Shown here: in pieces, positions 1 to 64,000 of the stretch | Numbering within the stretch: the stretch's first letter is position 1 | Layout of the letters: every line of letters begins with the position of its first letter | From: Gemmatimonadaceae bacterium | GTDB taxonomy: Bacteria; Gemmatimonadota; Gemmatimonadetes; Gemmatimonadales; Gemmatimonadaceae | Direction: 5' to 3' | Length of the DNA stretch: 64,000 nucleotides | NCBI GenBank assembly: GCA_019637355.1 | Contig: JAHBVT010000001.1 | Location: forward strand, 806,001 to 870,000 | Notes under the pieces: generated by a model | The model's input: the letters and a program-made list of their open reading frames with translations, nothing else | The model's database searches: none | Told to the model about the DNA's origin: nothing | Program-made: the position numbers and the translations under genes

Positions 1-1010
1 TCCGGGCTGCTCGCGATGCGCGCCGCCAGGTGCGGCGTGAAGAAGCGCTCGAAGTTGCTGCGCGCCAGCATCTCGGCCTTGATGCGCTCGGCGAACTGCC
101 CGTTCTCCAGCGCCACCGCCGCGATGCCCGAGAAGGCGATCAGGAAGTCCAGGTCCGTCTCGCCGAAGCGCTTGAGCGAGAAGTTGTCCACGTAGATCAC
201 GCCCAGCGCCTTGTTCTCGCTGCCGATCAGCGGCACGCACATCGCCGAACGCACCTTCTGCAGCACGATCGACTGGCCGGTGAAGCGCTGGTCGTCGCCG
301 GCGTCGTCCGTCAGGATGGCGACCTTGTCCACCACCGCCTGAGTGGCGATCGATTGCGGCACGTCGCCGCTGGCGGCGGCGCCGCGGCGGTCGCGCGAGA
401 TCTGCGGATGCAGGTGGCCGTCGCGGTCCATCAGCAGGATGGCGCATCGGTCGGCCTCCAGCGTCTGGAACGCATACTCGGCGATCTTCACCAGCAGGCC
501 GTGCACGTCGGTGGCCTTGGTCAGGCCCTTGGCGACCTCGAGCAGGATGGCCAGCTTGCGGCGGTCCTTCTCGGCCGGGTCGGCGCTGGCGGCCATCGCC
601 TTGTTCACCGAGCCTGAGTCGCCGCTCAGCGCGCCTTGCTCACCCGTCTTGGGAATCTGCCGGACGATCGTCGCGCCGGCCGGCTTGGGTGGCGCTGGCG
701 GAGCGGCGGCGACAGGTGCCGGCGCCTCCACCTTCTCCAGCTTGAACACCACCTTGCCGAAGGTGATCTCGGCGCCCGGCGCGGCGTGCGTCGAGTCCAC
801 GCGCACCCCGTTCACGAAGGTGCCGTTGCTCGAGCCGGCGTCGGTGATCTCGATGCCGTTCTCGGTCAGCTTCAGGTCCGCGTGCTTGCGGCTGACCGTC
901 GGGTCCACGACGGGGCACTCGTTGGACACCGCGCGCCCCACGCTGTGCGGGCCAGCGCCCTTGAGCTCGAACTTGAAGTCGTTCCCGACGCCGATCAGGC
1001 GAAAGTGCAT
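1..1010 (-). CDS. FHA-GAF signalling protein, 3' end beyond window (probable adenylate/guanylate cyclase)
   Basis: Partial: at least 336 residues, running off the left edge. The start ATG is at 1008-1010 and the protein begins MHFRLIGVGNDFKFEL. Residues 1-95 form a forkhead-associated domain (GRAVSNECPVVDPTVSRKHA, then SSNGTFVNG), which binds phosphothreonine peptides. A proline/alanine linker follows, then a GAF domain at about residues 155-310 (ADRCAILLMDRDG, CVPLIGSENKALGVIYVDN). The last visible residues, NFERFFTPHLAARIASSPG, match the linker that usually precedes a class III nucleotide cyclase domain, so a C-terminal cyclase is inferred but not seen. It lies 14 bp downstream of trpE on the same strand and may be cotranscribed with it. 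Confidence 0.85.
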   Translation of the reverse strand, partial: MHFRLIGVGNDFKFELKGAGPHSVGRAVSNECPVVDPTVSRKHADLKLTENGIEITDAGSSNGTFVNGVRVDSTHAAPGAEITFGKVVFKLEKVEAPAPVAAAPPAPPKPAGATIVRQIPKTGEQGALSGDSGSVNKAMAASADPAEKDRRKLAILLEVAKGLTKATDVHGLLVKIAEYAFQTLEADRCAILLMDRDGHLHPQISRDRRGAAASGDVPQSIATQAVVDKVAILTDDAGDDQRFTGQSIVLQKVRSAMCVPLIGSENKALGVIYVDNFSLKRFGETDLDFLIAFSGIAAVALENGQFAERIKAEMLARSNFERFFTPHLAARIASSP

Positions 1011-1024
1011 TGTCCAAATATGAC

Positions 1025-2518
1025 CTAGGCGCGGCCCCCTCGCACCCGTCCGATGGCCGTCAGCATCGCGCGGGCCTTGGCGGCGGTCTCCTCCCACTCC
1101 GCCGCGGGGTCCGAGTCGGCCACGATGCCGGCCCCCGCCTGCACGTTGGCGCGGTCGCCGGCCAGCACGCAGGTCCGGATGGTGATGCAGAGGTCCATCC
1201 GGGCGTCGCCCCAGCCGATGTGCCCCACCGCGCCCGCATACGGGCCGCGGCGCTCCGGCTCCAGCGTGTCGATCAGCTGCATCGCCCGCACCTTGGGCGC
1301 GCCGGTCATCGTCCCGGCCGGAAACACGGCCTGGAACGTCGCCAGCGCCGAGCTCGCGTCGCGCAGGATGCCCTCCACCGAACTCACCAGGTGCAGCACG
1401 TGCGAGTAGCGCTCGACGACCATCAGGTCCGGCACCGTCACGCTGCCATAGCGCGCCACGCGCCCCACGTCGTTGCGGCCCAAGTCCACCAGCATCACGT
1501 GCTCGGCGCGTTCCTTGGGGTCGGCGAGCAGCTCGGCGCCGCGCGCGGCGTCTTCCTCGGGCGTCGTCCCGCGGGGCCGCGTGCCCGCGATCGGCCGCAC
1601 CACCACCTTCCCGTCCGCCACGCGCACCAGCAACTCCGGCGAGCTGCCCACCAGCTCGAGGTCCTCGAGCACGAGGTGGAACATATACGGCGACGGATTG
1701 AGCACCCGGATCGCGCGGTACAGCGCCGTACCGTCAAAGTCCCGCGGCAGGCTGATGCGCCGCGCCAGCAGGCACTGGAAGACATCCCCGGCGAGGATGT
1801 GCTCCTTGATGCGGCCGACGTGCTCCAGGAAGCGCTCCCGCGTGGTGTTCGACTCGCCTGCGGCGGGCGCGGCATCGCCGTCGAGCTCCAGCGGCGGCAG
1901 CGCGGGGCCACTGCGCAGGCGCGCGACGGTCGCGGCGATCTCCCCTTCGGCCTGCGCGTAGGCGTCGCGCAGCGCGGAATCGCTCGGCGTCGCCGGCACG
2001 GCGACGCTGGCCACCACGCGGGCCTGCGCCTTGAGATTGTCCACGATGACCACCGTGCCCGTGAGCAGGAACAGCGCATCGGGGCAGGGAATGCCGCGCG
2101 GCGGCGCGTCGGGCAGGCGCTCGATGTGGCGGACGACGTCATAGCCGAAGAAGCCCACGCCGCCGCCCCAGAACGGCCCCAGCTCCGGCACGTCCACGGG
2201 GGCGTGCTGCACGAGCTGCGCGCGCAGGTCGGCGAAGGGGTCATCGGGCCGGCGCGCCCCGTGCCAGCCCTGCGCCGGCGACCAGTCTTCGACTACGCCG
2301 TCGCTGAGGCGCCAGGCGCCGCGAGGTTCCGTGCCGAAGAACGAGTACCGCGCCCAGGTCTCGCTGCCGGCAGGGGCCGATTCCAGCAGGAAGGCGAAGG
2401 GCCCCTGCCGCAGCCGGTGGAACGCGCCCACGGCCGTGTCGCCATCCAGCAGGATGTCGCGCCACACGGGCACCAGCCCACCCGCGCGCGCACGGGCGGC
2501 GAAGGCCTCGAAACTCAT
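1025..2518 (-). CDS. trpE: Anthranilate synthase component I
   Basis: 497 residues, the usual length for TrpE. It converts chorismate to anthranilate, using ammonia from the TrpG glutaminase, in the first step of tryptophan synthesis in the cytoplasm. Chorismate-binding-domain motifs are intact: GDVFQCLLARRIS, RPIAGTRPRG, DLGRNDVGRVA, HLVSSVEG, the GTMTGAPKVRAM block near residue 400, and GAGIVADSDP. The start MSFEAF at 2518 is preferred over an in-frame codon 63 bases upstream because that extension has no family similarity. No trpG or other trp gene is in the window. PabB is a related alternative, but the long N-terminal domain favours TrpE. It is divergent from the outer-membrane protein gene at 2572, across 53 bp. 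Confidence 0.9.
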   Translation of the reverse strand: MSFEAFAARARAGGLVPVWRDILLDGDTAVGAFHRLRQGPFAFLLESAPAGSETWARYSFFGTEPRGAWRLSDGVVEDWSPAQGWHGARRPDDPFADLRAQLVQHAPVDVPELGPFWGGGVGFFGYDVVRHIERLPDAPPRGIPCPDALFLLTGTVVIVDNLKAQARVVASVAVPATPSDSALRDAYAQAEGEIAATVARLRSGPALPPLELDGDAAPAAGESNTTRERFLEHVGRIKEHILAGDVFQCLLARRISLPRDFDGTALYRAIRVLNPSPYMFHLVLEDLELVGSSPELLVRVADGKVVVRPIAGTRPRGTTPEEDAARGAELLADPKERAEHVMLVDLGRNDVGRVARYGSVTVPDLMVVERYSHVLHLVSSVEGILRDASSALATFQAVFPAGTMTGAPKVRAMQLIDTLEPERRGPYAGAVGHIGWGDARMDLCITIRTCVLAGDRANVQAGAGIVADSDPAAEWEETAAKARAMLTAIGRVRGGRA

Positions 2519-2571
2519 TGCGCGACTTCCCCCGCGCGGTTGTGACTGCCCATACGCTCCGCAATCTTTGA

Positions 2572-4665
2572 ATGATGCCACTCCAGCGCGCGGCGCTCGC
2601 CGCGGCCGCCCTGGCCCTCGCCGGCGCCACCGTCCCGCTCGCCGCCCAGGCGGACTGGAACGACGAACGCACCCAGCAACTCGTCGGTGCCGCCATCCAA
2701 CGGCGCAGCGTCCAGCTCGCGGACACCGCGCTGCGCGACTACACCGCCCGCGCCTCCGGCACGCTCACCTTCCTCGCCCAGTTCGGCGACGGATTCCTCT
2801 CGCGCCCGGTCGTCGTCAAGGCCGACCAGATCGAGCTCGAAGTCTATTGGGGCGCGCCCGACCGCAGCAAGCAACGCATCGTCGGTCGCCGCGATACCCT
2901 GCTGCTCCCCACGGACCTCGCCTACCACCGCGACCACCTCGGCATCATCCAGAACAACTTCCCCGACATCATCCGCCTCGGGGACGGCGACGAAGTGCTC
3001 GACGTCATCCACCCGCTGAGCCCGGCGGGTCCGCTGGTGTACGACTACGCCATCGCCGACTCGCTGGTCATCCGCGGCACCGGCCTCGACCTCAACGTCC
3101 TGATGGTGGACGTGCGGCCCAAGGATCCCCGCCGCCCCGCCGCCGTCGGCGCGCTGTACATCGACCGCGCCACCTCCAGCGTGGTGCGGATGACCTTCTC
3201 GTTCACGCGCGCCGCCCTGCGCGACCGGCAGCTCGACGACGTGTCCGTGATCCTCGAAAACGGCCTCGTGGACGGACGCTTCTGGTTGCCGCGCCGCCAG
3301 GAGATCGAGATCCGCCGCTCCGCCAGTTGGATGGACTTCCCCGCCAAGGGCATCATCCGCGGCCGCTGGGAAATCTGCTGCGTCGAGACCAATCGCTCGC
3401 TGCCCGCACCGCTGTTCCTCGGCGGCGAGATCGTCGAAGCCGGCCCGCCAGCGCAGTTGCGGCAGCACCCCGCCTTCAGCGGCAGCGTGCTCGATGCCAT
3501 CCCCGACGACGCGCGCGCCCTCGACGACGTCGAGGTGCGCGCGGTGCAGGAGGAAGCGCGTCGCCTGGTGCAGGAGGCGGCACTGCTGCGCACGCGTGGC
3601 GCGAATCTCGCGGCAGGGCGGATCTCGGATTTCGTGCGCGGCGACCGTGTGGAGGGCCTCGCCTTCGGCGCTGGGCTCTCGCAGCGGCTCGGCGGCGGAT
3701 TCACGGCCCGCGTGCTCGGGCGCTACGGCAGCGCCGATGAGCGAGCCAAGGGGCGGGGCAGCCTCGCCTGGCAGCGGGCCTCGGGCTGGTCGCTCACCGT
3801 CGAGGGCTTCGACGACTGGCAGCAACTCGGCGAAGTGCCCGAGGTCAGCGGTGTCAGGAATACCCTTGCGGCGCAGGAGTTCGGCAGCGACTGGACCCAG
3901 CCCATCGGCGCCGTGGGCGGCGCGCTGCGTGCGCAGTGGGCACCGCCGGGGCGCGGTCGCTGGTCGCTGGAGTGGCGGAGGCAGAACGAGCGCGCGCTGG
4001 AGCAGCGCGCCACGCCGGCCTTCGGTCGCTTTGAGCCCACGCTGCCCGCCGCCGCGCTCACGCGCGACCTGTTCACGCTCGGCTACGAGCGCAGCGGATC
4101 GCTCGGGCGCACGGCGGCCGTGGGTGCGCTGCTCGATTCCGATTGGCGATTCACCAGCCGCCTCGGCGGCAGCCAGTGGGCGCTGCGCGACGGCTCGGCA
4201 GAAGGCAGCCTGCTCCGTGCGGGCATCGACCTAGAACTCTCGTACCCACTCGGCGGCACGCGCCTGCGGCTGCGGAGCATTGCCGCCGCCACCAGCGCCG
4301 GCGGTGTGCCGCTGCAGGATCGCGTCCTGCTCGGCGGCCCGGTGAGTGGCCCAGGCTACGAGTTCCACGCCTTCGCCGGCCGCGCCGGCTTCAGCCAGCG
4401 TGTGGAACTGCAGCGCCGCATTCCGTTCGTCCCGATCGACCTGGGCCGCTTCGGACGCGTGCCGGGGAGCCTGGTTCTCGCGCCCTTCGCCCACGCCGTC
4501 TGGGTGCACGACGACCTTGGCGGGCGCTCCGGCTGGTCGCCGGCACTGGGCGTGGGTGCCATCGGGCTCTTCGACCTGCTCCGCGTGGACGTGGCCCGTG
4601 GGCTGCGCAACGGTCGCTGGACGTTCTCGCTGGATCTGAGTCGCAGCCTCTGGCCCGTGCTGTGA
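2572..4665 (+). CDS. Predicted outer-membrane beta-barrel protein (DUF5686/BamA-like)
   Basis: 697 residues. The N-terminus MMPLQRAALAAAALALAGA is a signal peptide ending near ALAAQA. The N-terminal half contains short beta-rich segments (LVYDYAIADSLVIRG, GALYIDRATSSVVRM) like those of DUF5686-type proteins. The C-terminal half, from about residue 360, alternates polar and hydrophobic residues as in a beta-barrel and ends with surface-antigen-like pieces (LLGGPVSGPGYEFHAFAGR, FSQRVELQRRIPFVP). The two-part layout suggests a periplasmic domain plus an outer-membrane barrel. Family assignment is by resemblance only, and the substrate is unknown. ATG at 2575 is an equally good start. No partner gene is adjacent. 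Confidence 0.6.
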   Translation: MMPLQRAALAAAALALAGATVPLAAQADWNDERTQQLVGAAIQRRSVQLADTALRDYTARASGTLTFLAQFGDGFLSRPVVVKADQIELEVYWGAPDRSKQRIVGRRDTLLLPTDLAYHRDHLGIIQNNFPDIIRLGDGDEVLDVIHPLSPAGPLVYDYAIADSLVIRGTGLDLNVLMVDVRPKDPRRPAAVGALYIDRATSSVVRMTFSFTRAALRDRQLDDVSVILENGLVDGRFWLPRRQEIEIRRSASWMDFPAKGIIRGRWEICCVETNRSLPAPLFLGGEIVEAGPPAQLRQHPAFSGSVLDAIPDDARALDDVEVRAVQEEARRLVQEAALLRTRGANLAAGRISDFVRGDRVEGLAFGAGLSQRLGGGFTARVLGRYGSADERAKGRGSLAWQRASGWSLTVEGFDDWQQLGEVPEVSGVRNTLAAQEFGSDWTQPIGAVGGALRAQWAPPGRGRWSLEWRRQNERALEQRATPAFGRFEPTLPAAALTRDLFTLGYERSGSLGRTAAVGALLDSDWRFTSRLGGSQWALRDGSAEGSLLRAGIDLELSYPLGGTRLRLRSIAAATSAGGVPLQDRVLLGGPVSGPGYEFHAFAGRAGFSQRVELQRRIPFVPIDLGRFGRVPGSLVLAPFAHAVWVHDDLGGRSGWSPALGVGAIGLFDLLRVDVARGLRNGRWTFSLDLSRSLWPVL

Positions 4666-4760
4666 CCCGGCCCAGAATGCGGAGTCCGGGAGGTAGCCGC
4701 CCGACGCCGCTGACGTATCTTTGTGACGGCAACTCCTGACACGACCCCGAGGACCTCGAA

Positions 4761-7061
4761 TTGGGAAGTAGCGCAAAGCCGGTGCGTGACGAATGGATGT
4801 GGGCGACGCTGGAAGGGCTCCTTGAGCTCGACCAGATTGCCGCATTGCGCACCGACCGGCCCGAGAGCCTGTGGGATGACGTCGTCCGGCGCGGCTGGCT
4901 GACCGACGACGCCATCGTGAAGGCGATCGCCGAGCGCTTCCGCCTCCGCGTGGGCGAAGTGACCACTGTCTCGCAGCAGGCTCGCGAGCTCGTGCCGGAG
5001 GCCTTGGCGCGCAAGTTCCGCATCCTGCCGCTGTCGATCTCCGACTCCGTGCTGGACATCGCGACCGCGGATCCGCTGGACCTCGACTGCGAGCGCACGC
5101 TGGCCTTTGCGCTGGGGCGCACGGTGCGGATGAGCATCGCGCCGCCGCGCAAGATCCTCGACCGCATCGAGGAGATCTACCGGCCCGAGAACGTCATCGA
5201 GAAGATCCTCGAGAAGGTCGAGGGCACGTATGACGTGGAGACGGTGGACGAGACCACCGACGAAGCCGACATCGACATCGCGTCATCGCGCGCCGGTGAG
5301 CGACCCGTCATCCAGCTGGTGGACCGCATCATCGCCGAAGGCATCCAGAGCCGCTGCTCGGACATCCACCTGGAGCCCGAGGAAGGCGGCATCACGGTGC
5401 GCTACCGCATCGACGGCGTGCTGCGCGAGGCGATGAAGCTGCCCAAGGCGGCCGGCATCCCGCTGGTGAGCCGCGTCAAGATTATGGCGCAGCTCGACAT
5501 CGCCGACCGCCTGCGTCCGCAGGACGGCCGCGCCCGCGTCGCCATCAGCGGCAACCGCGTGGACCTCCGCGTGTCCACGCTGCCGGCCTCGCAGGGTGAG
5601 AAGGTCGTCATCCGCGTGCTCGACCAGCGCAGCACCATCCTCTCGCTGGACTCGCTGGGCCTGCTTCCCGACGAGCACACGCGGATTATGGAGCTGCTGC
5701 AGGCGCGCGAGGGCGTCGTGCTCGTCACCGGCCCCACGGGCTCGGGCAAGACGACCACGCTGTACTCGATGCTGCGCACCGTGCAGGGCCGCGGCGTCAA
5801 CATCGTGACGGTTGAGGACCCGGTCGAGTACCGCCTGCAAGGCATCGTGCAGGTGCAGGTGAACGAGAAGGCGGGGCTGACGTTCCCCGCGGCGCTGCGC
5901 TCCATCCTCCGTCAGGACCCCGACGTCATCCTCGTCGGCGAGATCCGCGACAAGGAGACGGCCAACATCGCCGTGCAGGCCTCGCTCACCGGCCACTTGG
6001 TGCTCTCCACGCTGCACACCAACGATGCCGCGAGTTCCGTGACGCGCCTGGTGGACATCGGCATCGAGAGCTACAAGATCGCCGCCGCGCTCAAGGGCGT
6101 GGTGGCGCAGCGCCTGATGCGGCGTCTCTGCAACTCCTGCCGCGAGCTGGCGGTCGGCCAGGTGCCGGAGCGGATGCAGAAGTACTTCCCGGAGCAGGGC
6201 ACGCTGTACCGAGCCGTCGGCTGCCCCGAATGCGCGATGACCGGCTACCGCGGGCGTCTGGCCATCGAGGAAGTCCTCCAGGTCACCGAGGAAGTCGAGC
6301 GGCGCATCGCCGGCAATGAGAGCGTGGACCGCATCAACGACGCCGCCCGTGAGGGTGGGATGCGCTCGCTCTGGGAATCGGGCGTCGCGCACGTGCGCAA
6401 GGGCGAGACGACGATCGAGGAGCTGCTGCGCGTGCTCGAGGCGCCGCAGGAAGGCGGCACCAAGAGCGGCAGCGCGCCGCGCGTCACCACCGAGGAAGTC
6501 ACTCCCGTCGCGCCGCCCTCGCGGGCCTCCGCGCCGGCGGCGCCGGTGTTGGATGATGAGGAGCCCAGCTCCGCGCCCAGCGCCCGCGCGCGGCGCACCG
6601 GCACGCGCCACCAGCCGCCCGTCACCTTCAGCGCCGACTCGTTCGAACTCGTCGGGGACGCCGTCGCCAAGCGACCCGCCGCCAAGCGCGTGCTCCTCGT
6701 CGAGGACGAAGAGGCCCTGCGCCGCGTGATGAAGGACCTGCTCGAGCGCGAGGGATTCGTGGTCTACGAGGCCGGCGACGGCGTCATCGCGCTGGATGAG
6801 ATCGACCGCCTCGCGCCTGACCTCGTGGTGCTCGACCTCAACTTGCCGCGCCTCGATGGCTACGGCGTGCTCAGCCACCTGCGCGCGCGGCCCGCCACCG
6901 CCAAGCTCCCCGTCATCGTCCTCACCGCCAAGGGCGACGAGGACAGCGAGGTCCGCGTCTTCGAGTACGGCGCCAGCGACTACCTCACCAAGCCCTTCCG
7001 CGCCCGCGCCCTCTCGGCGCGCATCCACTCGCTCATCGACCGCAAGCCGAAGGCGGGATGA
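4761..7061 (+). CDS. GspE/PilB-type secretion ATPase fused to a C-terminal response-regulator receiver domain
   Basis: 766 residues. It starts with TTG, seven bases after GAGG. An MshEN/T2SS-E N-domain (about 10-150) is followed by a secretion ATPase core: Walker A GPTGSGKTTT near 322-332, Asp box TVEDPVEYRLQG, Walker B ILVGEIRD near 390, and a zinc site with LCNSCRE near 455 and CPEC near 487. The core powers type IV pilus assembly or type II secretion from the cytoplasmic face. Unusually, after a proline-rich linker (about 575-640) there is a complete CheY-like receiver (RVLLVEDEEALRR; phospho-Asp near 690 in VVLDLNLPRLDG; Lys near 743 in LTKPF). Phosphorylation could gate the motor. No pilus genes adjoin it; pilD is 43 kb away. 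Confidence 0.92.
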   Translation: MGSSAKPVRDEWMWATLEGLLELDQIAALRTDRPESLWDDVVRRGWLTDDAIVKAIAERFRLRVGEVTTVSQQARELVPEALARKFRILPLSISDSVLDIATADPLDLDCERTLAFALGRTVRMSIAPPRKILDRIEEIYRPENVIEKILEKVEGTYDVETVDETTDEADIDIASSRAGERPVIQLVDRIIAEGIQSRCSDIHLEPEEGGITVRYRIDGVLREAMKLPKAAGIPLVSRVKIMAQLDIADRLRPQDGRARVAISGNRVDLRVSTLPASQGEKVVIRVLDQRSTILSLDSLGLLPDEHTRIMELLQAREGVVLVTGPTGSGKTTTLYSMLRTVQGRGVNIVTVEDPVEYRLQGIVQVQVNEKAGLTFPAALRSILRQDPDVILVGEIRDKETANIAVQASLTGHLVLSTLHTNDAASSVTRLVDIGIESYKIAAALKGVVAQRLMRRLCNSCRELAVGQVPERMQKYFPEQGTLYRAVGCPECAMTGYRGRLAIEEVLQVTEEVERRIAGNESVDRINDAAREGGMRSLWESGVAHVRKGETTIEELLRVLEAPQEGGTKSGSAPRVTTEEVTPVAPPSRASAPAAPVLDDEEPSSAPSARARRTGTRHQPPVTFSADSFELVGDAVAKRPAAKRVLLVEDEEALRRVMKDLLEREGFVVYEAGDGVIALDEIDRLAPDLVVLDLNLPRLDGYGVLSHLRARPATAKLPVIVLTAKGDEDSEVRVFEYGASDYLTKPFRARALSARIHSLIDRKPKAG

Positions 7062-7092
7062 GCGCCTCGCGCCCTGCCGCACGCCGCACGCG

Positions 7093-7560
7093 ATGAGCAC
7101 CGTCCCGATCGAAGTCCGCGTCGTCGACGTCCTCGCCTTCCGCCCCGTCGAGCGCGGCTGGCAGGTCCTCGCGCTGCGCCGCGGCGCCGGCACCCGCTGC
7201 CCCGGTTCCTGGGAGATGGTGCACGGCAAGGTGTTCGATGGTGAGGCTCTCCCCGATGCCGCGGCGCGCGAGCTCTTCGAGGAGACCGGGCTCAAGCCCG
7301 AGCGGCTCTTCAGCGTGACGATGCACCCGTTCTACCTCGTGCCCAGCGCCACCGTGCAGCTCGCCGCCGTCTTCGCGGCCGTCGTCGCCCCCGACGCCCC
7401 CGTCGTCCGCGGCGAGGAGCACGACAAGCACGCGTGGCTCACCGTCTCCCAGGCCCGCCGCCGCTACAGCTGGCCCCACGAACGCCGCCACCTCGATGAT
7501 GCGTACACGCTTCTGCGGACGCCCGAGGTGCAGGATGTGCTGACGATCCCGCTGCGCTGA
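7093..7560 (+). CDS. Nudix hydrolase
   Basis: 155 residues. The Nudix box is perfect: G-x5-E-x7-REL-x-EE-x-GL, read here as GKVFDGEALPDAAARELFEE followed by TGL. These enzymes cleave nucleoside diphosphates linked to another group, using Mg2+ held by the box glutamates. The N-terminal segment (VDVLAFRPVERGWQVLALRR) and small size resemble dihydroneopterin-triphosphate or NTP pyrophosphohydrolases, but the substrate cannot be read from sequence. The ATG at 7093 is chosen because upstream in-frame codons run into the preceding gene. It is 31 bp downstream of the ATPase gene and convergent with the acyltransferase gene. Confidence 0.88.
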   Translation: MSTVPIEVRVVDVLAFRPVERGWQVLALRRGAGTRCPGSWEMVHGKVFDGEALPDAAARELFEETGLKPERLFSVTMHPFYLVPSATVQLAAVFAAVVAPDAPVVRGEEHDKHAWLTVSQARRRYSWPHERRHLDDAYTLLRTPEVQDVLTIPLR

Positions 7561-7570
7561 GTCGCTAGCA

Positions 7571-7725
7571 GAGAACTGCAACAAGCGGTTCACCACAGAG
7601 AACACAGAGTTCACAGAGAACTGCAAATGCTCTTTGGGGTCCGCACCGATATGACGGTGCGGACCCCCAAAAAATGCAGTTGCCCTTCTCTGTGTACTCT
7701 GTGCCCTCTGTGGTGAAAAGCAGTT
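7571..7725. repeat. Large imperfect palindrome between convergent genes
   Basis: About 155 bp. The centre is a perfect 13-bp stem (GGGGTCCGCACCG at 7636-7648, its complement at 7655-7667) around loop ATATGA. The outer arms also match as inverted repeats: CACCACAGAGAACACAGAG at 7591 and the complementary CTCTG-rich block at about 7687-7715, plus AACTGC/GCAGTT blocks further out. It fills the gap between two convergent genes, so it could act as a bidirectional terminator. The size and CACAGAG repetition also fit a dispersed palindromic element. No ORF is inside. Confidence 0.8.
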
Positions 7726-8557
7726 ACTCGTTCGCCCGATCCACCGCCAGCGACACGCGCTCCGTCGGCGCATTCGGCTTCACTCTCACCGACTTCGCCG
7801 GGATCCCCACGTTCACGTGGTACGGCCGCACGTCCTTCGTCGCCACCGCCACCGCGCCCACCATCCCGTTCTCCTTCACGTGCACGCCGGCCAGCACCGT
7901 CGCGTGATACGTGATCCGCACGTCGTCATCGAGGATCGTCAGCGCGTTCGTGACGTCCACCTGGTCCACGATGCTGTGCGTGTGCGAGTAGATGTTCGCG
8001 TAGTCGGAGATCGACACGCGGTTCCCCATCCGGATGCCGCCGCGGTCGTCCAGCAGCACGTGGCGATGCACCACGCAGTCGTCCCCGACTTCCATATTGT
8101 ACCCGAACGAGAATTCCACGTGCTGGAAGCACTTGAAGTTCTTGCCCACCCGCTTGAAGATGTGCGGCGCCAGCGCGCGGCGGAGCTTCACGCCCAGCTG
8201 TACCGCCTGCCCGCCGATCGGCAGCCGGTCAAACGAGTACCACAGCCACAGCAGCGGCTTCGCCGGCTGGAAGCGCGCCTGGTCGCAGTCGCCGTAGTAC
8301 TCGGGCTCCAGCGTCACGTGGCGCGGGTCCAGCGCCGAGAGCGCCAACTGCGTGCCCAGCGGCGTCTTGGCGTCCGCGAGCACCTCGTCGTAGCGGCCCA
8401 CATACTGCGGGTAGGCCAGCTCCAGCAGCGTGTCGCGGCAGAGCAGCGCACGGTCCGTACCGGCATCCGCGAGCCGCTCGCTCAGCCGCGCGATCCACGC
8501 GTCCTCGAGCGACTCCGTCGCCCGCGCGGGCAGCTTCTGCAGGGGGATTCTCGGCAT
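7724..8557 (-). CDS. Hexapeptide-repeat (left-handed beta-helix) acyltransferase
   Basis: 277 residues. Residues from about 130 onward show the repeating hexapeptide pattern of left-handed beta-helix transferases (VEFSFGYNMEVGDDCVVHRH, ILDDDVRITYHATVLAGVHV, GMVGAVAVATKDV, ending VGIPAKSVRVK), close to the maltose/sugar O-acetyltransferase group. The conserved His in YSHTHSI is a plausible catalytic base. The N-terminal 110 residues are not recognised. It is last in the tig-clpP-clpX-engB direction, 41 bp after engB, with no obvious functional link. Acceptor substrate unknown; cell-envelope sugar modification is only a guess. Confidence 0.75.
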   Translation of the reverse strand: MPRIPLQKLPARATESLEDAWIARLSERLADAGTDRALLCRDTLLELAYPQYVGRYDEVLADAKTPLGTQLALSALDPRHVTLEPEYYGDCDQARFQPAKPLLWLWYSFDRLPIGGQAVQLGVKLRRALAPHIFKRVGKNFKCFQHVEFSFGYNMEVGDDCVVHRHVLLDDRGGIRMGNRVSISDYANIYSHTHSIVDQVDVTNALTILDDDVRITYHATVLAGVHVKENGMVGAVAVATKDVRPYHVNVGIPAKSVRVKPNAPTERVSLAVDRANE

Positions 8558-8598
8558 TTGGCGTTCACCTCAGGTGTGGAGCTGCCAGCGGAATCTAG

Positions 8599-9257
8599 TT
8601 AGCCCTCGGCGGCCTCGGGCGCTGCTTCCGCCGCGCTCACCAGCGAGGCCACCGCCGCCGCGAGCTCGTCGCGGCCCAGTCCCGTCACCGCGGAGAAGGG
8701 AATCACCTGCTCCGGGTCCAACGCCAACTGCCGCGCCAGCTCGGTCACCCGCGCCGCCACCTGTGCCTTCGAGAGCTTGTCCACCTTCGTTACGCAGACC
8801 AGCGTCGGCAGTTCCAGCTCCGCCAGCAGGTCCAGCATCTGCCGGTCGTCGTCGGTCGGGTCGCGGCGGATGTCCAGCAACTGCACGATGCCGCGCAGCT
8901 GCGGCGAGTGCCGCAGGAAGCCTTCGATCAGCGGCCGCCACTCGGCCTGACGCGTCTTGGAAATCTTGGCGTAACCGTAGCCGGGCAGGTCCACCAGCGT
9001 GAACAGGTCGTTGACGCCGAAGAAATGGATCTCGCGCGTGCGTCCCGGCGTCTTCGACACGCGGGCCAGCGCCTTGCGCCGCACCAGCGCGTTGATGAGC
9101 GACGACTTGCCCACGTTCGAGCGGCCGGAGAAGGCCACCTCGGGCAGCTTGGAGTCCGGCCGCCAGCCACCGGCGGCGGCCATCGGTCCCAGATAGTCGA
9201 TCTTCTTGATCGGCAGCGGGTCGGGCGCGGCCGTCGCCGGCGCCCCGGGCGCGTCGC

Positions 9258-9261
<4 letters not shown>
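8599..9261 (-). CDS. engB: Ribosome-biogenesis GTPase EngB (YsxC)
   Basis: 220 residues. A TRAFAC-class GTPase needed for large ribosomal subunit assembly. All G motifs are present: G1 GRSNVGKS at 46-53, G3 DLPGYGYAK at 91-99 and G4 TKVD at 158-161. The start is GTG at 9261, overlapping the clpX stop by four bases (GTGA), which argues for translational coupling. The clpX-engB order is common in bacteria. Confidence 0.96.
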
Positions 9262-10502
<1,241 letters not shown>

Positions 10503-10530
10503 TGACGGATGACGGATGACGGATGACGGA
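10503..10530. repeat. Four tandem TGACGGA heptads abutting the clpX start codon
   Basis: Positions 10503-10530 read TGACGGA three times and then TGACGGG. On the clpX strand this is CCGTCAT-type repeats ending one base before ATG, where a ribosome-binding site would be expected. The same heptad occurs at 16329-16443 and 60038-60090. Confidence 0.9.
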
Positions 10531-10620
10531 TGACGGGAGGAGCGAATGTGGAGGCGGGAACCTCTCTCGACTTCCTTCGACAACCTATCGTAACGCTAGG
10601 GCAGGGACCGCCCCAAGAAA

Positions 10621-10664
10621 ACAGCCGGAGGGCTCGTGAAAAAATTCACAAACCCGCCGGCTGT
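10621..10664 (-). terminator. Stem-loop after clpP
   Basis: ACAGCCGG at 10621-10628 pairs with CCGGCTGT at 10657-10664. A nested GTGAA/TTCAC stem lies inside. On the minus strand the outer stem is followed by TTTTCTT, so this looks like an intrinsic terminator for tig-clpP, perhaps partial because clpX follows on the same strand. Confidence 0.65.
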
Positions 10665-10674
10665 GGATAACTAA

Positions 10675-11304
10675 TTACTTCGTCGCGGCCAGCGCGGACG
10701 CTGCCACCTCGGCCTCGGCGCGGCTCGTGATGACCTGGTCAATCAACCCGTAGCCAACCGCTTCCTCGGAGCTCATAAACCGGTCGCGATCCACGTCGCG
10801 CTCGATCTGCTCCAGCGGACGGCCCGTGTGCTTGGCCATCAACTCGTTCATCCGGCTGCGAAGGTACAGGATCTCCTTCGCCTGGATCTCGATGTCCGCC
10901 GCCGTGCCCGACGCGCCGCCCGACGGCTGGTGGATCATGATGCGCGAGTTCGGCAGCGCCGAGCGCTTGCCCTTCGCGCCCGCCGTCAGCAGGAAGGCAC
11001 CCATCGACGCCGCCAGGCCCATACAGATCGTGTTCACCGGCGACTTCAGGAATTGCATTGTATCGTAGATCGCCAAGCCCGCGCTCACGCTGCCGCCCGG
11101 CGAGTTGATGTACAGGTGGATGTCGCGCCCCGGGTTGTCCGCCTCGAGGAACAGCAGTTGGGCGATGATCATATTCGCCACGTCATCGTTCACCGGCGTG
11201 CCGAGGAAGATGATGCGGTCCATCAGCAGGCGGCTGTACACGTCGTAGCTGCGCTCGCCGCGGCTGCTGCGCTCGATCACATACGGATTCGGGATGATCG
11301 CCAT
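10675..11304 (-). CDS. clpP: ATP-dependent Clp protease proteolytic subunit ClpP
   Basis: 209 residues. The tetradecameric serine peptidase of the ClpXP/ClpAP complexes. The catalytic triad is visible: Ser100 in [11 protein letters not shown], His125 in MIHQPSGG and Asp174 in DRDRF. The N-terminal IPNPYVIE loop and the [13 protein letters not shown] segment are typical. ATG at 11304 is chosen because AAGGAG lies just upstream and the family starts here; a longer in-frame reading adds unrelated residues. It sits 11 bp after tig, the classical tig-clpP-clpX order. Confidence 0.98.
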
Positions 11305-11315
11305 AGAAAAGCTCC

Positions 11316-12560
11316 TTACGCCTGCTCGATGGTGTTCCGCTCGAGGAGCCACGCGAACACGCGCTCCTCGGTGATGCCCCGCTCAAGCTCGCGGAGGCGC
11401 CCCGCCTTCTGCAAGGAGGCGTACATCTTTCCCGCGTCCTCGCCCCGCTTGGCCGCCAGCTCCGCCACCTTGGCGTCCACGTCCGCTTCGGTCGCCGCCA
11501 GCGCGTGCTTCTCCGCCAGCGTGTCGATGATCAGGTCGCGGCGCACCTGGCGCTCCGCCATCCCCTTGATCTCGTCGCCGAACTTGAGGATCTCGCCCTC
11601 CGGGATCCGGTACGCCTCGGCGTAGGCCTTCACCATCTGCTTCACCCAGCTCGGCGGCAGGTCGAACGGATTTGCCGTGACGAGCTCGTCGAGCAGTTGT
11701 GTGCGGCTCGCGGCATCGGCCTCGCGCTTGAGGTTCTCGCCCACGTCCGTGCGGATCGTCTCCTTCAGCGCGTCGAGCGAGGCGAAGTCGCCCATCTCGG
11801 CGGCGAAGGCGTCGTCCAGCGGCGGCAGCGACTTGCGCTTCACCTCGGCCAGCGTGGCGCGCACCGGCTTGGTCTTGCCGCGCTGCGCCTCGTCCGGGAA
11901 GTCCTCCGGCCACTTGACCGGCTGCTCCACCGACTCGCCCGGCGTCAGGCCCAGCACCAGCTCCTCGATGCCTGCGATTGCCTGGCCGGCGCCGAGCACG
12001 ATGCGGTACTCGCGGCCCTCGGGAATCGTGCCGTCCTCCTCGGCCGTGGCCAGCGTCACCGTCACGAGGTCGCCCTCGTTCGGCTTGCCTTCCACCGGCG
12101 TCCAGGTCGCACGCTGCTCCAGCAGGCGATCCAGTTGCTTCTGCACCATCGCGTCGGTCACCTGGTCGGTGGGGCGCATCACGCGGAAGCCCTCGACCTT
12201 CGTGAGCTCCACGGTCGGGCGGACTTCGCAATGCAGCTCGAAGGTCAACGACTCGTCCGATCCGAACTTGACGTCGTGCGCGTGCGGCTGCGTGGCGAGG
12301 TCCAGCTTCTCCTGCTCCAGCACCTGCTGGAAGGCCTCGCGCAGGAGCGCGTCCACCGCCTCTTGGTCGATGGCCTCGGCGTACTGCTTGCGCACCATCG
12401 CCGCCGGCGCCTTGCCGGGGCGGAAGCCGGGAATGCGGACCTGCTTGGCGACGCGGTTGGCGGCGGTCTTGCGGGCCTCGGCCACGCGGGTCGCGGGGAC
12501 GGCCACCTGGAGGCGGCGCTCGGCGCCCTCGGCCTTGGTGGCGGTAATCTGAATTTCCAT
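11316..12560 (-). CDS. tig: Trigger factor, ribosome-associated chaperone and prolyl isomerase
   Basis: 414 residues. It binds the ribosome exit tunnel and shields nascent chains. The N-terminal ribosome-binding signature GFRPGKAP is present near residue 50. An FKBP-type PPIase domain covers about 150-240 ([29 protein letters not shown]), followed by the helical C-domain. [12 protein letters not shown] at 12560 is the family start. It is first in the tig-clpP-clpX-engB cluster, so the cluster promoter probably lies in 12561-12605. Confidence 0.96.
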
Positions 12561-12605
12561 TGGGTCAGGCTCGGGAGGTGCTGTGGAGGGTCTGTGCAGA
12601 GCAAT

Positions 12606-12642
12606 CCGCCCCGCCCGGGCGAGGTTCGCCGGAGCGGGGCGG
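12606..12642 (-). terminator. GC-rich hairpin after the carotenoid operon
   Basis: CCGCCCCGC at 12606-12614 pairs with GCGGGGCGG at 12634-12642, with a further inner CCGG/CCGG stem. It lies between the end of cruF and the start of tig on the same strand. There is no strong U-tract, so termination activity is uncertain. Confidence 0.55.
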
Positions 12643-12663
12643 GTGCTTCCTGCGCCCTGAAAA

Positions 12664-13578
12664 CTAAGCGGTGGCGGGGGTGGCTCCAAGGGCGAGCCGG
12701 GAGCGCCTCCGGGCTCTCAAGACGAGCCACAGTGGGGCCCCCATCGCCAGCACCCCGAGGATCACCGCCCACCAGTAGCCGTGCCGCGCCACCGTCGCGA
12801 GCGGCATAATGCCGTTGGTGGCGTACAGGACCAGCGGGAAGGCGAAGGCCGCGGTCGTCTCGCACCACTTGCTCGGCGGCACCACCCACAGCATCGCGCG
12901 GCTCAGCAGCACGCCCGTGACCCACCAACCGATCCAGTTGCTCAGCGGCATCCCGTAGAACAGGGGCCCACCCAGCCAGACCGGCACCCACTCGGGGAAC
13001 CTGTGCAGGTCCCAGGCCCAGTGCACCGGCGCGACGTTGGTCATCTGGACCTCCATCGGCACGTCCCAAGCCGTGAGGAACAACCCGGCCACCAGCGCCC
13101 ACTTCCACTTGGTCGCGCTGCTGTCGTCCGCCGCCATCAGCCGCCCGCAGAAGGCCAGGCAGCAGTAGAGCATATAGTACCAGGAGATCGGAATCGGGTA
13201 CGGCACGTCGCCGAGCACCTTATACCCGAGCATCGATGTGTAGTGATAGTGCCCGAACGGCAGGCCGACGTTGGTGCCGCCGAGCTCCGAGAGCAGGGCC
13301 ACGCCGCTGGCCAGCACGAACAGCGTGATCGCCTTGCCCCAACCGAAGCGCGGCGCCGAGTGCACCACGGCCGCCAGCCCGCCGAGCAGGATGTACGCCT
13401 GGCCGGAGTACTTCCAGCCCAGTTCGTAGACCTTGCCCGTGTAGGGGCCCTGCAGCCACACCGGGAACTCGCCCGCGAGTATCGTCACCATCGCCGCCGT
13501 GGCGAAGGTGATCAACGCGAGGTGGCCCCAGAGCAGCGCCTGCGCCGCTTTGTCGAGGGGGTAGGGTGCCGTCCGCAT
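12664..13578 (-). CDS. cruF: Carotenoid 1,2-hydratase of the CruF/DUF422 membrane family
   Basis: 304 residues with about seven hydrophobic membrane segments. The hallmark block ELGGTNVGLPFGHYHYTSML followed by VPYPIPISWYYML identifies the CruF family, which adds water to the psi end of acyclic carotenoids. MRTAPYPLD at 13578 starts two bases after the crtB stop, so the genes are co-operonic. In related Gemmatimonadota such hydration leads towards oscillol-type carotenoids, later rhamnosylated. The glycosyltransferase (CruG) often next to cruF is absent here, since tig follows. Confidence 0.82.
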   Translation of the reverse strand: MRTAPYPLDKAAQALLWGHLALITFATAAMVTILAGEFPVWLQGPYTGKVYELGWKYSGQAYILLGGLAAVVHSAPRFGWGKAITLFVLASGVALLSELGGTNVGLPFGHYHYTSMLGYKVLGDVPYPIPISWYYMLYCCLAFCGRLMAADDSSATKWKWALVAGLFLTAWDVPMEVQMTNVAPVHWAWDLHRFPEWVPVWLGGPLFYGMPLSNWIGWWVTGVLLSRAMLWVVPPSKWCETTAAFAFPLVLYATNGIMPLATVARHGYWWAVILGVLAMGAPLWLVLRARRRSRLALGATPATA

Positions 13579-13580
13579 CG

Positions 13581-14588
13581 TCACCTGGTTCCTCCGCTCA
13601 GCACCATCTCCTCTGGTCGCGAGAGTTGCCTTGCGCCCCACTCGATCACTGGTCCGTTGGCATCGCGGGGCGGCACTTCCACCCCCGAACGCCACACGCT
13701 CCAAAGGAGTCCGGCGCGCTGCCAGTTCCCGACGCGGGCGCGGACGCTGAACGAGTCATAGTTGTTGCGCTCGATCGCCCCGAGGATGGCGGCGTACCCG
13801 TCGGCGCAGGCCCGGGCGCAGCGCTGGGCATCCGGCTCCAGCAGCGCGATGCCCGGCGAGGCCGCGCGGTACAGCGCCCGCGCGCGGGCCACTTCGTGGC
13901 GCATCAGCTGGGCCCAGCGCGGGTCGTCCTTGAGCGTCGGGTCCTGCAGCACGCGCTCGGCGGTCAGCCCGAATGCCGCGAGCACTTCATCCGGCAGGTA
14001 GCAGCGCCCGATGCCCGCGTCTTCGCCCACGTCGCGCAGGATGTTCGTCACCTGCATCGCCACGCCCAGCGTGCGCGCGTACTTCAGCGCCCGGGTGCGG
14101 ACCGCCTCGTCGCCCGATACGCCAAAGATGTACGTGCACATCGCGCCCACCGACGCGGCCACGCCCTCGCAGTACTGCGAGAGCTCCGCCCAGGTCGCGT
14201 AACGCTGCGGCTGCACGTCGCGGGCCACGCCGTTCAGCAGTTCCTCCAGCACGTCCGCCGGCACGCCGTACTCGCTCACGCAGCGCCACAGCTCGCGGAA
14301 CACCGGACCCTCGGGCCGCCCGTCGATCGCCTCGGCCACGCCGGCGCGATACGCATCGAGCTCGGCCTGGAGCAGGGCCGGGGCCTTGCCGCGGTTGCGG
14401 TCGACGATGTCATCCGCGAGCCGGCAGAACGCGTACACCGCGAAGGCCCCGCGGCGCTTGCGCGGCGGCAGGAAGCCGCTGGCCAGCGCGAAGGTCCGCG
14501 CGTGCGTGCGCGTGATCGCCTCGCAGTGCTGGGCGTCCGAGCGCGCCAGCGTCGAGTCGTCTTCCTTGAGGAAGCCCGGGAGCACCAT
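13581..14588 (-). CDS. crtB: Phytoene synthase
   Basis: 335 residues. It condenses two geranylgeranyl diphosphates to phytoene, the committed step of carotenoid synthesis. Both Asp-rich Mg2+-binding motifs are present: DDIVD at 59-63 and DVGED at 186-190 (NILRDVGEDAGIGRCYLP). The C-terminus has the usual YAAILGAIERNNYD. The ATG overlaps the crtI stop by one base (TGATG), implying translational coupling in crtI-crtB-cruF. Confidence 0.95.
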   Translation of the reverse strand: MVLPGFLKEDDSTLARSDAQHCEAITRTHARTFALASGFLPPRKRRGAFAVYAFCRLADDIVDRNRGKAPALLQAELDAYRAGVAEAIDGRPEGPVFRELWRCVSEYGVPADVLEELLNGVARDVQPQRYATWAELSQYCEGVAASVGAMCTYIFGVSGDEAVRTRALKYARTLGVAMQVTNILRDVGEDAGIGRCYLPDEVLAAFGLTAERVLQDPTLKDDPRWAQLMRHEVARARALYRAASPGIALLEPDAQRCARACADGYAAILGAIERNNYDSFSVRARVGNWQRAGLLWSVWRSGVEVPPRDANGPVIEWGARQLSRPEEMVLSGGTR

Positions 14589-16153
14589 CAGCGCGCGCCC
14601 TCGCTGGCCGCGGCCGCGACACGGGCCTCGCGCTGCGGCGCCGGCGCGTCACTCACGCGCCGTGCGCGTACACGGGACGCGTCCTGCGCCTCGCCGATCA
14701 AGTCCGCCACGATCTTGCCGCTGGAGATCACGCCCGGCAGTCCCGCGCCCGGATGCGTCCCCGCACCTGCGAAGTACAGGTTCGGGATGTCCTCGCTCTT
14801 GTTGTGCGGCCGGAAGTACGCCGACTGGAACAACGTCGGCTGCACCGAGAAGGCGCTGCCGAGGTGGCTGGAGAGCGTATCGCGGAAGTGGATCGGATCG
14901 ATCCGCGTCTCGGTGACGATGTGCTTGGAGAGCCCCGGGAGGTAGCGATCCTCGAGGTACTGCATAATCGAGTCGCGGTAGGCTTGCCCCTGCCGGGCCC
15001 AGTCGGTCGGCCCGCCAAGATGCGGCACCGGCGAGAGCACGTACCAGGCATCGCAGCCGGTCGGCGCCAGCGAGGGATCGGTGGCCGTCGGGCGGTGCAG
15101 GTACAGCGAGAAGTCCGGCGAGAGCTGCTTGGTCTTGAAAATGTCGTCCAGCAGGCCGCGGTAGCGCGGGCCCATCAGGATCTCGTGGTGCGCGATGTCG
15201 TCGTACTGCTTGTCGGTGCCGAAGTACACCACGAACAGCGACATCGAATAGTCGAGGCCGTCCACGCGCGCGTCGGTCCACTTCTTCCGGTACTTCGGCG
15301 CGATCAGCCGCTTGTAGGTGAAGGCCACGTCGCCGTTGCTCACCACCGCGTCGGCGGCGATGGTCTCGCCGTTGGCCAAACGCACGCCGTTCGTCTTGCC
15401 CCTGCGTTCGTCGATGCTGATTTCGCCCACCGCGGTCGAGAGCCGCAGCGTGCCGCCGATGTCTTGGAAGAGCTTCACGAAGGCTTGCACCAGCGCGCCC
15501 GTGCCGCCCATCGCGAACCACACGCCCCACTTCTGCTCGAGGTGGTGGATCAGCGCATAGATGCTCGTCGTCTGGAACGGGTTCCCGCCCACGAGCAGCG
15601 GGTGGAAGGAAAACACCTGGCGCAGGCGATCGTCCTTGAGGTGCTTGTTGGCGAGGTCCGCCACCGAGCGGTCCGCGCGCAGCTTGATCAGGTCCGGCAG
15701 CACCTTGGCCATCGAGCCCAGCGTGCCGAAGGGCTTGTCGATCAGCGCCATCCCCGAATCGAACACCGCCTCGCTGGCCTTCACGAAGTCGAGGTAGCCG
15801 CGCTCGTCACCCGCATTGAACTCGCGGATTTGCCGCAGCAGCGCCTCGCGGTCCGAGTTGTAGGTGAAGACCGAGCCATCCTCGAAGCGAATCCGATAGA
15901 ACGGATCGATCGGGACGATCTGGACATAGTCCGAGGTCCTGCGGCCGGCGAGCGCGAAGAGGTCGTCGATCAGCCACGGCGCCGTGATGATCGTCGGGCC
16001 GCCGTCGAAGGTGAACCCGTCCTGGCGATACACGTAGGCCCGGCCGCCCGCCTGGTCGCGTTGCTCCACGACCGTGACCTCGTGCCCCTGGGCCTGCAGG
16101 CGGATGGCCGCAGCCAATCCGCCGAATCCGCTCCCGATGACGACAATGCGCAT
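14588..16153 (-). CDS. crtI: Phytoene desaturase
   Basis: 521 residues. An FAD-dependent desaturase that converts phytoene to neurosporene or lycopene. The N-terminal dinucleotide motif is GSGFGGLAAAIRL (residues 6-18). The C-terminal CrtI signature is FAGAGTHPGAGLPGVISSGK. The active-site-associated region DGGPTIITAP is also present. MRIVVIG at 16153 is the family start; an upstream in-frame stretch reads through the tRNA flank and is rejected. It leads the crt operon, 48 bp downstream of tRNA-Leu on the same strand. The number of desaturation steps cannot be told from sequence. Confidence 0.95.
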   Translation of the reverse strand: MRIVVIGSGFGGLAAAIRLQAQGHEVTVVEQRDQAGGRAYVYRQDGFTFDGGPTIITAPWLIDDLFALAGRRTSDYVQIVPIDPFYRIRFEDGSVFTYNSDREALLRQIREFNAGDERGYLDFVKASEAVFDSGMALIDKPFGTLGSMAKVLPDLIKLRADRSVADLANKHLKDDRLRQVFSFHPLLVGGNPFQTTSIYALIHHLEQKWGVWFAMGGTGALVQAFVKLFQDIGGTLRLSTAVGEISIDERRGKTNGVRLANGETIAADAVVSNGDVAFTYKRLIAPKYRKKWTDARVDGLDYSMSLFVVYFGTDKQYDDIAHHEILMGPRYRGLLDDIFKTKQLSPDFSLYLHRPTATDPSLAPTGCDAWYVLSPVPHLGGPTDWARQGQAYRDSIMQYLEDRYLPGLSKHIVTETRIDPIHFRDTLSSHLGSAFSVQPTLFQSAYFRPHNKSEDIPNLYFAGAGTHPGAGLPGVISSGKIVADLIGEAQDASRVRARRVSDAPAPQREARVAAAASEGAR

Positions 16154-16201
16154 ACGTCCCCTAACGCCGGAGTGCCTCCAACGGTTCGCGCCCGGGGGGA
16201 G

Positions 16202-16283
16202 TGCGAAAGGTGGGACTCGAACCCACACGCCTTGCGGCACGGGATCCTAAGTCCCGCGCGTCTACCAATTCCGCCACTCTCGC
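16202..16283 (-). tRNA. tRNA-Leu (anticodon UAG)
   Basis: 82 nt, minus strand. The acceptor stem GCGAGAG pairs with CTTTCGC, with one G-U pair. The anticodon arm is CGGGA-CTTAGGA-TCCCG, giving anticodon TAG. A class II variable arm follows (TGCCGCAAGGCGT), and the T arm contains GTTCGAGTC. The discriminator is A at 16202 and CCA is not encoded. It is directly upstream of crtI. Confidence 0.96.
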
Positions 16284-16328
16284 GTACGGGAGGAAGCTAG
16301 TTCGCTGCTGGGTTACGCGACAGAGCGG

Positions 16329-16443
16329 GGACGGATGACGGAGGACGGAGGACGGAGGACGGAGCACCTATGGAGAATGCGACGGGGGCGAGCCGATCCC
16401 TCAGCCCGCCCCCGTGCAGCATCCGTCATCCGTCATCCGTCCT
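16329..16443. repeat. Inverted arms of GACGGA heptads flanking a GC-rich hairpin (likely htrA terminator)
   Basis: The left arm at 16329-16364 has one TGACGGA and several GGACGGA heptads. The right arm at 16420-16443 has the complementary ATCCGTC heptads and abuts the htrA stop. Between them CGGGGGCG (about 16383-16390) can pair with CGCCCCCG (about 16407-16414). The whole can fold into a long stem downstream of htrA and upstream of tRNA-Leu. Confidence 0.75.
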
Positions 16444-17976
16444 CTAGTTCACCCGCACATTCACCACCACCGTCCCCCCTCCTTGCCCCTCCACCCCGCG
16501 GAACACCAGCAGCGACAGGACCTCGCCCGGCTTCACCCGGTCCAGCGCGCGCTGCAGGTCGTCCAGCGACTGCACGCGCTGCTTCGGTTGCGGGAACAGC
16601 ACTTCGGTGATCACGTCGTTGGGGCCGAGGCGGTTCTGCGAGGGGCTGCCGGGCTCGACCGTGACCACGCGCAGGCCGCGGTACTGCTCGGGAAGACGGC
16701 GGGCCGTCACGAACTCGGCCGGCACCGGCTCCACGCTGATGCCCAGCCGTGAGGTCGTCGGGGGCGCGGCCGGCTCATCGGCCCGCGCGATGGTGCGCGT
16801 CTCTGACGGCGCCGCGGCCAGCCGCACGCGGAAGCTGCGGCGCGTGCCGTAACGCATCGCCTCCAGCTCCACCGTGTCGCCCGGCTTCTTGGCGCGCACG
16901 GCGCGCTGCAGGGCGCTCACGCGGTCCACGCTGCGACCGTCGATCTTGGTGATGATGTCGCCTGGCTCAATGCCGGCACGGCGCGCCGGCGAATCTTCGC
17001 CGGAGTAGCCGCTCACGCGCACGCCGGCGATGGCCCGGAGGCCCGCCACCTGCGCGTCTTCCGGTGTCACCTCGTTGATGCCAACGCCCAGCACTGCGCG
17101 TCGCACCTCGCCGTGTGCGATCAGGTCGTCCATCACCTGCTTGGCCAACGTGATCGGGATCGCGAAGCCGTAGCCCGCGTAGAAGCCCGTGCGCGAGGCG
17201 ATCGCCGTGTTCACGCCGATGACTTCGCCCTTCGAGTTCACCAGCGGACCACCCGAGTTACCGGGATTGATGGCCGCGTCCGTCTGGATGAAGTCGCTGA
17301 TGGCGTAGGTGTCTTGGTTGAGCCCGGTCAGGCCGCGCCCCTTGGCGCTCACGATGCCGGCCGTCACGGTGAAATCCAGCCCCAGCGGGTTGCCGATGGC
17401 CAGCACCCACTCGCCCACGCGCAGCGACTCGTCGTCGCCGAAGGTGAGCGGCGTGAAGTTGCGACCCTCGATCTTCAGCACCGCCACGTCCGTCGATGGG
17501 TCGCGGCCTACGATGCGCGCCTCGAACACCCGGCGGTCCTGCATCGAGACCTTCACGCGGTCGGCACCCTCGATCACGTGGTTGTTCGTGAGGATGTAGC
17601 CGTCGCGGCTGACGATGAAGCCCGAGCCGCTCGACTCCTGCGGCTGCTGCTGCTGCGGAGGCTGCCCGAACAGTTCCTCGAAGCCCGGCGGCAGTTGCTG
17701 GCTCGGGCGCCGGCGCTGGTTGGCGCGCACATCCCGCTCGGCCTGGATCGACACCACCGCCGGCGTGATGTACTCGGCGATGCTCACGAAAGCGTTCGAC
17801 GCATCCGCGATGGTCCGCACCTCGTCGGTGCGCGGACGCGGCGCCGACGCCGTGCCCCCTCCGCCCTGCGCGAACACGCGCGGGGTCCAGTCCATCGAAG
17901 AAGCGAAGATGACGCCGCCAACGAAGGCGATCGTCGCGGCAACGATCAGCTTGGAACGCGACATACGAATGGTCAT
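16444..17976 (-). CDS. htrA: HtrA/Deg-family periplasmic serine protease with two PDZ domains
   Basis: 510 residues. It degrades or refolds damaged envelope proteins. A single N-terminal hydrophobic segment (LIVAATIAFVGGVIFAS) is a signal peptide or anchor. The trypsin-like triad is His133 (TNNHVIEG), Asp163 (STDVAVLKI) and Ser241 (GNSGGPL). PDZ1 is at about 290-375 and PDZ2 at about 405-505. A Gln/Pro-rich loop (PPQQQQPQESS) precedes the protease core, as in DegP-like enzymes. ATG 17976 or 17964 are both possible starts; the Shine-Dalgarno is weak. It lies downstream of dnaK on the same strand with a terminator between. Confidence 0.94.
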   Translation of the reverse strand: MTIRMSRSKLIVAATIAFVGGVIFASSMDWTPRVFAQGGGGTASAPRPRTDEVRTIADASNAFVSIAEYITPAVVSIQAERDVRANQRRRPSQQLPPGFEELFGQPPQQQQPQESSGSGFIVSRDGYILTNNHVIEGADRVKVSMQDRRVFEARIVGRDPSTDVAVLKIEGRNFTPLTFGDDESLRVGEWVLAIGNPLGLDFTVTAGIVSAKGRGLTGLNQDTYAISDFIQTDAAINPGNSGGPLVNSKGEVIGVNTAIASRTGFYAGYGFAIPITLAKQVMDDLIAHGEVRRAVLGVGINEVTPEDAQVAGLRAIAGVRVSGYSGEDSPARRAGIEPGDIITKIDGRSVDRVSALQRAVRAKKPGDTVELEAMRYGTRRSFRVRLAAAPSETRTIARADEPAAPPTTSRLGISVEPVPAEFVTARRLPEQYRGLRVVTVEPGSPSQNRLGPNDVITEVLFPQPKQRVQSLDDLQRALDRVKPGEVLSLLVFRGVEGQGGGTVVVNVRVN

Positions 17977-17992
17977 CCGTTGAAGGTAAGCA

Positions 17993-18017
17993 AAAGGGCC
18001 GCTGGTGGCGGCCCTTT
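17993..18017 (-). terminator. Intrinsic terminator downstream of dnaK
   Basis: A perfect 10-bp stem, AAAGGGCCGC at 17993-18002 with its complement at 18008-18017, around loop TGGTG. On the minus strand it is followed by TTTTGC. It lies between the dnaK stop and the htrA start, so it probably ends most dnaK transcripts within the htrA leader. Confidence 0.8.
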
Positions 18018-18088
18018 CCCTCGGGCTTTCGCCCCACACCGTGTTTGTACCACGGAGCGGGGCGAGGGTTTCCGGGCCGCCCGTTCGG

Positions 18089-20017
<1,929 letters not shown>

Positions 20018-20176
20018 TTGGTCCTCGAGCAGGTATCTTGCGGAAAGTTGGTCCCCGGGACCCTTCGGTCGCGGGCAGAGTTACGTCGATAGTGACGGCA
20101 AGGCGCGGGCCACGGATTCACGCCATTTTGGCACCCCGGCAACCTCGTGTTGCTGGCCAGCGACAGGACCTCGGGA

Positions 20177-20950
20177 ATGATTCCCCTCAGCGACGACAAT
20201 CCGACGGTCCGGGTGCCGGTGATGACCATCCTGTTGCTGACCGCCATCGGCAGCGCCTGGGTGATTATCCAAGGTGCGGGGTTCCGCCTCGAGACCCTGG
20301 CGATGAGCGTCTGCAACCTGGGGATGGTGCCCGCCGAGCTGACCGGGGCCGCACCGCTGGGCACCAGCGTGCCGTTGACGCGCACGCTGCTCTGCGTGGT
20401 GGATGCGGAGCCGGTGAACTGGCTCAGTCCGTTGACCTCGATGTTCCTTCACGGGAGTTGGGCACACCTGCTCGGCAACGGCCTGTTCCTCTGGGTGTTC
20501 GGCAACAACGTCGAAGATGTTATGGGGCGGGGGCGCTTCCTGCTGTTCTATCTGCTTTGCGGTCTGGCGGCAGCGGCCGTGCACGTGTTCGTGCAGCCGG
20601 CGTCGGCGGTGCCGACCGTGGGCGCATCGGGCGCCATCTCGGGCGCGATGGGGGCGTATCTGGTGCTCTTTCCGCGGGTGCGCGTGCGGATGCTGTTCAT
20701 CTTCGTGATCTTCTTCCGCATCATCCCGCTGCCGGCCTGGGGTGTGCTGCTGTGGTGGTTCGTGTTGCAGCTGCTCCTGGGCCTGCCCGACCTCGCCGCG
20801 CTGCCTGATTCGGGAGGCGGAGTGGCGGTCTGGGCGCACGTCGGAGGCTTCGCGGCCGGTGTGCTGCTGGTCCGCGTATTCCAGCGCGACGACCTGGTAG
20901 CCCAGAGGCGGGCTATGTTGTTGCGGCGCGGGCTCTTGGACGCGGTGTGA
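20177..20950 (+). CDS. Rhomboid-family intramembrane serine protease
   Basis: 257 residues with six or more hydrophobic segments. Rhomboids cut transmembrane helices within the lipid bilayer. The catalytic dyad is visible: Ser151 in GASGAISG and His221 in WAHVGGFAAG. HGSWAHLLGN near 92-101 is the conserved HxxxHxxxN oxyanion region in modified form. Start MIPLSDDNPT at 20177 is preferred to an upstream in-frame codon at 20147, which gives an atypical extension. It is divergent from dnaK across 159 bp that I cannot assign further. Confidence 0.9.
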   Translation: MIPLSDDNPTVRVPVMTILLLTAIGSAWVIIQGAGFRLETLAMSVCNLGMVPAELTGAAPLGTSVPLTRTLLCVVDAEPVNWLSPLTSMFLHGSWAHLLGNGLFLWVFGNNVEDVMGRGRFLLFYLLCGLAAAAVHVFVQPASAVPTVGASGAISGAMGAYLVLFPRVRVRMLFIFVIFFRIIPLPAWGVLLWWFVLQLLLGLPDLAALPDSGGGVAVWAHVGGFAAGVLLVRVFQRDDLVAQRRAMLLRRGLLDAV

Positions 20951-20958
20951 GGGGGTTG

Positions 20959-20990
20959 CTGTAACAGTCGTGTTACAGTGTCGATATAAT
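20959..20990 (+). promoter_or_regulatory. Candidate PhoB-type promoter for DUF47-pit-ppk
   Basis: Two 11-bp direct repeats, TGTAACAGTCG at 20960-20970 and TGTTACAGTGT at 20971-20981, are followed by a perfect -10 TATAAT at 20985-20990 with no -35 box. The layout (7-bp motifs, 4-bp spacers, box replacing the -35) is that of PhoB-activated promoters. The downstream genes are phosphate genes. Direct and inverted readings of the repeat are both possible. Confidence 0.7.
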
Positions 20991-21091
20991 GGTTTGCCGC
21001 TGTCCCTCGGCAGGGGGTAACTTTCGTGCGCGATGCCGCGCGATTTTCGCGCGGATTCGACCCTCCCACCACCGCCTCGGGCGGACCCCCT

Positions 21092-21703
21092 GTGAGATTC
21101 CTGCCGAAGGACGAAGGCTTCTTTGGTCTCTTCGATCAACTCGCCGCGCACCTGATGACGGCTGCTGCGCACCTCCGAGACCTCTTCCAACATCCCGAAC
21201 GCCACGACGAGATCGTCGTGAAGGTCAAGGCCGAGGAACACGCCGCCGACCTGCTGACCTACGACATTATGCAGCGCATCGACCGGTCGTTCGTGACGCC
21301 GCTCGACCGCGAGGACATCCACCTCCTCGCCAACCGCCTCGACAACGTCGTCGACCTGATGGACGGCACGGCCCGTCGGGCCACGATGTTCCACATCACG
21401 ACGCGCCGTCAGCCCGCGATCGATCTCGTGGACGTCCTCGTGGAATGCTCCGGCGTGCTGGCGAAGGGCGTGAAGGAGATCCGCAACCCGCAGGCGGTGC
21501 ACAAGGTGGCGCGGCAGGTGAAGGAACTGGAGGAGAAGGCCGACGCGCTGTACGCCAAGGCCATCAGCGACCTCTTCGCCGGGCAGCCGGACGCGCTCGA
21601 GGTCATCAAGTGGAAGGAGATCTACGACAACCTCGAGCACGCCGTGGATGAGTGCGAGGACGTCGCGAACGTGCTCGAGAGCATCTCCCTCAAGAACTCC
21701 TGA
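21092..21703 (+). CDS. DUF47/PhoU-like protein, phosphate-transport accessory
   Basis: 203 residues, all-helical, typical of the DUF47 (PhoU-like) family that pairs with Pit transporters. It begins MRFLPKDEGFFGLFDQLA, the family start, at a GTG. An upstream GTG at 21026 is in frame, but between them lies a leader hairpin (CCGCGCGA/TCGCGCGG, 21036-21054), so I treat that stretch as 5' leader. Conserved helices include HDEIVVKVKAEEHAAD and LANRLDNVVDLMDG. The pit gene starts seven bases after the stop. The likely role is controlling Pit activity. Confidence 0.88.
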   Translation: MRFLPKDEGFFGLFDQLAAHLMTAAAHLRDLFQHPERHDEIVVKVKAEEHAADLLTYDIMQRIDRSFVTPLDREDIHLLANRLDNVVDLMDGTARRATMFHITTRRQPAIDLVDVLVECSGVLAKGVKEIRNPQAVHKVARQVKELEEKADALYAKAISDLFAGQPDALEVIKWKEIYDNLEHAVDECEDVANVLESISLKNS

Positions 21704-21710
21704 GCGCGCC

Positions 21711-22742
21711 GTGGTCTGGTATATCCTCGCCATCGTCGGGGTGGCGTTCATCTTCGACTACATCAACGGCTTCCACGATTCCGCGAACTCCATCGCGACC
21801 ATCGTGGGGACGCGGGTGCTCAGTCCCTTCACGGCGGTCGTCTGGGCGGCGACGTTCAACTTCCTCGCCCTCTTCCTCTTCGACACGGGGGTCGCCAAGA
21901 CCATCGGCAAGGGGATGATCGACCTGGCCATCGTGAACCCCGACGTCATCCTCGCCGGATTGCTCGGGGCCATCACCTGGAACCTCATCACGTGGTGGTA
22001 CGGCATCCCCTCGAGCTCCTCGCACGCACTGATCGGCGGCTACGCCGGCGCGGCGGTGACCAAGGCCGGCTTCGGGGCCATCATCGCCTCGGGCTGGACC
22101 AAGACGATCATCTTCATCGTCCTTTCGCCCCTCATCGGTATGCTGGCCGGCTTCAGCCTGATGGTCGGCACCACCTGGCTCTTCCGCAAGCAACGGCCGG
22201 CCCGTGTGGAGCCGCTGTTCCGCGGCCTGCAGATCACCAGCTCGGCGCTGTTCTCGCTCTCGCACGGCGCCAACGACGCGCAGAAGACGATGGGCATCAT
22301 CGTCTCGCTGCTGGTGGCGGGCCAGATGTACTTCGTGGACGAGACCGGCTTCCTGCGACACTTCTACCTGCCGGGCGGCGACGAGATTCCGTTCTGGATC
22401 AAGCTCGGGGCGCACCTGGCCATCGCGCTCGGCACCTTGATGGGCGGCTGGCGCATCGTGCACACGCTGGGCTCGCGCGTCACCAAGCTGCGCCCGATGG
22501 GCGGCTTCTGCGCCGAGACCGGCGGCGCGACGGCCATCTTCATCGCGACCTTCCTTGGCATTCCAGTGTCGACGACGCACACCATCTCCGGCTCCATCGT
22601 CGGCGTCGGCGCGACGCACCGTCTCTCGGCGGTGCGCTGGGGCGTGGCGAGCCGGATGATCTGGGCCTGGATCATCACCATTCCGGCCTCGGCAGCAGTG
22701 GCCGCCATCGCGTACCTGATCGTCTCGGGCGTGCGGGGCTAG
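21711..22742 (+). CDS. pit: Low-affinity inorganic phosphate transporter (Pit family)
   Basis: 343 residues, about ten membrane helices. It moves metal-phosphate across the inner membrane driven by the proton gradient. Duplicated PHO4 signatures are visible: GFHDSANSIATIVGT near residue 20 and SHGANDAQKTMG in the middle, plus IPVSTTHTISGSIVG near the end. GTG start at 21711. It is the middle gene of DUF47-pit-ppk; ppk begins four bases after the stop. Arsenate would also be expected to enter by this route, which fits the nearby arsenic genes. Confidence 0.94.
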   Translation: MVWYILAIVGVAFIFDYINGFHDSANSIATIVGTRVLSPFTAVVWAATFNFLALFLFDTGVAKTIGKGMIDLAIVNPDVILAGLLGAITWNLITWWYGIPSSSSHALIGGYAGAAVTKAGFGAIIASGWTKTIIFIVLSPLIGMLAGFSLMVGTTWLFRKQRPARVEPLFRGLQITSSALFSLSHGANDAQKTMGIIVSLLVAGQMYFVDETGFLRHFYLPGGDEIPFWIKLGAHLAIALGTLMGGWRIVHTLGSRVTKLRPMGGFCAETGGATAIFIATFLGIPVSTTHTISGSIVGVGATHRLSAVRWGVASRMIWAWIITIPASAAVAAIAYLIVSGVRG

Positions 22743-22746
22743 GGCG

Positions 22747-24936
22747 ATGAATCCGCTGGCCTCCAAGAACCCCGCGTTCCTGAACCGCGAGCTGTCGTGG
22801 CTCGAGTTCAATGCGCGGGTGCTCCACGAGGCCGAGGACGAACGCACGCCGCTGCTCGAGCGCGTGAAGTTTCTCGCCATCTACGGCTCCAATCTCGACG
22901 AGTTCTATATGGTCCGCGTGGCGGGCCTGCGCCGGCAGCTTTCGGCCGGCGTGTTGCAGACCGCGGTGGACGGACTGAGCCCGGCCGAGCAGTTGGCGCT
23001 CATCGACGCGCGGGTGCTGGAGCTCAACGCGCGCGCGCGCACGCTGCTCAAGGACACGCTGCTGCCGGCCCTGCGCGGTATCGGCGTGCGCCTGCTCGCT
23101 GCCTCCGAGCTGGAGGCCGACGAACGCGAGACGGTGGCGGCGTTCTTCGACAACCAAGTCTTCCCGGTGCTCACACCGCTGGCGGTGGATCCGGGCCATC
23201 CGTTCCCGTACATCTCCAACCTCTCGCTCTCGCTCGCGGTGGAACTGCGCGACCCCGAGCAGGGCGACGTGCGCTTCGCGCGCGTGAAGGTGCCCAAGAG
23301 CCTGCCGCGCTGGGTGCCCACGGGACGTCCCAACAGCTACATCCCGCTCGAGGCGCTGATCGGCGACCGGCTCGACGCGCTGTTTCCCGGGATGGAGGTC
23401 CTCGGCCACTGGACCTTCCGGCTCACGCGGTACTCGGACCTCGAGATCTCGCACACCGAGGAGCCCGAGGACCTGCTGGCAAGCATCGAGGAGCAGCTGT
23501 TCCAGCGTCGCTTCGGCGAGGTCGTGCGCCTCGAGGTGGAGGAAGGCACGCCGGCGCACCTGCGCGCGCTGCTGCTCGACGAGCTGCGCGGCAGCGAGGC
23601 GCCGGAGATGGCGCCGCTGACCGAGCGCGAGCTGCACGCGCCCGGGCCGTTGCTCGACCTCTCGGACTTCCTGCCGCTGTCCGGCCTCGACTTTCCGGAG
23701 CACCGCGATCCGCCGCTGATCCCGGCCGTGCCGCCCGAGCTGCGCGACACCACCCGCTCGATCTTCGACGTGGTGCGCGAGCAGGAGATCCTCATCCACC
23801 ATCCCTTCGACTCCTTCGGGGCCTCGGTGGAGACCTTCATCGAGAGCGCCGCGCGCGACGAACAGGTGCTGGCCATCAAGATGACGCTCTACCGCACCAG
23901 CGGCGACGGGGCCATCGTGCAGGCCCTCACCGAGGCGGCCCAGCGCGGCAAGCAGGTCGCCGTGCTGGTGGAGCTGCAGGCGCGCTTCGACGAGATCAAC
24001 AACATCGCCTGGGCGCGCACGCTCGAGTCCTTCGGCGTGCACGTGGTCTACGGCCTGCCCGGCCTCAAGACACACACCAAGACGGCGCTGGTGGTGCGCA
24101 AGGAAGCCGACGGCATCCGGCGCTACGTGCACATCGGCACCGGCAACTACAACACGCGCACCGCCCGCATCTACACCGACCTCGGGCTCATCACCTGCGA
24201 CGAAGCCATCGGCGCCGACATCACCGACCTGTTCAACTCGCTCACCGGTTATTCGCGCCAGCGCGAGTACCGCCGCTTGGTCGTGGCGCCGGTGAATATG
24301 CGCGAGCGGGTGCTCGGGCTCATCGCCCGCGAGGCGGCGCACGCCCGTGCGGGGCGGCCGGGTCGCATCATCGCCAAGATGAACGCCCTCGTGGACGCGC
24401 AGATCGTCGAGGCGCTCTACGACGCATCCGACGCCGGCGTCGAGATCGACCTCATCATCCGTGGCATCTGCTGCCTGCGGCCGGGCGTCGAGGGCCTGTC
24501 GGAGCGCATCCGCGTGATCAGCATCATCGGGCGCTTCCTGGAGCACTCGCGCATCTGGATGTTCGGCAACGACGGCGCGCCGGAGTACTACTTCGGCTCG
24601 GCCGACTGGATGCCGCGCAACCTCGACCGCCGCGTCGAGGTCGTCACGCCGGTGGAGAACCCGCTCTTCCAGCGACGCATCCAGTCCGTGCTCGATGTCT
24701 GCCTCAGCGACAATCGCCAGGCCTGGGATCTCAAGTCGGATGGCTCGTACGTGCAGCGCCAGCCCGAGCCCGGGCGCGGTGAGCGCGCGACGCACCGAAT
24801 GCTGCTGCGCGACAGTTGGGGCGGTAGCCGCGAGAGCGGCGCGTTCACCTTCGACGTGAGCCCGCTGCAGCGCAGCAAGGAACCGGGGCGACCGCCGAGT
24901 TCGACGGCGGAGTTCCGGGCGTTCAGCGGCGGCTGA
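22747..24936 (+). CDS. ppk: Polyphosphate kinase
   Basis: 729 residues, PPK1 type. It polymerises the gamma phosphate of ATP into polyphosphate. The N-terminal domain begins NRELSWLEFNARVLHEA. The phosphorylated histidine is His443 (KTHTK) and the second active-site histidine is His462 (YVHIGTGNYN), spaced 19 residues apart as in E. coli PPK (H435/H454). Being in one transcription unit with pit and the accessory protein suggests that imported phosphate is directly stored. It is convergent with the phosphoesterase gene, six bases away. Confidence 0.97.
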   Translation: MNPLASKNPAFLNRELSWLEFNARVLHEAEDERTPLLERVKFLAIYGSNLDEFYMVRVAGLRRQLSAGVLQTAVDGLSPAEQLALIDARVLELNARARTLLKDTLLPALRGIGVRLLAASELEADERETVAAFFDNQVFPVLTPLAVDPGHPFPYISNLSLSLAVELRDPEQGDVRFARVKVPKSLPRWVPTGRPNSYIPLEALIGDRLDALFPGMEVLGHWTFRLTRYSDLEISHTEEPEDLLASIEEQLFQRRFGEVVRLEVEEGTPAHLRALLLDELRGSEAPEMAPLTERELHAPGPLLDLSDFLPLSGLDFPEHRDPPLIPAVPPELRDTTRSIFDVVREQEILIHHPFDSFGASVETFIESAARDEQVLAIKMTLYRTSGDGAIVQALTEAAQRGKQVAVLVELQARFDEINNIAWARTLESFGVHVVYGLPGLKTHTKTALVVRKEADGIRRYVHIGTGNYNTRTARIYTDLGLITCDEAIGADITDLFNSLTGYSRQREYRRLVVAPVNMRERVLGLIAREAAHARAGRPGRIIAKMNALVDAQIVEALYDASDAGVEIDLIIRGICCLRPGVEGLSERIRVISIIGRFLEHSRIWMFGNDGAPEYYFGSADWMPRNLDRRVEVVTPVENPLFQRRIQSVLDVCLSDNRQAWDLKSDGSYVQRQPEPGRGERATHRMLLRDSWGGSRESGAFTFDVSPLQRSKEPGRPPSSTAEFRAFSGG

Positions 24937-24942
24937 GCCGCC

Positions 24943-25695
24943 TCAGGCCTTGCCGGTCCGCAGCGTCTCGGCGAACTCCTCGGGCAGGCCCGCCGCGCGC
25001 AGTGCCTTCGCGGCCGCTTCTACATCGTAGCCGACGCGACGCTGCTCGGCCCGCGGCTCACCGTCGCCGAGCGTGAGCAGCACCCAGCCGGCGCGTGCAT
25101 CGCCGTCCTTCGGGCGACCGACGCTGCCGGTGTTCACGAACAGTGTGCCGTCCACGAGCCGACTCCACGGCTTATGCGTGTGGCCGAACGCGATCACGTC
25201 GCCGCTGCGCGCGCCCACCTGGTCGGCCATCTTCCGCAGGAAGTCGTCGCTGCGGTCCTCCGTCACGTAGACGAGGTTGTTCGTCGGCGTGGCGTGCATC
25301 AGGAAGACCGTCGGGCCGCCGGTGTGGCCGCCCAGCGGCTTGAGGTCGAGCCGGAAGGGCAGGGCCGCGAGCGCACGCTTGGACGCCTCGCTGGTGTTGG
25401 CAAGCGTCCAGGCGAAGCTCTCGTGCGCCAGCTCTTCTTGCCGCGGGTTCTCCGACCGGCAGCCGCAGTGCTTGTAGTGGTGGGCGACGGTCGAGTCGTA
25501 GTTGCCGCTCACGCCGGGGATGCCTTCGGCCTCGAGCCGCGCGACGACTTCGTTGGGGTTGGCCTGATAGCCCACGAGGTCGCCGAGGTGATAGCGCGCA
25601 GCGATGTCCGGCTGCGCGGCGATGTCCGCCAGCACGGCTTCCAGCGCCTGCAGGTTGGCGTGGACGTCGGAGAGCAGCGCGAGGCGGATGGTCAT
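24943..25695 (-). CDS. Calcineurin-like metallophosphoesterase (YfcE/DUF2437-like)
   Basis: 250 residues. The two-metal phosphoesterase motifs are intact: DVHAN at 10-14, GDLVGY at 38-43, GNYD at 64-67, LMHATP and GHTH. The substrate is unknown; relatives act on phosphodiesters or dinucleotides. Its ATG overlaps the arsR stop by four bases (ATGA), so it is translated from an ArsR-autoregulated message, an unusual partner for an arsenic repressor. Confidence 0.87.
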   Translation of the reverse strand: MTIRLALLSDVHANLQALEAVLADIAAQPDIAARYHLGDLVGYQANPNEVVARLEAEGIPGVSGNYDSTVAHHYKHCGCRSENPRQEELAHESFAWTLANTSEASKRALAALPFRLDLKPLGGHTGGPTVFLMHATPTNNLVYVTEDRSDDFLRKMADQVGARSGDVIAFGHTHKPWSRLVDGTLFVNTGSVGRPKDGDARAGWVLLTLGDGEPRAEQRRVGYDVEAAAKALRAAGLPEEFAETLRTGKA

Positions 25696-26078
25696 CGGCA
25701 GGGGATGGCGCCGCGCTTGGCGGCGGCGGTGGCGGCAGCGTCCCGCTCGCGGCGCAGGCGCGCGTCCGCGGCGTGCAGGCCGTCGAGCACGGCGTCGAGC
25801 TGCCGTTGCGCGTGATCCGGCAGCGCCGCCAGGCGGTAGTACGCGAACTTGCTGCGCCGCTCCACCTCGACGAGACCGGCGGCGCGCAGCCGCGCGAGGT
25901 GCCGAGACACGAACGGCTGCGATTCGCCGGTGAGGTCCTGCAGGTCGCAGACGCAGAGCTCGCCGCCGGCCAGGAGATTGAGCAGGCGCAGGCGCGCCGG
26001 ATCGCCGCAGGCCTCGTGGAGGGCGGCGATCCCGGCGAGCGCGTTACGCGTCGCGGACGGGATGGTCGGGGCGGTCAC
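25692..26078 (-). CDS. arsR: ArsR-family metalloregulatory repressor
   Basis: 128 residues. A winged-helix dimer. The metal-binding motif ELCVCDL (Cys42, Cys44) lies in the helix before the recognition helix (SQPFVSRHLARLRAAGLV), as in arsenite-sensing ArsR. It is divergent from the ACR3 gene, with a perfect 7-6-7 inverted repeat at 26088-26107 just upstream of its start as the probable operator. Arsenite binding should release the DNA and induce both directions. Confidence 0.92.
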   Translation of the reverse strand: MTAPTIPSATRNALAGIAALHEACGDPARLRLLNLLAGGELCVCDLQDLTGESQPFVSRHLARLRAAGLVEVERRSKFAYYRLAALPDHAQRQLDAVLDGLHAADARLRRERDAAATAAAKRGAIPCR

Positions 26079-26087
26079 GGCGGCATT

Positions 26088-26107
26088 GTATATGGTATAG
26101 CATATAC
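26088..26107. promoter_or_regulatory. Probable ArsR operator
   Basis: A perfect inverted repeat, GTATATG-GTATAG-CATATAC, nine bases upstream of arsR and upstream of ACR3. The AT-rich sequence stands out in a GC-rich genome and probably overlaps both divergent promoters. Confidence 0.8.
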
Positions 26108-26161
26108 GATATGTTTGGCGCAGTCCGTTGGCAACCGTTGCATCCCCCCACTCGACTTCCC

Positions 26162-27223
26162 GTGAGCGCTCCCGCCGTCGTCGCCCGCCTGAGCACGATC
26201 GATCGCTTCCTGCCGCTGTGGATCTTTGCCGCGATGGCGACTGGCCTTGGCCTCGGCCGCGTCTGGCCGGGGCTCGGCGCCGCGCTCGACGCCGCGCAGG
26301 TGGCCGGCGTGTCCGTGCCGATCGGCATCGGCCTGCTGTGGATGATGTATCCCGTCCTCGCCAAGGTGAAATACGAGAGCATCGGGCGGCACGCGGCCGA
26401 CACCAAGCTGCTGGGCACCTCGCTGCTGCTGAACTGGGTGATCGGGCCGCTGGTGATGTTCGCGCTGGCGTGGACCTTCCTGTCGGACCTGCCGGAGTAC
26501 CGCAACGGCCTCATCCTCATCGGCCTCGCCCGCTGCATCGCGATGGTGCTCATCTGGAACACGCTGGCCTGCGGGTCGAATGAAATCGCCGCCGTGCTCG
26601 TGGCGCTGAACTCGGTGTTCCAGATTCTCACCTATTCGTTCCTCGGGTATCTCTTCCTCGTCACGGTGCCGGGCTGGATGGGCGTCGAGGGGGCGGCGCT
26701 GGACATCTCGATGGGCGAGATCGCCAAGAGCGTCGGGATCTTCCTCGGCATCCCGCTCTTTGCCGGCTGGTTCACGCGGCGCACGTTAGTCGCGCGCCGC
26801 GGCGACGGCTGGTACGAGCGCGTGTTCCTGCCGCGCATCGGACCGACGGCGCTGCTCGGGCTGCTCTACACGATCGTGCTGATGTTCGCGATGCAGGGGC
26901 ATCGGATCATCGAGGCGCCGCTGGACGTCGCGCGCGTGGCCGTCCCGCTGACGCTGTACTTCCTCGTGATGTTCGGCCTGGCGTTCTGGCTGTCCAAGCG
27001 CCTCGGCTTCGATTACCCGACGACGGCGTCGCTGTCGTTCACGGCGGCGGGCAACAACTTCGAGCTGGCCATCGCGGTGGCCATCGGAACCTTCGGCATC
27101 GCCTCCGGTGAGGCGCTGGCGGCGGTGATCGGTCCGCTGATCGAGGTGCCGGTGCTCGTGGCGCTGGTCTACGTGTCGCTCTGGGCGCAGCGCCGCTACT
27201 TCCCGGGCGCGCTGGCGTCGTAG
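26162..27223 (+). CDS. acr3: Arsenite efflux transporter ACR3
   Basis: 353 residues, about ten helices. It exports arsenite using the proton gradient. The functional Cys of helix 4 is in GLARCIAMVLIWN, and the conserved Glu of helix 9 is in GNNFELAIAVAIG. I prefer GTG 26162 (MSAPAVVARLSTIDRFLPLW) because it matches the family start and leaves room for a leader. An ATG at 26111 is in frame but sits four bases from the operator, where transcription probably has not yet begun. No arsenate reductase gene is adjacent. Confidence 0.92.
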   Translation: MSAPAVVARLSTIDRFLPLWIFAAMATGLGLGRVWPGLGAALDAAQVAGVSVPIGIGLLWMMYPVLAKVKYESIGRHAADTKLLGTSLLLNWVIGPLVMFALAWTFLSDLPEYRNGLILIGLARCIAMVLIWNTLACGSNEIAAVLVALNSVFQILTYSFLGYLFLVTVPGWMGVEGAALDISMGEIAKSVGIFLGIPLFAGWFTRRTLVARRGDGWYERVFLPRIGPTALLGLLYTIVLMFAMQGHRIIEAPLDVARVAVPLTLYFLVMFGLAFWLSKRLGFDYPTTASLSFTAAGNNFELAIAVAIGTFGIASGEALAAVIGPLIEVPVLVALVYVSLWAQRRYFPGALAS

Positions 27224-27250
27224 CGCGGTGCCGGTGCGGGCGCGGCGAGA

Positions 27251-28867
27251 TCAGGCGGCGTCTGCGTCGTCAGGTCCGTACACCGCGCCGTCGGGCCCCA
27301 CGACCTCCACCGGCGCGCCGGCCACTTCCGCGAGCAGGCCGGCCTTGCGGCTCGCGCCCCAGAGTTCGAGGCGCAACGGCGCGTTGGTGCGCCGCGGCAC
27401 CGGCGTGATGCGCATCGCGCGCTCCAGCCACCGCACCTTGAGCTTCTCCACCGCGCGGACGTGTCCGCGATCGAAGCCATCGGCCACGCGGAGGATCGCG
27501 CTGAGCCGTCGTACGCGCTCGCGCGTCTCGCGGTCCAGCGCCCAGTAGGCCGTGTGCTTGCGCTTGGGTTCGCTGCCGCGGTGGTAGCGCGCCACGTGGG
27601 CGATCACCATCTGCTCGTCCGGCGGGATGCCGAGCAGGTCGGCGTGCTGGATGAGATGGAACGAATGCTTGTGGTGGCCCTGGTAGTTGATGTGGTACCC
27701 GACGTCGTGCAGCAACGCGGCGTCGGCCAGCGTCTGGCGCTCGGAGGCATCGCAGCCGAGTCGCGCGCCGATGGCATCGAAGAGCTGCAGGGCCAGCGTA
27801 CGCACCTGCTGCGAGTGCGGCGCCTCGTAGTGGCAGCGCTCGGCGAAGGCCAGCACCGAGCGAGCCCGCGCCTCGCCGGGGTCGGCGATCACCGCCTTCA
27901 CCCGGGCCGTCTCGAGCAGCAGTCCCTCGCGGATGCCGTAGCCGCTGGCCGTGAGCTCGCGCGGTTCCACGCGGGCCAGCACTTCCGCCGCCACCGCGAG
28001 ACCCGCGACAATGATGTCCCTGCGGCCGGGATTCAGGCCTTCGACCTCGATGCGCTCCTCCGGCGTCATCGCGCTGAGCTGCTCGAGGATGTGCTCCAGC
28101 TCGTGCCGCGGGATGCGCGTGCCGTGGACGCTGCGCACGCGAATGCCTTGCCGCGCGAGGAACATCCCCGCGAGGTTCGTGAACGTGCCGCCGGAGCCGA
28201 TCACCTCGGCGCCGCGCCAATCGCGCACCGGCAGCGCCTTGCGGATGGCCTCGCGCACGTGCTTGCGCAGCTTCTTCACGCCCTTGGGGCCGTCGCGGTC
28301 GGAGAGGAATCGCTCCGTCATCCGGATGGCGCCGAAAGGGAAGGTGAGCAGTCGCTCGACAAGGCCTTCGGCCGCCAGCGCGAGTTCCAGCGATCCGCCG
28401 CCGATGTCCATCACTACCGAGCGTCCGACGCCCAGTTCGAAGTGCGCCAGCGCCGAGCGGAAGGCGAGCCGCGCTTCTTCCTCGCCGTCGAGGATGCGCA
28501 CGCGCAGGCCGGTCTCGCGGCGCACGCGGCTGAGGAAGGCCTGTCCGTTGGCGGCGTCGCGCACGGCGCTGGTGGCGACGGCTTCGATGCGCTTGGTCCC
28601 GATCTGCCGCGCCAGCGTAGCCATCCGACCCAGCGCCTCGACGGCTTCGTTCACGTGCGACTCATCGAGGCGTCCGTGCTTGGCGAGGCCGGCACCCAGG
28701 CGCGGTGCTGCCTTGAGCTCGTCCACGACGCGGATCGTGCCGTCCGGCGAGACGTCGGCGACGATCTGGCGGATGGAGTTGGAGCCGATGTCGATGGCGG
28801 CGATGCGCTGCTCGCGCTCGTCGCGGACGGGGCGGTACGGGCCCTCGGTCGACTTCGGCAGGGTCAC
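27251..28867 (-). CDS. ppx: Exopolyphosphatase (Ppx/GppA family, with HD domain)
   Basis: 538 residues. It releases phosphate from polyphosphate ends and may hydrolyse pppGpp. The actin-like ATPase fold has AAIDIGSNSIRQIVADV near residue 25, GEEEARLAF and VMDIGGGSLELALA. A C-terminal HD-type domain carries LLHDVGYHINYQGHH. The GTG start overlaps the pstS-like stop by four bases (GTGA). It is the last gene of the TonB receptor-PstS operon. Together with Ppk at 22.7 kb it completes a polyphosphate cycle. Confidence 0.94.
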   Translation of the reverse strand: MTLPKSTEGPYRPVRDEREQRIAAIDIGSNSIRQIVADVSPDGTIRVVDELKAAPRLGAGLAKHGRLDESHVNEAVEALGRMATLARQIGTKRIEAVATSAVRDAANGQAFLSRVRRETGLRVRILDGEEEARLAFRSALAHFELGVGRSVVMDIGGGSLELALAAEGLVERLLTFPFGAIRMTERFLSDRDGPKGVKKLRKHVREAIRKALPVRDWRGAEVIGSGGTFTNLAGMFLARQGIRVRSVHGTRIPRHELEHILEQLSAMTPEERIEVEGLNPGRRDIIVAGLAVAAEVLARVEPRELTASGYGIREGLLLETARVKAVIADPGEARARSVLAFAERCHYEAPHSQQVRTLALQLFDAIGARLGCDASERQTLADAALLHDVGYHINYQGHHKHSFHLIQHADLLGIPPDEQMVIAHVARYHRGSEPKRKHTAYWALDRETRERVRRLSAILRVADGFDRGHVRAVEKLKVRWLERAMRITPVPRRTNAPLRLELWGASRKAGLLAEVAGAPVEVVGPDGAVYGPDDADAA

Positions 28868-29964
28868 GGCGAGCGGGGTGTGGGGCAGGTTCCGGGGCGC
28901 AGCGCGGCGAGGCGTTGCCGCTGGCGGTTGGCGACCGCAGTTGGCAGTGCTGCGTAGCCTAGTTCCCCGGCCATCCGGGCGCCATCGTCGAGCGCCCAGC
29001 GCGCAAAGGCGATGAAGTGCGCCGCCTTGGTCGCGTCACCGAGCGCCGCGTCTGCGATGATGCGCGTGACGCCGACGGCCGGGTAGGCCGCGGCACCGCT
29101 AGCGCCGATGGCGCCCAATGCCGTGTCACTGGCGGTGGGCGAAAGCAGCTCGGCGACGGCGGCCGCGGCGGACGTCGCGCTTGGGAGCACGAAGGCTCCG
29201 CTGGCATTGCGCAACGCCGCCACGGCGAGGCCGGCCTGCGCCGCGTACGTCTGCTCCACCACGCCGATCGCGCCGGCCTGCGTGGCGATGGCCGCCGTGA
29301 TGCCTTCGTTGCCCTCGACCTGTGCCGCCGCCGACGTCAGGGCGCGCGCGCTGCCGGCGGCGCGCCAATGCGCGCTCTGTTCCAGGTACTGCGCGAACAG
29401 TGCGCTGGTGCCCGTGACCCGTGCGCGCTGAACCACGCGGATGGGTAGGGACGGCAGCGTCACGCCGGGATTGAGCGCCACCAGCGCGGCGTCGTCCCAG
29501 CGTGAGATGCGGCCGGTGAAGATTCGGGCGAGTACGTCGGCGTCCAAGCGCAGCGGGGCGGAGAGTCCGGGGACGCGATAGGCCACGGCCACGGCACCGG
29601 CCACCATCGGGATCGCGAGCGGCCCGCAGAAGCTGCGGGCCTGCTCCTCCGCCGTCAGCGGTCGGTCGGCCGCGCCAAAGTCCGCCTCGCCGGCGAGCAG
29701 CATCCGGATGCCTTCGGTGCTGCCGACGGAGAAGTAGTTGATCCGCACGCCCGAGCGCCGGCCGTAGTCGGCGAACCAGCGGCGGTACAACGGATACGGA
29801 AACGTCGCGCCCGCCCCGACGAGGTCGATGCCGCCCGACGGCTGCGGCGGGGTCGGGCGGGAGCGGATCCACTCCACGCCGATGGCGAAGCCAGCCAGGA
29901 CGCCGAGCCAAGCGAAGGCGACGGTGCGCAGGACGCCGGTGGAGCGGGGGGGCTGCACCGTCAA
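28864..29964 (-). CDS. pstS: PstS-like phosphate-binding protein, membrane-anchored
   Basis: 366 residues. PstS ligand motifs are recognisable: GAGATFPYPLY, GSTEGI, DFGAADRPL, ARVTGTSALFAQYL and EGNEGITAAIATQAGAIGVVE. The N-terminus has one hydrophobic segment (about 12-30) without a clear cleavage site or lipobox, so it is probably anchored in the inner membrane facing the periplasm. TTG start with a TTGA overlap of the preceding stop; GTG at 29958 is an alternative. No pstC, pstA or pstB is in the window. It is sandwiched between a lipoprotein gene and ppx. Confidence 0.86.
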   Translation of the reverse strand: MTVQPPRSTGVLRTVAFAWLGVLAGFAIGVEWIRSRPTPPQPSGGIDLVGAGATFPYPLYRRWFADYGRRSGVRINYFSVGSTEGIRMLLAGEADFGAADRPLTAEEQARSFCGPLAIPMVAGAVAVAYRVPGLSAPLRLDADVLARIFTGRISRWDDAALVALNPGVTLPSLPIRVVQRARVTGTSALFAQYLEQSAHWRAAGSARALTSAAAQVEGNEGITAAIATQAGAIGVVEQTYAAQAGLAVAALRNASGAFVLPSATSAAAAVAELLSPTASDTALGAIGASGAAAYPAVGVTRIIADAALGDATKAAHFIAFARWALDDGARMAGELGYAALPTAVANRQRQRLAALRPGTCPTPRSP

Positions 29965-30665
29965 TTGGCGCCCAGTTCGTTCTGCAGGCCGAGCAGCTTG
30001 TGGATGCCATCGCGCTCGATGAGCGTCTTGGCCAGCCAGATGGTCTCCTCAAAACCGTTGCGCCGAATGACGACGGCACAGGGGCCGTACACGCTGCTGC
30101 GGCCGACGCGGCGCGGCTCGTCCGAACACTGCGTGCGCAGGACCGTCGCCGGGCCCTTGCCGGCGGCGACCAGTGCGCGGGTCAATCCGCGGCCGGTCTG
30201 CGCCATAATCAACTCCCAACCGATGTGCGGCGGCATACCGCTCGCGCCTTCGGTGCTCTCGGGGAAGTACAGATAGGCGTATTCAGCCCGCGAGACGATG
30301 AGCGGCGTCATCGCGAGCGTGTCGCCGGCCACGAGCAGTTCCCAGTAGCGGCGGATCAGTGCGTCCGTGGTTGGCGCGCCGCCCGTGAGGCGCGCCGGCG
30401 CCGGCCCGCTGACGGTGGCCTGGAAGCGCCGGAGATTCTCTTCCGGCGAGAAGACGCTGTCGACGACGTAGCCGGGCGTCTTGCGCAAGGAATCCTGCGA
30501 CGCGATGAGCACGCCGTCGGAGCGCCACTCGACCATCTTCGGGTCGATGCCGCGCGGGATGGGTTGACGCACGATGCCGTCGGCGTCCGGGCGCTCGCCG
30601 CACGCGGCAGCCAGCAGGACGGGGACGGCGAGCAGGAGCAGGAGGGACAAACGAAGCGCAGGCAT
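29961..30665 (-). CDS. Predicted lipoprotein of unknown function
   Basis: 234 residues. MPALRLSLLLLLAVPVLLAAAC is a lipoprotein signal peptide with lipobox LAAAC. The rest is soluble, with a repeated small-domain look (ALIRRYWELLVAGDTLAMTPL) and two further cysteines (TQCSDEP and YGPCAVV) that could form a disulfide. No family is recognised. The stop overlaps the PstS-like start, so it is co-translated with it and probably acts in the same envelope process. The start at 30665 is chosen for the signal peptide. Confidence 0.75.
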   Translation of the reverse strand: MPALRLSLLLLLAVPVLLAAACGERPDADGIVRQPIPRGIDPKMVEWRSDGVLIASQDSLRKTPGYVVDSVFSPEENLRRFQATVSGPAPARLTGGAPTTDALIRRYWELLVAGDTLAMTPLIVSRAEYAYLYFPESTEGASGMPPHIGWELIMAQTGRGLTRALVAAGKGPATVLRTQCSDEPRRVGRSSVYGPCAVVIRRNGFEETIWLAKTLIERDGIHKLLGLQNELGAN

Positions 30666-30689
30666 CGGGCACTGGGGGAGGAAAGTGAA

Positions 30690-30728
30690 CCCGGGGGGCC
30701 GCCATCGCATCGATGGCGACCCCCCGGG
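30690..30728 (-). terminator. Strong intercistronic hairpin upstream of the lipoprotein-pstS-ppx genes
   Basis: An 18-bp stem with one mismatch: CCCGGGGGGCCGCCATCG at 30690-30707 against 30711-30728, loop CAT. It sits between the beta-helix gene and the lipoprotein gene, all on the minus strand. No U-tract, so mRNA stabilisation or partial attenuation is as likely as termination. Confidence 0.65.
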
Positions 30729-30745
30729 GAACCTACGAGAAGGAG

Positions 30746-32488
30746 CTAGTTTCGGAAGTACGTCGTCCAGCCGCTGTACCAGGGCGTGGCCACATCGGGC
30801 TGGACCGCGCCGCGGAAGGTCGTGCCGGCCAGCGTGCCGCCGAAGAAGTTGCTGACGCGATTCGGGATCAACCCGGGGAGCGTGGCTCCGGTGCCGCCGG
30901 TGCGCAGCGCCGAAACGGCGGCCGGGCGCCAGTCGAAGTTGAAGCCGTTGCTGATCGTGGTCGCCGCGGTCGGCAGGCTGACGAACAGCGTGTGCGCCGC
31001 ATCAGCCGACGTCTCCAGATTGCTGGTCGTGAAGCGGTCCGCCGTGCCGAAGCGGTTCGTCATCCCAGTGGTGTCGAAGGTGCGCGGGTTATCGATGAAC
31101 AGGGTGTTGACGATGTTCAGCGAGTCTTCCGTGATGCGGGTGCTGGTCTCCGGATCGAAGACCGAGAGTCCGGCCTCGGGCCAGCGGCCGACCACGCCGT
31201 TCATAAAGACGCCGCCGGTACCGCGGCGGACCAGCATCCCGACGCCACCGTCGCCGTTCGGACGCACCGGCAGCACGCCCGGGCCCGGGCCGATGATGGT
31301 GTAGTTGGCGAACACCGGCATCGAGTACGGCGTGGAGTTGAAGCCGGCCGCGCAGGTGCCTGCCGCCGAGCCGCAGCCGTCGATCTCGAAGCCGTTCTGC
31401 TCGCCGGAGAGCGCGCCCGGGTTGCCGGGGCGCGGCGAGACGCGGGGGCCGGTCTGCAGGGCGATGATGTACTGCACGCGGCCGCGGTAGCCCTCCGCGG
31501 CGTCGAAGTGGTCGTCACCCGACTCGTAGGACACCAGGTAGCGGCCGTCCACCGTGCCGCCGAACCACTCGAACATATCGTCGAGGCCACGGATGGCCTG
31601 GTTGTACTCGAAGCGCGTGGCGCTTCCGACGGCGTACATCGAGTAGGAGTTGAGTTCCACGTTCAGGATGGCCGCCGCACCCGCGAACTCGACGCGGGTG
31701 TAGACCATCGAGCCCGAGTTGTCGTTGTCGAGGTTCCCGCCGTTCCAGCTGACCGTGTCGGCCGGCGCCGGACCCTCGACCACGGTACGGCCGGTGCGGT
31801 TGGAGCGCGCGTTGCCGACGAGGATGACGCCGCCCCAGTCACCCGGGAAGCGGTTGCCGGCGGCCGCCGACGACGTGAAGATGATCGGATCGTCGGCCGT
31901 GCCCACGGCCTCGATGCGCGAGCCGCGCAGCACCATCAGCGCCGTCACCGGCGGCGCGGTGCCGGCGGTGATGTTGCCGCCGATGACGCGCGTGCCGGCC
32001 TCGATGGTCAGCGTCGCGCCATTGGCCACCGAGACGATCTTGGTCAGCTGGTAGACGTTGTCGTTGACCCAGGTGGTGTTCGTCGTGATGTCAGCCGTCA
32101 CCTGCACGATCGGGCGGTCCGGGGTCCGCACGCCGGACTCGGCCGCGTACGGGCCGTTCTCGCCCGTGCGCACCGCGCGCACGCGGTAGCGATAGTCCGT
32201 CTCGGCGTCGAGCGTCGCGTCGGTGTACGTCAGCGCGGTCGTGACGCTGACCTGCACGAAGGTGCCGCCGCTGGTGCCGGGGGCGCGCTCCACCTCGTAC
32301 GCGCCCGCGCCGTTCACGGCGGACCAGGTGATCTGCACGCTGGTCGGGCTCAGGGCCGTGACCGACACGCCGGTCGGGGCGACCAGGGCGACCGGTCCGG
32401 ACGGACCGTCGTCGCTGCAAGCAGCGAGCATCGCGATGCCGGCGACGGCGGAGAGCCGCAGCGCCCAGCGCGAGAGGGAGATGGACAT
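30746..32488 (-). CDS. Surface lipoprotein with fibronectin type III domain and beta-helix
   Basis: 580 residues. MSISLSRWALRLSAVAGIAMLAAC is a lipoprotein signal with lipobox LAAC at about 21-24. Residues about 35-125 form a fibronectin type III domain (APTGVSVTALSPTSVQITW ... YRVRAVR). The remainder is rich in short beta repeats with Asn/Gly turns (GATLTIEAGTRVIGG, ALMVLRGSRIEAVGTADDP, WGGVILVGNA), typical of right-handed parallel beta-helix proteins. It lies directly downstream of the TonB receptor, so it may be its surface-exposed partner. Ligand unknown. Confidence 0.75.
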   Translation of the reverse strand: MSISLSRWALRLSAVAGIAMLAACSDDGPSGPVALVAPTGVSVTALSPTSVQITWSAVNGAGAYEVERAPGTSGGTFVQVSVTTALTYTDATLDAETDYRYRVRAVRTGENGPYAAESGVRTPDRPIVQVTADITTNTTWVNDNVYQLTKIVSVANGATLTIEAGTRVIGGNITAGTAPPVTALMVLRGSRIEAVGTADDPIIFTSSAAAGNRFPGDWGGVILVGNARSNRTGRTVVEGPAPADTVSWNGGNLDNDNSGSMVYTRVEFAGAAAILNVELNSYSMYAVGSATRFEYNQAIRGLDDMFEWFGGTVDGRYLVSYESGDDHFDAAEGYRGRVQYIIALQTGPRVSPRPGNPGALSGEQNGFEIDGCGSAAGTCAAGFNSTPYSMPVFANYTIIGPGPGVLPVRPNGDGGVGMLVRRGTGGVFMNGVVGRWPEAGLSVFDPETSTRITEDSLNIVNTLFIDNPRTFDTTGMTNRFGTADRFTTSNLETSADAAHTLFVSLPTAATTISNGFNFDWRPAAVSALRTGGTGATLPGLIPNRVSNFFGGTLAGTTFRGAVQPDVATPWYSGWTTYFRN

Positions 32489-32518
32489 AGGGAGGGTCTC
32501 GGTTGGGATGAATGCCAC

Positions 32519-32548
32519 GAGGGGACGGCCCGCTCGGACCGTCCCCTC
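32519..32548 (-). terminator. Hairpin between TonB receptor and beta-helix genes
   Basis: GAGGGGACGG at 32519-32528 pairs with CCGTCCCCTC at 32539-32548. As with the hairpin at 30690 there is no U-tract. It may attenuate or stabilise processed ends within the operon. It lies in the 5' leader of the beta-helix gene, although the receptor gene ends further downstream at 32613 in window coordinates. Confidence 0.45.
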
Positions 32549-32612
32549 AATGAACCGGAGTTGCGTAATCGCTTGGCGACCCTTCCGTCACGGTCGCGTC
32601 AAGACGCCTCGC

Positions 32613-35360
32613 TCAGCGCCAGGACACACCCATCGCGAACTGCCGCCCGGAGCGGAACGACTCGCGCGTCACCGGACCCTGCGTCAGGCGATACGGCGCG
32701 TCGAGCAGGTTGCGGGCGTCGAGCTTCCACGCCCAGCGCTCGCCCATCGGCAGGCGCAGCGAGAAGTCCACCATATGCCGCGGCTGCTCGATCACGTCCG
32801 GGAACGGCACCGTGCCGGCGGCGAAGATGCGCGGGCCGACGGCCGAGTAGAGCAGCGTGGCCGAGCTCCCGGCGGCCTTGCCCGTGCGCGAGAGGCCAAG
32901 GTTCGCCACCCACGGCGCCTGCCCCATCATCGCACGATTGGCATTCGTGTTCGACGAGGCCCCGTCGCCGACCTCGATCGTCGACTGCATCAGGGTCACG
33001 TTGGAGAACACGGCGTACGGCTCCAGCGCCCGCACGAACGCCCCGAGGCCCTTCCGGTACTCCAACTCCACGCCGAGGTTCGTAGCCGAGGCGGCATTGA
33101 AGAACGACACGAAGGGCTGGCCCCCCGTGGCCAGGTCGATCCGCTCGATCGGCCGGTCGAAGCGCTTGGCGAAGACGCCGATGCTGAACAGCTCGCCGCT
33201 GGCGAGGAAGGACTCGAACTTGAGGTCGTAGTTCTGGATCAGCGTCCGGACGAGGTCGGCGTTGCCGCGGGTGATCTGGCCACCGACCATCTCGAGGTAC
33301 TGCACCGGGGAGAGCTCGCGGTACTCGGGACGGGCCAGCGTCTGCGAGGCCGAGGCGCGCAACTGCGAGCGCGAGCCGACCTGCAGGTTGAGTACCAACG
33401 CCGGCAGCACGTCCACGTTCTGCAGGCGAGACACGAAGCGCGAGGAGTTCGAGAGTGCCGTGCTGACGCTGATGTCCGCATCCTCGACCCGGGCGCCGGC
33501 GATCACGCGCAGGCGGTAGCCGATCGGGATCTCCGTCATCAGGTACGCCGCGCCGAGGCGCTCGCTGGCGTCGTAGATGCCGTCCTCGGCCACGTTGATG
33601 ATGTTGAAGACGTCGTCGCTGCCTGACGTGAAGCGCCCGTCGAAGAGCTCCTCCGCCGGCCGGTTACGATCCGACACCGGCACCGCCGTCGAGACGATCG
33701 AGAACTGGCGGTTGAACGCCGAGCGGTTCGTCGTGCGGTACGCCGCGCCGACCTTCACCAGCGGTGCATCCGAGCCGTCACCGAACTGGTAGCGGTAGTT
33801 CACCGCCCCGAAGAGGTTGTTCTCCGTGAGGTCGCCGAAGGTGCGGCGCGCCACGTCGGGGTTGCCGTCACTCCAGGCAAAGTCGCCCGTGCCGCCGAAC
33901 TGCACGTACACGAGGTCCGAGCGGTCCGGCTCCTTGCGCGACACGCCGGCCGTCGAGGCCGTCCAGTCCAACTGCTGGCGGCCGGTGAGCGAGTGCTCGC
34001 CCTTGAGCTGCGAGGAGTAAATCGAGCGCTCCACGAAGCGCAGCGTCATCCGCTCCACCTCGGCGAGGCCGAAGCTGTAGGCCGGGCCGTTGCTGCGCCG
34101 CGCATCGTTGTCGGAGCTGCGCGTGTAGGTGTTGTTCCACGACAGCAGCGTGCGCGGCGTGACCAGCGAGCTAAAGTTCATCAGGCCGCCCCAGGTCGTG
34201 CTCTGGGACGTGCCCTCGCCACGCCAGGACTCCAGGACTTCCGGGCGGCCGTCGCGCTGGATCGGGTTCGCCTGGTAGTCGTCGCGACGGATGTCCTGCG
34301 ATGCCGAGTACGTGAAGGAGCCGAGGTAGCCGACCTGCACGCCGCCGACCGGGTCCTGCCCGCCCACCGACGCGGCGAAGGATCCCGCCGGCAAGCCCGT
34401 CATCTGCGTCGGCGTCCACGCGTTGCGGAGCTGGTTGATGGCGCCGTTGATCTGCTCGCGGCTCGTCAGCTGGCCGACGGCGCCGGCCGAGGCCAGCCCG
34501 GTCGGCAGGTTGCGAGCCGAGCCGCCGTAGCCGAGCCACTCCGACCCGACCCGCGGTGCCCCGACGACGTCCTGTCCGGTGACGGCGTCGTTGAAGCCCA
34601 CCGACGACGAGAACGTGAACTGCCGACGCGCCGGATACTCGCGCGTGCGGATGTCCACGGACGCGCCGGAAAAGTCACCCGACAGGTCGGGCGTAAAGGT
34701 CTTGGAGACGTTCACCGACTGCAGCAGGTTCGACGGAAACAGGTCGAGCGGCACGAAGCGCTTCTCCGGTTCCGGGCTCGGCAGGCGCGCACCGTTCAGG
34801 TTGGTCACGGTGTAGCGCTCGCCGAGGCCGCGCACGAACACGCTCTTGCCGTCCTGCACGGTCACGCCCGAGACGCGCTGGATGGCCTTGGCGGCGTCGC
34901 CGTCCGGGCTGCGCGCGATCTGCTCCTGCGTCGTGGAACTCACGATGCCGGTCGCGTTGCGCTGTTGGTCCAGCGCCTCGTTCACCGAGCCGCGCTCGGC
35001 GGCGGCGGTCACGACCTGCGCTGCCAGCTCCAGCGAGGCCTGCGCGAGCGTCACGTCCTGCTCGAGCGCCCTGCCGGCCTCGAGGAACAGCCCCGTGATG
35101 GTCTTTGGCGCGTAGCCGATGCGGCGCACCGTGATCGTCACGGTACCGGCGGGAACGCCGACGATCGTGAAGCGGCCGTCGACGCCCGACTGGGTGCCGA
35201 TGGTGGTGCCCACCACCTGGATGCCGGCGGCGGCGAGGCCTGCCCCCGTCTGTGCGTCGAGGATTCGCCCGACGATGCGTCCGGTGGCTGCCTGTTGGGC
35301 ACGCGCGGCGCCCAGCGGCAGGGAGAGAATCAAGAGTGCTGCAGTCAGTACACGGCGCAT
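32613..35360 (-). CDS. TonB-dependent outer-membrane receptor with carboxypeptidase-like N-domain
   Basis: 915 residues. MRRVLTAALLILSLPLGAARA is the signal peptide. Residues 25-105 form a carboxypeptidase-regulatory-like beta domain (GRIVGRILDAQTGAGLAAAG, GRFTIVGVPAGTVTITVRR). The plug follows (DGDAAKAIQRVSGVTVQDGK, VFVRGLGERYTVTNLNGARL), then a 22-strand-type barrel. The protein imports a ligand using TonB energy; the ligand is not known. Context (phoBR upstream; PstS-like protein and Ppx downstream; TGTAACG repeats in its leader) suggests a phosphorus compound. The first gene of a minus-strand series of five. Confidence 0.88.
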   Translation of the reverse strand: MRRVLTAALLILSLPLGAARAQQAATGRIVGRILDAQTGAGLAAAGIQVVGTTIGTQSGVDGRFTIVGVPAGTVTITVRRIGYAPKTITGLFLEAGRALEQDVTLAQASLELAAQVVTAAAERGSVNEALDQQRNATGIVSSTTQEQIARSPDGDAAKAIQRVSGVTVQDGKSVFVRGLGERYTVTNLNGARLPSPEPEKRFVPLDLFPSNLLQSVNVSKTFTPDLSGDFSGASVDIRTREYPARRQFTFSSSVGFNDAVTGQDVVGAPRVGSEWLGYGGSARNLPTGLASAGAVGQLTSREQINGAINQLRNAWTPTQMTGLPAGSFAASVGGQDPVGGVQVGYLGSFTYSASQDIRRDDYQANPIQRDGRPEVLESWRGEGTSQSTTWGGLMNFSSLVTPRTLLSWNNTYTRSSDNDARRSNGPAYSFGLAEVERMTLRFVERSIYSSQLKGEHSLTGRQQLDWTASTAGVSRKEPDRSDLVYVQFGGTGDFAWSDGNPDVARRTFGDLTENNLFGAVNYRYQFGDGSDAPLVKVGAAYRTTNRSAFNRQFSIVSTAVPVSDRNRPAEELFDGRFTSGSDDVFNIINVAEDGIYDASERLGAAYLMTEIPIGYRLRVIAGARVEDADISVSTALSNSSRFVSRLQNVDVLPALVLNLQVGSRSQLRASASQTLARPEYRELSPVQYLEMVGGQITRGNADLVRTLIQNYDLKFESFLASGELFSIGVFAKRFDRPIERIDLATGGQPFVSFFNAASATNLGVELEYRKGLGAFVRALEPYAVFSNVTLMQSTIEVGDGASSNTNANRAMMGQAPWVANLGLSRTGKAAGSSATLLYSAVGPRIFAAGTVPFPDVIEQPRHMVDFSLRLPMGERWAWKLDARNLLDAPYRLTQGPVTRESFRSGRQFAMGVSWR

Positions 35361-35462
35361 TGGCGTCTCGTGAGGAAGTCCGAAGGATTGGTGGCTCGGT
35401 CCGCTCTACTGGGCCGAACGCTTCAAAACTCCCAATCCCCCGTACCGGGGCCCCCACGGAAC

Positions 35463-35490
35463 TGCAACGAACGTGTAACGGGCCGTTACA
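35463..35490 (-). promoter_or_regulatory. Candidate Pho box upstream of the TonB receptor operon
   Basis: Plus-strand TGCAACG at 35463-35469 and TGTAACG at 35474-35480 form an 11-bp direct repeat. TGTAACG-GGC-CGTTACA (35474-35490) is also a perfect inverted repeat. It is about 105 bp upstream of the receptor start, just after the phoR stop. No clear -10 is seen. Confidence 0.5.
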
Positions 35491-35504
35491 ATCGACCTCG
35501 GCAG

Positions 35505-37220
35505 TCAGCCTGGCGCGTGCGGGAACAGCGCCGTAATCGACGAGCCCCGGGCCACTTCTGAGCTGGCCTTCACCCGTCCGCCGTGCGCCTCGACCAAGTG
35601 CTTCACGATGGCCAGTCCCAGGCCCGTCCCACCCTCTTCGCGCGCGCGACCGGGGTCCACGCGGTAGAAGCGCTCGAAGATGCGCGGCAGGTGCTCGAGC
35701 GGGATCCCCACGCCGGTGTCGCGCACCCCCAGCACCACGCCGCGCTCGTGCGGCTCCGTGAACAGCACGACGCTGCCGCTCGCCGTGTGCCGCACCGCGT
35801 TGTCCACGAGGTTGCCGAGGATCTGCCGCAACGCCGTGGGGTCGGCGTAGACGCTGGAGGCCTCGGCTGCCACCTCGGCCCTCAGCTCCAGGCCCTTGGC
35901 CGTGGCGGCATCACGGGCCGCGCTGAACACGTCCTGCGCCATCGCAGTCACGTCCACGCGCTGGGGGTTCGGCACCCAGCCCCCGGACTCGATGCGCGAG
36001 AGGTCCAGCAGGTCGTCCACGATGCGCTGCATTCGCCGCGTATTCCCCAGGATGCGCTCTGCGAAACCCTTGCGCATCTCGGCAGGCAAGTCGTCCTCAC
36101 CCACCAGGGTCTCGGCGAAGCCGCCGACGATCGTCAGCGGCGTGCGCAGTTCGTGCGACACATTGGCCACGAAGTCGCGGCGCACCGCTTCCAGGCGCCG
36201 CACGCGGGTGAGGTCGAAGAGCGCCAGCACCGCGCCGCCGCCGGTGAGTGGGCGCGCGGTGATGTTCAGCGTGCGCCCGGCGATGACGATTTCCACGCCC
36301 TCGGTGGTCTCGCCGGCGAAGGCATCCTGCAACGCGTCGCGCAGCGCGACGTCGCGCGGCAGCTCGTCGGTGGGGAAGGGAATCGGCGCCCGTGTCCCGA
36401 GCAGCCGGCGCGCCGTCTCGTTGATGCGCACGATCATCCGGCCGTGGTCCACCGCGATGACGCCCTCGTTGAGCGACTCGGTGAGCTGGACCAGCAAGGT
36501 CTCGTCGGCCTCGAGGGCGCGCAGGCGCGCCGAGAGCTGCTCGGCGAGTTCCTTGAGCGTGGCGGCGAGCTCGCCGACCTCGCCCGGGGCCTTGAGCGTC
36601 GGGCGTCGCGCGAGGTCGCCGTCGGCCAGCGCCTGCGCCACGTCGCGCAACTCCTCCACCGGGCGCGACACCGAGCGCGAGAACAGGAAGGCGATGCCCA
36701 ACGCGGCCGCCAGCGCGAGCAGCGAGGCCCCGATCACGTCGCGCCGCGCGTCGCTGGTGACGGCGTCGATGCTGGCGGTGGGCAGCGACACCCGCGCCAC
36801 GCCGAGCGGCGGTACGTGCACCGCGACGTAGAGTTCCTGCTCACCGGTCGACGGCGACGCACGCCGCGCGCTTCCGCGCCCGTCCCGGACCGCGGCCGCG
36901 ACTTCGGGGCGCGACGCGTGGTTCTGCAGTCCCCGCAGGGCGTCGTCGTTGAACTCGGAGTCGCCGACGACCACGCCAGCCGTGTCCACGAGCGTGACGC
37001 GCCGCCCCAAGGCGCTGCCCGTGGCGTCGGCGATCGAGTCCGGCGCGCCGGCATCCCGCAGCCACAGCACGCCGGCAAGCCGCGCCTCGCGTTCGAGGAA
37101 CGTCGTCGCGTCCTCTTCGAGGCGCGCGGTGAGCTGCCGGTCGACGATGGTGATGATCAGCGCCGCCAGGAACCCGACGACGATGAGCGCGCCGAGCAGG
37201 AGGCGCTGGGTGAGCCTCAC
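35505..37220 (-). CDS. phoR: Phosphate-regulon sensor histidine kinase PhoR
   Basis: 571 residues. Two membrane helices (about 4-25 and 160-182) enclose a periplasmic domain of about 130 residues, which is longer than in E. coli PhoR. HAMP, PAS (LTESLNEGVIAVDHGRMIVR), HisKA (FVANVSHELRTPLTIVGG) and HATPase (NLVDNAVRHT, DTGVGIPLEHLPRIFERFYR) domains follow. GTG start overlaps the phoB stop by four bases (GTGA), a cognate pair. The phosphate-specific call rests on the phoB pairing and the surrounding phosphate genes. Confidence 0.88.
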   Translation of the reverse strand: MRLTQRLLLGALIVVGFLAALIITIVDRQLTARLEEDATTFLEREARLAGVLWLRDAGAPDSIADATGSALGRRVTLVDTAGVVVGDSEFNDDALRGLQNHASRPEVAAAVRDGRGSARRASPSTGEQELYVAVHVPPLGVARVSLPTASIDAVTSDARRDVIGASLLALAAALGIAFLFSRSVSRPVEELRDVAQALADGDLARRPTLKAPGEVGELAATLKELAEQLSARLRALEADETLLVQLTESLNEGVIAVDHGRMIVRINETARRLLGTRAPIPFPTDELPRDVALRDALQDAFAGETTEGVEIVIAGRTLNITARPLTGGGAVLALFDLTRVRRLEAVRRDFVANVSHELRTPLTIVGGFAETLVGEDDLPAEMRKGFAERILGNTRRMQRIVDDLLDLSRIESGGWVPNPQRVDVTAMAQDVFSAARDAATAKGLELRAEVAAEASSVYADPTALRQILGNLVDNAVRHTASGSVVLFTEPHERGVVLGVRDTGVGIPLEHLPRIFERFYRVDPGRAREEGGTGLGLAIVKHLVEAHGGRVKASSEVARGSSITALFPHAPG

Positions 37221-37927
37221 CCGTCCTTGCCGGACTTGAGGGTGTAGCCGAAGCCGCGCTTCGTCTCGATCAGGTCCCCCGCCGGGTGCAGCTTGGTGCG
37301 CAGGCGCTGGATGTGCATATCCACCGTGCGCGTCTGGATGTCCGGCGCGGCATCCCACACGGTCTCCAGCAGGTGCGAGCGCGACTGCACGCGGCCGCGC
37401 CGCTCCGCCAGCGTGAGCAGCAGCTTGTACTCGGTGGGTGTGAGCTCCACCTCGTGGTCGTTCACGCTCACGCGATGTGCCGAGCGGTCGATGCGGATGG
37501 GGCCAATCTGCAGCAGGTCCGCCGACTCGCCGCCGCCGGCCACGCGGCGCAGGATCGCCCCCACGCGCAGCACCAGCTCCTGCGGCGAGAACGGCTTGGT
37601 CAGGTAGTCGTCGGCGCCGAGCTCCAAGCCGCGGATGCGGTCCGGCTCGTCCTTGCGCGCGGTGAGCATCAGGACGGCGGTCTTCGCCGTGGCCGGATCC
37701 TCGCGCAGCTTGGCCAGCACGTCGAAGCCCGACATCCCCGGCAGCATCAGGTCGAGGACGATGAGGGCGGGCCGCTCCCGCTTGGCGACCTCGACCGCCT
37801 CCGGCCCGGTGGCCGCCTGCGAGACCTTGTACTTGGCCTTCATCAGGTGGTAGCCGACGAGCGCGACGATATCTGGCTCGTCATCCACGACGAGGATGCG
37901 CTCGCCACCGGCCGGTGCGGGCTTCAT
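37217..37927 (-). CDS. phoB: Phosphate-regulon response regulator PhoB
   Basis: 236 residues, OmpR/PhoB family. The receiver has DDEPD acidic pocket, phospho-acceptor Asp59 (IVLDLMLPG) and Lys111 (LTKPF). A winged-helix DNA-binding domain covers about 140-230 (VELTPTEYKLLLTLAERRG, VDMHIQRLRTKL, TKRGFGYTL). ATG 37927 shares one base with the udk stop (TGATG); GTG at 37930 is the alternative. When phosphorylated by PhoR it should bind Pho boxes such as those proposed at 20960. Confidence 0.88.
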   Translation of the reverse strand: MKPAPAGGERILVVDDEPDIVALVGYHLMKAKYKVSQAATGPEAVEVAKRERPALIVLDLMLPGMSGFDVLAKLREDPATAKTAVLMLTARKDEPDRIRGLELGADDYLTKPFSPQELVLRVGAILRRVAGGGESADLLQIGPIRIDRSAHRVSVNDHEVELTPTEYKLLLTLAERRGRVQSRSHLLETVWDAAPDIQTRTVDMHIQRLRTKLHPAGDLIETKRGFGYTLKSGKDG

Positions 37928-38553
37928 CACGCGCGCACCTCGCCGAGGCGTCGCGAGATGGCCGCGAGCAGCAGGTCGATGGCGACGATGTTCTCGCCGC
38001 CGCGCGGGATGATGAGGTCGGCGTAGCGCTTGCTCGGCTCGACGAACTGCAGGTGCATCGGTTGCACGGAGGTCAGGTATTGGTCCAGGATCTCTTCGAG
38101 CGGTCGCCCGCGGCGCGCCATATCGCGCCGGATGCGGCGGATCAGCCGGATGTCGGCGTCGGTGTCCACGAAGACCTTGATGTCCAGCCGCGAGCGGATG
38201 CGCTCGTCCACCAGGAGCAGGATGCCGTCGATGACGATGACGTCCGCCGGCTCGATGCGCTCGGGTGTCGGGCCTCGCCGGTGCCGCACGAAGTCGTACA
38301 CCGGCTTCTCGATGGCCTCGCCGGCGGCCAAGCGCCCCAGCTGCTCGGCGAGCAGGTCCAGGTCGAAGGCGTCGGGGTGGTCCCAGTTGAGCAGGCGGAG
38401 CTCGTCGTGCGTGAGGGCGTGATGGTCGCGGTAGTACGCGTCCATATCGAGGAACGCCACCTTGGACCCGTCGAGGGCCTCGGCGACGCGCTGAGCGACG
38501 GTCGTCTTTCCCGACCCGGAGCCGCCGGCGACGCCAATGATCAACGGGCGCAT
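37927..38553 (-). CDS. udk: Uridine kinase
   Basis: 208 residues. It phosphorylates uridine and cytidine in pyrimidine salvage. P-loop GGSGSGKTT at 10-18; AFLDMDAYYRDH, LNWDHPDAFDLDLL and IDGILLLVDERIR are family blocks. It precedes phoB with a one-base overlap and is divergent from the nucleotidase gene, whose product would supply nucleosides. Confidence 0.95.
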   Translation of the reverse strand: MRPLIIGVAGGSGSGKTTVAQRVAEALDGSKVAFLDMDAYYRDHHALTHDELRLLNWDHPDAFDLDLLAEQLGRLAAGEAIEKPVYDFVRHRRGPTPERIEPADVIVIDGILLLVDERIRSRLDIKVFVDTDADIRLIRRIRRDMARRGRPLEEILDQYLTSVQPMHLQFVEPSKRYADLIIPRGGENIVAIDLLLAAISRRLGEVRA

Positions 38554-38623
38554 AGCCTGCTGTGACCGGGTTGTTTCACGCGGGAAATCTGCCGAAAGCC
38601 GGAATCGGCGAGAAGCGTGGCGG

Positions 38624-38641
38624 CTGTCACGGTCCTGTATC
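38624..38641 (+). promoter_or_regulatory. Possible PhoB box upstream of the CpdB/UshA-type gene
   Basis: CTGTCAC-GGTC-CTGTATC, two 7-mers with a 4-base spacer (11-bp period), resembles the E. coli PhoB consensus more than the TGTNACA sites do. A -10-like TATCTT lies far downstream at 38722, only seven bases before the ATG. Weak evidence. Confidence 0.35.
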
Positions 38642-38733
38642 GGGGCTCGGGGATGCCTGAAAGCTCCCTGCGGGGCGGTGACGCGTCAACTACACGCCTG
38701 CTGTCAGTGGGGGTCGGGGGCTATCTTCATAGG

Positions 38734-41700
38734 ATGCGCTTGCCCGTGAGACTCGCCCGCCATTCCGCCGTGGTTGCGGCCGCCCTGTTCGCTGGGTGCC
38801 TGGCCGCGCCGGCCGCCTTCGCCCAGGAACGTGTCACCCTCAAGGTCGCCGCGACGACCGACGTCCACGGCCGCCTCCGCGGCTGGGACTACGCCGCCGG
38901 TCGCGCCGACTCGTCCCGCGGTCTCGCGCGGGCCGCCACCATCGTGGACTCGCTGCGCCGAGTGGCGCGCGACCGCGTCATCCTCGTGGACGCCGGCGAC
39001 CTGCTGCAGGGCAACGCGATGACCTATGTGGCGGGCCGTGTGGACTCGCTGGCGCCGCATCCCGTCATCGCCGCGATGAACCTGATGCGCTACGACGCCG
39101 CGGCGGTGGGCAACCACGAGTTCAACTACGGGCTCGATCTCTTCGACCGCGCAGTCTCACAGGCGCGGTTTCCATTCCTTGCTGCCAACACGCGCCGTCT
39201 CGACGGCGGGCACCAGTACCCCGGCCGCACGATGGTGACCCGCGCCGGGGTGAAGGTCGCGATCATCGGCGCGACCACGCCCGGCTCGATGGTCTGGGAC
39301 CGCGACAACCTCAAGGATCGCCTCGTCGTCGACGACATCGTCGCGGCGCTGCCGGCCCAGGTGCAGGCCGCCCGCGCCGAGGGCGCGGACGTGGTAATCG
39401 TCGTCGCCCACGCCGGCCTCGAGGGCGTGACCTCGTACGATACCGTGGCGACCGGCCTGCCCAGCGAGAACCCGATGGCCCGCGTCGCCCGCGAGGTCGC
39501 CGGCATCGACGCCATCGTCATCGGCCACTCGCACCGCGAGGTCACCGACACGACGATCAACGGCGTGCTCGTCGTGCAGCCGCGCAACTGGGCCACCAGC
39601 GTGGCCATCGCGACCCTCGAGCTCGAGCGGCGCGACGGGCGCTGGGCGCTGGTCTCCAAGCGCGGCGAGACGGTGCAGGCGGCCGGCTGGCCCGAACAGC
39701 GCGCCCTGGTCCGGCTCGTGGAGCGCGCGCATCGCTCGGCCGTGCGCTACGCCACCGCGGTGATCGGACGGACCTCGACGGCCTGGATCACCGATTCCGC
39801 GCGGATGGTCGACCGCCCGATGATCGATCTCATCCAGGCCGTGCAGCGCCGCGAGTCGGGTGCCGAACTGAGTTTCGCGTCGGTGTTCACGACCGAGGCG
39901 CGCTTCGAGGCCGGGCCGATTACCGTCGAGCGCCTGGTGGCGCTCTATCCGTACGAGAACACTTTGCGTGCGCTGCGGCTCAGCGGCGCGCAGATCCGCG
40001 CCCACCTCGAGCACACGCAGCGCTACTGGGTGGTGGAGCGCGCCGCCGATGGCTCGTTGCGCGTGACCAACGACCGCAGCATCCCCGGCTACAACTACGA
40101 CGTGCTGGCGGGGCTCGACTACACCGTCGACCTCTCACAGCCAATGGGCCGGCGCATCGTGCGCCTCGAGCGCGACGGCCGTCCGGTCGCGGACACCGAC
40201 ACCTTCACCGTCGCGCTGAACAGCTACCGCGCCTCGGGCGGCGGTGGCTACGATATGCTCCGCGGCGCAGCGGTGGTCTATGAGGGTGGCCGCGAGATCC
40301 GGGAGCTCATCATCGAGGAGATCCGCCGGCGCGGGACGCTGGAGCCGGACGACGTCTTCGTGCGCAACTGGGAAATGCTGCTCCCGCGCCCGACGCTACG
40401 CTTGATCGCGATGAACGATATGCACGGCGCCTTCCGCCCTCGGCCCGACGGCAGCTGGGGCAACCGCGGCGGCTTCGCCGAGATCACGACGATGGTGCGC
40501 GCGGCGCAGGCGCAGTGCGCGCCGGTCTGCGTCACGCTCGTCCTCAGCGGCGGCGACCTGTTCACGGGGACGCCGCCGTCCGACCTCACCAAGGGCGCCG
40601 CCGTCGTGCCCGTCCTCAACGCCATCGGGTTCACGGCGCACGCGCTTGGCAACCACGAGTTCGACTACGGCCAGGACACGCTGCGCGCGCGGATGCGGCA
40701 GCTGACGGCGCCGATCCTCGGCGCCAACGTCACCTATGCTGACGGGTCCGACGTCGAGTGGATTCCCAACGACACCATTGTTCACACCGCGGCCGGTCGC
40801 GTGGGCATCGTCGGCATTGCCGATCCGGCCACGCCGCGCACCACGATGCCCAAGCACGTGGCCGACCTACGCTTCGCCCCGCCGGCGCCGGTGGTGGCGC
40901 GGCACGCGGCGTCGCTGCGGGCCCGCGGGGCGCAGCTGGTCGTCGTCGTGGCGCACCTCGGCGGGTTCTGCAACATCGACGACCCGGACGATTGTCGCGG
41001 CGAGATCTTCGAACTCGCGCGCACGCTGCCGCCGGGCGCCGTGGATGCCATCGTCTCCGGGCACACGCATTCGGCGGTGAACACCGTCGTCAATGGCATC
41101 CCGATCGTGCAGGCGCGCTCCAGCACGAGGGCGCTCGGCGTGATTGACCTTGACCCGTCCCGCCGCAGCGCGCCGCGGCGCCCGGAGGTGCGCGAGGTGG
41201 TCTCCGACAGCCTCACTCGCGATCCGCAGGTGGAGCCCCTCGTGGCGCGCGCGGTGGAGGCGGTGGCGCACATCGTGCGGGAGGTCATCGTCACCAGCGA
41301 GTCCCGTTTTCCCCGAGACGGTGCGCAGTACGCGCTGGGCAACCTCATCGCCGACGCGCAGCGCGCCGCCGGCAACGGCGACGTCGGCGTGATGAACAAC
41401 GGCGGTATCCGCGCGGAACTGCGTGCGGGACCGGTCACGTATGGGGACCTGCACGAGATCGCGCCCTTCGCCAACCGCCTCGTCGCCATCACCGTGCGCG
41501 GCGCCGCGCTGCGCCGGTATTTCGAGTCGCTGGTGGGCGGCGCGCGCATCAACGTCCACCTCAGCGGCGTCACGCTGGAGTACGACCCGCAGCGCCCCAG
41601 TGGCTCGCGTCTCGTGCGCGTGACGATGGCCGACGGCCGGGCGCTCAACGATTCTCGCAGCTATCGCATCGTGATGTCCGACTTCATCGCCGCTGGCGGT

Positions 41701-41850
41701 GATGGCGTCGCGCTGAGCGGGGGAGGCCCCGCGGAGGAACTCGGAGTGGTGGATCTCGACGCGCTGATCGCGCACCTGCGGCGTGCCCCGGGTGGCCGCC
41801 TTGCCCTCACCGACGCGCTGGCCGCGCCCCGCATCCGGAGCGTCCGATGA
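38734..41850 (+). CDS. Two-module 2',3'-cyclic phosphodiesterase / 5'-nucleotidase (YfkN-like)
   Basis: 1038 residues, a tandem fusion. Signal peptide 1-31 (ends APAAFAQ), so it acts in the periplasm or outside. Module 1 is CpdB-like: TTDVHGRLRGWD, GDLLQGN, GNHEFNYG, GHSH, then YPYENTLRALRLSG and GLDYTVDLSQPMG. Module 2, from about residue 560, is UshA-like: MNDMHGAFR, GGDLFTG, GNHEFDYG, GHTHSAVN, MNNGGIRAEL and HEIAPFANRLV. All metal-ligand motifs appear intact in both. Together they can take cyclic nucleotides to nucleosides and phosphate. It leads a four-gene operon with adenosine deaminase and PNP. Confidence 0.92.
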   Translation: MRLPVRLARHSAVVAAALFAGCLAAPAAFAQERVTLKVAATTDVHGRLRGWDYAAGRADSSRGLARAATIVDSLRRVARDRVILVDAGDLLQGNAMTYVAGRVDSLAPHPVIAAMNLMRYDAAAVGNHEFNYGLDLFDRAVSQARFPFLAANTRRLDGGHQYPGRTMVTRAGVKVAIIGATTPGSMVWDRDNLKDRLVVDDIVAALPAQVQAARAEGADVVIVVAHAGLEGVTSYDTVATGLPSENPMARVAREVAGIDAIVIGHSHREVTDTTINGVLVVQPRNWATSVAIATLELERRDGRWALVSKRGETVQAAGWPEQRALVRLVERAHRSAVRYATAVIGRTSTAWITDSARMVDRPMIDLIQAVQRRESGAELSFASVFTTEARFEAGPITVERLVALYPYENTLRALRLSGAQIRAHLEHTQRYWVVERAADGSLRVTNDRSIPGYNYDVLAGLDYTVDLSQPMGRRIVRLERDGRPVADTDTFTVALNSYRASGGGGYDMLRGAAVVYEGGREIRELIIEEIRRRGTLEPDDVFVRNWEMLLPRPTLRLIAMNDMHGAFRPRPDGSWGNRGGFAEITTMVRAAQAQCAPVCVTLVLSGGDLFTGTPPSDLTKGAAVVPVLNAIGFTAHALGNHEFDYGQDTLRARMRQLTAPILGANVTYADGSDVEWIPNDTIVHTAAGRVGIVGIADPATPRTTMPKHVADLRFAPPAPVVARHAASLRARGAQLVVVVAHLGGFCNIDDPDDCRGEIFELARTLPPGAVDAIVSGHTHSAVNTVVNGIPIVQARSSTRALGVIDLDPSRRSAPRRPEVREVVSDSLTRDPQVEPLVARAVEAVAHIVREVIVTSESRFPRDGAQYALGNLIADAQRAAGNGDVGVMNNGGIRAELRAGPVTYGDLHEIAPFANRLVAITVRGAALRRYFESLVGGARINVHLSGVTLEYDPQRPSGSRLVRVTMADGRALNDSRSYRIVMSDFIAAGGDGVALSGGGPAEELGVVDLDALIAHLRRAPGGRLALTDALAAPRIRSVR

Positions 41851-42083
41851 GCGGCACGCTGACCGTCTTCGTGAACGGCAACACCGTCGTCGTGCCGGCG
41901 ACGGCCACCGTGCTCGATGCCGTCGCCGCCGCCGATGCGGCGGCCGCCGAGGCGATCCGGGGCGGCTCGCGCGGCGTCGTGGACAGCCGCGGGCTTGGCG
42001 TCGCGCCCGACGCTGCGCTGTCCGGCGGATTCGTGATGCGCGTCGTCAGTGCCCGCGCCGCGCGTGACGGACAAGACGCGTGA
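41847..42083 (+). CDS. Small conserved-looking protein of unknown function in a purine-salvage operon
   Basis: 78 residues, no signal peptide and no cysteines. Its ATG overlaps the nucleotidase stop (ATGA) and its stop overlaps the adenosine deaminase GTG (GTGA), so it is a genuine translated gene. It starts TLTVFVNGNTVVVPATATVL, which resembles a beta-grasp/ThiS-like opening, and has VVDSRGLGVAPDAALSGGFV in the second half. There is no C-terminal Gly-Gly, so it is not a classical sulfur carrier. Function unknown. Confidence 0.7.
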   Translation: MSGTLTVFVNGNTVVVPATATVLDAVAAADAAAAEAIRGGSRGVVDSRGLGVAPDAALSGGFVMRVVSARAARDGQDA

Positions 42084-43123
42084 CGCCGCTGACCCGCGCG
42101 CTGCTCGCGCAGCTCCCGAAGGCCGAACTGCACTGCCACCTCGACGGCTCGCTGCGCCCCGCGACGATGCTCGAACTCGCGCGCGACCAGCGTGTGACCC
42201 TGCCCGAGGATGACCCTGACGCCCTGCGCGACTTTATGCGCGTGGATGACGCCCGGAACCTCGAGGACTACCTCGCGCGCTTCGGCTACACGCTGAGCGT
42301 GATGCAGACCGCCGAGGCGATGGAGCGCATCGCCTACGAACTCGGCGAGGACTGCGCCACGGAAGGCGTGCGCTACCTCGAGGCCCGCTACGCGCCGGTG
42401 CTCAACGTCGAGGGCGGGCTCTCGCTCGCCGAGGCGGTCGAGGCGCCGCTGCGCGGCTTGGCGCGCGCCGAGCGCGAGTACGGCATCGTCGCACGCGTCA
42501 TCATCTGTGGCATTCGCAATATGCCGCCCGAAGTCTCGCTCGGGCTCGCCCGCCTCGCGGTGGACTTCAAGGACCGCGGCGTCGTCGGCTTCGACCTCGC
42601 CGGCGGCGAGGCCGGCCATCCCGCCGAGCGGCACAAGGCGGCGTTCGACTACGCGCAGGCGCACGGCTTGCCCTGCACCTGCCACGCCGGCGAGGGTGCC
42701 GGCGCGGAGTCCGTGGCCTCGGCGATGCATCACTGCCACGCGCACCGCATCGGGCACGGCACGCGGCTCATCGAGGATCCTGCGTTGATGGCCGAGGCCA
42801 AGGCCAGCGGCGTCGCCATTGAGTGCTGCCTCACCAGCAACCTGCAGACGCACGCCGTGCAGGAACTCGCGCTGCATCCGCTGCGGCAGTACTTCGATGC
42901 CGGGCTCCACGTCTCGCTGAACACGGACAATCGCCTGATGAGCGGCACCGACCTCGTGACCGAGTACGGACTGGCGGCGTCGCAACTGCACTTCAGCTTC
43001 GACGAGCTTTGCCGCCTGGCGCGGTCCGGCTTCGAGAGCGCCTTCCTTCCGGAGGCCGAGCGCGCGGCACTGCTGCAGCGCGTGGACCGCGAGATCGACG
43101 CGCTGCGCCGGAGCGCCGCGTGA
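42080..43123 (+). CDS. add: Adenosine deaminase
   Basis: 347 residues. It deaminates adenosine to inosine with a zinc ion. Metal and catalytic motifs: HCHLDGS near residue 18, CHAGEGAGA, HRIGHGTRL and SLNTDNRLMSG. GTG start with a GTGA overlap of the upstream 78-residue gene. It sits between a nucleotidase and PNP, so adenosine released outside and imported would flow to inosine and hypoxanthine. No nucleoside transporter is in the window. Confidence 0.95.
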   Translation: MTPLTRALLAQLPKAELHCHLDGSLRPATMLELARDQRVTLPEDDPDALRDFMRVDDARNLEDYLARFGYTLSVMQTAEAMERIAYELGEDCATEGVRYLEARYAPVLNVEGGLSLAEAVEAPLRGLARAEREYGIVARVIICGIRNMPPEVSLGLARLAVDFKDRGVVGFDLAGGEAGHPAERHKAAFDYAQAHGLPCTCHAGEGAGAESVASAMHHCHAHRIGHGTRLIEDPALMAEAKASGVAIECCLTSNLQTHAVQELALHPLRQYFDAGLHVSLNTDNRLMSGTDLVTEYGLAASQLHFSFDELCRLARSGFESAFLPEAERAALLQRVDREIDALRRSAA

Positions 43124-43956
43124 GTGCCGCCGCGCAGGACCACGGCGCGACTGCCGCCCGCGCCGCTGCCGACGCGGTGCGCGCACGGCTCGGCGTGACG
43201 TCGCCGGCGGCCGCCATCGTGCTGGGCTCCGGGCTCGGTGGCCTTGCCGAGCGCGTGGCCAATGCGCGTCGCGTGCCGTATGCCGAGATCCCGGGATTCC
43301 ACGCCCCCGGCGTGGAAGGGCACCGCGGCGAGTTGATCGCCGGCACGCTCGGCGGGCGCGAAGTGCTGCTGCTGGCCGGACGCTTCCATATGTATGAGGG
43401 CCACAGCGCGCAGGTGGCGGCGTTCCCCGTGCGCGTCGTGCACGGGCTCGGCGCGCAGGTGCTGTTCGTCTCCAACGCGGCCGGCGGCATCAACCGGGCG
43501 TTCCCGCCGGGCACGCTGATGATGATCGTGGACCATCTCAACCTGCAGTTCCGCAATCCGCTGGAAGGCCGCGTGGAGCCGGGTGACATTCGCTTTCCGG
43601 ATATGAGCGCGCCGTATGCGCCGCGGCTCCAGGCGCTGCTGGATGCCGCCGCCGCCGAGGTCGGGCTGACGTTGGCGCGCGGAGTGTATGCCGGGCTGCT
43701 CGGGCCCACCTACGAGACGCCGGCCGAGGTGCGGATGCTCGCGACGCTCGGAGCCGACGCCGTCGGGATGAGCACCGTACCCGAAACCATCGTTGCGCGC
43801 GCGATCGGGATGGAGGTCGCCGGGGTTTCCTGCATCACCAATCCGGCGGCCGGCATCAGCGAGACGCCGCTGAATCACGCCGAGGTGATGGACGAAGGCC
43901 GCAAGGCCGGCGCGGCGTTCTGCGGCCTGGTCGAGCGCTGGGTGGCGAAGCTCTAG
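43120..43956 (+). CDS. punA: Purine nucleoside phosphorylase (class I)
   Basis: 278 residues, trimeric inosine/guanosine PNP. It uses phosphate to split nucleosides into base plus ribose-1-phosphate. Motifs: VLGSGLGGLAERV, GELIAGTLGG, GRFHMYEGHS, SNAAGGIN, GPTYETPAEVRML and CITNPAAGIS. The true start is GTG 43120 (MSAAAQDHG), overlapping the add stop by four bases; a longer in-frame reading from 42823 is antisense-type noise within add. Confidence 0.94.
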   Translation: MSAAAQDHGATAARAAADAVRARLGVTSPAAAIVLGSGLGGLAERVANARRVPYAEIPGFHAPGVEGHRGELIAGTLGGREVLLLAGRFHMYEGHSAQVAAFPVRVVHGLGAQVLFVSNAAGGINRAFPPGTLMMIVDHLNLQFRNPLEGRVEPGDIRFPDMSAPYAPRLQALLDAAAAEVGLTLARGVYAGLLGPTYETPAEVRMLATLGADAVGMSTVPETIVARAIGMEVAGVSCITNPAAGISETPLNHAEVMDEGRKAGAAFCGLVERWVAKL

Positions 43957-43970
43957 CGACGGGGCGGCGG

Positions 43971-44003
43971 GCGCGGCACTCGCGCGGCACTCGCGCGGCA
44001 CTC
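43971..44003. repeat. Three perfect 11-bp tandem repeats
   Basis: GCGCGGCACTC occurs three times without interruption, 47 bp upstream of the sigma-54-type regulator gene. The period equals one helical turn, so proteins bound to it would stack on one face of the DNA. It may be a regulator binding array or a slippage tract. Confidence 0.8.
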
Positions 44004-44050
44004 GGGGGTAGGAGGCGGACGCCCCGCTGGATCCCCCGCCTCCGAAGGAA

Positions 44051-45406
44051 ATGACCGAGCTCGCACTGGACCTGCTCGTCGTGGACGACGAGCCTGCCCT
44101 CCGTGAAGTGTTGGCCCTGCGCCTCAGCGGCTGGGGCTGCCGCGTGCGCACGGCGGCCGATGCCAAGGAAGCCGATGCCGCGCTCCGGCAGGCGGGAGCC
44201 GATCTCGTGCTCAGTGACGTCGTGATGCCCGGCATCTCCGGCATCGACCTGCTGCGCGTGCTGCGGGCGCGGGACGCACAACAGCGCGTAGTCCTGATGA
44301 CCGCGCACGCCAACGTGGACGCGGCCGTGGAGGCAATGAAGGCGGGCGCCGTGGACTTCCTCACAAAGCCGATCGACTACGACGCGCTCCGGGCGCTGCT
44401 GGAGCGGGTGAGCGCCGAGCGTCGCCAGCGCGACAACGACCGGGCGCTGGACGCCCAGCTCGGCGAGACGCCGTCCGCGCTGGTGGGCGAGAGCCGTGCC
44501 ATCCGCGATGTGCGTGCCCAGGTGCTGCGCGTGGCCAGCAGCGACGCCTCGGCGCTGCTGCTCGGCGAGAGTGGCACCGGCAAGGAAGTCACGGCACGGA
44601 TGATCCACGAGGCCAGCGCCCGACGCGCACGGCCGTTCGTGGCGCTGAACGCCGCAGCGTTGCCCGACGGGCTGGTGGAAGCCGAGCTGTTTGGGCACGA
44701 GGCGGGCGCCTTCACCGGGGCGGTGAAGGCACGCGCCGGATGCTTCGAACTGGCCAACGGCGGGACGCTGCTGCTCGACGAACTCGCCGAGATGCCGGTG
44801 GCGCTGCAGCCTAAGCTGCTCCGCGTACTCGAGGATGGGCGCGTGCGGCGGCTCGGCGCCGCGAAAGAGGTCGACTTCGACGTGCGCGTGATTGCGGCCA
44901 CCAATCGCGGCGTCGCCGAGGCCGTCTCGTCCGGGCGGCTGCGCTCAGACCTGCTGTACCGGCTGAACGTCTTTGAAATCGTGCTGCCGACGCTCCGCGA
45001 GCGCGAGGACGACATCCCCCTGCTCGTGCGCTACTTCCTGAAGCAGGTGAACGCGCGGCACGGCGCGTCGGTGGAAGGCATCCGCGAGGAGGCGCTGGCC
45101 TTGCTGCGTGCCTGGCACTGGCCGGGCAACGTGCGTGAGTTACGCAACGTCGTGGAGCGCGCCGTCGTGATGGCGGGCGAGGGCTGGATTGAGGTCACGC
45201 ATCTGCCGCCGCACATCCAGCGGCCAACGGGCGACCGCGACCGCCCGATCGAGTTGCCCGCTGGCGCCACGCTGGCGGACGCCGAGCGCGTGCTCGTGCT
45301 CGAGACGCTGGAGCGCGCCGGGCACAACAAAGCCGAGGCCGCCCGGCGGCTCGGGCTCGACGTGAAGACGATCCGCAACAAACTGCGCGCCTGGGGGCTG
45401 GGGTGA
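44051..45406 (+). CDS. NtrC-family sigma-54-dependent response regulator (GlrR-like)
   Basis: 451 residues. Receiver with [10 protein letters not shown] and phospho-Asp56 ([10 protein letters not shown]), Lys in LTKPID. AAA+ domain with Walker A GESGTGKE at about 172-179, the sigma-54 contact loop GAFTGA near 218, and Walker [14 protein letters not shown] Fis-type helix-turn-helix ends the protein ([20 protein letters not shown]). It is coupled to the kinase gene by a four-base overlap. Targets are unknown; presence of the GAFTGA loop means it should activate sigma-54 promoters. Confidence 0.94.
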
Positions 45407-46842
45407 CCATTCGCGGCCGGTTGGCGCTGGTGCTCGCCGTCAACGCGCTGCTCGTTGCGGCGTTGGTGGCCGTGCACGCGCGTACGGCCAACCGCAGCGA
45501 TTGGCTCGCGCGCGCGCTCGCAGACGTCTCGGCGCAGCTCGTGCTCTCCAGCGCCCAGCTCGCCACGCGCGCGCAGCAGCTCGACGAGTCGCTCGCCAAG
45601 TACGCGATTACGCGGGATGCGGGCTATCGCGAGCGTGCGGCCGAACTGCGTGCCGCAATCGGCGTCGAGTTGGAGCAGCTGGCCGCCCTAGAGCTGGAAG
45701 AGGACGAGGCTGCGGCGCTCGCGACGGTGGGACGCCAGTGGCTCGATGCGCGTGCGGCCACGTCGGCCGTGGCCGTGCCGGGCCGCGCCTCGGCCGCTGG
45801 GCAGGAGGCCGCGCATCGGGCACTCGAAGCGTTCACGCTGGCCGTCGCCGACCTCGGCAACCGTGCCCGCGTCGTGATGCGCGCGCGCGTCGCGGCGGCG
45901 TCAGACGCGGCCGACCGCGCCCAACGTCTCTCGCTGCTGCTGGCGGCCCTCGCCACGCTGCTGGCCCTGTTCTCGGCGCTGATGCTCTCGCGGGCCATCG
46001 TCGATCCACTGCGCCGCCTCGTGCGGGGCACCGAAGAGGTCGCGCAGGGCCGCTTTGACCATCGTCTCGCACCAGAGCGCGGCGCAGAGTTTGCATTGGT
46101 GGCCGGGGCGTTCAATGGGATGACGGAGCGCCTGGGCGCGCTCGACAAGATGAAGCGCGAGTTCGTCTCGAACGTCTCGCACGACCTCAAGTCGCCGCTG
46201 GCCTCGCTCCGCGAATCCGGCGACGTGCTCCTGGACGGCGTCGCGGGCCCGCTGACGCCGCAGCAGCGCCGTGTGCTCACGCTGCAACGCGAGAGTGCCG
46301 ATCGGTTGGGCCGGATGATTGCCAAGTTGCTCGAGCTGTCGCGGCTTGAGGCTGAGCCGGCGCTGGTCCAGGCGCCGCTCGACCTCGCGCGGATCGCGCA
46401 CGCCGCGGCGCGACAGGCAGAGCCCGTCGCCACTGCGCGCGGGCAGCGCCTGCGCGTGCAGGTCTCGGGCGCGGTGCCGGTGGTCGGGGACGAAGACGCG
46501 CTGCGCTCCCTGCTCGACAACCTCATCGAGAACGCGCTGAAGTTCTCACCGGACGCGGCGGAGATTGAGATTATTGCGGCCGCGGACGGCACCCAGGCCA
46601 TGCTGCAGGTCTGCGACCGCGGCCCAGGCGTGCCGGAGGCCGAGCGCGGGCGGATCTTCGAGCGCTTCCAGCAGACGGCGGCGGGCCGCAACGTGACGGC
46701 TCGGGGCGTCGGACTCGGCCTCACCATCTGCCGCGAGATTGCTCGGGCGCACGGCGGACGCATCGGCGTGCGGGCGCGCGCGGGTGGCGGGAGCGTGTTC
46801 GAGGTGTCGTTGCCGCTCACCGCCGCCGCGGTGGCCGCGTGA
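45403..46842 (+). CDS. Sensor histidine kinase, partner of the NtrC-like regulator (GlrK-like)
   Basis: 479 residues. Membrane helix at 5-24, a mainly helical periplasmic region of about 150 residues (4-helix-bundle type, rich in Ala/Arg), a second helix near 180-202, HAMP, then HisKA (REFVSNVSHDLKSPLASLRE) and HATPase (NLIENALKFSP, DRGPGVPEAERGRIFERF, GVGLGLTICRE). GTG start overlaps the regulator stop (GTGA). The domain layout and gene order resemble GlrK. Confidence 0.92.
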   Translation: MTIRGRLALVLAVNALLVAALVAVHARTANRSDWLARALADVSAQLVLSSAQLATRAQQLDESLAKYAITRDAGYRERAAELRAAIGVELEQLAALELEEDEAAALATVGRQWLDARAATSAVAVPGRASAAGQEAAHRALEAFTLAVADLGNRARVVMRARVAAASDAADRAQRLSLLLAALATLLALFSALMLSRAIVDPLRRLVRGTEEVAQGRFDHRLAPERGAEFALVAGAFNGMTERLGALDKMKREFVSNVSHDLKSPLASLRESGDVLLDGVAGPLTPQQRRVLTLQRESADRLGRMIAKLLELSRLEAEPALVQAPLDLARIAHAAARQAEPVATARGQRLRVQVSGAVPVVGDEDALRSLLDNLIENALKFSPDAAEIEIIAAADGTQAMLQVCDRGPGVPEAERGRIFERFQQTAAGRNVTARGVGLGLTICREIARAHGGRIGVRARAGGGSVFEVSLPLTAAAVAA

Positions 46843-47426
46843 TGCGCCGGCGCCTGCACGTCGCGCTGCCGCTCGGCGCCGTCCTCGCGCTGGGGCTGGC
46901 CTGCGTCAACGCGCCGATCGCCAGGCCGCTCGCGGCCGGCAACTGTCGCGCCGCCGTCGAGGCCTTCGCCGGCGACCTGCGCGCGCAGAACGATCCCGCC
47001 GCACTGCGTCTCGTCGCCCGCGCCTACGCAACGCCAGACTGCGAGGCCTGGGCGCCGGACTCTGCCGTGCTGATGCTGGAGCGCGCCACGCTGATCGATG
47101 GCAAGCCCAGCGTCGACGATCGCCGCCTCGACGGCCTGCTGCGCAGCCTGCTTGGCGAACGCGAGCGACTCCGGAGCACCATCGCGCTGCACGAACGGAT
47201 CGTCGCGGCCAGCGAGGAGGAGTTGGCCGCGCTGCGCGCCGAGCGCGATGACCTCGCCGCGAGCGCGCTGCGAAGCGCCGAGTACACGCGCTCGCTCCAG
47301 GACCGCGTGGCGCAGCTCGAGGTGACGCTCGATGGATTGCGCGCGCAACTGCAGTCGCTCACCGAGGAACTCGAGGCGCTCAAGCAGGTGGATCTGCGCG
47401 GTCGGCCCGACCTGCGCGGCCGCTGA
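46842..47426 (+). CDS. Coiled-coil lipoprotein (QseG-like) of the two-component cluster
   Basis: 194 residues. MRRRLHVALPLGAVLALGLAC is a lipoprotein signal with Cys at about 21. A small helical domain with two Cys (NCRAAVEAF, PDCEAWAPDS) is followed by a long coiled coil at about 85-185 (ERERLRSTIALHERIVAASE, RSLQDRVAQLEVTLDGLR). It is coupled to the kinase by a one-base TGATG overlap (GTG at 46839 is the alternative start). In enterobacteria the lipoprotein QseG sits with GlrK/GlrR; similarity here is of type and position, not clear sequence identity. Confidence 0.72.
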   Translation: MRRRLHVALPLGAVLALGLACVNAPIARPLAAGNCRAAVEAFAGDLRAQNDPAALRLVARAYATPDCEAWAPDSAVLMLERATLIDGKPSVDDRRLDGLLRSLLGERERLRSTIALHERIVAASEEELAALRAERDDLAASALRSAEYTRSLQDRVAQLEVTLDGLRAQLQSLTEELEALKQVDLRGRPDLRGR

Positions 47427-47433
47427 ACGCCGA

Positions 47434-47463
47434 GGGGCGACCGTCCACTCGGACGGTCGCCCC
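47434..47463. terminator. Perfect 13-bp hairpin between convergent genes
   Basis: GGGGCGACCGTCC at 47434-47446 pairs with 47451-47463 around loop ACTC. It lies between the QseG-like gene and the small secreted protein gene, so it could terminate both strands, although neither side has a U-tract. Confidence 0.7.
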
Positions 47464-47490
47464 GTGATTCGACGTGATCGGCGCGCGGCC

Positions 47491-47850
47491 TTACTCGCCG
47501 GCGGTCACTGCGACGTCTCCCTTGCACTCCGCGGTCCCGGCCTTCAGCGTCAGCGCGTGGCGACCTGGGGCCGCAGACTCGGCGTTCAGCTTGACCGTGA
47601 TCGCGCCGTCGGCATCGCGCGCCACCGAGACGACGCGCACCCGGGCTTCCGGCGCGAACTCCGCCGTGAGCTGTCCTTCCATCGGCTCGGACGCGCGGAC
47701 CTTCAGATCCTGATCGCCAGCGCGGATCACGACGGTGCCATCCGTGGTCACGGTGCAGGCGGCAGGTGTCGCCGACGCCTCGAGGTTCGAGCCGTACAGT
47801 GCGAGCGCGGCAACGGCGGCGACGCCAGCAATCTTGATGAGCTTCGGCAT
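47491..47850 (-). CDS. Small secreted protein of unknown function
   Basis: 119 residues. MPKLIKIAGVAAVAALALYGS is a signal peptide; the mature part is about 95 residues, predicted mainly beta, with two cysteines (AACTVTT and AECKGDV) likely forming a disulfide. The pattern (GTVVIRAGDQDLKVRA, RVVSVARDADGAITVKL, GRHALTLKAG) suggests an Ig-like or similar sandwich. The start at 47850 has GGGAGAG upstream. The 217 bases before it, up to the peptidase gene stop, hold no other gene that I can see. Confidence 0.65.
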   Translation of the reverse strand: MPKLIKIAGVAAVAALALYGSNLEASATPAACTVTTDGTVVIRAGDQDLKVRASEPMEGQLTAEFAPEARVRVVSVARDADGAITVKLNAESAAPGRHALTLKAGTAECKGDVAVTAGE

Positions 47851-48067
47851 TGGGGTCTCTCCCTTGGTCTGCGGATGACTGGGCGAAGCCGGTTGCCTCG
47901 CCCCCGTGACCTCCAGGGAATGCACGGCTGATGCCGCAGCGAGAATCTTGCGTAACCCGTTGCGGGTCAGCGTCTTCTGCCGATCAACGGTCAGTCCGGA
48001 GCCGCCTCAATGCCGGGGAATCAGGGAATTTCTCCCAGACCGCGCGCCTCGGCTGCGCTGCTGCGCG

Positions 48068-54249: not shown

Positions 54250-56712
54250 TCAATGCGTCGGTCCCGCCTCGGGAGCTTCCGGGGCGTCGGCCGGCGCACG
54301 ACCCACCTCGTCGAACAGCGGCAGGCCTTCGGCGAAGCCGTTCGGTCGCGGCGGCAGCAGCATCGCGTGCAGCACTTCGTCCATCGTGCTCACGCAGGTG
54401 AAGGTCAGCGCGCCGCGCACCTCGGGCGGGATGTCCCGCAGGTCCTTTTCGTTGGCCTTGGGCAGCACCACCGTGCGCAGGCCGGCGCGATACGCCGCCA
54501 GCACCTTCTCCTTTACGCCACCGATCTCCAGCACGCGGCCGCGCAGCGTGACCTCGCCGGTCACCGCGACGTCGCGGCGCACCGGACGCCGGCTCATCAC
54601 GCTGGCGATGGCCAGCGTCACCGCGACACCCGCGCTGGGACCATCCTTGGGCACCGAGCCCGCGGGGAAGTGCACGTGCAGGTCGCTGCCGCGCAGTTCG
54701 GGGTCGGCGACGCGCAGCGCGTGGCCGCGCGAACGCACGTAGCTGCACGCGGCATCCACCGACTCGCGCATCACGTCGCCCAGTTGGCCGGTGACGGTGA
54801 GCTTGCCGGTGCCCGGCATCATCAGGGCTTCGATCGTCATCAGCTCGCCGCCATTGGCCGTCCACGCCAAACCGGTGACCGTGCCGACCTCGGGTTCCTG
54901 CTCCGCTTCCTCCGGTGCGTAGCGCGGCGGGCCGAGCACATCCTCGATGCGCTCTTGGTCCACGATCCACGCGCCCTGCTCGCCCTCGGCCTTCCGCTTG
55001 GCGCGCTTGCGCATCAGCGCGGCGAGGTGCCGCTCGAAGGCGCGCAGGCCCGCCTCGCGCGCGTAGCGATTGGCGATCATCGAGAGCGCCTCGTCCGTGA
55101 ACTGCAGGTCGTACTCGGTGATGCCGTGCTCTTCGAGCAGCCGCGGCAGCAGGTAGCGCCAGGCAATCTCGACCTTCTCCTCCACCGTGTAGCCGGCGAT
55201 GCGGATCACCTCGAGGCGGTCGCGCAGCGCGTGCGGGATGTCGAACAGGTTGTTCGCCGTGCAGATGAACAGCACCGACGAGAGGTCGAAGGGCAGGTTC
55301 AGGTAGTGGTCGGTGAACGTCGAGTTCTGTGACGGATCAAGCACCTCGAGCATCGCCGCCGTCGGATCGCCGCTCGGGCCACCGGCGGTCATCTTGTCGA
55401 TCTCATCGATCATCAGCACCGGGTCCTTCACCTGCACGCGGCGCAGCGCCTGCAACAGCAGACCCGGCAGCGAGCCCACGTAGGTGCGACGGTGACCGCG
55501 GATCTCGGCTTCGTCGCGCACGCCGCCCACCGAAATGCGATAGAACGCGCGCCCGATGCTCGCCGCGATGGCCTCGCCCAGCGAGGTCTTGCCCGTGCCC
55601 GGCGGCCCGACGAAGCAGAGGATTGGTCCGTGCGGGTCGCGCCCACGATCGCCCCGCAACTGCCGCACGGCGAGATACTCGAGGATGCGCTCCTTGGCTT
55701 CGTGCAGCCCGTAGTGCCGGCCGTCGAGCGCGCCCTCCACCTGCTCCAGCGCGACGCGGTCGTCGCCCGAGCGCTGCGTCCACGGCAGGGTCAGCACCCA
55801 CTCCACGTAGTTGCGCAGCACCTGATGCTCGCTCGATGCCGTCGAGAGCGCGCGGAGCCGCTCGATCTCGCGCTTGGCCTCGGCTTCCACCTGCGGCGGG
55901 AGCTGCGCCTCGGCGACGCGCCGCAGCAGGTCCGCGATCTCGCCCTCGCCGCTGTCACCCTCGCCGAGTTCGGCGCGGATGGCCTGCAGTTGCTGGCGCA
56001 GGAAGAACTCGCGGTGATGGCGGTCCACGCGGCGTTCGGTCTCCTGCCGCACTTCCTCGTGCACCTTGGCGCGCGCGACCTCGCGCTCCCAGCGCTCGGC
56101 CAGGAACTCGAGGCGCGCGATGGGATCCACCAACTGCAGTGCCGCGTCCTTCTCGGCGGCACGCAAGCCGCCACGCGCCGCGGCGAGGTCGGCAAAGCGC
56201 GACGGCGCATCGGTCTCGCGGCGCAGCAGGGCCGGCAGCTCGGCCGGGAACGACGGGTCCAGCTCGGCGCGCGCGTCCGACGCCAACGCGATGCGATGCA
56301 TCAGCGCGCGCGCGGCATCGCGGGGCACTTCCGTTGCCTCGCAGGCGCTCGCGCGCGCCGTTGGATACCCCGTGACCTCGTCCCGCACGCAGCCCGAGAC
56401 CTGGACGCGTGAGAGCCCCTCGAGCGTTACCTGCGCCACCCCAGCCGAGATCGGCCGGCGGTCCACCAGCCGCACGAGCACGCCGATGCGCCCTTCGTGC
56501 GCGGCCAGCCCGCGCTCGCCCTCGTCGCCTTCGAGCAGGCAGATGGCCGCGGCGCCTTCGTCCGGGTGGGCCAGAAGCAGCGCCAGGTTGTCGGCGGAGG
56601 ACACCTGCACGGCGATGCGGCCGTGCGGGAACACGATCGTCGAGCGCAGGGCCAGCAGCGGGAGGTCTGCCGGGAGGCTCGGCGGGGCGAGGGGGCGCGC
56701 AGGCACGCCCAA
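54250..56712 (-). CDS. lon: ATP-dependent protease Lon
   Basis: 820 residues. Cytoplasmic AAA+ protease. An N-terminal LAN domain (LPLLALRSTIVFPHGRIAVQ), Walker A GPPGTGKTSL, Walker B VLMIDEIDKM, and a proteolytic domain with the Ser693/Lys736 dyad (DGPSAGVAV; GGVKEKVLAA). The start is TTG 56712 or GTG 56706; neither has a good Shine-Dalgarno. It is convergent with the cysteine-pair peptide gene and divergent from the porin gene. Confidence 0.97.
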   Translation of the reverse strand: MGVPARPLAPPSLPADLPLLALRSTIVFPHGRIAVQVSSADNLALLLAHPDEGAAAICLLEGDEGERGLAAHEGRIGVLVRLVDRRPISAGVAQVTLEGLSRVQVSGCVRDEVTGYPTARASACEATEVPRDAARALMHRIALASDARAELDPSFPAELPALLRRETDAPSRFADLAAARGGLRAAEKDAALQLVDPIARLEFLAERWEREVARAKVHEEVRQETERRVDRHHREFFLRQQLQAIRAELGEGDSGEGEIADLLRRVAEAQLPPQVEAEAKREIERLRALSTASSEHQVLRNYVEWVLTLPWTQRSGDDRVALEQVEGALDGRHYGLHEAKERILEYLAVRQLRGDRGRDPHGPILCFVGPPGTGKTSLGEAIAASIGRAFYRISVGGVRDEAEIRGHRRTYVGSLPGLLLQALRRVQVKDPVLMIDEIDKMTAGGPSGDPTAAMLEVLDPSQNSTFTDHYLNLPFDLSSVLFICTANNLFDIPHALRDRLEVIRIAGYTVEEKVEIAWRYLLPRLLEEHGITEYDLQFTDEALSMIANRYAREAGLRAFERHLAALMRKRAKRKAEGEQGAWIVDQERIEDVLGPPRYAPEEAEQEPEVGTVTGLAWTANGGELMTIEALMMPGTGKLTVTGQLGDVMRESVDAACSYVRSRGHALRVADPELRGSDLHVHFPAGSVPKDGPSAGVAVTLAIASVMSRRPVRRDVAVTGEVTLRGRVLEIGGVKEKVLAAYRAGLRTVVLPKANEKDLRDIPPEVRGALTFTCVSTMDEVLHAMLLPPRPNGFAEGLPLFDEVGRAPADAPEAPEAGPTH

Positions 56713-56784
56713 ATGTAGGGCGGTTGCTCGCTTTCGCGCATCCTCGGCCGTCGCTGGGGTGCCGCCGGTGGTCAGTGACGCGGT

Positions 56785-56811
56785 TGTTACAATCTCTCAG
56801 AGGCCGTTACA
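56785..56811 (+). promoter_or_regulatory. Candidate Pho-type repeats upstream of the OprO/OprP porin
   Basis: TGTTACA at 56785-56791 and GTTACA at 56806-56811, 20 bases apart, in the lon/porin intergenic region. The core matches the TGTTACA of the DUF47-pit-ppk promoter. The middle unit (TCTCAGA) is degenerate, so this is weaker than the site at 20960. Confidence 0.45.
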
Positions 56812-56889
56812 TTCCGAACTTCGCGCTCCAGTCCCGGTCCCGACGAGGTACCGCGGCGGTCCCTCTTCCTCCAGCCCGAAACCGCCGTC

Positions 56890-58122
56890 GTGCCTGCCCG
56901 GCTGCTCGCCACCGCCTGCTTTGTATTCGCGTTTATCGTTCCCGCCCGGGCGGCGGCGCAGGCAGGAACTCCCGATTCGGTTCGCCGGGCGCAGGAGCGG
57001 CAACGCCTGCCGGACGCGCCGGCCCCGTGGTACGAGCGACTCGCCTGGCGCGGCTACGCGCAGATTCGCTACAACCGCCTCTTCGAGACCAATCCCGACC
57101 TGAACTGCGCCCAGTGCGACCGTTCCATCGGCAACAACGGTGGCTTCTTCGTGCGGCGCGGTCGCCTGATCCTGTTCGGCAACGTGCATCCGCGCGTGTA
57201 CATCTACGTCCAGCCCGACTACGGCAGCGACGCGGCCGGGAACCTGCACTACTTCCAGCTCCGCGATGCGTACTTCGACCTGTACCTGGACGAATCGCGC
57301 GCGCACCGCCTGCGCTTCGGGCAGAGCAAGGTGCCGTTCGGATTCGAGAACCTGCAGTCGTCGCAGAACCGCATCCCGCTGGACCGGCACGATGGGATGA
57401 ATAGCGCCGTGGCCAACGAGCGTGACCTCGGGGTGATCTACTATTGGTCGCCGCCACAGGCCGCCGAACGGTTCCGTTCGCTGCTGTCGCGCGGGCTCAA
57501 GGGCAGCGGCGACTACGGTGTGTTCGGCTTCGGCCTGTATAACGGCCAGACGGCCAACCGCCCCGAAGCCAACAACTCGTCGCACGCGGTCGCGCGGCTG
57601 ACGTATCCCTGGCGCCTCAAGTCCGGCCAGTTCGTGGAGACGTCGGTGCAGGGCTACACGGGGCGCGTCGTTCCGCCGGCCCGTACGGCTGGCGTCACTG
57701 GGCCACGCGAGTTTGTGGACGAGCGTGCAGCCGCGACGCTGGTGGTGTACCCGCAGCCGCTGGGCATCGTCGCGGAGTACGGCTTTGGCCGCGGCCCCGA
57801 GTTTGATCCCGGCGCGAACGCGATCACCTCGCAGCGCCTTGAGGGCGGGTTCGTGCAGTTGATGTACCGGGCGCAGCGTGGTGAGCAGGTGTTTATCCCG
57901 TTCCTGCGCCTGCACCGCTACGACGGCGGCAAGAAGGTCGAGCAGGACGCGCGCTCCTATGACGTCCACGAGTTCGAAGCGGGCGTCGAGTGGTCGCCGA
58001 TTCCCAACTTCGAGTTGGCGGTGCAATACACCACGTCCAACCGACGGTTCGAGGACGCCGCCACCGTCGGGAACAGACAGAAGGGCCAGTTCCTGCGGAT
58101 CCAGGCGCAGTTCAACTACTGA
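56890..58122 (+). CDS. Phosphate-selective porin O/P family outer-membrane protein
   Basis: 410 residues. GTG start; signal peptide MPARLLATACFVFAFIVPARAAA. The OprO/OprP family pattern is visible: NNGGFFVRRGRLILFGNVHP, YFQLRDAYFDLYLDE, RLRFGQSKVPFGFENLQSS, ending NRQKGQFLRIQAQFNY with a C-terminal aromatic residue. Members form 16-strand trimers that pass phosphate or polyphosphate, but many relatives are less specific. GTTACA repeats upstream and the phosphate genes elsewhere in the window support phosphate uptake. Confidence 0.88.
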   Translation: MPARLLATACFVFAFIVPARAAAQAGTPDSVRRAQERQRLPDAPAPWYERLAWRGYAQIRYNRLFETNPDLNCAQCDRSIGNNGGFFVRRGRLILFGNVHPRVYIYVQPDYGSDAAGNLHYFQLRDAYFDLYLDESRAHRLRFGQSKVPFGFENLQSSQNRIPLDRHDGMNSAVANERDLGVIYYWSPPQAAERFRSLLSRGLKGSGDYGVFGFGLYNGQTANRPEANNSSHAVARLTYPWRLKSGQFVETSVQGYTGRVVPPARTAGVTGPREFVDERAAATLVVYPQPLGIVAEYGFGRGPEFDPGANAITSQRLEGGFVQLMYRAQRGEQVFIPFLRLHRYDGGKKVEQDARSYDVHEFEAGVEWSPIPNFELAVQYTTSNRRFEDAATVGNRQKGQFLRIQAQFNY

Positions 58123-58222
58123 ACGAGCTGAACAGCAGATCCAGGCGTAGGTCATCGCCTGAACAGGTGATCCGGGTGGGCCGCGCGTGACACCTCGCCG
58201 GCCTTGGCGGGTAGTAGCGGAT

Positions 58223-58669
58223 ATGACTCCACGTTCAGTCCGCTTGGTTCTCGTTGGTTTCGCCGTCATCGCTGCCTCCTGCGCCGAGTCGTCCGATCTC
58301 ATCCCGCCGCCCGTGCTCGATGTTGTCGAGGGCGGCCCCGTGCGCGCCGAAGTGCTCGAGGAGCTCGCGCTGCCGGGTGAGGCCGTGGACGTTCGCTTCG
58401 TGAACAGTTCCGGCACGGAGTACTGGTTCAATCCCTGCGAACGGACAGTTGAGCGCCTGGTGGACGGGGTGTGGGTGAGCCTGGGCCAGGAGATGCGGCT
58501 CTGCACGGCCGTCGCCTACCTGCTGATGCCGAACGGACGGCGCACCGATCCCGTGGATGTACCGGGCGACCTCGGTCCGGGCACCTACCGCTTCCGCTTC
58601 GAGCTCAGGCCCCCGAGCACGACGGACGTCCGCGCGCGGCCCGCCAGTTCGACCTTCGAGGTCCAGTAG
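58223..58669 (+). CDS. Small predicted lipoprotein of unknown function
   Basis: 148 residues. MTPRSVRLVLVGFAVIAASC is a lipoprotein signal with lipobox AASC. The mature part is predicted beta-rich (AEVLEELALPGEAVDVRFVN, GTYRFRFELRPPST), like an Ig-fold protein, with two Cys (NPCERTV, MRLCTAV) that may pair. GTG at 58187 is in frame but would bury the signal peptide. It stands alone between the porin and ffh. Confidence 0.62.
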   Translation: MTPRSVRLVLVGFAVIAASCAESSDLIPPPVLDVVEGGPVRAEVLEELALPGEAVDVRFVNSSGTEYWFNPCERTVERLVDGVWVSLGQEMRLCTAVAYLLMPNGRRTDPVDVPGDLGPGTYRFRFELRPPSTTDVRARPASSTFEVQ

Positions 58670-58700
58670 CGCGGAGGCCCCGGCAGGGCCCGTGAAGGCC

Positions 58701-58729
58701 TTGGAAGACGCCACCTAAGTGGTTATCCT
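58701..58729 (+). promoter_or_regulatory. Probable housekeeping promoter of ffh
   Basis: TTGGAA at 58701-58706, 17-base spacer, TATCCT at 58724-58729. The predicted transcription start at about 58735-58737 is only a few bases before the ATG at 58740, so the message would be almost leaderless. Confidence 0.5.
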
Positions 58730-58739
58730 TCAAGGCTCT

Positions 58740-60038
58740 ATGTTCAACGAACTTTCCGAGAAACTGGAAGCCACCTTCGCCCGCCTGCGCGGGCGCGGGG
58801 TGCTCAGTGACGCCGACATCAAGGAGGGCCTGCGCGAGGTGCGCCGGGTCCTGCTCGAAGCCGACGTCTCCTTCCAGCTGACCGGAGAGTTCCTCGCGCG
58901 CGTCGAGAAGCGCGCGGTGGGCGTCAGCCAGCTCAAGACCGTCGCGCCGGCGCAGCAGCTCGTGAAGATCGTCTACGACGAGCTCACGTTGATGCTTGGC
59001 GAGCGCAAAGAAGGCCTCAAGCTCTCGTCGGTGCCGCCGACGGTCGTGCTGATGGTCGGCCTGCAGGGCTCCGGCAAGACGACGACCGCGGCCAAGCTCG
59101 CTCGCAAGCTGAAGGCCGAAGGCAAGGCGACTCGCCTCGTGGCCGCCGACGTGTACCGCCCCGCCGCCATCGACCAGCTCGAGACCCTCGGCCGCGACCT
59201 GCAGGTGCCCCTCTATGCGGACCGCGGCACGCAGGACGTGGTGAAGATTGCGAAGGCCGGCATCGAGCAGGCCAAGAAGGAGCGCGACCGCGTCGTCATC
59301 GTCGACACGGCCGGCCGCCTGCAGATCGACGACGAGATGATGCAGGAGCTGCGCCGCCTGAAGGACGCGGTGCAGCCCGATGAGATCCTGCTCGTCGCCG
59401 ACGGAATGACCGGCCAGGACGCCGTGCGCATCGCGCAGGGCTTCAACGAGGCCCTGGGCGTGACCGGCGTCGTGCTCACCAAGATGGACGGTGACGCCCG
59501 CGGCGGTGCGGCGCTGTCGATCTACGGCGTCACCAAGAAGCCCATCAAGTACATCGGCGTCGGTGAGAAGTCCGACGCGCTCGAGGAGTTCCATCCCGAC
59601 CGTATGGCGGGCCGCATCCTGCAGCAGGGTGACGTGCTCACGCTGGTCGAGAAGGCGCAGGCCACGTTCGATGCGGACGAGGCCAAGCGGATGGAGAAGA
59701 AGATCCGCAAGGAGGGAATGGACCTCCAGGACTTCCTCTCGGCGATGAAGCAGATGGAAAAGCTGGGCTCGATGCAGAACATCCTGAAGATGCTGCCCGG
59801 CGTGAACTCGAAGATGATGGCGCAGGCCAGCAAGGTGGACCCCAAGCGGATGAAGCACCTCGAGGCGATCGTGCTCTCGATGACGCCCGAGGAGCGCCGT
59901 ACGCCGCAGCTGATCAACGGCTCGCGTCGCGCCCGCATCGGCAAGGGGGCCGGCCGCCCGGTGAGCGAGGTGAATCGCCTGCTCGAGCAGTTCCGGGATA
60001 TGCAGAAGATGATGAAGCGGATGGCAGTGAAGAGATAG
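58740..60038 (+). CDS. ffh: Signal recognition particle GTPase Ffh
   Basis: 432 residues. It binds signal sequences of nascent chains with SRP RNA and delivers them to FtsY. N-G domain GTPase motifs: GLQGSGKTTT, DVYRPAAIDQL, DTAGRLQIDDEM, TKMDGDARGGAAL. The Met-rich M domain follows (FLSAMKQMEKLGSMQNILKM, RDMQKMMKRMA). Start MFNELSEKLE at 58740 is the family start. It is first in the ffh-rpsP-rimM-trmD-rplS-rnhB order. Confidence 0.97.
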   Translation: MFNELSEKLEATFARLRGRGVLSDADIKEGLREVRRVLLEADVSFQLTGEFLARVEKRAVGVSQLKTVAPAQQLVKIVYDELTLMLGERKEGLKLSSVPPTVVLMVGLQGSGKTTTAAKLARKLKAEGKATRLVAADVYRPAAIDQLETLGRDLQVPLYADRGTQDVVKIAKAGIEQAKKERDRVVIVDTAGRLQIDDEMMQELRRLKDAVQPDEILLVADGMTGQDAVRIAQGFNEALGVTGVVLTKMDGDARGGAALSIYGVTKKPIKYIGVGEKSDALEEFHPDRMAGRILQQGDVLTLVEKAQATFDADEAKRMEKKIRKEGMDLQDFLSAMKQMEKLGSMQNILKMLPGVNSKMMAQASKVDPKRMKHLEAIVLSMTPEERRTPQLINGSRRARIGKGAGRPVSEVNRLLEQFRDMQKMMKRMAVKR

Positions 60039-60090
60039 GACGGAGGACGGATGACGGATGCCACTTGCGGTTAGTTTCCGTCATTCGTCC
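60038..60090. repeat. GACGGA heptads and inverted partner between ffh and rpsP
   Basis: Heptads GGACGGA, GGACGGA and TGACGGA at 60038-60058. CCGTCATTCGTCC at 60078-60090 can pair with GGACGGATGACGG at 60045-60057 with one G-U type mismatch. The stem begins at the ffh stop codon, so it may terminate or process the ffh message. Third occurrence of this heptad family in the window. Confidence 0.75.
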
Positions 60091-60177
60091 AGTTTGGACC
60101 CTGGTGCGCACCGGAAACGCCGGACCGCGCGATGAGCCAGAGGGCAGTACGAAACCAGTAGCACCGAGGTATCTCCA

Positions 60178-60483
60178 ATGGCAGTTCGCATTCGTCTCCG
60201 CCGTCAGGGGCGCAAGAAGTCCCCGACCTATCGCATCGTCGTCGCCGACGGCCGTTCGCCGCGCGATGGCAAGTTCATCGAGATCCTCGGGCAGTACGCG
60301 CCGCGGTCCGGTGAGCAGGCGATCCAGCTCAACGCCGAGCGCGCCAACTACTGGCTCGACAACGGCGCCCAGCCGTCCGACACCGTGCGCTCACTGCTGC
60401 GCAAGGCCGGCGTGCTCAAGGCCCGTCACGAGACGCGCCTGGCGTCCAAGCTGGCCGCCAAGGCCGTGCCGGTGAAGGAGTAA
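60178..60483 (+). CDS. rpsP: 30S ribosomal protein S16
   Basis: 101 residues. Typical S16: MAVRIRLRRQGRKKSPTYRI, VVADGRSPRDGKFIEILG and YWLDNGAQPSDTVRSLLRKA. GAGGT lies just upstream of the ATG. rimM follows by eight bases. Confidence 0.97.
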   Translation: MAVRIRLRRQGRKKSPTYRIVVADGRSPRDGKFIEILGQYAPRSGEQAIQLNAERANYWLDNGAQPSDTVRSLLRKAGVLKARHETRLASKLAAKAVPVKE

Positions 60484-60491
60484 TCCACGGC

Positions 60492-61046
60492 GTGTCGCTC
60501 CCCGACTGCGCGTCTGTGGGGCGGATCCGTCGCCCGCACGGCGTGCGCGGCGAGTTGGTGGTGGACGTGATGACAGACGAGCCAGGGGCGATCTTCGCTC
60601 CTGGCCGTCGTGTCTTTCAGGGGACCCACGACGGTGAGCTCTCGGTGGATCCACGCACCCGCGCGCCTCGCGAGCTCGTCGTCAGCTCCCTGCGGCCGAT
60701 CAAGGACGGTTGGCTGATGCGCTTCGACGGCATCAACGACCGCACCGAGGCCGAAAAGTGGAACGGGCGCTATCTCCTCGTGCCGGTGGAAGAACTCTCC
60801 GAGCCCGAGGAGGGTGAGGTCTTCGCGCACGAGTTGGTGGGAATGCAACTCGTGGATGCCGGCTCGTCGGCAACGATCGGTGAGGTCATCGAGTTCTACG
60901 ACCTGCCGCAGGGGCTGTTGCTGGAGTTCCGCACCAGCGCGGGCGCGGTGGCCAGCCTGCCATTCGTGGATGAGTTCGTGGACGCACTGGACCGCGAGGC
61001 TCGAACGATCCGGGTGCGCTTGCCCAACGGGTTGCTGGACGCCTAG
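60492..61046 (+). CDS. rimM: 16S rRNA processing protein RimM
   Basis: 184 residues. It assists assembly of the 30S head. N-domain VGRIRRPHGVRGELVVDVMT; PRC-barrel C-domain LVGMQLVDAGSSATIGEVIE and PFVDEFVDALDREARTIRV. GTG start. In most bacteria trmD follows directly; here a divergent SDR/tetR pair intervenes. Confidence 0.95.
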   Translation: MSLPDCASVGRIRRPHGVRGELVVDVMTDEPGAIFAPGRRVFQGTHDGELSVDPRTRAPRELVVSSLRPIKDGWLMRFDGINDRTEAEKWNGRYLLVPVEELSEPEEGEVFAHELVGMQLVDAGSSATIGEVIEFYDLPQGLLLEFRTSAGAVASLPFVDEFVDALDREARTIRVRLPNGLLDA

Positions 61047-61049
61047 CAC

Positions 61050-61076
61050 GGCCGTCAGCGCCGCTCGCTGACGGCC
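61050..61076. terminator. Hairpin at the rimM/SDR convergent ends
   Basis: GGCCGTCAGCG at 61050-61060 pairs with CGCTGACGGCC at 61066-61076, loop CCGCT. It overlaps the SDR stop codon and is four bases after the rimM stop. Probably a bidirectional terminator; no U-tract. Confidence 0.65.
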
Positions 61077-61984
61077 TTCGCGTGGCCGAACGGATCGAAG
61101 CGCGGAATCCGGCGTCCGTCCACATCGGTGAAGCCGTACTCTGCGGCGAGGTCGGCGACGAAATGGATGCGTCCCGACTTCTTGATGGCGTGTTTGTCTG
61201 CCGCGAGGGCGACGACCGCGCGCCCGACGTACTCCACCGATTCGCTCAGGTCGTAGCGGAACTGGCGCTCGACGGCCTTGGAGGTCATCGCACGCTTGAC
61301 ACGCTCCGTCTGCATAAAGCCAGGCATCAGCGTCACCACGGCGAGCTTGCTCTTCTTGGCGTCGGCGGCCATCCCCAGCAGCAGGCGGTTGATTGTCGTG
61401 TGACTCAGGTCGTAGAGCAGCATTCCGTTGTACTCGCCCGCCGATGCGCCCGTGAGCACCTCCGCCGGGGTGCCGTCCAGGAAGCCGTCCGTCACGCCGA
61501 CGATCAGCCCTCGCTTCCGCCGGGCCATCAGCCGCGCCGCGTGAAATGCCGTCAGGTAGTAGGCGCGAGGTCCTGCATCCATCATCCGCCGCCACTCGGA
61601 GGTGGATCGCTCCCAGAACGGGGTCCCCCACCCAGCCATCGCCTCGTCAGGGGCCGAGGTGCCGTCGGCCGCGCCCCAGACTGCGCTGGCAAGGACATCG
61701 AGCGCCCCCTGTTCACGCTCCACACGCGCGAAGAGTTCGGCGACTTCCGTCTCGCTGGTGCAGTCGGTGCGGACCGGAATCCCGATGCCGCCGCGTGCCG
61801 TCACGGCCTCCGCCGTCTCCTCGATGGTGCCGGGCGCGCCGTCGCTTGGCGGTGGACCGCCGCGGGTTGATCGGCCGACCACGTACACCGTCGCGCCCGC
61901 GTCGCCAAGCGCAAGCGCGATGCCTCGCCCTGCGCCGCGGCTCGCCCCGGCGACCACCGCGACCCTTCCGGTGAGTGTTGCCAT
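61055..61984 (-). CDS. Short-chain dehydrogenase/reductase family protein with altered catalytic Lys
   Basis: 309 residues. The Rossmann NAD(P) motif is GASRGAGRG (residues 13-21). The expected YxxxK active-site motif aligns with Y191-DLS-H195 (LLYDLSHTTINRLL), so the usual Lys is His. The C-terminal segment (GRIHFVADLAAEYGFTDVDG) resembles uncharacterised bacterial SDR proteins. ATG 61984 has GGAGG upstream. It is divergent from tetR with a shared palindrome, so it is probably TetR-controlled. Confidence 0.85.
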   Translation of the reverse strand: MATLTGRVAVVAGASRGAGRGIALALGDAGATVYVVGRSTRGGPPPSDGAPGTIEETAEAVTARGGIGIPVRTDCTSETEVAELFARVEREQGALDVLASAVWGAADGTSAPDEAMAGWGTPFWERSTSEWRRMMDAGPRAYYLTAFHAARLMARRKRGLIVGVTDGFLDGTPAEVLTGASAGEYNGMLLYDLSHTTINRLLLGMAADAKKSKLAVVTLMPGFMQTERVKRAMTSKAVERQFRYDLSESVEYVGRAVVALAADKHAIKKSGRIHFVADLAAEYGFTDVDGRRIPRFDPFGHAKAVSERR

Positions 61985-62035
61985 ACGCCTTGCCTCCACG
62001 TTTCGGTAGATTCTTACTGGCCGTACAGTTATCAT

Positions 62036-62051
62036 CTAAATGGCCATTTAG
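62036..62051. promoter_or_regulatory. Probable TetR-family operator
   Basis: Perfect 16-bp palindrome CTAAATGG-CCATTTAG in the SDR/tetR intergenic region. Outer CAGT and ACTG bases add partial symmetry. An AT-rich palindrome between a divergent regulator and enzyme is the standard TetR arrangement. Confidence 0.8.
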
Positions 62052-62064
62052 TTACTGTCAAGCA

Positions 62065-62079
62065 CCCCCTCCCCCCCCC
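62065..62079. repeat. Homopolymeric C tract just before tetR
   Basis: C5-T-C9 at 62065-62079, ending five bases before the tetR ATG. It occupies the place of the Shine-Dalgarno sequence, and slippage could change its length. Confidence 0.85.
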
Positions 62080-62084
62080 AGGCG

Positions 62085-62681
62085 ATGAGCCCACGCCCGC
62101 GAAAGATTTCCGACGACCAGGTCTTCGAGGCCCTGACCCGGGTGATGCAGCGCGTCCCCGCTGCGTCGCTGACGCTCGCCGAGGTCGGTGCGGAGGCGGG
62201 CGTCACGGCGAGCGCGCTCTCCCAGCGGTTTGGTTCGAAGCAGGCGCTGTTGCGTGCGCTGAACGCCCGCTTCGCCGAGGGCACCCCGGAACTGCTGGAA
62301 TCCATCCGCGAGCGGCACGCGTCGCCGGTCGCGGCCATCCGTGCGTGGGCCGAAGGATTTGCCTGGCTCATCGCCACGCCCTCCTCGCTGGCGCATCACC
62401 TCGGATATCTCCAGATGGACCTGTCCGATGAGGTGATGTTCACGCACCTGCAGAAGGCCACCCGCGCGACGCGCCGTACGTTGGCGCAGTGGGTGGCGGA
62501 GGCGGTGCAGGCCGGTGAGCTGCAGCCGGGCACGGACCCCGCAGCACTGGCGCGCCTGCTGCTGGCGACGGCGAACGGCTCGATGATGACGTACGCGCTT
62601 CTACGCCAGGGCAAGCCGGTCGAGTGGATCCGGGCGGACGTCGAGCTCGCCCTCGGGCCGTTTCGGGTGCCCGCGCGCTAA
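62085..62681 (+). CDS. TetR-family transcriptional repressor
   Basis: 198 residues. N-terminal helix-turn-helix (SLTLAEVGAEAGVTASALSQ, then RFGSKQALL). The C-terminal ligand domain is not recognisable by ligand. Divergent from the SDR gene with a 16-bp palindrome between. trmD starts nine bases after its stop, so trmD may partly be transcribed from the tetR promoter. Confidence 0.9.
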   Translation: MSPRPRKISDDQVFEALTRVMQRVPAASLTLAEVGAEAGVTASALSQRFGSKQALLRALNARFAEGTPELLESIRERHASPVAAIRAWAEGFAWLIATPSSLAHHLGYLQMDLSDEVMFTHLQKATRATRRTLAQWVAEAVQAGELQPGTDPAALARLLLATANGSMMTYALLRQGKPVEWIRADVELALGPFRVPAR

Positions 62682-62690
62682 GTTCTACCG

Positions 62691-63347
62691 GTGCTCTCCA
62701 TCAACCTCATCTCGATCTTCCCGGACTTCTTTGCCGGTCCGCTGGGGCTCAGCATCCCCAAGCGCGCCGCCGAGGCGGGGCTGGTGCGCTACAACTGCGT
62801 GGACCTGCGCGCCTTCGCCACCGACAAGCACAAGACCGTGGACGATGCGCCCTTTGGCGGCGGGCCGGGAATGGTGATGAAGCCGGCGCCCTTCTTCGAC
62901 GCGGTCGAGAGCGTCGGCGCGACGAAGCCAATCGTGTTGCTGTCCCCGCGCGGCAAGGTGTTCAGCCACGCCGATGCCCTGCGCTTTGCCGAGGGCACGG
63001 AGCTCACGCTGCTCTGCGGCCACTACAAGGACGTCGACCAGCGCGTGGCGGACCACTTGGCGACCGAGGAGATCTCGCTGGGCGACTTCGTGCTCAGCGG
63101 GGGCGAGCCGGCGGCGCTGGCCGTGGTGGATGCCGTCGTCCGGCTGCTGCCCGGGGCGATGAGCGACATCGAATCCGCCCGGACGGACTCCTTCTACGAC
63201 CGGGGGCTCTCGGCCCCCTCCTACACCCGGCCAGCGGAGTATCGCGGGCATAAGGTGCCGGAGGTGCTCTTGAGCGGGAATCACGCCGAGATCGAGCGCT
63301 GGCGGCGGGAAGAAGGGGAGCGCCTGACCCGGGAGCGCCGGGGCTAG
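62691..63347 (+). CDS. trmD: tRNA (guanine-N1)-methyltransferase TrmD
   Basis: 218 residues, at the short end of the family. It makes m1G37 in tRNAs with G36. Motifs: INLISIFPDFFAG, DDAPFGGGPGMVMKPAP, LLCGHYKDVDQRVADHL, EEISLGDFVLSGGEPAAL and TRPAEYRGHKVPEVLLSGNH. GTG start nine bases after the tetR stop. The trefoil-knot SAM site is intact; only the C-terminal helical tail is shortened. Confidence 0.96.
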   Translation: MLSINLISIFPDFFAGPLGLSIPKRAAEAGLVRYNCVDLRAFATDKHKTVDDAPFGGGPGMVMKPAPFFDAVESVGATKPIVLLSPRGKVFSHADALRFAEGTELTLLCGHYKDVDQRVADHLATEEISLGDFVLSGGEPAALAVVDAVVRLLPGAMSDIESARTDSFYDRGLSAPSYTRPAEYRGHKVPEVLLSGNHAEIERWRREEGERLTRERRG

Positions 63348-63353
63348 GCCCCG

Positions 63354-63382
63354 TTGCGCAAGCTCAAATCCGGCAGTAGCTT
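63354..63382 (+). promoter_or_regulatory. Possible promoter of rplS
   Basis: TTGCGC at 63354-63359, 17 bases, TAGCTT at 63377-63382, in the 87-bp trmD-rplS gap. Both boxes are imperfect. Confidence 0.3.
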
Positions 63383-63434
63383 ACAAGGCTCAACTCTGTC
63401 ACCTCAGCGGGCCGCAACGCGCCCGGAGTCACAT

Positions 63435-63815
63435 ATGCACGCTTTCACCGAAACTCAGAAGGAATACCTGAAGTCCGTGCCCGCTTTCCGCGCCGGCGAC
63501 ACGCTGCGCGTGAACGTGCGCGTGAAGGAAGGCGAGAAGGAGCGCCTTCAGGCGTTCGAGGGCGTGTGCATCGGCCGCAAGGGCGCCGGCGTCTCGGCGA
63601 CCTTCACGGTCCGCAAGATCTCCAACGGCGTGGGCGTGGAGCGCATCTTCCCGCTGCACTCGCCGATGCTGGCCGAGATCAAGGTCGTGCGCCGTGGCCG
63701 CGTGCGCCGCGCCAAGCTCTTCTATCTCCGCAACGTGACCGGCAAGGCCGCGCGTATCGCCGAGAAGAAGGTGCGCGTGCAGGTGCCGACCACGGGCGAG
63801 GCCGCGCAGGCCTGA
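63435..63815 (+). CDS. rplS: 50S ribosomal protein L19
   Basis: 126 residues. L19 blocks: [52 protein letters not shown] and [18 protein letters not shown] 63435 has GGAG upstream; an in-frame codon at 63354 is upstream noise. Confidence 0.97.
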
Positions 63816-63825
63816 GCCGCGCCAC

Positions 63826-64000
63826 GTGGCTGGCGGCTGGAGCGCCCTCGAGCGTTCGCTGCGCGCCGCCGGTGCGCTGCACATCGCCGGAGTGGATGAA
63901 GTCGGACGGGGCCCCCTAGCGGGCCCCGTCGTCGTTTGTGCCGTCGTGATGCCCGCTGGCCGCCGCGCCATCGCTGGCGTCACGGACTCCAAGCAGCTCA
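63826..64000 (+). CDS. rnhB: Ribonuclease HII, 5' part only
   Basis: Partial: runs off the right edge after 58 codons. GTG start ten bases after rplS. The catalytic opening [18 protein letters not shown] (first Asp-Glu pair) and TDSKQL identify RNase HII, which removes ribonucleotides from DNA hybrids. rplS-rnhB adjacency is common. Confidence 0.92.

What the first reader, a model, noticed from the sequence alone, without database searches (positions are those of the whole stretch)
1..64000. Near-complete avoidance of the tetranucleotide CATG
Reading the whole window by eye I found CATG only at about 10936 (clpP, Ile-Met as ATC-ATG) and about 46599 (kinase gene, Ala-Met). At this base composition (roughly two-thirds G+C or more) well over a hundred, of order 180, would be expected. 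The effect is visible in codon choice: in a genome that prefers C at third positions, the codon before ATG is switched to T, e.g. Ile-Met as ATT-ATG (21266), Tyr-Met as TAT-ATG (22906), His-Met as CAT-ATG (43387), and likewise Asp, Asn, Phe, Cys and Val before Met, on both strands. This fits long-term selection against a CATG-cutting restriction enzyme (NlaIII-like specificity) or another CATG-reading system.
Basis: partly seen in the sequence, partly recalled or inferred. Interest (0 to 1): 0.8.

Follow-up and report, generated by a model that had tools for sequence, protein, structure and literature searches.

The report
A chromosome purged of CATG
This bacterium has removed almost every CATG from most of its chromosome by choosing other codons, most likely because it carries a DNA-cutting defence enzyme that attacks CATG and sometimes wounds its owner.

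Summary
In detail: 2 CATG in the window against about 185 expected. In 878 kb sampled from this Gemmatimonadaceae chromosome there are 220 against 2646, mostly in islands of lower G+C; a core subset of 304 kb, chosen afterwards, has 12 against 911. The cause is selection, not mutation: whichever synonymous base is available is swapped, in all three codon frames. At 31 CATG sites shared by two sister species this lineage kept one, while other palindromes kept 68-85%.

The likely agent lies outside the window, at C1:2847956-2850056: a putative PD-(D/E)XK nuclease and a C5-type methyltransferase. The latter's target domain is 59-62% identical to those of two mycoplasma enzymes paired with UpaP162-family endonucleases, whose founder cuts CATG; in both mycoplasma records CATG is the most depleted 4-base palindrome. 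Surviving CATGs here are enriched for TCATGA, which UpaP162 cuts poorly. The nuclease resembles no CATG enzyme it was compared with, so it may be new; its activity is inferred. A Sau3AI-like pair is the main rival. Partial depletion in relatives without the candidate pair is unexplained. Site avoidance is a known effect; its near-completeness and measured speed are the interest.

The parts
1..64000 (.). Whole window: 2 CATG against about 185 expected; a sample of a chromosome-wide depletion (window = G000:C1:806001-870000)
10936..10939 (.). Surviving CATG inside clpP, context TCATGA (the context over-represented among survivors)
46599..46602 (.). Surviving CATG inside a sensor histidine kinase gene, context CCATGC
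21266..21271 (.). Example of avoidance at a twofold-type codon before ATG: ATT-ATG
22906..22911 (+). Example of avoidance: TAT-ATG in the polyphosphate kinase gene (22747-24936)
43387..43392 (.). Example of avoidance: CAT-ATG

Best explanation
[quoted passage not shown] The best candidate is the chromosomal pair at G000:C1:2847956-2850056 (minus strand, outside the window): P0006, 266 aa, a putative PD-(D/E)XK endonuclease, followed by P0007, 407 aa, a C5-type DNA methyltransferase with an UpaP162-type target-recognition domain. Shown: the depletion, its selective nature, its occurrence on this terminal branch, and the methyltransferase's target-domain match. Inferred: that P0007 methylates CATG, that P0006 cuts CATG, and that this pair rather than an earlier or different one did the purging.
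For: Sampled C1: 220 CATG against 2646; core subset 12 against 911. Replacement follows synonymy, not deamination: Ala before ATG is GCG 201 of 216, GCC 1, GCT 1, against GCC 705 of 1207 before AAN/ACN/AGN; His CAT before a G-codon 0 of 599, against 253 of 921 elsewhere. Short gaps between called genes: 1 against 15.8. Polarised loss in window genes: CATG shared by G011 and G015 kept at 1 of 31 sites, against 226 of 289 for GTAC, TGCA, ACGT and AGCT together; no new CATG; G000-only change at 14.5% of fourfold sites. Over a 107-aa piece with the target domain they are 61.7% and 58.9% identical (E 3e-37, 1e-33; next of the 30 listed records 8e-17). UpaP162 cuts CATG and its methyltransferase blocks it (PMC6191088). 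CATG is the most depleted of 16 palindromes in 50 kb of each mycoplasma record, 0.29 and 0.39. Survivors: TCATGA 4 of 12, then 4 of 14 isolated sites in a second sample, against 18 of 454 in relatives; UpaP162 cuts TCATGA poorly. A close target-domain match (243 bits; next 61) is in G000 only of 288 order genomes; P0006 in G000 only of 395 phylum genomes.
Against: The pair's own DNA is about 60% G+C against 69% for the core, so it looks foreign and perhaps not old enough; its CATG count, 0 against 3.2, is too small to date it. G001 (0.17), G008 (0.40) and G015 (0.37) are partly depleted without this pair, so another cause operates in the genus and may have begun the work. Over whole length P0007 is hardly closer to the two mycoplasma enzymes (46, 44%) than to four others (41-43%); the difference lies in the target domain. 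The M. hyorhinis record also carries a Sau3AI-family nuclease and a P0009-like methyltransferase, so its CATG depletion has two candidate causes; M. cynos is not among the 29 records with a Sau3AI-like match. No non-carrier mycoplasma could be used as control. The founder methyltransferase UPV229 was not compared, and its authors doubted that it makes m5C. A viral contig carrying a 52%-identical methyltransferase shows no CATG depletion, 41 against 44.9. P0006 has only one weak family hit (34 bits). The other UpaP162-resistant context, ACATGT, is absent among 26 survivors.
Confidence: 0.72

Rival explanations
1. The Sau3AI-like pair (MutH-type nuclease C1:2855946-2857313 and C5 methyltransferase P0009, C1:2860254-2861639) has changed specificity and is the CATG system.
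For: Nuclease found in only 3 of 288 order genomes, G000, G015 and G009, whose CATG O/E are 0.01, 0.37 and 0.66; methyltransferase orthologues about 82% and 60-63% identical. M. hyorhinis carries relatives of both genes, and there CATG is 0.39 while GATC is 1.17.
Against: Both genes fall in the Sau3AI group (PDB 4pxg, E 8e-36; plasmid relatives annotated Sau3AI family), known for GATC (recalled); GATC is mildly depleted here, 0.70. The two genes hold 3 CATG against 8.1 expected. G009 is no more depleted than several relatives without the pair.
Confidence: 0.11
2. A CATG restriction system outside the DNA read here, on an unassembled plasmid, or recently lost, did the purging; the candidate pair reads another site.
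For: Only 878 kb of the 3.14 Mb contig C1 was read; relatives share partial depletion without the pair; avoidance is known to outlive lost systems (PMC4687349).
Against: Searches of the whole genome with four methyltransferase families found only the listed candidates. In the aligned genes G000 holds no new CATG and lost 30 of 31 on its own branch, so the pressure is recent.
Confidence: 0.1
3. The D12 adenine methyltransferase P0004 (C1:2821125-2822183), widespread in the genus, modifies CATG, with an unlinked nuclease.
For: Some distant phage relatives are annotated as ulcer-associated methyltransferase, the name of the H. pylori CATG enzyme (recalled).
Against: Its closest phage relative is noted as putative M.Tsp509I; it occurs in 10 of 16 genus relatives whatever their CATG level, and was not found in the depleted G001 and G008; the gene beside it is weakly histidine-kinase-like (E about 0.02).
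Confidence: 0.03
4. Mutation pressure: deamination of 5-methylcytosine in CATG turned sites to TATG or CATA.
For: The candidate methyltransferase is of the C5 type; C to T accounts for 22 of 109 changes at G011 CATG sites.
Against: C to G is commoner (49 of 109); in fourfold boxes T stays rare before ATG; CAT-G and NCA-TG frames, where deamination would change the protein, are emptied by other synonymous changes.
Confidence: 0.02
5. An RNA-level agent, such as a toxin ribonuclease cutting CAUG, selects against the word in transcripts.
For: A palindrome gives no strand test, and short gaps may be transcribed.
Against: No such agent was looked for; a DNA system with a fitting target domain is present.
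Confidence: 0.02

Closest known systems
UpaP162 R-M system of Ureaplasma parvum (PMC6191088) and its mycoplasma relatives
   Same: C5-family methyltransferase with the same type of target-recognition domain (as seen in the two mycoplasma relatives) beside an endonuclease gene; CATG depleted in the M. cynos and M. hyorhinis records
   Different: The nuclease P0006 shows no similarity to the two UpaP162-family nucleases it was compared with; the nuclease gene comes first; the host core is nearly emptied of CATG, whereas the Ureaplasma genome is reported to have 1,450 CATG motifs
NlaIII / HpyI (iceA1) CATG systems
   Same: Target word CATG (recalled; NlaIII is called a neoschizomer of UpaP162 in PMC6191088)
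   Different: Adenine methyltransferase of D12 type (recalled) and ICEA-type nuclease; PF05315 not found here, with a silent control
Restriction-site avoidance in prokaryotes (Rusinov et al. 2015, PMC4687349)
   Same: Avoidance of palindromic sites of orthodox Type II systems, linked to long residence
   Different: Their threshold for avoidance is a ratio of 0.78; here the core subset is 0.013, and the loss could be polarised against sister species
Sau3AI-type R-M systems
   Same: A second pair in this genome belongs to this group
   Different: Expected to read GATC (recalled), which is only mildly depleted

Membership tests
Orthodox Type II R-M system | Separate, adjacent methyltransferase and endonuclease genes | tested here: met
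   P0006 (L119:9256-10056:-) and P0007 (L119:7956-9179:-), same strand, 76 bp apart; P0007 hits PF00145 at 1e-70; P0006 hits one PADLOC Type II endonuclease model at 5e-9, which is weak
Orthodox Type II R-M system | Endonuclease cuts and methyltransferase protects the same site | not testable with these tools
   needs expression and digestion assays
Orthodox Type II R-M system | Avoidance of the site in the host genome (common, not universal) | tested here: met
   if the site is CATG: 220 against 2646 in all sampled C1 DNA, 12 against 911 in the core subset
UpaP162-type CATG system | Methyltransferase target-recognition domain of the UpaP162-associated type | tested here: met
   61.7% and 58.9% over 107 aa to the two mycoplasma carriers; UPV229 itself not compared
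UpaP162-type CATG system | Endonuclease of NCBIfam NF045956 | tested here: not met
   P0006: 0 NCBIfam families up to E 1; no meaningful BLASTP similarity to P0010 or P0011
NlaIII/ICEA system | ICEA-family endonuclease (PF05315) | tested here: inconclusive
   0 of 80 genomes, but no control genome rang; P0006 has no Pfam hit up to E 1
Sau3AI-type system as CATG agent | Specificity CATG | tested here: inconclusive
   presence goes with depletion in 3 genomes and in M. hyorhinis; homology points to GATC

The most novel reading that the evidence does not exclude
P0006 founds a CATG endonuclease lineage unrelated to UpaP162 and NlaIII, joined to an UpaP162-type methyltransferase by partner exchange. 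Its self-cutting has driven an unusually fast and complete genome-wide purge of a restriction site, so that the core chromosome is almost protected by lacking the target rather than by methylation.
Probability: 0.43. Interest if true: 0.75.

Novelty: new variant of a known kind. Interest (0 to 1): 0.62.

Why it matters
Site avoidance is usually counted from a ratio of 0.78 down (PMC4687349). Here it is about 99% complete in the core subset, can be placed on one terminal branch, and comes with less depleted sister species as controls and a named gene pair to test. That would allow the cost of restriction autoimmunity to be measured in nature, and residual CATG to be used as a marker of recently acquired DNA. 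If P0006 cuts CATG it may be a new enzyme lineage for a much-used 4-base site.

Tried and rejected
D12 methyltransferase P0004 was the first suspect, rejected because it is spread through the genus regardless of CATG level. An apparent 241-aa gene beside P0009 (P0008) has the look of an antisense reading and was dropped (own reading). Weak methyltransferase hits at C1:1866673 and C1:1269940 lie in ORFs that read as PrmC-like and RNA-methyltransferase-like (own reading). The MmeI-type gene resembles Type IIG enzymes, whose sites were avoided in 0 of 107 published cases; the Eco57I-type gene has frames of similar length and family in relatives with normal CATG such as G014. P0002/P0003 with an unnamed 383-aa protein (weak defence-family hits), and a C5/GIY-YIG pair, lie in stretches with 8 CATG of 9.1 expected, and 2 of 6.5 beside a stretch with 21 of 20.9, so look recent. 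GTCGAC depletion (about 0.5) is shared by G011 and G015 and so does not mark the pair. Two P0006 scans, genome contigs and viral contigs, found no relative; plasmid and phage searches found none. Two Ppk trees were spoiled by wrong reading frame or strand and replaced. The 304 kb core set (13 of the 22 stretches then held, window included) was chosen after seeing by leaving out stretches with islands; the counts without that choice are. A non-carrier mycoplasma control was sought and not found. On checking, the odds of the best explanation were lowered from 0.74 to 0.72 and of the Sau3AI rival raised from 0.09 to 0.11, because M. hyorhinis carries both kinds of pair.

Full report
Check of the observation. 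The window holds two CATG, at 10936 and 46599, against 184.7 from a second-order Markov model and 232 +/- 13 in shuffles. It is part of a 3.15 Mb genome (G000, three contigs; window = C1:806001-870000). Named relatives of its polyphosphate kinase place it among the Gemmatimonadaceae (best 81%, an uncultured Gemmatimonadetes MAG). Thirteen further 20-kb stretches gave 48 CATG against 807, O/E 0.059, next CTAG 0.465. All 878 kb sampled from C1, islands included, give 220 against 2646; of 41 stretches outside the window, 28 are below 0.06, 7 between 0.06 and 0.2, and 6 above 0.2. In 304 kb of core sequence, chosen afterwards by leaving out stretches with islands, there are 12 against 911. The CATG-richer parts mostly coincide with lower G+C. 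GCATGC occurs 50 times genome-wide against 982 for its mirror word CGTACG.

Selection, not mutation. In 185 genes called by a simple composition rule (81% of 284 kb), fourfold codons before ATG go from C to G rather than T: Ala GCG 201 of 216, GCC 1, GCT 1, against GCC 705 of 1207 before AAN, ACN or AGN; Val GTG 111 of 113. Twofold codons use T: Tyr TAT 22 of 22, against 15 of 192. In the other frames, His CAT before a G-codon is 0 of 599 against 253 of 921, and NCA before TGN is 1 of 446 against 113 of 1986 before other T-codons. Gaps of 400 bp or less between called genes have 1 against 15.8. Deamination of a methylated C cannot produce this; an agent reading DNA (or, less likely, RNA) can.

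Timing and strength. Orthologues of window genes were aligned with G011 (85% amino-acid identity) and G015 (80%). Of 110 CATG sites in G011, G000 keeps 1; the five palindromes tested keep 47-72%, CAAG 157 of 222, but CTTG only 7 of 59, probably because of codon preference (own reading). Where G011 and the more distant G015 share CATG, in 31 genes, G000 keeps 1 of 31, against 24 of 32 GTAC, 86 of 101 TGCA, 63 of 79 ACGT, 53 of 77 AGCT and 88 of 129 GATC. G000 alone has gained none, against 17 to 41 for the first four controls. G000-only changes affect 14.5% of fourfold sites. The loss is roughly 14 times faster than for the four pooled controls, a figure that rests on one survivor (Fisher p 4e-17 for the counts). 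The pressure therefore acted on this terminal branch.

Relatives. CATG O/E in 16 of 17 genus genomes (G013 not sampled): G000 0.01, G001 0.17, G015 0.37, G008 0.40, six others 0.61-0.76 (G007, G005, G009, G006, G011, G016), G003 0.80, G004 0.85, G002 0.86, G012 0.89, G010 0.93, G014 1.04; three of these from under 10 kb. G001, a 96% complete draft in about 130 contigs, has no match to the four methyltransferase families. So partial depletion in the genus has causes not found here.

Searching for the agent. Four methyltransferase families over the whole genome gave P0004 (D12, solitary), P0002 and P0003 (next to an unnamed protein), an MmeI-type and an Eco57I-type gene, and three C5 enzymes with candidate nucleases. 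P0004 is in 10 of 16 genus relatives irrespective of CATG. The Sau3AI-like nuclease is in G000, G015 and G009 only (3 of 288): a real rival, but homology points to GATC.

The best candidate. C5 methyltransferase P0007 (C1:2847956-2849179, minus) follows P0006 (C1:2849256-2850056, minus), which has a weak Type II endonuclease hit (5e-9) and a stretch, PFD at 94-96 and SVK at 106-108, that reads like a variant PD-(D/E)XK centre (own reading). Whole-length identities hardly separate them from four other C5 relatives (46 and 44% against 41-43%), but the target-domain columns do. Over 107 residues, which include the C-terminal motifs, they are 61.7% and 58.9% identical; of 497 matching records 4 reach 60-80% identity, only one of them among the 30 listed, and the next listed records are near 44%. 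UpaP162 of Ureaplasma parvum cuts CATG between A and T, and its methyltransferase blocks the cut; TCATGA and ACATGT are cut poorly (PMC6191088; abstract and passages read). In 50 kb of each mycoplasma record CATG is the most depleted of 16 palindromes: 31 against 108, and 27 against 70. M. hyorhinis also carries Sau3AI-like genes, so only M. cynos is a clean case, and there was no non-carrier control.

A signature in the survivors. In the first core sample TCATGA made up 4 of 12 surviving CATG (before the paper was read). A second set of 20 stretches gave 4 of 14 isolated survivors (no other CATG within 3 kb) and 2 of 71 clustered ones. Relatives have 18 of 454. Together 8 of 26 against 18 of 454, p 2e-5. 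This matches one of UpaP162's two weak contexts; ACATGT does not appear. GCATGC is also frequent in the second set (5 of 14), unexplained.

What does not fit. P0006 is in 1 of 395 phylum genomes. The target-domain piece matches 14 of 288 order genomes: G000 at 243 bits, the others at 61 bits or less, mostly over part, one (G031) along nearly all of it at 41%; CATG at those other loci is 0.61-1.31. The pair lies in DNA of 60% G+C and is too short to date by its own CATG (0 of 3.2). The surrounding island (L119:7059-17313) is partly purged, 6 against about 25 (sum of rows), compatible with long residence. P0006 is not an UpaP162 homologue by the comparisons made. A viral contig with a 52%-identical methyltransferase, beside an HSDR_N-type protein, has normal CATG. 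Two haloviruses with a related target domain have low CATG, but also no GATC, so they say little.

Verdict. Restriction-site avoidance by orthodox Type II systems is established (PMC4687349: abstract and three result sections read). What stands out here is the near-completeness, the polarised rate, and a CATG-type methyltransferase beside an unrelated putative nuclease. Paper searches for 'UpaP162', for Gemmatimonad with CATG and restriction-modification, and for CATG and avoidance terms listed no report of this case; apart from the two papers named, only the listings were seen. Selection by a CATG-reading DNA system is very likely (about 0.9); that this pair is the agent is likely (0.72).

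Noticed in passing
L129 (G001), L130 (G008), L125-L128 (G015): CATG partly depleted (0.17, 0.40, 0.37) in relatives without the candidate pair; G001 had no match to the four methyltransferase families searched.
   Followed up: partly
G000:C1:2855946-2861639 (L119, L120): Sau3AI-like MutH-type nuclease and C5 methyltransferase; the nuclease is shared only with G015 and G009 of 288 order genomes.
   Followed up: yes
L006:9125-10183:-: Solitary D12 adenine methyltransferase found in 10 of 16 genus relatives, beside a weakly histidine-kinase-like gene; relative in Thermus phage phiLo noted as putative M.Tsp509I.
   Followed up: partly
L284 (G000:C1:750001-770000), L023:9000-20000, L118:1628-7134: Stretches with about half to all of the expected CATG, probably recently acquired DNA; residual CATG may mark islands in this genome.
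   Followed up: partly
L277 (IMGVR_UViG_3300033064_002494):2557-4530: Viral contig with a methyltransferase 52% identical to P0007, followed by an HSDR_N-type protein: a third kind of neighbour for this methyltransferase type.
   Followed up: partly
L257 (halovirus HGTV-1), L258 (HCTV-16): Haloviruses with a related C5 target domain have no GATC in 40 kb (0 of 158, 0 of 182 expected) and CATG at 0.07 and 0.09; HGTV-1 also has no AGCT or CTAG there.
   Followed up: no
L256 (Mesomycoplasma hyorhinis): Carries Sau3AI-family genes, yet GATC is not avoided (1.17) in the 50 kb read, while CATG is (0.39).
   Followed up: no
genus samples: CTAG is low in nearly all genus members (0.13-0.60, one tiny sample aside), independent of CATG.
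   Followed up: no
G051 (same order): GCATGC 269 against 1193 for CGTACG: another possibly CATG-poor genome in a different family.
   Followed up: no
window 16202-16283: One tRNA gene on the minus strand (Rfam).
   Followed up: no
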